Positions 1-64,000 of a DNA stretch of 64,000 nt are shown piece by piece. The notes beneath the pieces were generated by a model that had not been told where the DNA came from, searched no databases, and saw nothing but the letters and a program-made list of their open reading frames with translations. Numbering within the stretch: the stretch's first letter is position 1; every line of letters begins with the position of its first letter. Source of the stretch: Xestospongia bergquistia (taxonomy: Eukaryota; Porifera; Demospongiae; Haplosclerida; Petrosiidae); NCBI GenBank assembly GCA_963965975.1, contig OZ014419.1:3809677-3873676 (forward strand), written 5' to 3'. The translations under genes and the position numbers were made by a program.

Positions 1-884
1 TGAAATATAAACTCTTCTCTTTATCCCTACCAACTAAGTAATTTTAATATACAACAGACTCTTGTCAATTTATAATAATTATTATTGCTCTGTTATAATA
101 AGTATTTTTCATTTTATAGTAGGACTGTTTTCTACTGGAGATGACCATCAACTAATTGAGAGTTATAAACTGAACAATTTAAATGATACCTTCTTTTAGG
201 ATAAGAGTAGAATTGGTCTGTTTACTGACTGGTCTATTGGAGATGATTATCATACTTCTAGTAAGTTAATAGAAACACTTATGTTAAATAATGTTTTTAC
301 TGTTTGTTCTCTCCTGTTATAATAGTAATTTATTCTACATCAACATGTGATGATCTGGATCTAGTATAGTCCTATGATATACTATTTATGACTAGACTGG
401 AGATGATGTAGTGAAGTTCTCTAATAACTACTCTGTGTAAGATTGAAAATCAAACTGCGCATTTTTATTCTCTAGTTGTTTTTATTCTCTAGTTGCAACA
501 TGTTCTAGTTGAGTGCTGGGAATGATGATAGCTGTATCATAATACTTATACTATGTTATAAGTACGATCACTTTTGTCACTCTAATAGGTTTATGATCTA
601 ATCTACATTAAGTTATGACTACTGTAAGTTGACTTATTAAATAGTAGAATTTTCTACTGAATGAACTATTTAATAGGATGGACAGGTTTAATGATCACTG
701 TAGTGATGATCTGATGTACGAGATGACAAAAGTCAAGTATTACTATTGTTTTCCATGCGGATAAAGAGTTGTAAATCTACCAATTCATCTTGTCCTTTGA
801 GTAAATCTCTTTAGCCAAAGAATTTGTTTAAAGCTTTCGTTATTATCCAGAAAGATCAGAATTACTTTATTACTAGAATTCCTT

Positions 885-1010
885 TATTACTGGCATCTAC
901 AAATGTACTACAGTATTTTTACTGGCATGTAGAATTTTACTTCAGTATTTTTTACTGGCATCTAAAAATTTACCTCAGTACGGCATCTAGAATTTTTCGT
1001 GTCCTGTTCA
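885..1010. repeat. ~34 bp minisatellite, left arm
   Basis: Imperfect tandem units of about 34 bp with the core TTTTTACTGGCATCTA. The same family occurs at 45,720-45,815, 48,230-48,350 and 49,505-49,660, so it lies both in the palindrome and outside it. Confidence 0.75.
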
Positions 1011-1639
1011 TTGGCATCAGGGCTTTTGGTAAGTTTTCATTCATGGTTTGTATCATCCTGGAGGGTTTGAAAGTTAGTGTTTATTGTACACTAGAATTAC
1101 AAGTAATAATTGTTATTGGTGCTCTGTTGTAATAGCTATTTTTCATTTTATACTTGTTCTGTAGTGTAATGATATAATGTTCTAATGGTTGTGTGTTCTA
1201 TAGTAAGAATAATGTTAGAACAAAACAAATTCTGTTACATTTAGTAGGTCTATCAATAAACTTATAAGATTGATGTGATAACAATTGCTAATATACCTAC
1301 TGTAAGTTGAATTATTAAATAGTACAATGTCTACTAAATGAACCTCAATTTTCTATAATAGGATAGAAAGGTTAATGTCACTGGTAATGATGATCTTATG
1401 TACATTAACTGATAACTAATGTAAGTTATCTGTTATAATAATAATTATGGACATTTCTTTACTAAACATGTATTTTAATAATTTTTAGATGGACTTTAGT
1501 CTATTATATAGGCGTATCATTAACTCTATGCGTGACTAGACTGGACTGGAGGTGATGCAGTGATGTTCTCTAATAATCACTCTATGTAAGATTGATCTTT
1601 ATATACCTTTTGTTAAACTTTTCATTCTGTAGTAATGTT

Positions 1640-1775
1640 CAAGTTGAGTGTACTGAGATGTTGGAGATGATGAATGAGACGATGATTGAGATGGTGATGG
1701 AGATGATGGAGATGGAGATGGTGGTGATGGTGACTGTGATGATTGAGATGGTGATGGAGATAATGGTTGTATATG
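1640..1775. repeat. ATG/GAG-rich trinucleotide-like run
   Basis: Runs of ATGGAGATG-type triplets. The apparent methionine/glutamate-rich reading frame is a by-product of the repeat. The mirror copy at 47,455-47,590 differs in length by a few triplets, as expected for slippage. Confidence 0.8.
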
Positions 1776-2189
1776 AATAGTTACACTATATATAGTACAA
1801 TTATAAACTGTTTTGGTCTCCTTTAATTGGTTTATCTACTACTAACACTGTGTGGACATCAATAATTGTTCATGGGTCTGGAAAAATATTCTACATTGCT
1901 GGTTGTGGCTCTTTATCTTGGTTCTTGAGGTTGAGAGTCTTTGTGTGTTGAGTATGGTCAGGGATCAGTTTGTGTGTTGTTGTATATGGACATGATAATG
2001 TAATTATAGGTGGTTGATGAGTCTGGGGTATTAATAGGTGGATTTGGACATGGAAGAACTGTTTGTATGTTATTTTGTCAATACTTTCTAATACTGTATC
2101 CTCTTCCTTGTCTTGTGGTACCTCACATCTCATTCATCTTTGTCTTTTGTGTATCTATATACAAACTAACCTTCTAGGTGTTATTGATG

Positions 2190-2448
2190 TATAATGGTGA
2201 CCCTTTCTCTTGATACTAAACCTGATGTCAGACCTTCCATATTTATTTTAATCCCTTTGTGTGTGTCTGTTACTGTATAATGGTGACCCTTTCTCTTGAT
2301 ACTAAACCTGATGTCAGACCTTCCATATTTATTTTAATCCCTTTGTGTGTGTCTGTTACTGTATAATGGTGACCCTTTCTCTTGATATTAAACCTGATGT
2401 CAGACCCTTCCATATTTATTTTAATCCCTTTGTGTGTGTCTGTTACTG
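2190..2448. repeat. Three tandem 86 bp units
   Basis: The phrase ATAATGGTGACCCTTTCTCT begins near 2,190, 2,276 and 2,362, an 86 bp period, with a partial fourth unit. It is followed to about 2,790 by looser repeats built around TTAACCCCTTGTGTG. Mirror copy at about 46,775-47,037. Confidence 0.9.
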
Positions 2449-3323
2449 TGTCATAATGTTCTATAACTTATGTCTGCCATATTAACTCCCTTTGTGTTGT
2501 GTAATCCTGAATTATTTAAACCCTTGTGTGCGTCATGTAATCCTAAATAATTTAACCCCATCTGTTTTTAATTGTTGACCATTGAGTGTGTTGTGTATTA
2601 ACCCCTTGTGTGTGTCGTATAATGTTGAATTATTTAACCCTCCATTTCATAATTTATCCCTTTATGTGTGCTTTATAATCCTGAATAATTTAACCCCTTC
2701 TGTTTCGTAATTGTTAACCATTGAGTGTGTTGCATATTTACCCCTTATGTGTGCTGTGTAAGCCTGAATTATTTAACTCCCTTTATAATTTTTTGTAAAT
2801 TAATGCTGACATCTCATTGTCATTGTATTACTGGTATCTGGCTTGGTTTTGAAGGTTAGGTTTGTGGTGGTCTGGAAGGGTTACATTTTATTAACTGGTG
2901 TTTGTGAAGTCTAGGCTCTTCTTCTCTTTATCCCTAATAAGTGATATGGACTGTTGTACACTAGAATTATTAAGTAATTTAATATACAACAGACTCTTGT
3001 CAATTTATAATAATTATTATTGCTCTGTTATAATAAATATTTTTCAATTTATAGTAGGACTGTTTTCTACTGGAGATGATCAACTAATTGAGAGTTATAA
3101 ACTCAATAATTTAAATGATACCTTCTTTTAGGATAAGAGTAAAATAGGTCTGTTTACTGACTGGTCTATTGGAGATGATTGTCCTACTTCTAGTAAGTTA
3201 ATAGAAACACTTATATTAAATCAAAGTTTTTACTGTTTGATCTCTTCTATTATAATAGTAATTTATTCTACATAATAGTAATTTATTCTCTAGTTGTTTT
3301 TATTCTCTAGTTGCAACATTGTA

Positions 3324-4749
3324 TTCAATGTCCAATGACAAACCTGTCTCTTCTGTCACTCCAAAAATATCTACTGAGAATCCTTTCAATGGTAAAGACA
3401 TAACTGCTGCTTATTTTCGTAAAAGAAGAATATCCATCAATTCTGTATCAGCTGTTATTTTACAAATTATTATGAACAAAATGATTAAAACAATAGAAAC
3501 AACTTGCCGCAAAGATTCTTCACCTGATGATGTCAAACAAAATAATTTTCAGAATGAATTAGATTCTGGGAACAAAGGAGAGGTTAGCAGAGTAATGAAG
3601 AGTTTGTTCCATGTTGATGAAACCAAGTTACAATTATAGACATTAGTATATACTCAATATGCTATTTCTGTAGGATGGCCCTTCTTTGTTAAAGGATGAA
3701 GAAATTAGCTAGCTGAGGTATTCAATTCTACCAGTAGGTATGCTTAATTTGAAGTCTGTCAACACTGCTGCTGTTACCGGAAGATTAATAAACGTTATGT
3801 TCCGTGCTGATACTGGAGGTGCTATGGGAATGAATATGTTGTCAAAGGTAAACATTTTATGTACTATGCCTGCAATTTTTTAAAAACTTTAGTTGCTTAT
3901 CAATTTTGATAATTATTGTTTAGGGAATTCCTTGAGGTTTCTTCAGAAGCAGTTTCCAGAGTTAGAAGTAGTTAGTCTTAGTGGTAATTAAGACAAGAAA
4001 CCTTCTGCTATTAATTGGATAGAAAGTCGTGTTGTGTGTGATGCAACAATACCTGCTCAAGTAGTTGAAAATGTATGTTAATTTTAATATATGGAATAAC
4101 TCTATTCTTGGGACATCAGGTTCTCAAAACTTCAATAGATGCTCTCGTTGATGTTAATACCAATAAGAACCTTGTGGAGTCAGCAATGGCAGGCTCAATT
4201 GGTGGTTTCAATGCACATGCTGCCAACATAGTTACTGCTACTTTATTGCAACTGGTCAAGTAAGGTTGTGCACTTAGCTTTGTTTGTATGAAGACTTGTG
4301 TGATATATTGTTAGGACCCTGCTTAAGTAGTTGGTAGCTCCAATTGTATCACACTTATGGAGAGAGGAGTGGAGAGAGGAGGACCTTATAATAGAGATTT
4401 ATATATTAGCTGTACTATGCCGCCATTGGAAGTAGGAACTGTAGGAGGAGGTACAAGTAAGCTTATGACAAAAACACGCACTTTTTGTGTGATAGATCTT
4501 AGTGTTCATGGCCCATCCCTCAAAGGATAACCAGGTGACAATGCAGGACGAATTAGCTCGTATCATTTGTGGGACAGTGTTGTATGGTGAACTCTCTCTT
4601 GTTTCTGCTCTTGCTGCATCTCACTTAGTTAAAAGTCATTTAACTTTAAACAGGTAAAGCATGTTTATAGCTATTATGTCATTGTATCTCAATCTCTTGT
4701 TCATAGATCACGTCTTGCTCTTTCGACAATAGAAGATAATGAAAAATAA
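3324..4749 (+). pseudogene. HMG-CoA reductase pseudogene, left-arm copy (catalytic half)
   Basis: HMG-CoA reductase makes mevalonate in the endoplasmic reticulum membrane. Family blocks appear in order: RADTGGAMGMNMLSKG (about 3,800), FPELEVVSLSGN and DKKPSAINW (about 3,955-4,020), [17 protein letters not shown] and [20 protein letters not shown] (4,130-4,240), [29 protein letters not shown] (about 4,400-4,460), [10 protein letters not shown], and HLVKSH with the catalytic-type histidine (about 4,625-4,640). Introns are retained, so it is not a processed copy. It is dead: TAA at 3,989-3,991 replaces the residues before DKKP, a second stop precedes VVGSSNC, and there are frameshifts near GIP/LRF and near TATLL. 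The membrane region is missing; the break at about 3,324 joins unrelated repeat sequence. Confidence 0.93.
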
Positions 4750-4872
4750 TTGTTAATATGATAAATGATGTCTGCATTGTACTATTTTATTTATAACTAT
4801 AAATTTTCTCTCATGGTTCTGTTTTTAATAATACATATCAAACCAATTACTTCTAGATGTCAGGTGTAACAT

Positions 4873-7614
4873 TTAAAAATTACGTCTTCTTTTGTAATAG
4901 GAGGCAACTATACTAATTAAACATCCAGTCATTAATACTATCAAAAGTATGCAAACAAACCAAAAACAGCACTCAATGCTATCACTATAAAATCAACAGA
5001 TAACAAAATGATAACAGTTATTAAACAATCCAACCTTGTGTTTCATTTTGAACAGAGAGAATAGATGGAGATATAGGCGTAACAAGTCCACAATACTCAA
5101 CTAAAGATCTTCAGTCAAGTTGCTTAATTGTCTATACAATAATACTAATATGTGAGTTTAGTTAGTATTACAGTGATATATAGGGATAATGACATAATAA
5201 TAGAAACATTATAGACTTACTAGTTCACTACAAAAATAATTAAAATCTAGTGCATACTTTTGTATTTCATCTAAGGAACAAAGATTATAACAATCAGGAT
5301 GTGAAGTAATTAATGAAAATTATCATTCCATGTTTCATTGTGATAGAGAAATTTCACATAATAGTGACTATAATAATACTCCATGAAATGATAAAAGCAT
5401 GCTAACTGTTTACATACCCATTGTTATAGTACAATTCAATGACAAATGCTGCAGTGTAGGATGGTTGAATACCACTTAAAAATGCTGATACTGTTGTATC
5501 ATGCTGAAAACAATGTCAGATTAGTTACAGCAGAATACAAGGCCAATGTCATTGTTAATAGCTTTTATTTCCATATCAGACAATACTTTATCAGTCCATA
5601 AACCTACGACATCAGTCACATCATATAAATTACACTCCAATCAAAATAGTTATTACCTCCCATTATTTGTTTTTTGGTGAAGGTGTCAGAGAATAAACTA
5701 AATGAAAAGTCAGTATAGGCTTAAAAGACATTAACAAATCTACTGAGAACCAAGGTGGCATTGTCAGATTATAAATATACTAAAAACAAAGTATCTACAT
5801 AATTACAATTGTAATGAGTTTAACATTCACCTCTATAAATAAGCCATCTCTAATACTCCAAGCATTCAAAGTGTCAATCTTTTTCCCAGTGTACTATCCA
5901 AGCTCTAAATAAATCTAATCACTTTAATTGTCAATAAATGTGATGGTTTACTTGATGTTGTTGCTCCATTTCTTTGTATTTTGTAGTGTTTTTATCATTA
6001 TCTCGTAACTTTGTATACTCAGGACAATATGTAGAGTATGCCTTTAATAACTCCAATAAAATAACTTAGTTGTCACATAAAAAATAATACAACAATACAG
6101 AAAAATGCATGGAATACAGGGATGGTACTTTTTAGCCATGTTGTAAGAGCTATGAATATTCTATTTAATGTTTCATTAATTAGATGCAAGAACTTTCACG
6201 AATGCTTGGCTATGTGTGAGGGCTGTCTCTATAGAATTTATAACAGGACAGTCTTATATACCGCATACTTGTCCTTTCTGAGAAGTTGTTTGTTGAAGTA
6301 AATGAGCTATCAATTCCATAGTATTAGTAATCAGATTATCATATATTGTTAATACATTTCAATGCAGTATATAATGCCCAATGCAATCTATAATACCTAG
6401 TGACAATGATTTGGTTTAAAACAAGCAATCAATTTTATCAGTAATGCATACAGTATTTCACTATGAAATCAGTATCTTCTAAAACAGTTTATAGGATGAG
6501 TTTTTTAGTTTATAATCTTGTCTTACAGTCTATAACTAATTTTTTATTGTCAATAGAAAACATTAAATTAACCTTAAACCAACCTTGACTCAGTAATGTA
6601 TTAATGTATTCATCAAAGTGGACTTAGTAAGTGTTGATGTCATTTGGAGGAGGCTTAAAATTAGCTATCATAATGGAAACTTTGGACACATCACATTTAT
6701 TTTTAAAAATTTGCCAATTCTAAATATAAAGGTTTAAAAACATTAGCTTTGGTTTATGGTATGAGACTTTTTATTTGGAAATATACTTCCCATATGATTT
6801 GTTTATGAAAAATAACTTCTTAATTGTTATAAAAAAATTAATTCTAAATTCATATTTTTTTACATCCCACATCATTTTCCGATCTGAAAGGAAGGCAAAT
6901 TGCATTAATTGCATTATGTGGAACATAAAGAAGATACTTACACCAAATACTGAATATAGATTTAACATCCACCCAACAGAAAACTAAACTACACCTTATC
7001 GTCTTCTTTTAGTACAGTATGGACAGGAATAGGCTACCACTATAAATCAGTCTTAAATTTCTACAATAGAAATTACTTATTATGGATGTTAAAATAAAAT
7101 TGTATACTTGTGATTCATCAGGTGGGTACAATCCAGCTAGCAGACTCTCTGCACTCATTAATGTTCTATCTAAATCTGTGCTCCGGATATATACCTTAAT
7201 GTATATTTTTATGTATGAAAAAATCCCTCATTAACTAAATTCACCTGGTTTCTGGAATAATTTTTATACATGTAACCAAATTTAATGTATTTCGACTTCA
7301 ATATACGTCTAAGATTATAAGCTTCTTTCATTCCAATCTATGAAATATGAGAATAGACAGACGGTAATGTATTCAACTTACAGTTGTTAGTTGTCCAAAT
7401 CCTTGAGGCCATGCATCTTCCTGTTATGGGTAAGTTTCAACAGGGCTTCGATCACCATGTTGGAATACCTAATTTGAGACAAAGACTTTTGAAATAAAAT
7501 TCATAAACATTGCATAAATTAATTGACATGTATACTACTTAACACTCTTCTCTCAAAGGCAGTGATGAGACTAAGAATAACCTGGACTGGAGATATATTT
7601 ATTATTGACGACAT
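4873..7614 (-). pseudogene. Histidine acid phosphatase pseudogene, left-arm copy
   Basis: Reverse complement of the right-arm copy at 36,523-39,059, where the domains are described. It is convergent with the HMG-CoA reductase remnant, about 120 bp from its end. It shares the right copy's stop codons (TAA at 7,434-7,436 after ETYP; TAG at 7,034-7,036 inside the block before PIPVHTV) and its changed active-site residue (QHGDR instead of RHGxR). Exons and introns are retained. The HDTT catalytic block lies near 5,490-5,505, and the C-terminal membrane segment with basic tail ends at 4,873. Confidence 0.88.
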
Positions 7615-7689
7615 AGTCAAAGATCCTTAATGAGACATCTTACATGTTCATACCCATAGACAACTACTTATATCATGGTAATTCAAAAA

Positions 7690-8480
7690 ATATATTAATT
7701 GGCATAGATATTGATAAGACTGCTTCTGATACTGTTAAAAACTCAAGTGAGATGTCCCAAGTGCTCACTCCAGCTGTCACTGAAAATCACTACATCATCC
7801 AAGTAGGCTGCTGCAAATTATTCCATACCATGTATATTGTAAAACCTTGTCCATTAATCGTTGAAATGTCGCCGAAGCACCTTGGAGACCAAATAGCATA
7901 AAATTGAACTGAAATAGCAAGAAAGGCGTCACAAATACTGTCTTGGGTCGGCCATCCTTGGCAACAGGAACCTGCCAATAACAACGAGTAAGGTCCAATG
8001 CTGAGATGAATTTGGCCTTGCCAACTTGGTTGATCAGCTCGTCCACTTGGGGCATTGGATATGCATCACCTACCAAGAGTCCGTTCAAATGCTGGTAATC
8101 AACACACAGCTGTAACGATCTGTCCTTCTTCTTTAACAGTACCACTGGAGCACTCCAAGCAATTTCTGGTGAAGCATTTGATCCAACTCTTGTTTCACAG
8201 TGTCTCGATATGAGTGTGGTAGGCAATAAGCCAGCAGTCGTACTGGATTAGCACTTCAAGTGAGAACATGGTGTTCCACCAAATCTGTACGATCAGGAGT
8301 ATTACTAATCACATCACTAAATCTCTGTAACAACTGCATCAGGTCCTCCTGTTGGAATTGGATGAGATTATTTCCAAAAATTGGTTTACCTTTTGACTGT
8401 GTTTTACCACTCTCTGTCCAGGTAGGTTTGTCCTGCTCCCCGTCCAATACTTCTGAACTATATAGAGCACTGCTTGACTG
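7690..8480 (-). pseudogene. Ty3/gypsy reverse transcriptase remnant, inverted copy
   Basis: RT palm and fingers blocks are readable: APVVLLKKKDRSLQLCVDY, DAYPMPQVDELINQVGKAKF, SALDLT (first catalytic Asp), CYWQVPVAKDGRPKTVFVTP, FGLQGASATFQRLMDKVLQ. A frameshift follows and YLDDVVIFS (catalytic Asp pair) lies in another frame near 7,791-7,803. Homology decays to VFNSIRSSL near 7,700. RNase H is absent. Confidence 0.9.
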
Positions 8481-9400
8481 GGCATACCATTCACATAACA
8501 TGTGAATGGTATGCCCACGCGTGTCCACAATATAATTGACTTCTCCCATGCATTAGTTTAACGCATGGGAGAAGGCAATTATCTCATATGGCCCTTGCCA
8601 TTGAGCAAGCAGTTTACTACTGGATGTGTGAAGAAGCACCAGCACTTGCTGTCCTGGCTTAAACTCACAAGTACGAGCATTGCGGTTATACCATTTACGT
8701 TGTCTCTCCTGGGCATTAGATAAATTACTCTTCACCAGCTCTGTCATTTTTGGTAGCTTGTCAGAAATTGAGAGGATATGAGATACCACACTGTGTTCTT
8801 CTCCAGGCCTTCCAGCTTCCCAGGTATTCTTTAGCACATCCAAAGGACCATTCACAGCTCTCCCATACAAAAGTTCAAAAGGAGAGAACCCTGTGGATGC
8901 CTGAGTCACCTCCCGATAAGCAAACAGGAGATTGGCCAACATTTTGTCACAGTCCTTGCCTTCACTTATTGCCGCCTTCTTTAACATGGACTTTAGAGCT
9001 TGATTAAAACAATGCACGAGTGTCTGTTTGAGGAGGGTAGGGGCTTGTTTGTAACTGATGGATGTGAAGCATTTTGTATAATTCTGATTCGAGTTAGATG
9101 TAAAGTTATCCTCTTGGTCTGCGAGAATCTCATATGGATGCCCATCCAATATCTTTACAGTAGACCATCCTTCCAGTAGAATCGTATTCCACTACCAGTT
9201 GTACGATCTGCATAAACTTTATTCCTGACTGTTTCCAAAGATGGGTCAGTCTTCTGTAGTGTCTTCAATACTTCTGAGTCAATCCTTCGAATATGGTTGT
9301 CACCTGATCCTCCACTTCTGTTGTGCTGTTTCTTGTTTGCTCTCTTCATCTTTCTGCTTAATCTTCTCTTCTCTCAAGATTTCCCAAACAAGTCATCATC
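8480..9400 (-). pseudogene. Integrase remnant, inverted copy
   Basis: The basic N-terminal linker is present (to about 9,155), but the HHCC zinc finger and first catalytic aspartate are deleted: sequence around ATTGGATG joins the segment encoding PYEILADQEDNFTS. The second aspartate (ADQ) remains. The third catalytic position reads LVHCFNQ where the family has a glutamate. AYREV..ASTGFSPFELLYGR and the GPY/F-type LLAQWQGPYEII follow. The tail VNYIVDTRGH contains a 35 nt hairpin at 8,481-8,515. Confidence 0.85.
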
Positions 9401-9619
9401 TATCATCGTCATCTAATCTGTCTCTTCACTCTTGTCTTTTTGCTCCTTATTATGATCATCATCCTTTGCTTCGGTTCTCTCTTCCTCTTCATTAATGGGT
9501 ATAATGTCACTCCGTATTTCTCCTCTAATTGTTTCTTCTCAACCTTTTGTTTCTTCTGTTTCCGTACTGCGGCTCTTGTTATTATTCCCATGGTCTTCTC
9601 TGGTTCCCCTACTCCAGAG

Positions 9620-10239
9620 TTCTGTTGAGTTAATGGCTTGGGTAGTTGGGACACATCTGTACCCAATAGTACTCCCACAGGTAAGCGATCTGAGACAGCA
9701 GCCTCAACTTCTATTGGTTTTCCCTCGACTTCCATGTGCACCTTTGCCAAGTGATACAACACTGTGTCCCCAAGTGCACAACACACCGTAGTAGCTTTCC
9801 TTCAAGGAACACCTCTTCAGGTACTAGCTTCGGATGCACTAGAGTCCTTGAGCAACCTGTGTCTAATAAAATATTTTTCACATATTTACCCTCTACTGTC
9901 CCAGATCTCATTATTCCAGACTCCTGCTGATTGCTTTCCATTTGACAAGTCCACTAGCCAGGAAGTAATCATCAGCATACTCTCCAGGCTCCTTGCTTGT
10001 CTTAGGCTTACGCTCCTTCACCCATATACGTACATAAGGAGAGCAGAAAATGTCTTTGGTGACCTCCGTCGAAAATCAGCTTGAGCTTGAGCATTTGCTT
10101 CTTCATCAAGTTCTTCTGTACCATCTACAAAACCCCATAGTTCCTTAGCCAACAGCATATGTCACATCTGGAAATTCAATGTAGTCCAGTTTATGCTATC
10201 TAACTTGTTAATCAACCATTTATCATATACAGCCCTCAT
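9620..10239 (-). pseudogene. gag and aspartic protease remnant, inverted copy
   Basis: The gag portion (10,239 to about 9,945) resembles copia-type gag around LLAKGLWGFVDG. A SCAN/capsid-like stretch (KPKT..EA..YADDYFQAR) follows. The protease has LLDTGCSRTLV with the DTG triad, then, after a frameshift near 9,780, a flap-side stretch ending VGVLLGTDVSQL. Stops and frame changes interrupt both. Confidence 0.8.
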
Positions 10240-10329
10240 TTTGACTCTTGCTAATTCGTGGTCCAAAAAAAGATTATATACAGAGCAGCACAACTACAAA
10301 CCTGGGTCTAGTGTGACGAATTTAGTTGG

Positions 10330-10686
10330 AGACTGGGCTCATAACCTGTTGAAAGTTTTTATATAGTTCTATGGTAAGACTGCAGCTGAGTACACAGCTA
10401 TGTTCTCGTCACAACTAAGTTTAAGTAGAACTTGTATTTAAATGAAATCAATATGGTTAAGAACTAACAATCTGAAGAAAAATCAGGTATTTATAACAGA
10501 AATCAAACAAAGGACAAAGATCAAACTAAATGGACAAAGATAAGGACTATCACAGAAATCATGAATATGAAAGTTTACACACACTTAATTAACACTTAAA
10601 TGATTCAAAGAAATAGACTTACAGATAGACTAATTTACACACAAATGAATACAGATAAACAACCTAAACAATTACCTCTTTCAACA
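10330..10686 (-). repeat. 5' LTR plus primer-binding site, inverted copy
   Basis: The LTR spans 10,347-10,686 (340 bp). In element orientation it starts TGTTGAAAG and ends CTTTCAACA, a perfect 9 bp inverted terminus. GGTTATGAGCCCAG follows at once (10,333-10,346), a candidate primer site resembling the complement of a tRNA-Met anticodon arm. Confidence 0.8.
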
Positions 10687-10871
10687 GCTCAATCATTATT
10701 ACCATGTGACATGACTTGTTACATGAATAAGACATTGTTATACATCATAAATGTGGGCATTAATTAAAATATGAGACCAAAGTGTCTCATAGTCTAATTA
10801 ATTTGTGGTTAAACAGAATTTTGTGTATAATATGTTTAATGAATGAAAGAGTATTTTGTTCTGTCAAGGTA
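10687..10871. repeat. AT-rich tail B of the CT-rich repeat, inverted
   Basis: About 185 bp between the LTR start and the GA-rich block; identical in order to 16,481-16,667, 25,441-25,633 and 32,870-33,056. It is paralogous to tail A (for example 13,131-13,260): both contain AATTAATGCCCA and AATAATGATTGA in the same order. The LTR element inserted just after that second phrase. Confidence 0.75.
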
Positions 10872-12245
10872 CTACAAAAATAAGAGAAGCGAGAGACTCT
10901 GAAAAGAAATAGATAGAGAGACACCGAGTGTGAGAGAGAGACTCCTAATGTGATGGAGAAGAGACAGAGAGCAAGAAAGACTGAGAGATTCTATGAGTGT
11001 GTGTGAGAGAAAAAGAGAAAGAAAAAGAATGAAAGGAACTAAGAGTGTGGGTCTATGAGAGAGAGGAAAAGATAGAGATAGCCTCTGACAGTGATGCTTT
11101 ATGAAAGAGAGAGAGAGAGAGAGAGTGGAAAAAGAAAGAGACAATGAGAGACTCTGAGAGTGTCTGTGTGTGAGAGAGAGAGGGACAGAGAGACAAAGAG
11201 AAAATTAGAGAGAAAGAAGGAGAAATAGAGACTGATAGGGAGACTCCGAGAGAAAGAGAGAGACTCACAGACTGGGGAAGGAGAAGGAGAAAGAGAGAGA
11301 CTGACAGACTCTGAGTGTGTGTTTGTGTGTAAGAGAGATTCTAACAGTGATAAACTATGAGAGAGAGAGTAAGAGAAAGAGAGAGACAGAGAGAAAGAAA
11401 GCCAGACAGAGACTCTGACAGTCTATCTGCATGGATCAGAGAAGGACAAACACACAGAGAGAAAATAAGGGAAAGAGAAAGAGTTATAGAAAATGATAAA
11501 GACAGACATTTCCAAAGTGAGAGAGTGAGAGAGTGATAGAGAGAAAGAGATAATCCTATTGCGAGGAGAGAGACAAGGAGAAAGATTGACAGAATTTAAG
11601 TGTGTGTGTGTATGAATGACAGAGAGACTCTGAGAGTGAAAGACTATGAAGGTGAGACAGATACTCTGAGAGAGAGTAAGGACTTCTGTTGTAAAGGAGG
11701 ATAGAAAAAGAGAAAGAGAGAGAGAGGGAGAAAGCGACTGAGAGACTCTATGAATGTTTCTGTGACAGAGAAAGTGAGAAAGAAAGAGTCACACAATCTG
11801 AGCGTGAATGTGTTAGAGAAAGACTTTATGTGTAATATCTTATGCAAGAAAAAGATACACACATACTAACACAAACAGACAGAGTGAGACTCTAAGAGTG
11901 TGTGTGTTGTGAGTGTATGTGTGTGTGAGAGAGAGAGATATAGAGAATTTGATAAGGAATGTGAGACTCTAAAAGAGAGAGTTCTAAAGTGAGGGAAGGA
12001 GAGACAGGTAGAATCTGTGTTTCTTTGTATGAGAGAGATAGACTTCTAAATTTAGAGAGTGAGAGAGAAAAAGTGAAAGAATTTGATAGTGTATGTCTCT
12101 GTTTAATAGAGAAAGAAAGGGACTCTGAGAGTGATAGACTATGACATAGAGAGAGAGGGATAGGGACTCAGAGAGTGACATAGAGAGAGTGTGAGAAAGG
12201 TGAGAGACTATGAGATAGAAACTCTAACGTATGTTCTCTGAGAGA
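10872..12245. repeat. GA-rich block (inverted CT block B2)
   Basis: Imperfect GAGAGA runs broken by fixed phrases. The order of interruptions matches the reverse complement of 15,103-16,480. Serine/leucine-rich open frames here are artefacts of CT repetition. Confidence 0.9.
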
Positions 12246-12740
12246 GACATTAAGGTTTATAGCCATTTCGTCTAATCCTATTTCGTCTAACAAAATGTAC
12301 AATTGTCCCATATCGTCCAAAAAATAAATTCATTTAAATAACAGTAATTACAAAGATACCCAATGGGTATATGCCTTAAGTTCTTGTAACATATAGTGTC
12401 CTACTTCATGCTTTCCTTAATAGTTTTCAGTCTGTTCTCATGGTTTCTGTACTTTCTTCTTCTTCTTGGAAGCCCTCCTGCAGCCTGCTATCACCTGATG
12501 GATGTACAACGTGAAGTCAGCATCTTCCCTGATCAACTCCACTACTGTCTCTGTTACATTTTGGAGGTGGGAGTGATTCTCATTGCAAGAGACTAGCTGA
12601 TCATGAACGTCAGTGACTGCTCTTCCAGGACAACTTCTGTCTGGACATCTCCAACACATCTATCCATCTGCTGTTCTTCAATTGAGTGTGTACCTATAAC
12701 CTGGTGTATAAGTGACTTAGCTCCTCTTGCTGTTGTAACA
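12246..12740 (-). mobile_element. FLYWCH transposon, inverted copy, cut at the palindrome axis
   Basis: Begins with the 11 bp target duplication AGACATTAAGG (12,246-12,256) and the terminal repeat GCCATTTCGTCTAATCC, then encodes the CWRCPDRSCPGRAVTDVHD finger on the minus strand. It stops at 12,740 inside the element, where it is fused to CT block A. The palindrome break thus lies within this transposon. Confidence 0.85.
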
Positions 12741-12741
12741 T

Positions 12742-13130
12742 AAAGTCTCTTAAATGTTTTCTCTTTCACTCTCTTCCTTATTTTAGGAGTCTCTCCCGGA
12801 GTATCTCTCTTACAGTCACTCTCTCTAGCTGTCTCTCTTTCTGTTTCTCTCTCTCAAAGTCTCTCTCTCTCAGAATCTTTTCTCTCAGTCAGACCCTCTC
12901 TCTCACTAACATGCACTCAGAGTCTCTGTCTCTCTCTCTCAAGCAGTACCTTTTTCTCTTTCTCTCATCCTCAGGGCCTCTCTCTTTTTTTCTTTCTCTG
13001 TCACTATATCTCTCTATAAGAGTGTGTATGTCTCTTTCTCTCTCTCTCACAGTCTCTCTTTCCCACTCTTCTCTCTCTCGGTCCTTCTCTCACTTTTGGT
13101 GTGTTTCTCATTCATTTTCTCTCTATCTCA
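12742..13130. repeat. CT-rich block A, unit 1
   Basis: Starts abruptly with TAAAGTCTCTTAAATG, equivalent to unit 2 from 19,912. Imperfect TCTC runs with fixed interruptions; ends at GATTATGCGCAAACTC. Confidence 0.9.
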
Positions 13131-13435
13131 TGTTTTTAAACGATTATGCGCAAACTCTATATTAACTTTTCCACCTCTTATTCTAATTAATGCCCATGTT
13201 TATGGCATATAACAATGTATTATTAATTTATGTAATAAATTACATCATATGATAATAATGATTGACCTAGTCTATTAGTAGTGTATTAGTAGTTGTTATT
13301 GTACTTATTATCAAAAATGTACTAGTAATAATACAAGAAATGAACAACACAAGAACTTCCAAAACAATCCAGTGTAAGAGACTGAAACTGAAACAGCTGA
13401 TGAACTCACACTCAGAGATTATATCCCTGTCTTTC
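13131..13435. repeat. AT-rich tail A, unit 1
   Basis: Non-coding AT-rich segment after CT block A; repeats at 20,311-20,590 and 29,080-29,370. The last part (GAAACAGCTGATGAACTC) also has a diverged match near 63,450-63,500, downstream of the fourth CT locus. Confidence 0.8.
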
Positions 13436-13840
13436 TCCTAATAGATATATATGATATATATACGTTGGAGAAGAGTGCACAAAAATATTATTAATTTTAG
13501 TAGCAGGACACAAAGAAGACTGCATATAAGAATTGGTGGAATAAAATATTCTGCTACTCAGATGAAACATCCCATTGTTTGCATGCTACATATTCCCTCT
13601 TATTACAAGAGATCCACAATTCAGTTAATCCACCTTATCTTCACTCCTTGATTCTCCACTTTCATCTTTCTTCTTTCTTTTATCAGCTAGCATTATATCC
13701 TTAAGTCCTTTTATTTTTAAAATTTTAGTTCCTCACCAGAAGATATTAGTGTACAAGGTATTTCAAGTTCTCCCTGTGGAAGGTCATATGAGTACCTTTT
13801 ACTGCCTTCTGACTTTACACGCTATAGAACCTATGTTTCT
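13436..13840. repeat. Module C, unit 1 (unassigned)
   Basis: Shared by the three direct units. It contains two short open stretches: one encoding RTQRRLHIRIGGIKYSATQM (about 13,505) and one after a possible splice acceptor beginning SSPEDISVQGISSS (about 13,730). I do not recognise either; they could be fragments of a host gene or of a transposon. Unit 1 lacks the first ~410 bp of this module and the second CT-A stretch. Confidence 0.6.
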
Positions 13841-14385
13841 CTCTCTATCTCTCTAATTCTCTGTCTCTCTCACTCTCTGTCATTTCTCCCTCCCTTTCTC
13901 TCTCTCTCTTTCTCTCTCTCTGATCTCACCACTTATAGTCCCTCCCTCCCTCAGAGTCTCTCTCTTATCCTCTCTCTTATAGTCTCTCTTTTTCTCCTTC
14001 ATACACACAAACTCTCAGTCTCTCACTCTTTCTGTTTTTCTCACTCTCCCCATCTCACTCCTGATCAGTCTCTATTTCTCTTTCTCTCTCATTTATTTTA
14101 TCTCTCTGTGTCATTCTCTATCTCACACAGAGATTTTCTGCTTGTCTCTCTCTCTCTGCCTCTCTCTCCCTTACTTTAGGAGTCTCTCTCTCTGAGTCTA
14201 TCTCTTGGAGTATCTTTTACATTCTCCCACTCACACAGTCTCTCTATTTGCCTGTATGCATGTCATCCTCTCACATACAAACACACACACCCTCAGAGTT
14301 TCTCTATCTCTCTCTCTCTAAATCTCTTTCTCTCTGTCAGAGTGTCTGTCACTTCCTCCTATCTCTCACACTCACATTGATAGTC
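13841..14385. repeat. CT-rich block B1, unit 1
   Basis: CT runs with fixed interruptions such as GTATGCATGTCATCCTCTCA; the same interruptions occur in the same order at 61,600-61,890. Confidence 0.9.
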
Positions 14386-14396
14386 CCTTAATGTCT

Positions 14397-15102
14397 GTGT
14401 CATGCCATTTCATCTAATCCCATTTTGTTTAACAAAATGGACTTTTGTCCCATCTTGTCTAATAGTGTAAAAGGTTTAAGATAAGTGGCCAAAGGCCAGT
14501 AAAGGTGATGGAATTCTAATTCAAAAGAACTAATAATGTAAAGGCTTTGATGTCTTGAAAGGTAGAGTACTTAAGAGGACCCATTTCATACATACAATAT
14601 ATTGAATCAATGGAGTTTGTTACAACAGCAAGAGGAGCTAAGTCACTTATACTCCAAGTTATAGGTACACACTCAATTGAAGAACAGCAGATGGACAGAT
14701 GTGTTGGAGATGTCCAGACAGAAGTTGTCCTGGAAGAGCAGTCACTGACGTTCATGATCAGCTAGTCTCTTGCAATGAGAATCACTCCCACCTCCAAAAT
14801 GTAACAGAGACAGTAGTGGAGTTGATCAGGGAAGATGCTGACTTCACGTTGTACATCCATCAGGTGATAGCAGGCTGCAGGAGGGCTTCCAAGAAGAAGA
14901 AGAAAGTACAGAAACCACGAGAACAGACTGAAAACTATTAAGGAAAGCATGAAGTAGGACACTATATGTTACAAGAACTTAAGGCGTATACCCATTGGGT
15001 ATCTTTGTAATTACTGTTATTTAAATCAATTTATTTTTTGGACAATATGGGACAATTGTACATTTTGTTAGACGAAATAGGATTAGACGAAATGGCTATA
15101 AA
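14397..15102 (+). mobile_element. FLYWCH-bearing TIR transposon, unit 1 (706 bp)
   Basis: Terminal inverted repeats of roughly 60 bp, outer part GCCATTTCRTCTAATCCYAT, with a repeated ATTTCGTCTAA motif. They are flanked by CCTTAATGTCT at 14,386-14,396 and 15,103-15,113, an 11 bp target duplication. The paralogous CT locus at about 61,890 has a single TCTTAATATCT with no insertion. The long target duplication and FLYWCH finger suggest a Mutator-like element; no full transposase is present, so it is non-autonomous or decayed. Confidence 0.85.
14607..14940 (+). pseudogene. FLYWCH zinc-finger fragment, unit 1
   Basis: FLYWCH fingers bind DNA and often accompany Mutator-like transposases. Visible are FVTTARGAKSLI in one frame (about 14,618-14,655) and CWRCPDRSCPGRAVTDVHD...CNENHSHL in another (about 14,700-14,800). 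These supply the W-C-C and H-x-H spacing of the fold, then a basic KKKKK tail ending at 14,940. The change of frame between the two halves marks it as broken in every copy. Confidence 0.75.
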
Positions 15103-16480
15103 CCTTAATGTCTCTCTCAGAGAACATGCGTTAGAGTTTCTATGTCATAGTCTCTCACCTTCCTCACACTATCTCTATGTCACTCTTTGAGTCCCTATCC
15201 CTCTCTCTCTATGTCATAGTCCATCACTCTCAGAGTCCCTTTCTTTCTCTATTAAACAGAGACATACACTATCAAATTCTTTCACTTTTTATCTCTCACT
15301 CTCTAAATTTAGAAGTCTCTCTCTCTCATACAAACAAACACAGATTCTACCTGTCTCTCCTTCCCTCAATTTAGAACTCTCTCTTTTAGAGTCTCACATT
15401 TCTTATCAAATTCTCTATATCTCTCTGTCTCACACACACATACACTCACAACACACACACTCTTAGAGTCTCACTCTGTCTGTTTGTGTTAGTGTGTGTG
15501 TATCTCTTTCTCGCATAAGATATTACACATAAAGTCTTTCTCTAACACATTCACGCTCAGATTGTGTGACTCTTTCTTTCTCATTTTCTCTGTCACAGAA
15601 ACATTCATAGAATCTCTCAGTCGCCTTCTCCCTCTCTCTCTCTTTCTCTTTTTCTATCCTCCCTTACAAGAGAACTCCTTACTCTCTCTCAGAGTATCTG
15701 TCTCTCTTTCATAGTCTTTCACTCTCAGAGTCTCTCTGTCATTCATACACACACACACTTAAATTCTGTCAATCTTTCTCCTTGTCTCTCTCCTCGCAAT
15801 AGGATTATCTCTTTCTCTCTATCACTCTCTCACTCTCTCACTTTGGAAATGTCTGTCTTTATCATTTTCTATAACTCTTTCTCTTTCACTTATTTTCTCT
15901 CTGTGTGTCTGTCCCTCTCTGACCCATGCAGATAGACTGTCAGAGTCTCTGTCTGGCTTTCTTTCTCTCTGTCTCTCTCTTTCTCTTACTCTCTCTCTCA
16001 TAGTTTATCACTGTTAGAATCTCTCTTACACACAAACACACACTCAGAGTCTGTCAGTCTCTCTCTCTCTCCTTCTCCTTCCCCAGTCTATGAGTCTCTC
16101 TCTTTCTCTCGGAGTCTCCCTATCAGTCTCTATTTCTCCTTCTTTCTCTATAATTTTCTCTTTGTCTCTCTGTCCCTCTCTCTCTCACACACAGACACTC
16201 TCAGATTCTCTCATTGTCTCTTTCTTTTTCCACTCTCTCTCTCTCTCTTTCATAAGGCATCACTGTCAGAGGCTATCTCTGTCTTTTCGTCTCTCTCATA
16301 GACCCACACTCTTAGTTCCTTTCATTCTTTTTCTTTCTCTTTTTCTCTCACACACACTCATAGAGTCTCTCAGTCTTTCTTGCTCTCTGTCTCTTCTCCC
16401 TCACATTAGGAGTCTCTCTCTCAAACTCAGTGTCTCTCTGTCTATTTCTTTTCAGAGTCTCTCGCTTCTCTTATTTTTGT
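15103..16480. repeat. CT-rich block B2, unit 1
   Basis: About 1.4 kb of imperfect CT repeats with ordered interruptions (for example CGCAATAGGATTATCTC), ending at TTTTTGTAGTACCTTGACAG. The same end occurs at 25,440, 32,870 and 63,360. Confidence 0.9.
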
Positions 16481-16667
16481 AGTACCTTGACAGAACAAAA
16501 TACTCTTTCATTCATTAAACATATTATACACAAAATTCTGTTTAACCACAAATTAATTAGACTATGAGACACTTTGGTCTAATATTTTAATTAATGCCCA
16601 CATTTATGATGTATAACAATGTCTTATTCATGTAACAAGTCATGTCACATGGTAATAATGATTGAGC
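16481..16667. repeat. AT-rich tail B, unit 1
   Basis: Same as 10,687-10,871 in opposite orientation; interrupted at its end by the LTR. Confidence 0.75.
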
Positions 16668-17027
16668 TGTTGAAAGAGGTAATTGTTTAGGTTGTTTATC
16701 TGTATTCATTTGTGTGTAAATTAGTCTATCTGTAAGTCTATTTTCTTTGAATCATTTAAGTGTTAATTAAGTGTGTGTAAACTTTCATATTCATGATTTC
16801 TGTGATAATCCTTATCTTTGTCCATTTAGTTTGATCTTTGTTCTTTGTTTGATTTCTGTTATAAATACCTGATTTTTCTTCAGATTGTTAGTTCTTAACC
16901 ATATTGATTTCATTTATATACAAGTTCTACTTAAACTTAGTTGTGACGAGAACATAGCTGTGTACTCAGCTGCAGTCTTACCATAGAACTATATAAAAAC
17001 TTTCAACAGGTTATTAGCCCGGTCTCC
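16668..17027 (+). repeat. 5' LTR and primer site, unit 1
   Basis: The LTR spans 16,668-17,008 (341 bp) from TGTTGAAAG to CTTTCAACA, with a TATA-like CTATATAAAA near its end. The primer site GGTTATTAGCCCGG follows with two substitutions against the other copies. Confidence 0.8.
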
Positions 17028-17115
17028 AACTAAAGTCGTCACAATAGACCCAGGTTTGTAGTTGTGCTGCTCTGTATATAATCTTTATCCGGACCACGAA
17101 TTAGCAAGAGTCAAA

Positions 17116-17745
17116 ATGAGGGCTGTATATGATAAATGGTTGATTAACAAGTTAGATAGCATAAACTGGACTACTTTGAGGTTCCAGATGTGACATATGC
17201 TGTTGGCTAAGGGACTATGGGGTTTTGTAGATGGTACAGGAGAACTCAATGAGGAAGCAAATGCTCAAGCTCAAGCTGATTTTCGACGGAGGTCACAAAA
17301 GACATTTTCTGCTCTCCTTATGTACGTATATGGGTGAAGGAGCGTAAGCCTAAGACGAGCAAGGAGGCTGGAGAGTATGCTGATGATTACTTCCAGGCTA
17401 GAGGACCCCAACTGGACTTGTCAAATGGAAAGCAATCAGCAGGAGTCTGGAATAATGAGATCTGGGACAGTAGAGGGTAAATATGTGAAAAATATTTTAT
17501 TAGACACAGGTTGCTCAATGACTCTAGTGCATCAGAAGCTAGTGTCAGAAGAGGAGTTCCTTGAAGGAAAGCTACTACGGTGTGTTGTGCACTTGGAGAC
17601 ACAGTGTTGTATCACTCGACAAGGGTGCACATGGAAGTCGAGGGAAAAGCAATAGAAGTTGAGGCTGCTGTCTCAGATTGCTTACCTGTGGGAGTACTAT
17701 TGGGTACAGATGTGTCCCAACTACCCTAGCTATTAACTCAAAAGA
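17116..17745 (+). pseudogene. gag and protease remnant, unit 1
   Basis: The start at 17,116 follows the LTR by about 110 bp. Copia-like LWGFVDG and the EYADDYFQAR segment are readable but a stop interrupts before HMLLAKG. Protease LLDTGC follows at about 17,500, then a frameshift before VGVLLGTDVSQL (about 17,690-17,725). Confidence 0.78.
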
Positions 17746-17952
17746 ACTCTGGAGTAGGGGAACCAGAGAAGACCATGGGAATAATAACAAGAGCCGCGGT
17801 ACGGAAACAGAAGGAACAAAAGGCTGAGGAGAAACAATTAGAGGAGAAATACGGAGTGACATCATACCCATTAATGAAGAGAGCAGAGAACTGAAGCAAA
17901 GGGTGATGATCATAATAAGGAGCAAAAAGACAAGAGTGAAGAGACAGATTAA

Positions 17953-19190
17953 ATGACGATGATAGATGATGACTTGTTTGGGAAATCTCGAGAGAAGAGA
18001 AGATTAAGCAGAAAGATGAAGAGAGCAAACAAGAAACAGCACAACAGAAGTGGAGGATCAGGTGACAACCATATTCGAAGGGTTGACTCAGAAGTATTGA
18101 AGATGCTACAGAAGACTGACCCATCTTTGGAATCAGTCAGGAATAAAGCTTATGCAAATCGTACAACTGGTAGTGGAATACAATTCTACTGGAAAGATAG
18201 TCTGCTGTAAAGATATTGGATGCCATCTGGTAGAGATGGTGAAGATATGGCTGTAGAACAACTCGTGCTTCCAAAAGAATGTCATGACAGAGTTATAAGT
18301 CTGGCACATTCCATTCCCCTAGCTTGTCATTTGGGCTGAGACAAGATGACTCAATGTATCTTACAGCAGTTCTATTTGCCAACTATATACAGAGATGTTG
18401 TGGAGTACTGCTGGACTTGTGGATCATGCCAGAAGGTTGCTAAACATCATATGCAACCAGCACCACTCATTCCCCTCCCTATTATTGATACTCCATTTAA
18501 GAGAGTTGCTATGGATATTGTCAGATCTCTCTCTCGCAGTCGGTCAGGAAAATGATACATTCTGGTCTTGTGTGACAATGCAACTTGGTATCCTAAGGCT
18601 GTTACCTTGCGCTCAATTGATACTGAAAACATTGCTGAGGAACTAGTCCTCATTTTTGCCCATATGGGCATCCATATGAGATTCTCACAGACCAAGACTA
18701 TAACTTTACATCTAACTCCAATCAGAATTATACAAAATGCTTCACATCCATCAGTAAAAAACAAGCCCCTACCCTCCTCAAACGGACACTTGTGCGTTGT
18801 TTTAATCAAGCTCTAAAGTCCATGTTAAAGAAGGCGGCAAGAATACTAAAGAATACCTGGGAAGCTGGAGGGCCTGGAGAACACAGTGTGGTATCTCATA
18901 TCCTCTCAATTTCTGACAAGCTACCAAAAATGACAGAGCTGATGAAAAGTAATTTTCTAATGCCCAGGAGAGACAACGTAAATGCTATCACCACAATGCT
19001 CGTACTTGTGAGTTTAAGCCAGGACAGCAAGTGCTGGTGCTTCTTCACACATCCAGTAGTAAACTGCTTGCTCAATGGCAAGGGCCATATGAGATAATTG
19101 CCTTCTCCCATGCGTTAAAATAATGCATGGAAGAAGTCAATTATATTGTGGACACGCGTGGACATACCATTCACATGTTATGTGAATGGT
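17953..19190 (+). pseudogene. Integrase remnant, unit 1
   Basis: Basic linker, then the HHCC zinc finger (H in ISLAHS and ACHLG, paired cysteines in CWTCGSC), VAMDIV with the first catalytic Asp, and TDQ with the second in another frame. About 160 bp, including the AYREV and LLYGR blocks, is deleted at about 18,840. Stops follow HLG and SRSGK. The third catalytic position reads LVRCFNQ. Confidence 0.82.
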
Positions 19191-19194
19191 ATGC

Positions 19195-19687
19195 CCAGTC
19201 AAGCAGTGCTCTATATAGTTCAGAAGTATTGGACGGGGAGCAGGACAAACCTACCTGGACAGAGAGTGGTAAAACACAGTCAAAAGGTAAACCAATTTTT
19301 GGAAATAATCTCATCCAATTCCAACAGGAGGATCTGATGCAGTTGTTACAGAGATCTAGTGATGTGATAAGTAATACTCCTGATCATACAGATTTGGTGG
19401 AACACCATGTTCTCATTAGAGATGCTAATCCAGTACAAATGCCGGCTTATTGCCTACCACACTCATATCGAGACACTGTGAAACAAGAATTGGATCAAAT
19501 GCTCTACCAGAAATTGCTTGGAGTGCTCCAGTGGTACTGTTAAAGAAGAAGGACAGATCGTTACAGCTGTGTGTTGATTACCAGCATTTGAACGGACTCT
19601 TGGAAGGTGATGCATATCCAATGCCCCAAGTGGACGAGCTGATCAACCAAGTTGGCAAGGCCAAATTCATCTCAGCATTGGACCTTA
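19195..19687 (+). pseudogene. Reverse transcriptase N-terminus, unit 1 (truncated)
   Basis: Reads ...LVEHHVLIRDANPVQMPAY, then after a frameshift APVVLLKKKDRSLQLCVDY to SALDLT, where CT-rich DNA begins. It lacks YLDD and everything downstream, so it cannot make an active enzyme. Confidence 0.85.
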
Positions 19688-20855
19688 CTCTCTTAGAGTC
19701 TGTCAGTCTCTGTCTCTCTCTTTCTCTCCTTCTCTATCATAGTTTCTCACTCTAAGTCTGTGTCTCTCTCTCTAACACCCACCCACACATTTATGCTCTC
19801 TTGGTGTCTTCCAGTCTCCCTTTCTACACACACACACACACACATATATATATCTTTCACTCTTTCATAGTGTCTCACTCTCAGAGTCTTTCTCCGACAT
19901 ACATACCTTCTTAAAGTCTCTTAAATGTTTTTTCTTTCACTCTCTTCCTTATTTTAGGAGTCTCTCTCGGAGTATCTCTCTTACAGTCACTCTCTCTAGC
20001 TGTCTCTCTTTCTCTTTCTCTCTCTCAAAGTCTCTCTCTCTCAGAATCTTTTCTCTCAGTCAGACCCTCTCTCTCACTAACATGCACTCAGAGTCTCTGT
20101 CTCTCTCTCTCAAGCAGTACCTTTTTCTCTTTCTCTCATCCTCAGGGTCTCTCTCTTTTTTTCTTTCTCTGTCACTATATCTCTCTATAAGAGTGTGTCT
20201 GTCTCTTTCTCTCTCTCTCACAGTCTCTCTTTCCCACTCTTCTCTCTCTCGGTCCTTCTCTCACTTTTGGTGTGTTTCTCACTCATTTTCTCTCTATCTC
20301 TTGTTTTTAAACGATTATGCGCAAACTCTATATTATCTTTTCCACCTCTTATTCTAATTAAGGCCCATGTTTATGGCATATAACAATGTATTATTAATTT
20401 ATGTAATAAATTACATCATATGATAATAATGATTGACCTAGTCTATTAGTAGTGTATTAGTAGTTGTTATTGTACTTATTATCAAAAATGTACTAGTAAT
20501 AATACAAGAAATGAACAACTCAAAAACTTCCAAAACAATCCAGTGTAAGAGACTGAAACTGAAATAGCTGATGAACTCACACTCAGAGATTATATCCCTA
20601 TCTTTCTCTCTCTTCTGCCTCCCTACAAACCTGTCTCTCTCTCTCATAGTCTCTCACTATTGTTCTCTCTCTCTCTCATTCTTTTGGAGTCTCCCTCTCT
20701 CTCAGAGTTTCTCTGTCTAAAAGTCTCTCCTTTTCACAGTCTCTCTCTCTCACTCATGGAGTCTTTTTTGTCTGTCAGTCACTCTCTCTCTCAACGTTTC
20801 CTCTCTCGCAGTCTCTCTCTCACCCACAGAGTCCTTTTCTCTTAGATTTCATCTA
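19688..20855. repeat. CT block A, tail A and CT block A2, unit 2
   Basis: CT runs at 19,688-20,310 (with CA and TA dinucleotide runs near 19,830), the AT-rich tail at 20,311-20,590, and a further CT stretch at 20,591-20,855. No coding sequence seen. Confidence 0.88.
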
Positions 20856-22715
20856 ATATCTTGGAGTTTGTCTCTGATCTCAGAGAACATAATATACGCC
20901 TTTTTATACGATATATGGTTGTTCTAAATTATCAAAGATGAGGACAAATACAATGCACCACATGTAGTACACTCATGTAATGTTATGACTGTCTCATTTC
21001 AATTTTGCTATTAATAGATATATATGATATATATACGTTGGAGAAGAGTGCACAAAAATATTATTAATTTTAGTAGCAGGACACAAAGAAGACTGCATAT
21101 AAGAATTGGTGGAATAAAATATTCTGCTACTCAGATGAAACATCCCATTGTTTGCATGCTACATATTCCCTCTTATTACAACAGATCGACAATTCAGATA
21201 ATCCACCTTATCTTCACTCCTTGATTCTCCACTTTCATCTTTCTTCTTGCTTTTATCATAGATAGTATAGACTACGTAACCGGGATTGGAAACGGATCAC
21301 GTGATCCCATAGAACTGAATGAACATTTGAAAACGCACTCCGTGTCCAAAAAAATCAATTAATTTTTATTACCTTACATTATGACCTAGACATACTTATG
21401 CTGTTATTATATATTCCTATAAAGACATTAGTGTTATTTTTATTTATCAACACATTGACTATATATTCTTCTTTATATTCTATTATTAAAAATAGTCAAT
21501 AATACAGACATTCACTTTTAAATTAGTTATTTTCGATGAAAATGGCACTAAAAATACTTTTGTCGCTCTTTCTTATTACAGCAATATTACTACTAAAAGG
21601 TTTAGGATGAATTATTTAGAACCAATAAGAACACATTGGTTTAGACTGTTTTTATGTTAGTAAAGTCGCGCTATTCTTATCGAAAACACTAAAAGAACGT
21701 AAGGTATAGGTGCACTTTTGGGACTCTAGCCATTGTTTTGAGCTATGTAGACATAAATTACAGCTTGTCATCTAAAGACAAAAGATTTCTGTGTTGGTTT
21801 AGCTTGTTATTATTTGCTTTGGCAATCTCCTGTCATAGTTATGTAAGATACAAAATACGTGTAGATATTCAGTACTAAATAATTATTAATAATTAATTTC
21901 CTTCAGATGGGTTAACGTTAGAGACTGTACTATAGAAAGCGCAGATCAATTCCCAGGTCTTTAATTGTATCTCTTCCAATGCAAAGTTAATTTATTATAT
22001 TCATGCTTTTTTTACATTCCTTGTCTGCGCCAAGAGAGAGATTCCATTCCTTGGGATTATTGCCAAAATAATGAGATGACAGGTCATTCATTAGATTGAA
22101 GTTGATACAATCTCCCTTGTTCAGGCCTAGAGCACCATTTCAACAGGAGGTCTGCACTATCTAACACTTGTGTAGCAACTGGTGTACCAATTTTAAAACT
22201 TGCATCTGAAAGAGCTCCTTGTAGTATAATGTATGTTGTACTAGCAAAAAAATTTTGTCTTAATGTGACTGTGACCTAATATTATCAGTAAAATTGTCAG
22301 ATAAATATATATAATTACTTCAAATAAGTATTTGTTATAAAGTGACACTTAATTAAAATAAAAATTCCAAAATACTACATGCTTGTTTCAGAAGAACAGG
22401 AGCACTGCAAGCTATGCTTGTCATGGACAAGGAGTGTACCGGAAGTGCGTGGGCGTTTCCAATCCCGGTTACGTAGTCTATACTATCTATGCTTTTATCA
22501 GCTAGCATTATATACTTAAGTCCTTTTATTTTTTAAATTTTAGTTCCTCACCAGAAGATATTAGTGTACAAGGTATTTCAAGTTCTCCCTGTGGAAGGTC
22601 ATATGAGTACCTTTTACTGCCTTCTGACTTTACACGCTATAGAACCTCTTGCTCTCAAGAATAGAGAGCATATAGCAGACAGCTTTCTAGACACATGTCC
22701 AACTATCTCATAAAC
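20856..22715. repeat. Module C, unit 2, interrupted by a transposon
   Basis: Same module as 13,436-13,840 and 29,650-30,240, split by the insertion at 21,259-22,489. The second open stretch extends to a stop after YEYLLLPSDFTRYRTSCSQE (about 22,660). No family recognised. Confidence 0.65.
21259..22489. mobile_element. 1.23 kb non-autonomous TIR transposon, only in unit 2
   Basis: Perfect 36 bp terminal inverted repeats beginning TAGATAGTATAGACTACGTA. Flanked by an 11 bp target duplication TGCTTTTATCA (21,248-21,258 and 22,490-22,500). Units 1 and 3 hold the matching empty site, with one copy of CTTTTATCA (near 13,680 and 30,030). No long reading frame lies inside. A 9-11 bp duplication is typical of Mutator-like elements; the superfamily is inferred. 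Confidence 0.92.
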
Positions 22716-23360
22716 TTTAACTCTCACAGTCTCTCTCACACGTAAACAATCTCAGAGTCTCTCAGTCTTTTTCTTTATCTCTCTCTCATGGCACATTATA
22801 GGAGTCTATCTCCCTATGTTTGTCTCTCTAACTCTCTGTCTCTCTCACTCTCTGTCCTTTCTCCCTCCCTTTCTCTCTCTCTCTTTCTCTCTCTCTGCTC
22901 TCACCACTTATAGTCCCTCCCTCCCTCAGAGTCTCTCTCTTATCCTCTCTCTTATAGTCTCTCTTTTTCTCCTTCATACACACAAACTCTCAGTCTCTCA
23001 CTCTTTCTGTTTTTCTCACTCTCCACATATCACTACTGATCAGTCTCTATTTCTTTTTCTCTCTCCTTTATTTTATCTCTCTGTGTCATTCTCTATCTCA
23101 CACAGAGATTTTCTGCTTGTCTCTCTCTCTCTGCCTCTCTCTCCCTTACTTTAGGAGTCTCTCTCTCTGAGTCTATCTCTTGGAGTATCTTTTACATTCT
23201 CCCACTCACACAGTCTCTCTATTTGCCTGTATGCATGTCATCCTCTCACATACAAACACACACACCCTCAGAGTTTCTCTATCTCTCTCTCTCTAAATCT
23301 CTTTCTCTCTGTCAGAGTGTCTGTCACTTCCTCCTATCTCTCACACTCACATTGATAGTC
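22716..23360. repeat. CT-rich block B1, unit 2
   Basis: Same ordered CT sequence as 13,841-14,385, with a longer first part. Confidence 0.9.
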
Positions 23361-23371
23361 CCTTAATGTCT

Positions 23372-24077
23372 GTGTCATGCCATTTCATCTAATCCCATTT
23401 TGTTTAACAAAATGGACTTTTGTCCCATCTTGTCTAATAGTGTAAAAGGTTTAAGATAAGTGGCCAAAGGCCAGTAAAGGTGATGGAATTCTAATTCAAA
23501 AGAACTAATAATGTAAAGGCTTTGATGTCTTGAAAGGTAGAGTACTTAAGAGGACCCATTTCATACATACAATATATTGAATCAATGGAGTTTGTTACAA
23601 CAGCAAGAGGAGCTAAGTCACTTATACTCCAAGTTATAGGTACACACTCAATTGAAGAACAGCAGATGGACAGATGTGTTGGAGATGTCCAGAGAGAAGT
23701 TGTCCTGGAAGAGCAGTCACTGATGTTCATGATCAGCTAGTCTCTTGCAATGAGAATCACTCCCACCTCCAAAATGTAACAGAGACAGTAGTGGAGTTGA
23801 TCAAGGAAGATGCTGACTTCACGTTGTACATCCATCAGGTGATAGCAGGCTGCAGGAGGGCTTCCAAGAAGAAAAAGAAAGTACAGAAACCACGAGAACA
23901 GACTGAAAACTATTAAGGAAAGCATGAAGTAGGACACTATATGTTACAAGAACTTAAGGCATATACCCATTGGGTATCTTTGTAATTACTGTTATTTAAA
24001 TCAATTTATTTTTTGGACGATATGGGACAATTGTACATTTTGTTAGATGAAATAGGATTAGACGAAATGGCTATAAA
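23372..24077 (+). mobile_element. FLYWCH transposon, unit 2
   Basis: Same element, length and target duplication as 14,397-15,102; finger fragment at about 23,580-23,915 with minor substitutions (CPERSC). Confidence 0.85.
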
Positions 24078-25440
24078 CCTTAATGTCTCTCTCAGAGAAC
24101 ATGCGTTAGAGTTTCTATCTCATAGTCTCTCACCTTCCTCACACTCTCTCTATGTCACTCTCTGAGTCCCTATCCCTCTCTCTCTATGTCATAGTCTATC
24201 ACTCTCAGAGTCCCTTTCTTTCTCTATTAAACAGAGACATACACTATCAAATTCTTTCACTTTTTCTCTCTCACTCTCTAAATTTAGAAGTCTCTCTCTC
24301 TCATACAAACAAACACAGATTCTACCTGTCTCTCCTTCCCTCACTTTAGAACTCTCTCTTTTAGAGTCTCACATTCCTTATCAAATTCTCTATATCTCTC
24401 TGTCTCACACACACATACACTCACAACACACACACTCTTAGAGTCTCACTCTGTCTGTTTGTGTTAGTGTGTGTGTATCTCTTTCTCGCATAAGATATTA
24501 CACATAAAGTCTCTCTCTAACACATTCACGCTCAGATTGTGTGACTCTTTCTTTCTCACTTTCTCTGTCACAGAAACATTCATAGAGTCTCTCAGTCGCT
24601 TTCTCCCTCTCTCTCTCTTTCTCTTTTTCTATCCTCCCTTACAAGAGAAGTCCTTACTCTCTCTCAGAGTATCTGTCTCTCTTTCATAGTCTTTCATTCT
24701 CAGAGTCTCTCTGTCATTCACACACTCACACACTTAAATTCTGTCAATCTTTCTCCTTGTCTCTCTCCTCGCAATAGGATTATCTCTTTCTCTCTATCAC
24801 TCTCTCACTTTGGAAATGTCTGTCTTTATCATTTTCTATATCTCTTTCTCTTTCACTTATTTTCTCTCTGTGTGTCTGTCCCTCTCTGACCCATGCAGAT
24901 AGACTGTCAGAGTCTCTGTCTGGCTTTCTTTCTCTCTGTCTCTCTCTTTCTCTTACTCTCTCTCTCATAGTTTATCACTGTTAGAATCTCTCTTACACAC
25001 AAACACACACTCAGAGTCTGTCAGTCTCTCTCTCTCTCCTTCTCCTTCCCCGGTCTATGAGTCTCTCTCTTTCTCTCGGAGTCTCCCTATCAGTCTCTAT
25101 TTCTCCTTCTTTCTCTCTAATTTTCTCTTTGTCTCTCTGTCCCTCTCTCTCTCACACACAGACACTCTCAGAGTCTCTCATTGTCTCTTTCTTTTTCCAC
25201 TCTCTCTCTCTCTCTTTCATAAAGCATCACTGTCAGAGGCTATCTCTATCTTTTCTCTCTCTCATAGACCCACACTCTCAGTTCCTTTCATTTTTTTTCT
25301 TTCTTTTTTTCTCTCACACACACTCATAGAATCTCTCAGTCTTTCTTGCTCTCTGTCTCTTCTCCATCACATTAGGAGTCTCTCTCTCACACTCGGTGTC
25401 TCTCTATCTATTTCTTTTCAGAGTCTCTCGCTTCTCTTAT
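24078..25440. repeat. CT-rich block B2, unit 2
   Basis: Ordered CT block equivalent to 15,103-16,480, with a small deletion near 24,800. Confidence 0.9.
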
Positions 25441-25958
25441 TTTTGTAGTACCTTGACAGAACAAAATACTCTTTCATTCATTAAACATATTATACACAAA
25501 ATTCTGTTTAACCACAAATTAATTAGACTATGAGACACTTTGGTCTCATATTTTAATTAATGCCCACATTTATGATGTATAAAAATGTCTTATTCATGTA
25601 ACAAGTCATGTCACATGGTAATAATGATTGAGCTGTTGAAAGAGGTAATTGTTTAGGTTGTTTATCTGTATTCATTTGTGTGTAAATTAGTCTATCTGTA
25701 AGACTATTTTCTTTGAATCATTTAAGTGTTAATTAAGTGTCTGTAAACTTTCATATTCATGATTTCTGTGATAGTCCTTATCTTTGTCCATCTAGTTTGA
25801 TCTTTGTTCTTTGTTTGATTTCTGTTATAAATACCTGATTTTTCTTCAGATTGGTAGTTCTTAACTGTATTGATTTCTACTTAAACTTAGTTGTAACGAG
25901 AACAGAGCTGTGTACTCAGCTGCAGTCTTACCATAGAACTATATAAAAACTTTCAACA
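25441..25958 (+). repeat. Tail B and 5' LTR, unit 2
   Basis: Tail B at 25,441-25,633, then the LTR at 25,634-25,958 (TGTTGAAAG...CTTTCAACA) followed by GGTTATGAGCCCAG. The LTR is about 15 bp shorter than in unit 1 because of a deletion near 25,870. Confidence 0.8.
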
Positions 25959-26065
25959 GGTTATGAGCCCAGTCTCCAACTAAATTCGTCACAATAGAAC
26001 CAGGTTTGTAGTTGTGCTGCTCTGTATATAATCTTTTTTTGGACCACGAATTAGCAAGAGTCAAA

Positions 26066-26600
26066 ATGAGGGCTGTAGATGATAAATGGTCGATTAACAA
26101 GTTAGATAGCATTAACTGAAGTACATTGAAGTTCCAGATGTGACATATGCTGTTGGCTAAAGGACTATGGGGTTTTGTAGATGGTACAGAAGAACTCGAT
26201 GAGGAAGCAAATGCTCAAGCTCAAGCTGATTTTCGACAGAGGTCAGAAAAGACATTTTCTGCTCTCCTTATGTACGTATATGGGTGAAGGAGCGTAACCC
26301 TAACACAAGCAAGGAGGCTGAAGAGTATGCTGATGATTATTTCCAGGCTAGAGGACCCCGACTGGACTTGTCAAATTGAAAGCAATCAGCAGGAGTCGGG
26401 AATGAAGAAGACCAGAGAAGACCATGGGAATAATAACAAGAGCCGCGGTACGGAAACAGAAGGAACAAAAGGTTGAGGAGAAACAATTAGAGGAGAAATA
26501 CGGAGTGACATTATACCCATTAATGAAGAGAGCAGAGAACTGAAGCAAAGGGTGATGATCATAATAAGGAGCAAAAAGACAAGAGTGAAGAGACAGATTA
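26066..26600 (+). pseudogene. gag remnant with protease deleted, unit 2
   Basis: The gag start, LWGFVDG and YADDYFQAR are visible, but at about 26,397 the sequence jumps from CAGGAGTC to the end of the protease region. The DTG active site is absent from this copy. The linker rich in K and E continues. Confidence 0.8.
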
Positions 26601-26601
26601 A

Positions 26602-27965
26602 ATGACGATGATAGATGATGACTTGTTTGGGAAATCTCAAGAGAAGGGAAGATTAAGCAGAAAGATGAAGAGAGCAAACAAGAAACAGCACAACAGAAGT
26701 GGAGGATCAGGTGACAACCATATTCGAAGGATTGACTCAGAAGTATTGAAGACGCTACAGAAGACTGACCCATCTTTGGAATTAGTTAGGAATAAAGCTT
26801 ATGCAGATTGTACAACTGGTAGTGGAGTACAATTCTACTGGAAAGATGGTCTACTGTAAAGATATTGGATGCCATCTGGTAGAGATGGTGAAGATATGGC
26901 TGTAGAACAACTCGTGCTTCCAAAGGAATGTCATGACAGAGTTATAAGTCTGGCACATTCCATTCCCCTAGCTTGCCATTTGGGCTGAGACAAGATGACT
27001 CAATGTATCTTACAGCAGTTCTATTTGCCAACTATATACAGAGATGTTGTAGAGTACTGCTGGACTTGTGGATCATGCCAGAAGGTTGCTCAACATCATA
27101 TGCAATCAGCACCACTCATTCCCCTCCCTATTATTGATACTCCATTTAAGAGAGATGCTATAGATATTTTCGGACCTCTCTCTCGCAGTCGGTCAGGAAA
27201 ATGATACATTCTGGTCTTGTGTGACAATGCAACTTGGTATAATGAGGCTGTTGCCTTGCGCTCAATTGATACTGAAAACATTGCTGAGGTACTAGTCCTC
27301 ATTTTTGCCCACATGGGCATCCATATGAGATTCTCACCGACCAAGAGGATAACTTTATATCTAACTCCTATCAGAATTATACAAAATGCTTCACATCCAT
27401 CAGTTACAAACAAACCCCTACCATCCTCAAACGGACACTCGTGCATTGTTTTGATCAAGCTCTAAAGTCCATGGTAAAGAAGGCGGCAATAAGTGAAGGC
27501 AAGGACTGTGACAAAATGTTGCCCAATCTCCTGTTTGCTTATCGGGAGGTGCCTCAGGCATCCACAGGGTTCTCTCCTTTTGAACTTTTGTATGGGAGAG
27601 CTGTGAATGGTCCTTTGGATGTGCTAAAGAATACCTGGGAAGCTGGAGGGCCTGGAGAACACAGTGTGGTATCTCATATCCTCTCAATTTCTGACAAGCT
27701 ACCAAAAATGACAGAGCTGATGAAGAGTAATTTTCTAATGCCCAGGAGAGACAACGTAAATGCTATCACCACAATGCTCGTACTTGTGAGTTTAAGCCAG
27801 GACAGCAAGTGCTGGTGCTTCTTCACACATCCAGTAGTAAACTGCTTGCTCAATGGCAAGGGCCATATGAGATAATTGCCTTCTCCCATGCGTTAAACTA
27901 ATGCATGGGAAAAGTCAATTATATTGTGGACACGCGTGGACATACCATTCACATGTTATGTGAAT
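26602..27965 (+). pseudogene. Integrase remnant, unit 2 (most complete)
   Basis: Basic linker, HHCC finger (LAHS, ACHLG, CWTCGSC), AIDIF at the first Asp position, CDNATWY, PTDQ-type second Asp (out of frame), then AYREVPQASTGFSPFELLYGR and LAQWQGPYEII. The third catalytic position reads LVHCFDQ. Stops occur after DGLL, HLG and SRSGK. The C-terminal stretch changes frame near 27,735. Confidence 0.85.
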
Positions 27966-27969
27966 GGTA

Positions 27970-28465
27970 TGCCCAGTCAAGCAGTGCTCTATATAGTTCA
28001 GAAGTATTGGACGGGGAGCGGGACAAACCTACCTGGACAGAGAGTGGTAAAACACAGTCAAAATGTAAACCAATTTTTGGAAATAATCTCATCCAATTCC
28101 AACAGGAGGACCTGATGCAGTTGTTACAGAGATTTAGTGATGTGATTAGTAATACTCCTGATCGTACAGATTTGGTGGAACACCATGTTCTCATTAGAGA
28201 TGCTAATCAAGTACGAATGCCGGCTTATTGCCTACCACACTCATATCGAGACACTGTGAAACAAGAGTTGGATCAAATGCTCCACCAGAAATTGCTTGGA
28301 GTGCTCCAGTGGTACTGTTAAAGAAGAAGGACAGATCGTTACAGCTGTGTGTTGATTACCAGCATTTGAACGGACTCTTGGAAGGTGATGCATATCCAAT
28401 GCCCCAAGTGGACGAGCTGATCAACCAAGTTGGCAAGGCCAAATTCATCTCAGCATTGGACCTTA
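27970..28465 (+). pseudogene. Reverse transcriptase N-terminus, unit 2 (truncated)
   Basis: As in unit 1: RT fingers through SALDLT, ending at the tandem junction at 28,465. One frameshift near 28,300. Confidence 0.85.
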
Positions 28466-29649
28466 CTCTCTTAGAGTCTGTCAGTCTCTGTCTCTCTCTT
28501 TCTCTCCTTCTCTATCATAGTTTCTCACTCTAAGTCTGTGTCTCTCTCTCTAACACCCACCCACACATTTATGCTCTCTTGGTGTCTTCCAGTCTCTCTT
28601 TCTACACACACACACATATATATATATATCTTTCACTCTTTGATAGTGTCTCACTCTCAGAGTCTTTCTCACACATACAACCTTTTTAAAGTCTCTTAAA
28701 TGTTTTTTCTTTCACTCTCTTCCTTATTTTAGGAGTCTCTCTCGGAGTATCTCTCTTACAGTCACTCTCTCTAGCTGTCTCTCTTTCTCTTTCTCTCTCT
28801 CAAAGTCTCTCTCTCTCAGAATCTTTTCTCTCAGTCAGACCCTCTCTCTCGCTAACATGCACTCAGAGTCTCTGTCTCTCTCTCTCAAGCAGTACCTTTT
28901 TCTCTTTCTCTCATCCTCAGGGTCTCTCTCTTTTTTTCTTTCTCTGTCACTATATCTCTCTATAAGAGTGTGTCTGTCTCTTTCTCTCTCTCTCACAGTC
29001 TCTCTTTCCCACTCCTCTCTCTCTCGGTCCTTCTCTCACTTTTGGTGTGTTTCTCACTCATTTTCTCTCTATCTCATGTTTTTAAACAATTATGCGCAAA
29101 CTCTATATTATCTTTTCCACCTCTTATTCTAATTAATGCCCATGTTTATGGCATATAACAATGTATTATTAATTTATGTAATAAATTACATCATATGATA
29201 ATAATGATTGACCTAGTCTATTAGTAGTTCATTAGTAGTTGTTATTGTACTTATTATCAAAAATGTACTAGTAATAATACAAGAAATGAACGACTCAAGA
29301 ACTTCCAAAACAATCCAGTGTAAGAGACTGAAACTGAAACAGCTGATGAACTCACACTCAGAGATTATATCCCTATCTTTCTCTCTCTTCTGCCTCCCTA
29401 CAAACCTGTCTCTCTCTCTCGTAGTCTCTCACTATTGTTCTCTCTCTCTCTCATTCTTTTAGAGTCTCTCTCTCTCTCAGTGTTTCTCTGTCTAAAAGTC
29501 TCTCCTTTTCACAGTCTCTCTCTCTCACTCATGGAGTCTTTTTTGTCTGTCAGTCACTTTCTCTCTCAACGTTTCCTCTCTCGCAGTCTCTCTCTTACCC
29601 ACAGAGTCTTTTTCTTTTAGATTCCATCTAATATCTTGGAGTTTGTCTC
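28466..29649. repeat. CT block A, tail A and CT block A2, unit 3
   Basis: CT runs 28,466-29,080, AT-rich tail 29,081-29,370, CT runs 29,371-29,649. Follows 19,688-20,855 line by line. Confidence 0.88.
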
Positions 29650-30240
29650 TATCTCAGAGAACATAATATATGCCTTTTTAGAAGATATATGGTTGTTCTA
29701 AATTATCAAAGATGATGACAAATACAATGCACCACATGTAGTACACTCATGTAATGTTATGACTGTCTCATTTCAATTTTGCTATTAATAGATATATATA
29801 ATATATATATGTTGGAGAAAGTGCACAAAAATATTATTAATTTTAGTAGCAGGACACAAAGAAGACTGCATATAAGAATTGGTGGAATAAAATATTCTGC
29901 TACTCAGATGAAACATCCCATTGTTTGCATGCTACATATTCCCTCTTATTACAACAGATCAGCAATTCAGATAATCCACCTTATCTTCACTCCTTGATTC
30001 TCCACTTTCATCTTTCTTCTTGCTTTTATCAGCTAGCATTATATCCTTAAGTCCTTTTATTTTTAAAATTTTAGTTCCTCACCAGAAGATATTAGTGTAC
30101 AAGGTATTTCAAGTCCTCCCTGTGGAAGGTCATACGAGTACCTTTTACTGCCTTCTGACTTTACACGCTATAGAACCTCTTGCTCTCAAGAATAGAGAGC
30201 ATATAGCAGACAGCTTTCTAGACACATGTCCAACTATCTC
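29650..30240. repeat. Module C, unit 3 (empty site)
   Basis: Uninterrupted module C. The sequence TGCTTTTATCAGCTAGC near 30,025 is the pre-insertion state of the transposon found in unit 2. Open stretches as in unit 1, unassigned. Confidence 0.7.
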
Positions 30241-30767
30241 ATAATCTTTAACTCTCGCAATCTCTCTCACACGTACTCACTCTCAGAGTCTCTCAGTCTT
30301 TTTCTTTATCTCTCTTTCATGCCACGTTATAGGAGTCTATCTCCCTATATTTGTCTCTCTATCTCTCTAATTCTCTGTCTCTCTCACTCTCTGTCCTTTC
30401 TCCCTCCCTTTCTCTCTCTCTCTTTCTCTCTCTCTGCTCTCACTATCTTATAGTCCCTCCCTCCCTCAGAGTCTCTCTTTTATCTCTGTGTGTCATTCTC
30501 TATCTCACACAGAGATTTTTTGCTTGTCTCTCTCTCTCTGCCTCTCTCTCCCTTACTTTAGGAGTCTCTCTCTCTGAGTCTATCTCTTGGAGTATCTTTT
30601 ACATTCTCCCACTCACACAGTCTCTCTATTTGCCTGTATGCATGTCATCCTCTGACATACAAACACACACACCCTCAGAGTTTCTCTATCTCTCTCTCTC
30701 TAAATCTCTTTCTCTCTGTCAGAGTGTCTGTCACTTCTTCCTATCTCTCACACTCACATTGATATTC
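30241..30767. repeat. CT-rich block B1, unit 3 (shortened)
   Basis: Same ordered block, with an internal deletion of roughly 130 bp near 30,478 relative to unit 2. Confidence 0.88.
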
Positions 30768-30778
30768 CCTTAATGTCT

Positions 30779-31484
30779 GTGTCATGCCATTTCATCTAAT
30801 CCCATTTTGTTTAACAAAATGGACTTTTGTCCCATCTTGTCTAATAGTGTAAAAGGTTTAAGATAAGTGGCCAAAGGCCAGTAAAGGCGATGGAATTCTA
30901 ATTCAAAAGAACTAATAATGTAAAGGCTTTGATGTCTTGAAAGGTAGAGTACTTAAGAGGACCCATTTCATACATACAATATATTGAATCAATGGAGTTT
31001 GTTACAACAGCAAGAGGAGCTAAGTCACTTATACTCCAAGTTATAGGTACACACTCAATTGAAGAACAGCAGATAGACAGATGTGTTGGAGATGTCCATA
31101 CAAAAGTTGTCCTGGAAGGGCAGTCACTGATGTTCATGATCAGCTAGTCTCTTGCAATGAGAATCAATCCCACCTCCAAAACGTAACAGAGACAGTAGTG
31201 GAGTTGATCAGGGAAGATGCTGACTTCAAGTTGTACATCCATCAGGTGATAGCAGGCTGCAGGAGGGCTTCAAAGAAGAAGAAGAAAGTACAGAAACCAT
31301 TAGAACAGACTGAAAACTATTAAGGAAAGCATGAAGTAGGACACTATATGTTACAAGAACTTAAGGCATATACCCATTGGGTATCTTTGTAATTACTGTT
31401 TTTTAAATCAATTTATTTTTTGGACGATATGGGACAATTGTACATTTTGTTAGACGAAATAGGATTAGACGAAATGGCTATAAA
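30779..31484 (+). mobile_element. FLYWCH transposon, unit 3
   Basis: Same element and 11 bp target duplication; the finger has substitutions at the second variable position (CPYKSC) and in the tail. Confidence 0.85.
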
Positions 31485-32869
31485 CCTTAATGTCTCTCTC
31501 AGAGAACATGCGTTAGAGTTTCTATCTCATAGTCTCTCACCTTCCTCACACTCTCTCTCTGTCACTCTCTGAGTCCCTATCCCTCTCTCTCTATGTCATA
31601 GTCCATCACTCTCAGAGTCCCTTTCTTTCTCTATTAAACAGAGACATACACTATCAAATTCTTTCACTTTTTCTCTCTCACTCTCTAAATTTAGAAGTCT
31701 CTCTCTCTCATACAAACAAACACAGATTCTACCTTGTCTCTCCTTCCCTCACTTTAGAACTCTCTCTTTTAGAGTCTCACATTCCTTATCAAATTCTCTA
31801 TATCTCTCTCTCTCACACACACATACACTCACAACACACACACTCTTAGAGTCTCACTCTGTCTGTTTGTGTTAGTGTGTGTGTATCTCTTTCTCGCATA
31901 AGATATTACACATAAAGTCTCTCTCTAACACATTCACGCTCAGATTGTGTCACTCTTTCTTTCTCATTTTCTCTGTCACAGAAACATTCATAGAGTCTCT
32001 CAGTCGCTTTCTCCCTCTCTCTCTCTTTCTCTTTTTCTATCCTCCCTTACAAGAGAAGTCCTTACTCTCTCTCAGAGTATCTGTCTCTCTTTCATAGTCT
32101 TTCATTCTCAGAGTCTCTCTGTCATTCACACACTCACACACTTAAATTCTGTCAATCTTTCTCCTTGTCTCTCTCCTCGCAATAGGATTATCTCTTTCTC
32201 TCTATCACTCTCTCACTCTCTCACTTTGGAAATGTCTGTCTTTATCATTTTCTATAACTCTTTCTCTTTCACTTATTTTCTCTCTGTGTGTCTGTCCCTC
32301 TCTGACCCATGCAGATAGACTGTCAGAGTCTCTGTCTGGCTTTCTTTCTCTCTGTCTCTCTCTTTCTCTTACTCTCTCTCTCATAGTTTATCACTGTTAG
32401 AATCTCTCTTACACACAAACACACACTCAGAGTCTGTCAGTCTCTCTCTCTCTCCTTCTCCTTCCCCGGTCTATGAGTCTCTCTCTTTCTCTCGGAGTCT
32501 CCCTATCAGTCTCTATTTCTCCTTCTTTCTCTCTAATTTTCTCTTTGTCTCTCTGTCCCTCTCTCTCTCTCACACAGACACTCTCAGAGTCTCTCATTGT
32601 CTCTTTCTTTTTCCAATCTCTCTCTCTCTCTCTCTCTTTCATAAAGCATCACTGTCAGAGGCTATCTCTGTCTTTTCCTCTCTCTCATAGACCCACACTC
32701 TCAGTTCCTTTCATTCTTTTTCTTTCTCTTTTTCTCTCACACACACTCATAGAGTCTCGCAGTCTTTCTTGCTCTCTGTCTCTTCTCCATCACATTAGGA
32801 GTCTCTCTCTCACACTCGGTGTCTCTCTATCTATTTCTTTTCAGAGTCTCTCGCTTCTCTTATTTTTGT
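31485..32869. repeat. CT-rich block B2, unit 3
   Basis: Ordered CT block equivalent to 15,103-16,480. Confidence 0.9.
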
Positions 32870-33412
32870 AGTACCTTGACAGAACAAAATACTCTTTCAT
32901 TCATTAAACATATTATACACAAAATTCTGTTTAACCACAAATTAATTAGACTATGAGACACTTTGGTCTCATATTTTAATTAATGCCCACATTTATGATG
33001 TATAACAATGTCTTATTCATGTGACAAGTCATGTCACATGGTAATAATGATTGAGCTGTTGAAAGAGGTAATTGTTTAGGTTGTTTATCTGTATTCATTT
33101 GTGTGTAAATTAGTCTATCTGTAAGTCTATTTTCTTTGAATCATTTAAGTGTTAATTAAGTGTGTGTAAACTTTCATATTCATGATTTCTGTGATAGTCC
33201 TTATCTTTGTCCATTTAGTTTGATATTTGTTTTTTGTTTGATTTCTGTTATAAATACCTGATTTTTCTTCAGATTGTTAGTTCTTAACCATATTGATTTC
33301 ATTTAAATACAAGTTCTACTTAAAGTTAGTTGTGAGGAGAACAGAGCTGTGTACTCAGCTGCAGTCTTACCATAGAACTATATAATAACTTTCAACAGGT
33401 TATGAGCCCAGT
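32870..33412 (+). repeat. Tail B, 5' LTR and primer site, unit 3
   Basis: Tail B to 33,056, LTR 33,057-33,397 with TGTTGAAAG and CTTTCAACA termini, then GGTTATGAGCCCAG. Confidence 0.8.
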
Positions 33413-33504
33413 CTCCAACTAAATTCGTCACAATAGACCCAGGTTTGTAGTTGTGCTGCTCTGTATATAATCTTTTTTCGGACCACGAATTAGCAAGAGT
33501 CAAA

Positions 33505-34168
33505 ATGAGGGCTGTAGATGATAAATGGTCGATTAACAAGTTAGATAGCATAACCTAGACTACTTTGAAGTTCCAGATGTGACATATGCTGTTGGCTAAA
33601 GGACTATGGGGTTTTGTAGATGGTACAGAAGAACTTGATGAGGAAGCAAATGGTCAAGCTCAAGCTGATTTTCGACGGAGGTCACAAAAGACATTTTCTG
33701 CTCTCCTTATGTACGTATATGGGTGAAGGAGTGTAAGCCTAAGACAAGCAAGGAGGCTGGAGAGTATGCTGATGATTACTTCCAGGCTAGAGGACCCCAA
33801 CTGGATTTGTCAAATGGAAAGCAATCAGCAGGAGTCTGGAATAATGAGATCTGGGACAGTAGAGGGTAAATATGTGAAAAATATTTTATTAGACACAGGT
33901 TGCTCAAGGACTCTAGTGCATCAGAAGCTAGTACGTGAAGAGGTGTTCCTTGAAGGAAAGCTATTACTGTGTGTTGTGCACTCGGAGACACAGTGTTGTA
34001 TCACTCGGCAAAGGTGCACATGGAAGTCGAGGGAAAACCAATAGAAGTTGAGGCTGCTGTCTCAGATTGCTTACCTGTGGGAGTACTATTGGGTACAGAT
34101 GTGTCCCAACTACCCGAGCTATTAACTCAACAGAACTCTGGAGTAGGGGAACCAGAGAAGACCATGTG
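33505..34168 (+). pseudogene. gag and protease remnant, unit 3
   Basis: Gag has two stops (before TTLKFQ and before HMLLAKG), then LWGFVDG and YADDYFQAR. Protease LLDTGCSRTLV lies at about 33,890; after a frame change the flap-side VEGKPIEVEAAVSD and VGVLLGTDVSQL run to about 34,110. The longest protease fragment in the direct units. Confidence 0.82.
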
Positions 34169-34349
34169 AATAATAACAAGAGCCACGGTACGGAAACAGA
34201 AGGAACAAAAGGTTGAGGAGAAACAATTAGAGGAGAAATACGGAGTGACATCATACCCATTAATGAAGAGAGCAGAGAACTGAAGCAAAGGGTGATGATC
34301 ATAATAAGGAGCAAAAAGACAAGAGTGAAGAGACAGATTAGATGACGAT

Positions 34350-35655
34350 GATAGATGATGACTTGTTTGGGAAATCTCGAGAGAAGAGAAGATGAAGAGA
34401 GCAAACAAGAAACAGCACAACAGAAGTGGAGGATCAGGTGACAACCATATTCAAAGGATTGACTCAGAAGTTTTGAAGACGCTACAGAAGACTGACCCAT
34501 CTTTGGAATCAGTCAGGAATAAAGCTTATGCAGATCGTACAACTGGTAGTGGAATACAATTCTACTAGAAAGATGGTCTACTGTAACGATTATTGGATGC
34601 CATCTGGTAGAGATGGTGAAGATATGGCTGTAGAACAACTCGTGCTTCCAAAGGAATGTCATGACAGAGTTATAAGTCTGGCACATTCCATTCCCCTAGC
34701 TTGTCATTTGGGCTGAGACAAGATGACTCAATGTATCTTAAGCAGTTCTATTGGCCAACTATATACAGAGATGTTGTGGAGTACTGCTGGACTTGTGGAT
34801 CATGTCAGAAGGTTGTTCAACATCATATGCAACCAGCACCACTCATTCCCCTCCCTATTATCGATACTCCATTTAAGAGAGTTGCTATGGATATTGTCGG
34901 ACCTCTCTCTCACAGTCGGTCAGGAAAATGATACATTCTGGTCTTGTGTGACAATGCAACTTGGTATCCTGAGGCTGTTGCCTTACGCTCAATTGATACT
35001 GAAAACATTGCTGAGGAACTAGTCCTCATTTTTGCCCACATGGGCATCCATATCAGATTCTCGCAGACCAAGAGGATAACTTTACATCTAACTCCTATCA
35101 GAATTATACAAAATGCTTCACATCCATCAGTTACAAACAAGCCCCTACCCTCCTCAAACGGACACTCGTGCATTGTTTTAATCAAGCTCTAAAGTCCATG
35201 TTAAAAAAGGCGGCAATAAGTGAAGGCAAGGAATAAAACAAAATGTTGGCCAATCTCCTGTTTGCTTATCGGGAGGTGCCTCAGGCATCCACAGGGTTCT
35301 CTCCTTTTGAACTTTTGTATGGGAGAGCTGTGAATGGTCCTTTGGATGTGCTAAAGAATATCCTCTCAATTTCTGACAAGCTACCAAAAATGACAGAGCT
35401 GATGAAGAGTAATTTATCTAATGCCCAGGAGAGACAACGTAAATGGTATAACCGCAATGCTCGTACTTGTGAGTTTAAGCCAGGACAGCAAGTGCTGGTG
35501 CTTCTTCGCACATCCAGTAGTAAACTGCTTGCTCAATGGCTAGGGCCATATGAGATAATTGCCTTCTCCCATGCGTTAAACTAATGCATTGGAGAAGTCA
35601 ATTATATTGTGGACACGCGTGGGCATACCATTCACATGTTATGTGAATGGTATGC
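34350..35655 (+). pseudogene. Integrase remnant, unit 3
   Basis: HHCC finger (LAHS...ACHLG...CWTCGSCQKV, about 34,670-34,820), VAMDIVGPL with the first Asp, CDNATWYPEAV, second Asp out of frame near 35,065, LVHCFNQ in place of the catalytic glutamate, a stop near 35,233, AYREVPQASTGFSPFELLYGR, a deletion of about 66 bp after LDVLKN, then RKWYNRNARTCEFKPGQQVL and the GPY/F motif GPYEII. The tail enters a 37 nt perfect hairpin at 35,621-35,657. Confidence 0.87.
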
Positions 35656-35659
35656 CCAG

Positions 35660-36445
35660 TCAAGCAGTGCTCTATATAGTTCAGAAGTATTGGACGGGGA
35701 GCAGGACAAACCTACCTGGACAGAGAGTGGTAAAACACAGTCAAAAGGTAAACCAATTTTTGGAAATAATCTCATCCAATTCCAACAGGAGGACCTGATG
35801 CAGTTGTTTCAGAGATCTAGTGATGTGATTAGTAATACTCCTGATCGTACAGATTTGGTGGAACACCATGTTCTCATTAGAGATGCTAATCCAGTACGAC
35901 TGCTGGCTTATTGCCTACCACACTCCTATCGAGACACTGTGAAACAAGAGTTGGATCAAATGCTCCACCAGAAATTGCTTGGAGTGCTCCAGTGGTACTG
36001 TTAAAGAAGAAGGACAGATCGTTACAGCTGTGTGTTGATTACCAGCATTTGAACGGACTCTTGGAAAATGATGCATATCCAATGCCCCAAGTGGACGAGC
36101 TGATCAACCAAGTTGGCAAGGCCAAATTCATCTCAGCATTGGACCTTATTCGTGGTTATTGGCAGGTTCCAGTTGCCAAGGATGGCCGACCCAAGACAGT
36201 ATTTGTGACGCCTTTTGGGCTATTTCAGTTCAATGTTATGCTATTTGGTCTCCAAGGTGTTTCGGCGACATTTCAACGATTAATGGATAAGGTTTTACAA
36301 TATACATGGTATGGAATAATTTGCAGCAGCCTACTTGGATGATGTAGTGATTTTCAGTGACAGCTGGAGTGAGCACTTGGGACATCTCACTTGAGTTTTT
36401 AACAGTATCAGAAGCAGTCTTATCAATATCTATGCCAATTAATAT
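35660..36445 (+). pseudogene. Reverse transcriptase remnant, unit 3 (longest)
   Basis: Begins right after the integrase tail: DLMQLFQRSSDVISNTPD, RTDLVEHHVLIRDANPV, then (frame change near 35,975) APVVLLKKKDRSLQLCVDY, SALDL (first catalytic Asp, about 36,137-36,151), GYWQVPVAKDGRPKTVFVTP, FGLQGVSATFQRLMDKVLQ. After a second frame change AAAYLDDVVIFSDSWSEHL gives the catalytic Asp pair (36,332-36,343). It decays by 36,445. No RNase H. Confidence 0.92.
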
Positions 36446-36522
36446 ATTTTTTGAATTACCATCATATAAGTAGTTGTCTATGGGTATGAACATGTAAGAT
36501 GTCTCATTAAGGATCTTTGACT

Positions 36523-39059
36523 ATGTCGTCAATAATAAATATATCTCCAGTCCAGGTTATTCTTAGTCTCATCACTGCCTTTGAGAGAAGAGTGTTAAGT
36601 AGTATACATGTCAATTAATTTATGCAATGTTTATGAATTTTATTTCAAAAGTCTTTGTCTCAAATTAGGTATTCCAACATGGTGATCGAAGCCCTGTTGA
36701 AACTTACCCATAACAGGAAGATGCATGGCCTCAAGGATTTGGACAACTAACAACTGTAAGTTGAATACATTGCCGTCTGTCTATTCTCATATTTCATAGA
36801 TTGGAATGAAAGAAGCTTATAATCTTAGACGTATATTGAAGTCGAAATACATTAAATTTGGTTACATGTATAAAAATTATTCCAGAAACCAGGTGAATTT
36901 AGTTTATGAGGGATTTTTTCATACATAAAAATATACATTAAGGTATATATCCGGAGCACAGATTTAGATAGAACATTAATGAGTGCAGAGAGTCTGCTAG
37001 CTGGATTGTACCCACCTGATGAATCACAAGTATACAATTTTATTTTAACATCCATAATAAGTAATTTCTATTGTAGAAATTTAAGACTGATTTATAGTGG
37101 TAGCCTATTCCTGTCCATACTGTACTAAAAGAAGACGATAAGGTGTAGTTTAGTTTTCTGTTGGGTGGATGTTAAATCTATATTCAGTATTTGGTGTAAG
37201 TATCTTCTTTATGTTCCACATAATGCAATTAATACAATTTGCCTTTGCCAATTAATACAATTTGCCTTTGCCTGATAGCTAATTTTAAGCCTCCTCCAAA
37301 TGACATCAACACCTACTAAGTCCACTTTGATGAATATATTAATACATTACTGAGTCAAGGTTGGTTTAAGGTTAATTTAATGTTTTCTATTGACAATAAA
37401 AAATTAGTTACAGACTGTAAGACAAGATTATAAACTAAAAAACTCATCCTATAAACTGTTTTAGAAGATACTGATTTCATAGTGAAATACTGTATGCATT
37501 ACTTATAAAATTGATTGCTTGTTTTAAACCAAATCATTGTCACTAGGTATTATAGATTGCATTGGGCATTATATACTGCATTGAAATGTATTAACAATAT
37601 ATGATAATCTGATTACTAATACTATGGAATTGACAGCTCATTTACTTCAACAAACAACTTCTCAGAAGGGACAAGTATGCGGTATATAAGACTGTCCCGT
37701 TATAAATTCCATAGAGACAGCCCTCACACATAGCCAAGCATTCGTGAAAGTTCTTGCATCTAATTAATGAAACATTAAATAGAATATTCATAGCTCTTAC
37801 AACATGGCTAAAAAGTACCATCCCTGTATTCCATGCATTTTTCTGTATTGTTGTATTATTTTTTATGTGACAACTAAGTTATTTTATTGCAGTTATTAAA
37901 GGCATACTCTACATATTGTCCTGAGGATACAAAGTTACGAGATAATGATAAAAACACTACAAAATACAAAGAAATGGAGCAACAACATCAAGTAAACCAT
38001 CACATTTATTGACAATTAAAGTGATTAGATTTATTTAGAGCTTGGATAGTACACTGGGAAAAAGATTGACACTTTGAATGCTTGGAGTATTAGAGATGCC
38101 TTATTTATAGAGGTGAATGTTAAACTCATTACGATTGTAATTATGTAGATACTTTGTTTTTAGTATATTTATAATCTGACAATGCCACCTTGGTTCTCAG
38201 TAGATTTGTTAATGTCTTTTAAGCCTATACTGACTTTTCATTTAGTTTATTCTCTGACACCTTCACCAAAAAACAAATAATGGGAGGTAATAACTATTTT
38301 GATTGGAGTGTAATTTATATGATGTGACTGATGCTGTATGTTTATGGACTGATAAAGTATTGTCTGATATGGAAATAAAAGCTATTAACAATGACATTGG
38401 CCTTGTATTCTGCTGTAACTAATCTGACATTGTTTTCAGCATGATACAACAGTATCAGCATTTTTAAGTGGTATTCAACCATCCTACACTGCAGCATTTG
38501 TCATTGAATTGTACTATAACAATGGGTATGTAAACAGTTAGCATGCTTTTATCATTTCATGGAGTATTATTATAGTCACTATTATGTGAAATTTCTCTAT
38601 CACAATGAAACATGGAATGATAATTTTCATTAATTACTTCACATCCTGATTGTTATAATCTTTGTTCCTTAGATGAAATACAAAAGTATGCACTAGATTT
38701 TAATTATTTTTGTAGTGAACTAGTAAGTCTATAGTGTTTCTATTATTATGTCATTATCCCTATATATCACTGTGATACTAACTAAACTCACATATTAGTA
38801 TTATTGTATAGAACTTGACTGAAGATCTTTAGTTAAATTTTGTGGACTTGTTACACCTATATCTCCATCTATTCTCTCTGTTCAAAATGAAACACAAGGT
38901 TGGATTGCTTAATAACTGTTATCATTTTGTTATCTGTTGATTTTATAGTGATAGCATTGAGTGCTGTTTTTGGTTTGTTTGCATACTTTTGATAGTATTA
39001 ATGACTGGATGTTTAATTAGTATAGTTGCCTCCTATTACAAAAGAAGACGTAATTTTTA
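36523..39059 (+). pseudogene. Histidine acid phosphatase (lysosomal type) pseudogene, right-arm copy
   Basis: Lysosomal and prostatic acid phosphatases hydrolyse phosphomonoesters using an RHGxRxP histidine and a distal HD pair. Seen here: a possible signal-peptide exon (36,523-36,591), VFQHGDRSPVETYP and WPQGFGQLTT (36,669-36,755), GMKEAYNLRRILKSKY (36,800-36,892), [20 protein letters not shown] and GLYPPDES (from 36,943), [12 protein letters not shown] (37,098-37,142), LTMPPWFS (about 38,180), HDTTVSAFLSGIQPSYTAAF (38,440-38,525), a membrane helix and basic tail SYYKRRRNF ending at 39,059. Intron-bearing, so not processed. TAA at 36,711 and TAG at 37,101 interrupt it, and the active-site Arg is Gln. 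Confidence 0.9.
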
Positions 39060-39176
39060 AATGTTACACCTGACATCTAGAAGTAATTGGTTTGATATGT
39101 ATTATTAAAAACAGAACCATGAGAGAAAATGTATAGTTATAAATAAAATAGTACAATGCAGACATCATTTATCATA

Positions 39177-40226
39177 TTAACAATTATTTTTCATTATCTT
39201 CTATTGTCGAAAGAGCAAGACGTGATCTATGAACAAGAGATTGAGATACAATGACATAATAGCTATAAACATGCTTTACCTGTTTAAAGTTAAATGACTT
39301 TTAACTAAGTGAGATGCAGCAAGAGCAGAAACAAGAGAGAGTTCACCAGACAACACTGTCCCACAAATGATACGAGCTAATTCGTCCTGCATTGTCACCT
39401 GGTTATCCTTTGAGGGATGGGCCATGAACACTAAGATCTATCACACAAAAAGTGTCTTATTTGAGTGAGGTGTTTTTGTCATAAGCTTACTTGTACCTCC
39501 TCCTACAGTTCCTACTTCCAATGGCGGCATAGTACAGCTAATATATAAATCTCTATTATAAGGTCCTCCTCTCTCCATAAGTGTGATACAATTGGAGCTA
39601 CCAACTACTTAAGCAGGGTCCTAACAATATATCACACAAGTCTTCATACAAACAAAAGCTAAGTGCACAACCTTACTTGACCAGTTGCAATAAAGTAGCA
39701 GTAACTATGTTGGCAGCATGTGCATTGAAACCACCAATTGAGCCTGCCATTGCTGACTCCACAAGGTTCTTATTGGTATTAACATCAACGAGAGCATCTA
39801 TTGAAGTTTTGATTTATTGCATATATTAAAATTAACATACATTTTCAACTACTTGAGCAGGTATTGTTGCATCACACACAACACGACTTTCTATCCAATT
39901 AATAGCAGAAGGTTTTTTGTCTTAATTACCACTAAGACTAACTACTTCTAACTCTGGAAACTGCTTCTGAAGAAACCTCAAGGAATTCCCTAAACAATAA
40001 TTATCAAAATTGATAAGCAACTAAAATTAAAAAAAAAATTGCAGGCATAGTACATAAAATGTTTACCTTTGACAACATATTCATTCCCATAGCATCTCCA
40101 GTATCAGCACGGAACATAACGTTTTTTAATCTTCCAGTAACAGCAGTGTGGACAGACTTCAAATTAAGCATATCTACTGGTAGAATTGAATACCTCAGCT
40201 AGCTAACTTCTTCATCCTTTAACAAA
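39177..40226 (-). pseudogene. HMG-CoA reductase pseudogene, partial proximal duplicate
   Basis: Catalytic-half copy running from the terminal STIEDNEK stop (39,184) back through [36 protein letters not shown] (TAA at 39,922-39,924 as in the other copies) to the RADTGGAMGMN block. It ends at 40,226 beside TTAACAAA, where the piggyBac-associated sequence begins. It duplicates 43,329-44,362. Confidence 0.9.
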
Positions 40227-40429
40227 CTGTTTGCTAGTGTATGTATATTGTAAGCTTTCAATCGGGGAAGAAAGCAATCGACTGAGGTAATTTTTTTTCT
40301 TGTAATAATATTACTGTTCTACCTGCAGTTTCATCACTAATAGTATTATAAACTTAAACTGAGTCTTCTAATCTTCCTTTTGGATGCTTTATAATTAGGT
40401 GAGTGGAGTATCTTTATCTGTAAAGACCC

Positions 40430-40880
40430 ACCACCACACATACCACTAACACACACGTACACACACAGACACAAGACAGGAAGAGAAGCATGTACATATT
40501 GACACAACATTCAAGCAAAATGAGGCAAGATATTATAACTATTTGCTAGTGTATGTATATTGTGTGTGTGTGTATGCACATACACACAGACAGGAAGAGA
40601 AGCGCATGTACATATAGACACAACAAACATTCAGGCAAAATGAGGCAAGATATTATAACTGTTTGCTAGTGTATGTATATTGTAAGTGTGTGTGTGTGTA
40701 TGCAGATACACACAGACAGGAAGAGAAGCGCATGTACATGTAGACACAACACACAGTCAGCAATGTGAGGCAATATATTATAATACACAGAGAGAGAGAG
40801 AGAGTTAGAGAAGTATGTACGTATAGACACAAGACACAATAAGGCAATACATTATAGTTGATCACTTGTTTATGTATAAT
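40430..40880. repeat. ~120 bp minisatellite inside the piggyBac 3' region
   Basis: Units share TTTGCTAGTGTATGTATATT, ACACACAGACAGGAAGAGAA and GGCAAAATGAGGCAA. Three to four units, each with GT/CA runs. An isolated partial unit sits at 40,224-40,255, directly at the junction with the duplicated host segment. Confidence 0.85.
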
Positions 40881-41145
40881 GTAAGTCTGTATGTGTGGTT
40901 TCTTGTTATCAGTAGATAATTGTGTGTTTTTGTGGTTACTTCTTATCAGGAGCATAATATATAATAAATAATATTGTATATATATATATATATAGTATAG
41001 TATATTATAGTACATGATATAGTACATGAAAAAAGCAATGAATTTTACATTGTATTCTATGGATACCTGGTATAGCAGTAAATTATATTTATATGACTGT
41101 GATGATTTCTGATAGAAAGATAGGTATAGTATGTATGCAATATTT

Positions 41146-43161
41146 TTAACTTTCATAATGTAACTTTGTGTGGTATATTTCAAAGCACGGATGGATGTGT
41201 AGTGGTGTTTTGCAGATTTTACATTGAAATTGTGTCTGAGATCTTTTTTTCTTCTAGCTCGGCAAACTTCACACTGTGGGCGACCTCCAGATGGTGTTTC
41301 TTTTCTAATTGGCTCAGGAAATGCCCGCTCACTTAGCCTCATAGGCAGAACTCTTGTTGGTGCTACATGTCTCCTATCAACAAGACGCTTGTGGCCTTCT
41401 AATAGACTTGCAACTAAGGAGAGACGAAAGTCTAATTGATTAAGACTTTTCTCAGCCACAGTATTGTACAAGATGCTTGCATTTACAATAGATAAGTCAA
41501 GTAAATGAAAGAATATTCTCTTCCACCACTTTCGAGATCTATGAGAATACCCATAATATAACACCAACTGATCAGACTTATCAACACCTCCCATATGCAA
41601 GTTGTAATCATCTATCGCCACCGGTTTTTGTACTGTCTCAACTCCTTCAGTAACTGCTTTCGTTCTACGTCGCTTTACCATCATATAATCTGTGTGAAAG
41701 GTAGATATCATGTGTACCACTCTCTTGTCTTTCTACTTCAAACATAATATTTTACCATCATCAGTGATATCACTGTATACTTCACCTATACAATGGTAAG
41801 GTAATTTATTGTGTTTTTGTTTTTATTACCTTTAGCTAAACTGGCAGACTTAAATGTCTCGCTAAGTCCCTTCCTATCTTTTCTAATCGTCCCACAAGCA
41901 TCAAATCCATTATCTTTTAAGTCTGAGAAAAGGGTAGGTGATGAGTAATAATTATCAGTGTACACTCTGTATCCCATATTAGAGAGAGGTGATACTAATT
42001 CCATCACTACTCGGTGAGCAAGTCCTTTCTCAACTGAGCCATCTTTCTCTTTCCCTAGTAACATCAATGGTATTGTTCATTGGAAGGTATGTAATAACTT
42101 ACCTGTATATAACTTGAAGTTATACACATAGCCATTTTTAGCATCTGCTAACACCCATGCTTTGATACCCCATTTTGTGGGTTTTTTAGGCATATGTTGG
42201 ATCCATGAGAGCCTCCCTTTGTAACCAATTATGCTCTCATCAGCAGATAGTTCTTGATTATGGATGTATACAGACTGGAATGCTTTTATTACTAAATTGA
42301 GGAATGGCCTAATTTTGTAGATCTTATCGTAGTCATCACTGGTACGATTTGGTTGCTTCTCAGCATCATTGAGGTGGAAGAATTTCATCAATAGTTCAAA
42401 CCTTCTTCCGGACATAATGGCACTGAAAGTCTCATTATGAAACGGCCACTTGGTACTCCAGTATGATCTGTTACACATAAATTGTTACATAAACTTAGAT
42501 GTAATTATATATAAGCATATCTTTATAAGTATTATGTGTAAACAATAGTAAACTAGTACATAGCAAAAATTCACCTCACTGTAGGGAAACCCATTATTCC
42601 CATGGTAATCATGATAGCTAGTAATGGATCGATTTCTTCTCTTCTCATAGGAGTTCTTATCCATTCATGTCTGCGTGCTTTTGGGTGTTGATTGAGATGT
42701 GCTTCAGACGAGGTAAGAATTTGTTCAGCATATCTAACACTCTCTGTGTAGATTAAATTTTTGACTTCTGGTGTGAAGAAAAGATTGAAAAAATCTACTG
42801 GTAACTTCCCACTCATGTCAACAGTTATCCAAGGTTTAGCAGTAAAAGGATGTACTGAGGAGAGAAAGGAAAGAAGAATAAAAATAATTATTTATTTATT
42901 TATATATTATGTATACATACCTGTGTGGGTGGTAGAATTACTAGGAGGGGCTGAAATAGGTGGAGTACTGGGAAAAGATGTACTAGTTTTGTCTGGAAAG
43001 CTGGTAAGCTGATCTGTTGGAGATTCTTCATCTTCGCTAGCAGAGTCATCAACATAACCATCAAAGTCACTGTCTGAATCATCGCTTGGCAGATGATCAA
43101 AATAGTTTAGAAGGAACTCTTGGTCTGATGGTATATAACTTGAGCTATTATTGCAAGCCAT
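41146..43161 (-). pseudogene. piggyBac transposase, five exons, recently disabled
   Basis: Exons about 43,161-42,921, 42,854-42,575, 42,467-42,103, 42,055-41,830 and 41,785-41,146. An acidic N-terminus is followed by the DDD core: ELSADESIIGYKGR (first Asp, about 42,240), YRVYTDNYYSSPT (second, about 41,955), YNLHMGGVDKSDQ (third, about 41,580). Two lesions are visible. TAG at 41,733-41,735 stands where LKWxDKR normally has Trp. A 7-A run at 41,244-41,250 is one base short, putting the cysteine-rich C-terminus (CKICKTPLHIHPCFEIYHTK, about 41,165-41,235) out of frame. Otherwise well preserved, so the insertion is young. Confidence 0.92.
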
Positions 43162-43296
43162 TAAAACTTTAAAACGATATTTCCTAGCTGTATTCAACAT
43201 AAAATAGCTCGTATATGTTGTAAACAATATACAGGCTGTGTATGTGCTGCTGCTGCGCAAAATTGCGCTACCGCCCAAACAGGAAGTGATTATACA

Positions 43297-43332
43297 TGCG
43301 CAAAATTGGGCAAGTGACCATCAAAGGGTTAA
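43297..43332 (-). repeat. piggyBac terminal repeat and TTAA target
   Basis: TTAA at 43,329-43,332 abuts CCCTTTGATGGTCACTTGCC on the minus strand, the typical piggyBac-family end. The host sequence resumes precisely at the TTAA, which matches TTAA 39,177-39,180 in the proximal copy. Confidence 0.9.
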
Positions 43333-43335
43333 CAA

Positions 43336-45400
<2,065 letters not shown>

Positions 45401-48400
45401 CTAATAACATAATACAACAGCTTTAGGGGGAGAGTAATATTATGTAACTACAATGTAAAGAAAAATTAATCATTGTATATGAATGGAACTCCATTCCTAC
45501 AATTATATTTAATAAGAACAACAACACTAACAGCTTATCTCATTGCAACAAACTGCAGTACATGGTTCATACCAAATATGTAGTTCTATATCACAGATAT
45601 AGGTGGAAAATAATAAATTACTGCATATTTATGATGTGACTCACTCAGAGGCAAACTGTGCTAGCGATGTTGCTTTAGAAAGATCATAAATCTATTAGAG
45701 TGACAAAAGTTATTGTACTGAAGTAAATTTCTAGGTGCCAGTAAAAAATACTGTAGTAAATATTTCGATGCCAGTAAAAAAAATGAAGTAAATTTTTAGA
45801 TATTAGTAATAAAGTAATTCTGATCTTTCTGGATAATAACGAAAGCTTAAAACAAATTCTTTAGTAAAAAGTTGTACTATTTAATAAGTCAACTTACAGT
45901 AGTCATCAGTTAATATAGATTAGATCATAAACCTATTATGATACAGCTGTAATCATTCCCAGCACTCAATTAGAACATGTTGCAACTAGACAATAAAAAC
46001 AACTAGAGAATAAATAACTATTATGTAGAATAAATTACTATTATAATAGAAGAGAACAAACAGTAAAAACTTTGATTTAATATAAGTGTTTCTATTAACT
46101 TACTAGAAGTAGGACAATCATCTCCAATAGACCAGTCAGTAAACAGACCTATTTTACTCTTATCCTAAAAGAAGGTATCATTTAATTTATTGAGTTTATA
46201 ACTCTCAATTAGTTGATCATCTCCAGTAGAAAACAGTCCTACTATAAATTGAAAAATATTTATCATAACAGAGCAATAATAATTATTATAAATTGACAAG
46301 AGTCTGTTGTATATTAAATTACTTAATAATTCTAGTGTACAACAGTCCATGTCACTTATTAGGGATAAAGAGAAGAAGAGCCTAGGCTTCACAAACACCA
46401 GTTAATAAAATGTAACCCTTCCAGACAACCACAAACCTAACCTTCAAAACCAAGCCAGATACCAGTAATACAATGACAAATGAGATGTCAGCATTAATTT
46501 ACAAAAAATTATAAAGGGAGTTAAATAATTCAGGCTTACACAGCACACATAAGGGGATAAATTATGAAATGGAGGGTTAAATAATTCAACATTATACGAC
46601 ACACACAAGGGGTTAATACACAACACACTCAATGGTCAACAATTAAAAACAGATGGGGTTAAATTATTTAGGATTATATGACGCACACAAGGGTTTAAAT
46701 AATTCAGGATTACATAACACAAAGGGAGTTAATATGGCAGACATAAGTTATAGAACATTATGACACAGTAACAGACACACACAAAGGGATTAAAATAAAT
46801 ATGGAAGGGTCTGACATCAGGTTTAGTATCAAGAGAAAGGGTCACCATTATACAGTAACAGACACACACAAAGGGATTAAAATAAATATGGAAGGTCTGA
46901 CATCAGGTTTAATATCAAGAGAAAGGGTCACCATTATACAGTAACAGACACACACAAAGGGATTAAAATAAATATGGAAGGTCTGACATCAGGTTTAATA
47001 TCAAGAGAAAGGGTCACCGTTATACATCAATAACACCTAGAAGGTTATACAGGGAGAGTTTGTATATAGATACACAAAAGACAAAGATGAATGAGATGTG
47101 AGGTACCACAAGACAAGGAAGAGGATACAGTATTAGAAAGTATTGACAAAATAACATACAAACAGTTCTTCCATGTCCAAATCCACCTATTAATACCCCA
47201 GACTCATCAACCACCTATAATTACATTATCATGTCCATATACACAACACACAAACTGATCCCTGACCATACTCAACACACAAAGACTCTCAACCTCAAGA
47301 ACCAAGATAAAGAGCCACAACCAGCAATGTAGAATATTTTTCCAGACCCATGAACAATTATTGATGTCCACACAGTGTTAGTAGTAGATAAACCAATTAA
47401 AGGAGACCAAAACAGTTTATAATTGTACTATATATAGTGTAACTATTCATATACAACCATTATCTCCATCACCATCTCAATCATCACAGTCACCATCACC
47501 ACCATCTCCATCTCCATCATCTCCATCACCATCTCAATCATCGTCTCCATCATCGTCTCATTCATCATCTCCAACATCTCAGTACACTCAACTTGAACAT
47601 CACTACAGAATGAAAAGTTTAACAAAAGGTATATAAAGATCAATCTTACATAGAGTGATTATTAGAGAACATCACTGCATCACCTCCAGTCCAGTCTAGT
47701 CACGCATAGAGTTAATGATACGCCTATATAATAGACCATCTAAAAATTATTAAAATAAATGTTTAGTAAAGAAATCTCCATATTATTATAACAGATAACT
47801 TACATTAGTCATCAGTTAATGTACATAAGATCATCATTACCAGTGACATTAACCTTTCTATCCTATTATAGAACATTGAGGTTCATTTAGTAGACATTGT
47901 ACTATTTAATAATTCAACTTACAGTAGGTATATTAGCAATTGTTATCAGATCATCTCTTATTAGTTTATTGATAGACCTACTAAATGTAACAGAATTTGT
48001 TTTGTTCTAATATTATTCTTACTATACAACACACAACCATTAGAACATTATATCATTACACTACAGAACAAGTATAAAATGAAAAATAGCTATTACAACA
48101 GAGCACCAATAACAATTATTACTTGTAATTCTAGTGTACAATAAACACTAACTTTCAAACCCTCCAGGATGATACAAACCATGAATGAAAACTTACCAAA
48201 AGCCCTGATGCCAATGAACAGGACACGAAAAATTCTAGATGCCGTACTGAGGTAAATTTTTAGATGCCAGTAAAAAATACTGATGTAAAATTCTACATGC
48301 CAGTAAAAATACTGTAGTACATTTTTAGATGCCAGTAATAAAGTAATTCTAGTAATAAAGTAATTATCATCTTTCTGGATAATAACGAAAGCTTTAAACA

Positions 48401-49223
48401 AATTCTTTGGCTAAAGAGATTAATTCAAAGGACAAGATGAATTGGTAGATTTACAGCTCTTTATCCACATGGAAAACAATAGTAATACTTGACTTTTGTC
48501 ATCTGGTACATCAGATCATCGCTACCAGTGATCATTAAACCTGTCCATCCTATTAAATAGTTCATTCAGTAGAAAATTCTACTATTAAATAAGTCAACTT
48601 ACAGTAGTCATAACTTAATGTAGATTAGATCATAAACCTATTAGAGTGACAAAAGTGATCGTACTTATAACATAGTATAAGTATTATGATACAGCTATCA
48701 TCATTCCCAGCACTCAACTAGAACATGTTGCAACTAGAGAATAAAAACAACTAGAGAATAAAATACGCAGTTTGATTTTCAATCTTACACAGAGTAGTTA
48801 TTAGAGAACTTCACTACATCATCTCCAGTCTAGTCATATATAGTATATCAAGGACTATACTACATCCAGATCATCACATGTTGATGTAGAATAAATTACT
48901 ATTATAATAGGAGAGAACAAACAGTAAAAACATTATTTAACATAAGTATTTCTATTAACTTACTAGAAGTATGATAATCATCTCCAATAGACCAGTCAGT
49001 AAACAGACCAATTCTACTCTTATCCTAAAAGAAGGTATCATTTAAATTCTTGAGTTTACAACTCTCAATTAGTTGATGGTCATCTCCAGTAAAAAACAGT
49101 CCTAGTATAAAATGAAAAATACTTATTATAACAGAGCAATAATAATTATTATAAATTGACAAGAGTCTGTTGTATATTAAAATTACTTAGTTGGTAGGGA
49201 TAAAGAGAAGAGTTTATATTTCA
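45401..49223. repeat. Outer repeat field of right arm
   Basis: Mirror of 1-3,324 plus part of the segment deleted on the left (45,401-45,976). Contains the 34 bp minisatellite (45,720-45,815; 48,230-48,350), the 86 bp tandem units (46,775-47,037) and the CAT/CTC-rich run (47,455-47,590). No gene recognised. Confidence 0.75.
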
Positions 49224-49504
49224 TAGACATCTGCTATAAAACCTAACCTTCAAACCTGGCTTTCAACAATGCTATATGGCACACTTGTGCTTCCAATGAA
49301 AATTGCCAGCTTTTTGGTAATCTTATATTTTTCACTCTTCACATCAATTTGTGTAAAATTTAATGTTCACTAAAATCTCCAAGAATTTTAGTTTTAGTTA
49401 TAGTTAAAAGTAAGTTGTGCAAAATAGATTTAGCTGTTTTTATTTATAGTTAATTAAAAGATTTAGACTTACTAAAATGCATTTTAGTTTTTGTTATAGT
49501 TAAC

Positions 49505-49660
49505 TAAACAACACTACTAGAGACGCCAGTAAAAGAATTAGAGTAAAATTATAGATGTCAGTAAAAGAACTGGAATAATATTACAGATGTCAGTAAAAAG
49601 AAGTAAAATTTTAGATGTTAGTAAAAGAACTGGAGTAAAATTATAGACTCCAGTAAAAGT
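49505..49660. repeat. ~34 bp minisatellite, single-copy region
   Basis: Four imperfect units around AGATGTCAGTAAAAGAACTG, clearly related to the palindrome's minisatellite (885-1,010). The open frame across it reflects the repeat only. Confidence 0.75.
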
Positions 49661-49978
49661 ACTGATACAAGCATTATCTAGTAGAAACAATGTTGGAATA
49701 TGTAGGAATAATATATAACGACCACACAAGACAGCAGGAACAAGAATAGCAAGAGGAAGAGGAGTACATGAACTCTGTGGGTCATACACTACAAGACTAT
49801 AATATTTAAGATATATCAAGAAAACAATAGAACATCATTTTAGTCTACAAAAATACTGAAAAACTAATGAATGTAGGGTACAGACAATAATATAACATAA
49901 TACAAAGTCTTATAGAACAGCTGCAGGAGATGGTTGTATGAGGTTTGTATACATGTACACAGGGCTAGGTTGTATTGT

Positions 49979-50294
49979 CAAGGTTTCATTTAGAAAAATG
50001 GACAAGGGGGAAGGGGCAAAATAATACTTAGAGAAAATTTAGAGAGGTGAAGGAATTGTGTGTGACAGCGCGCCTTATAGGAGAGTCTGGAGGCATGCCC
50101 CTTCAGAAAATTTTTGTCGTGTTTAGCCTAATGTTATCTTATGATGTATATTCCTTGTGTTGAGTTTCAGTTCTGTATTCACTACATCAAATTACACCTT
50201 GAAAAAAAAAGGCTAACCTAATTTCAAAGGGGGGCATGACTCTGGCAAGGGGGGGGGGGGCAATGCCCCCCTACCCCCTCTAAATGAAACCCTG
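49979..50294. mobile_element. 316 bp MITE
   Basis: Starts CAAGGTTTCATTTAGA and ends TCTAAATGAAACCCTG, inverted termini of 16 bp with one mismatch. ATTGT lies immediately outside both ends (49,974-49,978 and 50,295-50,299), a possible 5 bp target duplication. A G-run and C-rich stretch sit near the right end. The terminal CAGGGTTTC resembles hAT ends, but an 8 bp duplication is not seen, so the superfamily is open. Confidence 0.75.
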
Positions 50295-50379
50295 ATTGTA
50301 CTACATAAGGTTGGGTATTAAAATATTTGTATGTATTGGGTTGTATAATTAGGACATTATGTGATATGGGTAATTAGAC

Positions 50380-50760
50380 ATTCAAACATGTACATGTAAG
50401 TTTATACCATATTGTAAAAGAATATGCCACAGAACTAGTAACAAGATATTTGTATATGAATAGGTTTATATATGTACATGTCACAGAACTAGGTTGTAGG
50501 ACATAACATGCTACAAGTAACAAAACATTTGTGTATGAATACGTCAAAAGGTTTGCATATATACATTTCACAGAACTAGGTTGTATCATAGGACATAATG
50601 TGGTACGAGTAACAAAACATTTGTGTATGAATACGTCAAAAGGTTTGCATATGTACATTTCACAGAACTAGGTTGTATCATAGGACATAATGTGGTGCGA
50701 GTAACAAAACATTTGTGTATCAAAAGGTTTGTATATGTACATGTCACAGGACTAGGTTTA
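50380..50760. repeat. ~90 bp tandem repeat, four units
   Basis: Units contain GTAACAAAACATTTGTGTAT (near 50,516, 50,608 and 50,699) and CACAGAACTAGGTTGTA. Period about 85-92 bp. Confidence 0.85.
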
Positions 50761-52235
50761 TTACCATAAATTAAAGGAAAGGAAGTTACAAGTGTGTCTG
50801 AATATACATGTTATAGATCTTACAAAAAAGGTTGAGATATGTAGATGTCATACTGTGATAGGATTACCAAAAGGTGTGTGTATGTATATGGACTAACAAA
50901 GGATAAGCCACATACATGCTATCTTGACCACAATAGTTATAACACTTGCTTTATATAACACAACAATAGATAGTATAATGGTCACTGAACACAACAAGAC
51001 TTGGATCATTAGATATTGCAATGATTTAGCTTCTATATGATATGATGGTACAATATAAGACCAAAGTGACAAGACATCTAAAACTATGTAAAGTGTCTAT
51101 CATAAAAATGTATGATAGAAATTATTAATATGTTAATTTTTAAAGGTTACTTTTAAAGTTGGTCTCAAAAGCTTGCACAAACTACAATTATTAATACATA
51201 CAGGACTTGTACTACTCTAGTTATTTAGTCGACATGTATTACACCAAAATATTACAATAGGGTTGTGAACATGTTCTAAAATTAGACTATTGGACCCACA
51301 GAGTTCATGTACTTAGCAGAGAGGCTCCGCTAATAATTATAGTACTTCTCATTAGCTAGGCTGTGGTTATAAGCTACAACCAAGAAGAAAGCTAGCCTGC
51401 TATATCGAAACTGCTGGTATGAGTAAGCTTCATATTCTATCGAAGTGTTTATATATTCCAGGCTTCAAATCTGGTTCTTAATGTGAAATACAGCTACTCG
51501 GCTTGTCAACTAGCTGCCAGGACCTTCTAACTTAAAAGCTTCATGCTTATTGTCAGCTATAGCATTCATGAAAAGTTACTCAGTACTCAGAACCTATCTA
51601 TCTGGGAGAGACTTGCACTAGCCATTTAGTTGTGTTTAGGACAGAAAAATCCTCTCTACGTATACTCTGAATACAATCAATCAATATAACAGCTTTCTGT
51701 ACAAGTCTACCTCAGATCGATGCTACACTGCATAGGCCAACTAAATATTGACTTAAACTGAGGTAGAACTAAACTTACTATAGAATAAGGCAGCCTCAAC
51801 AGATCAAAGGGTATCTAGTCATAAAGTAGCTAGAAGAGGCTATAAGTATGTGAAACAACAGCAACCGTCGGGGCCAAACAAAGCTATAAAATATCTGAAT
51901 TAGGCTTTCCACATATACACATGGCGTACGTTTACTCTGACCTGAATACCTTCTCTGCTTGTGTACGTGCTGGAACAAAGCGTACTTTTTGTCGTTGCCC
52001 TCGAGTTGACTGTAATGTTTTTCTGCATTAGAGGTGAACGAGAATTGAAGGATAGGTACATATTAGCTTGACTGGATACAAAAGCGACGGACTGTAAACA
52101 GCAGCACGGTTGTGCTCTTCTTCTTTAAAACATATCGGTCCTGCAGTAGCACCGGTCCAATAGGCATAGTCATCTTGCAGAAATGAGCCGGTCTACCTAA
52201 TGCATAGGACTAAAAATTGCGTCACTTTAGCGGTT
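50761..52235. other. No gene recognised
   Basis: AT-rich sequence with only short frames. A slightly more GC-rich stretch at about 51,340-52,250 could be a promoter region of an unseen transcript, but nothing in it is diagnostic. Confidence 0.5.
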
Positions 52236-52240
52236 TGTTG

Positions 52241-52301
52241 AACTGAGCATGCTCAGTTTACTAAAACTGAAAGCAGCGTGTTAAACTGAGCATGCTCAGT
52301 T
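52241..52301. promoter_or_regulatory. Twin 18 bp perfect palindromes
   Basis: AACTGAGCATGCTCAGTT occurs at 52,241-52,258 and again at 52,284-52,301. Each is its own reverse complement. Function unknown; could be a dyad-binding site or the ends of a tiny element. Confidence 0.6.
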
Positions 52302-52872
52302 CATTGGCTACAATGCGTGATAAAATCATAGTAAAAATAAACTGACATTAAAACACATATTCTATCTGTCAGTACGTTGTCTATTTATTTTGTTTGTAAC
52401 AATGCAAAATGATGCTAATCCATTAAGAACTAGGTATAATTTCATCAGTACAATTTTGAACACTGATGCATTATCAGATTTGTATACATGTTAATATCAA
52501 AATAATAAACTATATAATATAGGTTCTGTTTGTGTTTGAATGGGCAGAGCAGGAGGATGTGGAGGTGATGACAGAAGGGAAACTTCACTTGGATTAGTAG
52601 ATAGTTTGCATTTCATTATGACAATTTAGTGTTAATTACCATGATTATAATATAATTGCAACAATATACATCATTGCACACTAATTTTTTATTATACCAA
52701 AAGTATTATTCAATTTAGCATATGGATCTGTTGAATTACAGGTGCTATATAAAGAAAGAATTGTAAGACAACCTTATTATAGTCCTCAATTCATGCACAC
52801 AATCAATATCTACCCATTCATATAGCATTCAATGAGTAATCATATCGGAAGCCAATAAAAAACATGAGGTAC

Positions 52873-53023
52873 CTTGAGCTTTCTGCTGTATGGGCTCATG
52901 GTCACATCTATCATCGTAGTTTGGATCAAACAACTGGTATGTGTCACACATATCAGTTGTTGATACAAGGATCATTACAGATCCAATGTTATCATATCCT
53001 TCGTTACTATTTTCATTACTCAT
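52873..53023 (-). CDS. Hypothetical exon, minus strand
   Basis: An open stretch beginning MSNENSNEGYDNIGSVMILV and ending QQKAQ at a good splice donor (AAG/GTACCT at 52,873). I recognise no domain and find no convincing partner exon. Its middle (52,928-52,962) is an imperfect hairpin, so the open frame may be fortuitous. Confidence 0.3.
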
Positions 53024-53685
53024 TATTCTGGTTGACAGACATCAGCTGAAACGCCAATAATTCCATCATCTCTCACCACTCATATCATATGTTTTATGTT
53101 ATTTTTATCGGCATTAATATAACAATCATAATTATATATAATTATAATTATGATTAATTCTAAAGATCAATTCTGTCATTTATGTTTACATTAGCTACTT
53201 ATGAAGTCGGAATTTTCACCTGATTTATGACAACAAATCCAGCTGGACAAATGCCCACTTTTTAAGTGCATGGATTTATAAATTTACCATCACCCAACTA
53301 CCAAAAATTAGGTAGACATTAGGTAGACATATTTCTAATAATAACTGTATCATGCTACTCTCTTCAGCAGCTGTTAGTGCAATTCTGACCTCCTCCCTCT
53401 CTTGCCATTTAATTGTTGACCTAGAGTAACATGAGATGAATTATTGGGGATTAGAATGAATACACTGAAAAGTAATGGTAGTATAGGAATGGGTAAGACT
53501 GGATTGTTTTGGAATAAGGAAATGGTATGGGATTGGAATGAACATTATGGGACTGAGACTGGATGGTATGGTAGTGAGGCTAACATATCATGAAAATTAA
53601 GAACGGATGGTATAGGAACAAGATGTGATTCAGACTAAACAATATTGTAATGAGAATGTACAGTATAGGAGTGAGACTGCATGGT
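53024..53685. other. No gene recognised
   Basis: AT-rich; contains a palindromic ATTATATATAATTATAAT stretch at about 53,130 and, from about 53,440 to 53,680, loose repeats of a GGTATGGGA/GAATGAGACTG type. Confidence 0.5.
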
Positions 53686-53686
53686 C

Positions 53687-54060
53687 AATGGCGTAGCGAG
53701 ACCGGGGCACACTGGGGCACGTGCTCCAGTAATGTTAAATTGTGCCCCAGCAAGTTCAACTTCCATACTAATAATTAAATTAAATGTTTTTACAATCAAT
53801 GTTAATTATGTTATTATAGTAAAGTGGGGGGTGGGTACTAGTTTACCATATATGTCAATTTAAGTGGCTGTAAGCCTGTAAACACGTGTGTGGTGAAAGT
53901 TAATTATTATACAATTCAATTAGAATTCAATTTGTTGAATAAGTTTAGGATTCAATTTCTTTTGAAACTAACTTTTTCGAAGTGTAAATTGTGCAATACA
54001 TGTTCATTGTTGTAGGAACAGGAGGGGCACAGGGGGCACGCCACCCCCCAATATTTTTGG
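53687..54060. mobile_element. Possible hAT-like element remnant
   Basis: CAATGGCGTAGCGAGACCGG at 53,687 resembles hAT-type ends, and GGGGCAC/GTGCCCC motifs occur at 53,703-53,745 and near 54,026-54,045. No matching second terminus or target duplication was found. Confidence 0.35.
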
Positions 54061-54273
54061 TATATTGTGAGATGGTTTCACAATTAACTGATTTAGATTA
54101 TACCATGTCCAAGTTGAGAAGAGCCCTTTATTAAAAAAAGGTGTTTTATGCATGGAATGTAAAGTGAGGAATTTCCTTCCCTATTATACACAATTAGCGC
54201 TGAAGCACATTTTAATTATATTCATTATTTGTTCACGTGCGAACACACCACGTTTTCTCTTGTGTTTGGGAAC

Positions 54274-54447
54274 ATGCCAACTGGAAAGTGATTGAGAGCG
54301 CAAACAAAGGAGGTTGTTGTGAATGTCTATGAATATTTTGAGGAACTTGGCAGGCGTAAACGGACTGAAAGATCTCTGAAACGAACCTCTGATGCTACAA
54401 AACTTTCACGTACCAGCATCAAGAGGTTACGGAACAAGAAAACTTAG
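54274..54447 (+). pseudogene. Transposase N-terminal HTH remnant
   Basis: After an early in-frame stop the frame reads TKEVVVNVYEYFEELGRRKR...SDATKLSRTSIKRLRNKK. The pattern of V-x-x-V-Y-x-Y-F, then A-T-K-L-S-R-T-S-I-K-R-L, fits the DNA-binding helix-turn-helix at the start of several DDE transposases. No catalytic core follows. It is a decayed fragment and the superfamily is uncertain. Confidence 0.5.
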
Positions 54448-55819
54448 CATGTATCTCAGTCTTCCTTCTTTGTCTTTTTTAAAACCATGGTGGCTTTATA
54501 GCTGCCTCAAACCATAAAAGACGATACCTGGTTATTATTTTAATAATAATTGTTATAATATACCATTTGTTCATATAATTAGAATTGTAATTTTGAATGG
54601 CCACGTGACAGATGGCTGACTTCTCAAGGCGAAAATTGTTTTTCATTAAACCCTCGAAGGTGTGCAATTCAAAGTATGTGAAAGGTATGCCATTGAAAAT
54701 GTATGGAGTTTTCTAGTTTGGTACTTTCTCGTAGTGCTAGAGAGCCAATTTTTATATATAAAATGCGCATTTGCAAGATAAATCGATTGTGCAAGTTTCA
54801 TGTCGATAGCACGTAAAACGGCGAAGTTATTCACATGTCTGGGTGGGCCCTCTCAACTTGGACATGGTATAGCCACTTTTCAATCCCTATCCTCAGAATA
54901 TAATTTACACCTGTAGATGAACATTTTATGTAAAAACATTTCAAAAATTTTTGTCAGTGTAAATGACAAAAGAAGATTTTATTTTTTTTGTTTTTGAAAT
55001 ACTTCATTGTTAAACTGAACAATGTTAAAATGTTACACATGTGCCTCCCAATGACAAAATTGTTCTTACACCTATGATGTTTAATTGAAACTATAATACT
55101 CTCTGGCTTTTATAATACCTTATCTTTAATATAACTTCTTTAATAAGTAACTACAATCAGTTTACTTACCAAGCTAGAACCAACCAGGGGTAGGGGGTGA
55201 TAAAGGTAAAGCTGGCTGACTCCATCTCATATATTTCTATAAATTCAGACATATAATTGGGACATGTAACTGTGCTTGCAATAGAGAAGTTTTACACTTG
55301 TGAAGGTATGACTAGACTTTGATAAGTTAAAGTTAATTGCTCAAAGGAGTTAGGTCTTTGATAAAGTTAAGTGTGTGAATTTAATTATTATTCAAAGGGA
55401 GTTGATCTCATGGGAATTGATCTCATGGTATGAACCCAAGTCAGTATCATTAACAACAGACATGTACATAGATTAAAGCTTTCAATATAAGCTGTAAAAT
55501 AAACTCAGTATAATGAATGGACAATTTCCTCTACATCAAAACCTGAAAACCACTACACATCAAAAAATAACAGACAATTTGTCAAAATTGTCATATATGA
55601 TGTAAGGAATGCAATGTTTGTATAAACAAGTATACATGTACATGTTCTGACTCTCTTCTCAATGTAACAGTGTCTAAAGACATTCACCTTGTTATCAAAC
55701 TCTCACCTAAATCATATTCCAGTAGAACCATCAATTGTCTCTTTGAAGTCACTCGATATTGGGAATTAGAAAATATTCCATGAAGTAAAAGTCTTAGAGA
55801 ATTTACTACAACAGATGCC
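54448..55819. other. No gene recognised
   Basis: AT-rich sequence with short frames only; I see no domain, repeat or splice-supported exon. Confidence 0.5.
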
Positions 55820-55930
55820 ATGAAAAAAGACATACAGAGAGATATGAATCATCTATATGCCTTATTAGATCAATGTACAGATGAAGATATCCTGCAAGAA
55901 ACAAAAAGGAATAAAAGAGCAGCTTGTTGA
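55820..55930 (+). CDS. Short unassigned open frame
   Basis: Thirty-six codons beginning MKKDIQRDMNHLYALLDQ and ending KRAAC. Its composition (charged, helix-like) looks more coding than its surroundings and it lies upstream of the PHD-like gene on the same strand, so it may be an exon of it. No domain recognised. Confidence 0.3.
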   Translation: MKKDIQRDMNHLYALLDQCTDEDILQETKRNKRAAC

Positions 55931-56367
55931 AGTCAATATCATAGAAGCAACACGCCATTCAATAAGCTATCAAATGAACCAGCAAACAAAGCATTGTATT
56001 CATAAAACCATTCTTCTCAACTTGAAAACAGTGTGTAATTCCATCAACAAAAACTACTAAACCAACCAACAAACAAAACATGAGCTTAAACAGTCACTTC
56101 TATCAAACTTTAATCACTCAAGATAAGTAGTAACTTATATGTTTATTTTCAATAAACACTGTATACATAATACATATTTTAGATGTGATAGTGAGATTTA
56201 ACTGTAAAAATGAAAAGCTGTTGGTTAAGTAATTATGCACAATAACTTGAGGATACTAGTTGATACTACAGTGGTGACATGAACAATGAATTTATTACTG
56301 CACTATATATAATTCTTGTGTCATATAAACTCTAGTCATGAGTGTCGATCAAAGAAGTATCTAAACC

Positions 56368-56823
56368 ATGTTTCAGCATGGACAACTAATTACTACAAAT
56401 AATCTTTTAACATCATTACCAGATGAAATCATTGACAATGCTATTAATGATGTGAAGAATTATTTCACTGATCATGCTTGGTATGCATTCTTACAGAGAG
56501 GTATATCAAAATATGTAATGTAAAGAATTGTTTTACTTGTTTTTTGATATATAAATAAAAAGAAATGAATGGACCTATAAATTATATAACAATGAATATG
56601 ATACACTGTGACTTATGTGAAGAGTGGTATCACAGGTACATTTATTAAGACAAAGAATGTATAAATTAAACATGTTTTGTCTTTCAATAACGTTTGATCC
56701 AACATAACGATTACAATAATTTCACTTACATTCAATAGGACCTGTATTAACATCAAATATCCTCCTACTTCTGAATGGTATTGCAATACGTGCTTAACAT
56801 CAAATGTATCCCAGAATGTCTAA
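56368..56823 (+). CDS. Small PHD-finger-like gene, three exons
   Basis: Exons 56,368-56,500, 56,563-56,635 and 56,739-56,823 join in frame across GT-AG introns of 62 and 103 bp. The product starts MFQHGQLITTNNLLTSLPDE. It ends in the second half of a PHD finger: HCDLCEEWYHRTC then EWYCNTC, giving the C-C-H-C...W-C-C zinc pattern that reads histone tails or sits on transposon proteins. The first CxxC pair of a full PHD finger is not visible, so an upstream exon is missing or the finger is atypical. It could be a host gene or a domesticated or decayed transposon ORF. Confidence 0.6.
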
Positions 56824-57430
56824 ACTAAGATGTCTAAATAAAAGAATAAAATTATTAAAATTAATCAAAGGAGACAGCAAGGTGTTTACTTGCATTAATA
56901 TATGAGTCTAAGGTTCTGGAGCCATTTTTAATAGCATTCCATGCATGCATCCTAACAAAGGAGACAGGTACAAATAACATCTAAGAAGACAAGACAAAAC
57001 ACATCACAAATCTAACACAATCCATACTCAATACAACAATTCCTTCATTAACAGGCTACCCTACCTTAAGTATTATTTCATTAGTCTAATATAAAGCAAT
57101 GCAATTCTGAACGAGTCATGTGATGACTGTAGTGTTCACGTGATTGAATTTCTGCATTCTGATTTGAGTTTTATTAGCCACACCTCCTTTAATATGTAAC
57201 TATTAACAAAACAAACAGTGATTATACAAACAGAGGAGACATGTATTTATAATTAGTGAATGAAATGAAATAAACAATATAGTTCTGAACATGATTTGTA
57301 TTGTTATGTTAGAAAAAAATTAATATATCACAATACAATACAAGAACACCACAGAATTAAAAGAAATTGGGGAAACAATATGAAATGATAGTAATATTAA
57401 TTTCAAATTTCTCATTTACACTTCTTCTAC
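56824..57430. other. Intergenic, no feature recognised
   Basis: AT-rich spacer between the PHD-like gene and the 3' end of the MAGUK gene; the two genes are convergent. Confidence 0.6.
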
Positions 57431-60400
57431 CTAACTAGCAGGAATCCATTGAGGTTCTTCCTCTATTCTCCTTGCTACTTCTATTAACATGTCTGAAGCA
57501 ACTTGTAAGTTATCATTGACTATCATCCAATCAAAGTAATGACCATACTCAGCTTGAATCTCTTGACTAGCATGATAAAGCTGAAGTAGTTCAGATTCCT
57601 GTAGAAGGTGAAGTAACACAAGATCACTATTTTAATGGTGTATGGAGGATCATGATGTTAATGAACATGAGGCCAGAATAATCAAACTATAAAATGGTTT
57701 AGACAATTACAAAGATGAAGTCGCGTCAGTGGTTAACGTGTGTGCTTTGATTATTGGTCACTCTCGAAATTCACATACAACAATATAGTAAAATAAGGAA
57801 AACTACCATAACAAATATAGTTAACATATGATCCAAACCAATCTTAGGAACACTTGCTATGTGTAGTGTACCAGGAGGTAAAAACAAAAACTAAAACAAC
57901 ACTACTTACAGTAAATGGACGAACTTCTTTATTCAATCCTTTGGCAGAAACTGATGTGTGAAGTTTCTTCTTGAGTTTTTCAGATGTTACACGTCTAGTC
58001 ATTTGCAGTCTATGAAGTCGAGGTGATGCAATATAAATAATATAGGGCATTAGGCCTGAAGAACCAATCACTTTGAGGGCCTGGAAATAAAAATTGTGTA
58101 AACAATTAATTTGAAAATAGGTATTAGAAGTGATGCATGTATAAACAGACTTGTTGTACAACAATATACAAGTGACTCATATTAAATATGTAGCATTGAG
58201 TAGTGTACCATCTACAACTATCACTCATCTGAGGATGAAGGTGGGACTTTGTTATTTTCAATTACTCTCTTTAACAGCCTTAACAGAGAGTCCATAAAGA
58301 TGACCTTTACTTTCTCCATACTCTAAAAATTTGTTAGCTTGAATGTCACGCTCCATTTCTTCTCGAGATACAAAATGAAATTCACTTCCATTCATCTCAC
58401 CTGAATGCATTGGTCGTGTCGTATCTATTATAGTTAGATAACATATTTTTATTTAGTCATTGTATAAAACTTACGAGGAATACAAGCTGAATAATGTCTG
58501 GGATTTGAGTCCATTAGTTTCTTCATTAATGTATGGCGACCCACACAAGGGGCACCTAAAGTGATAAGAATGAATGAGTTATAACTTTACTTAATAAAAG
58601 TGTTTATTGTAAACAAAATGTGAAGCAAAAAATGCATTATATTTATGTTAACTTTGATCTTGTAAATCACTTTGTTGGTTCTGTCACATTTTTAATGTTT
58701 ATCCCAATGAAAGTACTTTGCTTATGGTAATGCAACTAACTTTTGAAATTGATTTCATGTATTTTTTAGATTAATTTAATATTTTAAAATTGAACAAGAA
58801 AAGACAAAGTTATCGTAGAACAGCAAAGTCAAATTAATGTGAACAGACTTTAATATATCTATCCAAATGAAAAACAAACAAAATAAATATACTCACCTAT
58901 TAATACAATGGGTCTTTTTCTAGTTGAATCAGGCATCAATTTGACTACATCCTCATATGTGTCAACTTCATGTCCAACTGACTGAAAAACTAAAAAGAAT
59001 GAAGGTTGTTATACAATGTATTACCAATATCTTACATTGGTAAATATACAATTACATGTATAATTACCTCCACTCTTTGGTCCCTGATTATAATATATCT
59101 TCTTTTTCTTCCTTCGAGAAAACTTTGATAAAAGTCCTAAATTTGTAAGACCAGGACAATATAAATGAGATGCAAAGAACATTAATGTTGAAAAGGTACG
59201 AGTAGAAGGCAATGCCATTGCTTTACCAAGTGTCAAAGCTTGCTCAGTTGTGGCAGGACAATGTTTTGGTAATAAATGTTTGTGGTTTAATTTTTTGAAA
59301 ATTGCACACAACAATAGACACCATGACACATGAAACTTGCCAGATGGAATACTAAAGTCATTAGGTGAGTAGTTAACTGACCTTTTCTTCTATTTTTTTC
59401 TTCCATAGCTACTGACACAACATATGATTCTCTTAGTACTTCTCTCCTATAGGAACAAAGTAGGACCATCATGATGATAACTTATACTATTATACTTTTG
59501 TTGAAAATGTCTTGCAGGAATTAGACCAGGAAGAGATTCACCTCCATCATCAAAAATTTTACGTGCCTAAGGGTATAATAGTTATGAGAGTTAGTAAAAG
59601 TGCCTAATAATAGTACCTGCCACCAGTCTGGATCGTCTTGATTAGATACTTCTAATATTTCTCCTTTAGTGAAATTAAGTCCTAATTCTTTGCAGTGAAT
59701 TTCTTCGTCCAATTGACCATTGTATCCAAAATGAGCTCGGACATATTTCTGTAAGAACAATAGATCAATTTATTTACTATGTACAGAAAGTCTCATGAAA
59801 TAATGTATGAGATCTGACCTCCTCATAATCTACATCAACACTGTCATCATGAACTGGAATTAATGTGAAAGCCACTATCTTGCCAGCTTCTCCAGACTAG
59901 ATAGTACATGTTAATGTAATTATGCAAGTCACAAGCTGTTAAGATTTACCATCAATCTAAAAATCACAGCAACAGTATCTAACAGTGCAAAAGTCGCCAT
60001 CTTGATAATGAATAATCGATTTTTATTAATTAAAGACAATGAATACACTTAGTGTCAGGTTATTGATAAGAGACTTTCGCGGGGTTAAAATGTTTAAATA
60101 TATTATTACTATTTTTATTATTATTGTTATTTTTGTTATTAAAGCATGGTCTGCTTTGAGATGAAGGCACATAACACTACGAACAATAATAATATTAATA
60201 ATAATTAATACATTTTATTTAACTATTTTAACCCCGCGAAAGTCACTTATCAATAACCTGACACTAAGTGTATTCATTGTCTTTAATTAATGAAAATCGA
60301 TTATTCATTATCAAGATGGCGACTTTTGCACTGTTAGATACTGTTTTTGTGATTTTTGATTCTATGGATAATATAACAACCTGCTGACAAGTTCAAGAAC

Positions 60401-61509
60401 GAAAATGATCAATATGTAGTACTTTTACAATGCATTTCTTGTACGATTTGTATAACATATAATAATCATAGTGATTAAAGTAAGCAAGGTTTATAGCTTT
60501 GTAAAAATGTCAAATATTTTTGTAGAAATAAATCCATCCGTTTAATTGTAGTAATTGACTTCATCTTTAATTTTCAAAAGTTTCAGCTCTCTAGGTTCTT
60601 TAATATTATTATTTGATGTCTCCAAAGCATTGCAGATATTAAGGAATCAAACTACATTTCTGCAAAGTACTAGGGTTTAAAAATTTTTTTAAAGCATGAT
60701 AAATTATTAGAACAAGTATCTTTACATGATTCCATCAAAAAAAGCTGAAAAAAATTTCAGATATTTTTACCTTAAATTATAATCAGAAAGAATGTTATAA
60801 CAACATTTCAACATTGACATAAGCAGATAGTATATAAAAAATCTGGCTCACTGAGGTGTAACAATGTCAATCTAGAACATAGCTAATATATCCCAATTGA
60901 AAAATTTTAACTAAAATCCAAACATATATATTGCTATACTCACGGCTTTACCCAGCATCACAGCCTTTCAATAACTTGCCAACATAAACAGCATCTCCTT
61001 GTTTATAGATGGTACAACCCTGTAATTATGGCATATTAATGAAGAAGATGGGAAGTAAATACAATAAAATGTCTAGGTTAAATGAAACCAATTCTTACAT
61101 GCAGTTAAACTTACTAAAGGTCTGTTACTTCTCTCTAAGTAGACAATAGTTGCATTTCCCTTTCTACTGCTGGGTTTTTCTCGACTGAGAGAGGCTTCTC
61201 GAGATACAAAAAGAGTAGGATCATGAAGATTTTGAGGTGAGTGAAATAGAATGATGTCTTCTTTGTCTTGAGCTGATTTAGGGAAGTATGTCGAAGGAAC
61301 ATAGAGATCTTGTGTGACAATTTTATCATGACAGAACAAAGTTGCCTAGAGAGAGAGAAAGAAAATCTTTTTAAAGTGGATTTCACAAGAAAACACCTCT
61401 AACAGTTAGCATTACTACATGTACATAAATATCAAAAAGTTGTGCATATAGTAGACCTGAACATTAGGTTTCCGAAGCAATCTCCGTAATTCTTTTGACT
61501 CTCTACTTT
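57431..61509 (-). CDS. MPP/p55-family MAGUK scaffold (5' end outside view; PDZ interrupted)
   Basis: MPP-type MAGUKs organise membrane and junction complexes; their guanylate-kinase domain binds proteins rather than acting as an enzyme. Visible parts in order: L27 end ELRRLLRKPNVQATLF...HDKIVTQD (61,509-61,457 and 61,345-61,115), PDZ start IVYLERSNRPL/GCTIYKQGDAVYVGKLLKGC (61,115 and 61,019-60,952), PDZ end DTVAVIFRLM/SGEAGKIVAFTLIP (to 59,950; 59,896-59,819), SH3 KYVRAHFGYNG...DDPDWWQ and GLIPARHFQQ (59,748-59,617; 59,566-59,496), hook SRRKKKKIYY (59,446-59,382; 59,136-59,068), TYEDVVKLMP...RKRPIVLIG (58,989-58,897), GAPCVGRHTL loop (58,555-58,475), TTRPMHSGEM (from 58,424), ALKVIGSSGLMPYIIYIASP (58,080-57,910), GHYFDWMIVNDN to EPQWIPAS (57,598-57,431). 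The central PDZ exon is not found, and the link between 58,424-58,260 and 58,080 is unresolved. Confidence 0.87.
59952..60360. repeat. Inverted repeat over MAGUK PDZ/possible internal promoter
   Basis: Arms 59,952-60,091 and 60,225-60,360 are nearly identical in opposite orientation, with a 133 bp AT-rich spacer. Each arm contains AACCCCGCGAAAGTC and AAGATGGCGACTTTTGCACT, so each points an ATG outward. The minus-strand copy continues in frame into MAGUK PDZ and SH3 coding sequence; the plus-strand copy reaches a stop after about 20 codons. It may be a divergent promoter pair or scar of a local inverted duplication. Confidence 0.85.
60361..60951. other. Intron-like spacer where PDZ core exon is expected
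   Basis: AT-rich. No minus-strand exon encoding the GDxIxxVNG portion of a PDZ domain was found here. Confidence 0.6.
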
Positions 61510-61513
61510 CTAT

Positions 61514-63500
61514 GTGATTAGACTCCTCATTTTCTTTCTCTCTATCTCTCTCTCTCTTTCTTTTTCTCACTCTCACAATCTCTCTCCTCATCAGTCTCTA
61601 TTTCTCTTTCTCCCTATCTCACACACAGATTTTCTCAGAGTTTCTGCTTGGCTATCTCCCTGTGCCTATGTCTCTCTTATTTTAGGAATCTCTCTCTCAG
61701 TCTATCTCTTGGAGTGTCTCTCTTTTACGTTCTCCCACTCACACAGTCTCTCTATTTCCCTACATGCATGTCATCCTCTCACATACAAACACAAACATCC
61801 TCAGAGTTTCTCTATCTCTCTCTCTCAAAATCTCTTTCTCTCAGTCAAAGTATCTCTCACTCCCTCCTTTCTCACACACACTTTCATAGTCTCTTAATAT
61901 CTTTCTCAGACAATCTCTGTTAGAATTTCTATCTCATAGTCTGTCACCCTCACAGTCTCTCTCTCTCTCACTCTCTGAGTCCCTATCCCTCTGTCTCTAT
62001 CTCATAGTTGATCACTCTCAGAGTCCCTTCTTTCTCTATTAAACACAGACATACACTATCAAATTCTTCCACTTTTTCTCTCTCTCACTCTCTCACTTTA
62101 GAAGTCTCTCTCTCTCATACTCACAAACACAGATTCTCCCAGTCTATCTGTCTCTCCTTCCTTTAGAACTCTCTCTCTCAATGTCTCTGTATCTCTCTCT
62201 TATTATACTCTATCTGTCTGTGTCTCTCTCCCTCTCTCACACACACACACACATGCACACAAACACACTCTCAGAGTCTCAATCTGTCTGTATGTGTTAG
62301 TATGTGTGTGTCTCTCTCTCATACGGAGTCACACATAAAGCCTTTCTCTAGCACACTCATACTCACATTCTCTCACTCTTTCTCTCTCTCTCACTTTCAC
62401 TTTCTCTGTCACAGAAACATTCATAGAGTCTCTCATTCATTCTCTCTCTCTCTCTCTCTCTTTCTCTCTATCCTACCTCACAACAGAAGTCCTCCCTCAC
62501 TCTCCCACTCTCATTCAGAGTATCTCTCTCTCTTTCATAGTATTTCACTGTCAGAGTCTCTCTCTCATTTACATACACACACTCATAGATTCTGTCAGTC
62601 TTTTTCCTTGTCTCTCTCGCCCCTCGCAATAGGATTATCTCTTTATATCACTCTCGGAGTCTCTATGTCTCTAATTCTCTCATTTTAAAAATGTCTCTCT
62701 CTCTCCTTATTATTTTGTATATCTCTTTCTCTTTCACTTATTTCCTCTCTGTACTCTCTGTCCCTTTCTCTCACCCATGCACAGAGACTGTCAGAGTCTT
62801 TCCCTGTCTCTCTTTCTCTGTCTCGTCTCTGTCTATATCTCTTTCTTTCTCTTACTCTCTCTCTGTCTCTCTCATAGTTTATCACTGTTACAGTGCCTCT
62901 TACACACACACTCAGAGTCTGTCAGTCTCTCTCTGTGTCTCCTTCCTCGGTCTATTCTCTCTCTCTTTCTTTCAGAGTCTCCCTCTCTCTCTCTCTCTCT
63001 CTCAGTCTCTATTTCTCTTTCTTTCTCTCTTATTTTCTCTTTGTCTCTCTGTCCCTCTCTCTCTCTCACACACACACACAGATTCAGAGTCTCTCCCTGT
63101 TTCTTTCTCTTGTCTCTCTCTCTCTCTATCTCATAGAGCATGACTGTCAGAGGCTACCTCTATCTTTTCCACTTTCTCGCGCACCCACACTCCCAATTCC
63201 TTGAATTCCTTTTCTCTCTCTCTTTTTCTCACTCACACACTCATGTCTCTCAGTCTTTCTTGCTCTCTGTCTCTTCTCTCTCACATTAGGAGTCTCTCTC
63301 TTACACTCAGTATCTCTCAATCTATTTCTTTTCAGAGTCTCTCGCTTCTCTTATTCTTGTAGTACCTTGACAGAACAAAATACTCTCTCATTTTTTAAAG
63401 TTATTATACACGAAATTATTAATTATACACAAAATTATCTGTTATGGATCATCTCAAACTGAGACAGCTAATGAGCTTGCCACTCTGAGGACTAATTAAT
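61514..63500. repeat. Fourth, diverged copy of CT-rich repeat with tail
   Basis: CT blocks with the same ordered interruptions as unit 2 from 23,030 to 25,440: GTATCT-type spacers, CATGCATGTCATCCTCTCAC (near 61,765), CGCAATAGGATTATCTC (near 62,625), and the end GTAGTACCTTGACAGAACAA (63,360). The tail then fuses part of tail B with the end of tail A (ACAGCTAATGAGCTTGCC, near 63,455). It lacks the FLYWCH transposon (single target site near 61,890) and the LTR. It lies immediately upstream of the first visible MAGUK exon, presumably in an intron. Confidence 0.88.
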
Positions 63501-63895
63501 TGTACTTAATGATAGGGGCTGGTCTTTTCAATGTAGGATTTGGTAAACTAGGTTAAGAGATAAAAGATTCTTAAATGATAGTTTGTATGGCTACGTATAC
63601 ATAATTATGGTGAGGGAGACCCTACTGATAATCCTGCAAAATTTACAATTGGTTTAAAAACACAACCAATAATCTTGAAGAACTCTTAAACTTTAAGTCA
63701 ATGGGTGGAGCTTATTAATAATTAATTAGTTGCTAGTTATGCCTCTGCAACCTCTATGTTGTGAGACCACACCCTTTTACTTATTACATCATATCTTATA
63801 GTATTGAGGAAGACTGTGTTAGACAGGAGGCACATTGATCAGCTGTATATATCACATTATTTTAATATTGACAATAGTTAGACTACTCAAGTATA
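63501..63895. other. No feature recognised
   Basis: AT-rich sequence between two CT-rich tracts; no domain or exon seen. Confidence 0.5.
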
Positions 63896-64000
63896 TTGGT
63901 TTCTCTCTCTCCCTACCTATTGCTCTTTATTTATCTTTCTCTATCTCTCTCTATCTCACACTCTTTTAGAGTCTTTTCTCTCTCTCTCATTGTGTTTCAC
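63896..64000. repeat. Start of a further CT-rich tract
   Basis: TCTCTC-rich sequence with an AGAGTCTTTTCTC interruption running off the window edge; probably another member of the same family. Confidence 0.7.

Follow-up and report, generated by a model that had tools for sequence, protein, structure and literature searches.

The inverted repeat at the heart of this 64-kb stretch of DNA (the window, C9:3809677-3873676) looks to be an inverted join that was inherited in three copies within a larger duplicated array, with no special structure of its own. The array extends over more than 300 kb of C9, a chromosome-sized contig in a genome of 146.5 Mb with 15 large contigs, and is built of duplicated composite units in both orientations. 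It is a segmental-duplication array, a known kind of structure: blocks of more than 1 kb and more than 90% identity are repeated at several places. We favor, with a probability of about 0.6, an origin by one inversion within a tandem array of diverged units, later spread by direct duplication.

The surroundings were compared across C9:3609677-3933676 without gaps and across C9:3947677-3957676, both painted with window positions 30478-64000. Units run in the minus orientation up to 3660249, turn plus as far as 3728497, minus again (two units) as far as 3822416, plus as far as 3885504, minus as far as 3918736, and then plus until at least 3955668, a last block that includes the 14 kb between the two compared pieces. 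Among painted pieces of at least 300 bases in the covered sequence, orientation switches only at junction points. There are five of these, at 3660, 3728, 3822, 3885 and 3919 kb, and they strictly alternate between two types. A 30-base search of the 146 Mb, allowing up to three mismatches, found the head-to-head centre junction at three places, all exact and on one strand; the tail-to-tail (opposite-facing) junction occurs twice genome-wide, both times exactly. We call the head-to-head centres P1, P2 (that of the window) and P3, their left and right arms L and R, and use S1 for an additional minus unit at about 3752-3765 kb. Six blocks match directly between P1 and P2, with identities of 98.3-99.6% (99.1% or more in five), and a wider, gapped stretch (3646226-3760648 versus 3808427-3912578) is 98.3-99.9% identical. 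Identity of the loops is 99.79% for P1/P2, 99.03% for P1/P3 and 98.92% for P2/P3.

A preliminary description of the window had seen in it a single giant palindrome, with inverted arms at 1-12740 and 14618-49223 around a 1.9 kb loop. The inverted match itself is real. It consists of blastn blocks of 95.0-98.5% identity, far beyond chance, and the best inverted match per 500-base bin (1-12740 versus 49223-14618) is 94.3-99.6% identical, with no stepwise drop from bin to bin. In the self-alignment, the innermost left segment, 9143-12740, is inverted relative to 18222-14618 at 96.6% and, about equally, to 34599-31000 at 96.4%; 9913-12740 likewise pairs with 26403-23593 (96.1%). Farther out, inverted matches join 6892-8779 to 37245-35358 (98.5%), 3685-6670 to 40226-37273 (96.7%), 3323-4756 to 44723-43329 (95.0%) and 1-2699 to 49223-46514 (97.0%). 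The inner repeat is present in the right arm as three tandem copies, starting at 14618, 23593 and 31000, so that the window holds no clean two-armed palindrome.

Neither the outer end nor the loop is what it had seemed. Base 1 of the window cuts the left arm opposite position 49223; in the painting this arm runs on upstream as C9:3796989-3809676, which pairs with window 49223-64000. The single 49 kb palindrome is accordingly rejected, its outer end being the window edge. The loop is not unique sequence; it consists of the tail and start of a plus-strand array unit: its positions 12741-13437 equal 19912-20608 at 98.1%, and 13439-13832 equal 29786-30178 at 97.5%. The inner break does fall at a FLYWCH copy, as had been noted, with position 12740 lying ∼80 bases beyond a FLYWCH-like open frame (12441-12659). 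The features of the window are collected in the table.

Table. Features of the window (coordinates are window positions unless prefixed C9).
Feature	Position	Strand	Basis and remarks
Left arm in window, end of minus-orientation unit	1..12740	-	Self-alignment, 500-base bins, painting; continues to C9:3796989
Head-to-head centre junction	12740..12741	.	No microhomology by eye; genome copies C9:3660236, 3822403, 3918723
Loop: tail and start of plus-strand unit with internal deletions	12741..14617	+	P1 loop 99.8% and P3 loop 98.9% identical
Extra tandem copies of retrotransposon-piece unit, right arm (starts 14618, 23593)	14618..30477	+	Self-alignment, painting
Outermost right-arm unit: (CT)n, FLYWCH-like, protease-like, integrase and reverse transcriptase pieces	30478..37245	+	Aligns in register with 12740-6892 of the left arm; family scores come from homologous copies
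Block H, antisense to retrotransposon pieces	37273..40226	-	HMG-CoA reductase catalytic-domain matches ∼39279-40171 (PF00368 genome search), self-alignment
piggyBac-type element (DDE_Tnp_1_7)	40253..43332	-	TTAA at right end (by eye)
Second HMG-CoA reductase block	43329..45976	-	43329-44362 repeats 39177-40226 at 92%; sterol-sensing piece 45128-45400
Outer right arm	45977..49223	+	Pairs with window 3319-1 (self-alignment)
Remainder of right arm	49224..64000	+	Pairs with C9:3796989-3809676; MPP5-like SH3 59524-59769, (CT)n repeats
Weak guanylate-kinase-like piece, below cut-off	57847-58176	within + strand outer right arm	Weak match

The repeat unit combines retrotransposon pieces with HMG-CoA reductase exons and fragments of an MPP5-like gene. 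In plus orientation it reads FLYWCH-like finger (PF04500, E=0.009, below cut-off), protease-like piece (E=0.04, also below cut-off), integrase finger (PF17921, E=1.4e-6), reverse transcriptase (PF00078, E=2.3e-11, scored on the left-arm copy), antisense HMG-CoA reductase and an outer part with an MPP5-like SH3 domain (E=3.7e-11). The catalytic exons of HMG-CoA reductase, antisense to the retrotransposon pieces, were found by a PF00368 search; the sterol-sensing piece matched no Pfam family and matches PDB chain 8djk_A (E=3.1e-14). Judged from their sequence, the HMG-CoA reductase exons in the units look pseudogene-like and the gene pieces look broken. Compared with the C10 copy, two C9 copies have lost the same 14 bases, a change that, by eye, shifts the spliced frame. 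Counts of synonymous and other changes, as a measure of selection on these pieces, were set aside because the stretch spans a likely intron. Near-twin copies of the catalytic exons with longer open frames are found on C10 (3127355-3128832 and 3166480-3169465) and C9 (5712185 and 5721219), and may be the working genes.

The DNA itself appears to have been copied, as a 47-base GT-AG stretch, a putative intron recognized by eye, is kept in all four copies compared (C10, P2R, C9:5.23 and C7:5.55). Single units that combine a FLYWCH-like piece with reverse transcriptase and antisense HMG-CoA reductase pieces lie at C9:4391649-4401256, C9:4627154-4637168 and C9:5225056-5234703. The same three-piece association recurs at C5:4419630-4428442 and C12:3690125-3699933, and reverse transcriptase and antisense HMG-CoA reductase pieces occur together on C7 and C13. 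The window also contains a hairpin-like inverted repeat of ∼417 bases (59954-60371, 86%), perhaps a miniature transposon, and, in both arms, direct repeats of ∼305 bases (35-340 and 2971-3273 in the left arm) that are 94% alike and 2.9 kb apart. A search of the window for structured RNA gave no Rfam match at gathering score.

The two arms differ by several edits, which had been described as private to each. Those edits are present in the window: its left arm lacks ∼1.25 kb that carry the sterol-sensing piece (44724-45976 of the right arm) and ∼440 bases that carry the integrase finger (34600-35039), and its right arm has the piggyBac-type element and tandem units. As private events, the two deletions are rejected, both being common to further palindrome copies. 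The integrase-finger deletion is found in all three left arms, where an identical 50-base stretch spans it in P1L, P2L and P3L; S1 lacks it in the painting. The sterol-exon deletion is shared by P1L and P2L (two of three left arms), and S1 and P3L keep the exon. The piggyBac-type element, likewise not private, is carried by all three right arms and is absent at this site from the four left-arm-type units (P1L, P2L, P3L and S1). The ‘private’ edits are lineage markers of the arms. Of what had been observed in the window, then, the inverted match and the presence of the edits are confirmed; the single giant palindrome and the private standing of the edits are not.

A copy of the piggyBac-type element at C11:3423440-3426506 is 96-97% identical to that in the window. 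On either side of the window copy lies HMG-CoA reductase sequence, in direct repeats of 92% identity, instead of a single site; the flanks of the element were therefore probably rearranged after insertion. In P3R, the right end of the element is followed by a ∼126-base tandem repeat in place of HMG-CoA reductase sequence; this repeat starts at the TTAA end of the element and has 24-base sub-repeats (L035:7988-9912).

Arm-to-arm divergence in P1 and P2 is 1.2-4.2%, with extremes of identity of 95.85% (segment M) and 98.79% (segment H), both in P1. Among 15,788 aligned sites in five segments of P1L, P2L, P1R and P2R, 175 diagnostic sites unite the two left arms and the two right arms, three group by palindrome and two are crossed, so the arms were distinct lineages before P1 and P2 were duplicated. 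Conversion between arms since that duplication has been slight. This pattern contradicts, for P1 and P2, a maintained functional palindrome homogenized by arm-to-arm gene conversion, an explanation that would suit the size of the structure and the gene-derived content of its arms. Mammalian sex-chromosome palindromes reportedly keep more than 99% arm identity by gene conversion (PMC8981503). The window resembles them in its large inverted arms and short spacer; the arms of P1 and P2, however, fall below 99% identity and carry no conversion signal. The P3 arms do reach 99.56% in segment H, where P3L is nearer to P3R than the five other copies are, which implies some exchange between arms or units. 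With the pattern in P1 and P2, and with gene pieces that look as broken as those described above, homogenization for function is highly improbable, and most likely the structure does not serve any function as a palindrome. In segments H and O the nearer relative of P2L is S1, not P1L, which implies a mosaic duplication history.

The favored history would start from an array whose units, by then diverged, stood mostly head to tail. One inversion within it would have created, at its two ends, the head-to-head and tail-to-tail junction types; direct duplications would then have multiplied the inverted block, the copies of which are now 96-162 kb apart, and tandem expansion, deletion and piggyBac insertion would have edited the unit lineages. 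The alternation of head-to-head and tail-to-tail junctions is what one inversion followed by direct duplication would leave. Several observations count against this history, among them the exchange seen in P3, the mosaic duplication pattern and the 95.85% identity of the P1 arms in segment M given above. The breaks of a single inversion should rejoin exactly, but the minus arm stops at unit coordinate 31000 and the plus segment that meets the tail-to-tail junction stops at 31438, an overlap of 438 bases, and the partner break sites of the two junction types are ∼1.9 kb apart, a loss of that length. A staggered break with loss of sequence would therefore be needed, and the closeness of the break coordinates is itself weak evidence because the units repeat. 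A further observation concerns the most similar inverted units, and it bears also on the origin that had first been proposed.

That proposal was fold-back repair or a hairpin-capped break, whereby hairpin formation or template switching copies one arm as its reverse complement, to be edited and copied later. Fold-back priming has been described in print as a route to inverted duplication (PMC10622511). The window shares with such events a head-to-head join with a short spacer; the join is single and looks blunt by eye, and the asymmetric spacer is contiguous with one arm. In the shorter core, moreover, the nearest inverted partner of P1L is the innermost right unit of P1 (97.91%), and this P1 centre pair is the closest of all 80 inverted pairs, as fold-back would predict. 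The margin is small, as the next pair stands at 97.88% and others reach 97.84%, whereas a fold-back origin should leave the innermost arms distinctly more similar than other pairs. The left arm should also have equaled the innermost right unit at birth, yet over a longer segment the identity of P2L with that unit (97.08%) does not exceed its identity with the outermost right unit (97.18%) or with the first unit of the third palindrome (97.13%). Across the 18 array units above the length filter (shorter or truncated units were left out), the mean identity of inverted pairs is 97.30% (n=80) and that of direct pairs 97.54% (n=73), or 97.40% (n=68) once pairs above 99% are dropped (five direct, none inverted). 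Finally, fold-back does not require the tail-to-tail partner junction that is present here. Since the arms differ about as much as two array units generally do and both junction types exist, a fold-back origin is not favored and seems less likely.

An assembly artefact, from misjoined haplotypes or from chimeric amplified reads folded back on themselves, must be weighed against the inversion history as well. P1 and P2 are mostly more than 99% alike, a level possible for haplotypes, and a genome note on another sponge assembly mentions ultra-low-input libraries and the removal of 28 haplotypic duplications (PMC12398682). Arms that arose by artefact should differ by ∼0%, not by 1.2-4.2%; the same centre junction would not be expected at three places, nor inherited lineage edits in fold-back chimeras, and the 324 kb examined contain no N bases. 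P1 and P2 may be two haplotypes that were falsely duplicated, but both would then still carry the palindrome. An artefact is thus an unlikely source of the inverted join, and a fold-back artefact in particular is unlikely given three copies with inherited edits. The preliminary interpretation is upheld to this extent: with centre, arms and edits recurring in two further copies and with arms this diverged, the inference of something older than a mere fold-back of the assembly is supported.

Mosaic arrays of segmental duplications, some copies direct and others inverted, are known, for example, among primate pericentromeric duplications. The C9 array resembles these in its composite units of gene fragments and retroelement pieces, its direct and inverted copies of high identity, and its related units on other contigs. 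It differs in belonging to another species, and a centromeric position would be conjectural. One could imagine that the composite units mark the (peri)centromeres of many chromosomes and that the inverted blocks on C9 are a young higher-order array made from segmental duplications rather than satellite DNA. The array lies at 0.48-0.53 of its contig, and enrichment of the unit toward mid-contig did not reach significance (p=0.057 by a Mann-Whitney test on hand-picked loci, 16 close ones versus 50 from among the farther matches); we consider the idea quite improbable. The retrotransposon pieces recall Gmr1-type Ty3/gypsy elements, in which integrase precedes reverse transcriptase, as they show protease-like, integrase and reverse transcriptase pieces in that order on one strand. 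Unlike such elements, the array holds pieces only, with no long terminal repeats identified, and the likeness is one of domain order. Among the matches listed in a literature search, no title gave an account of such an array in a sponge.

The window illustrates that a repeat array, cut at a window edge, can mimic one giant palindrome. It also suggests that successive events (inversion, deletion, insertion of piggyBac and direct duplication) can be read in order in one segmental-duplication array, and its unique junction sequences may be used as tests in relatives.
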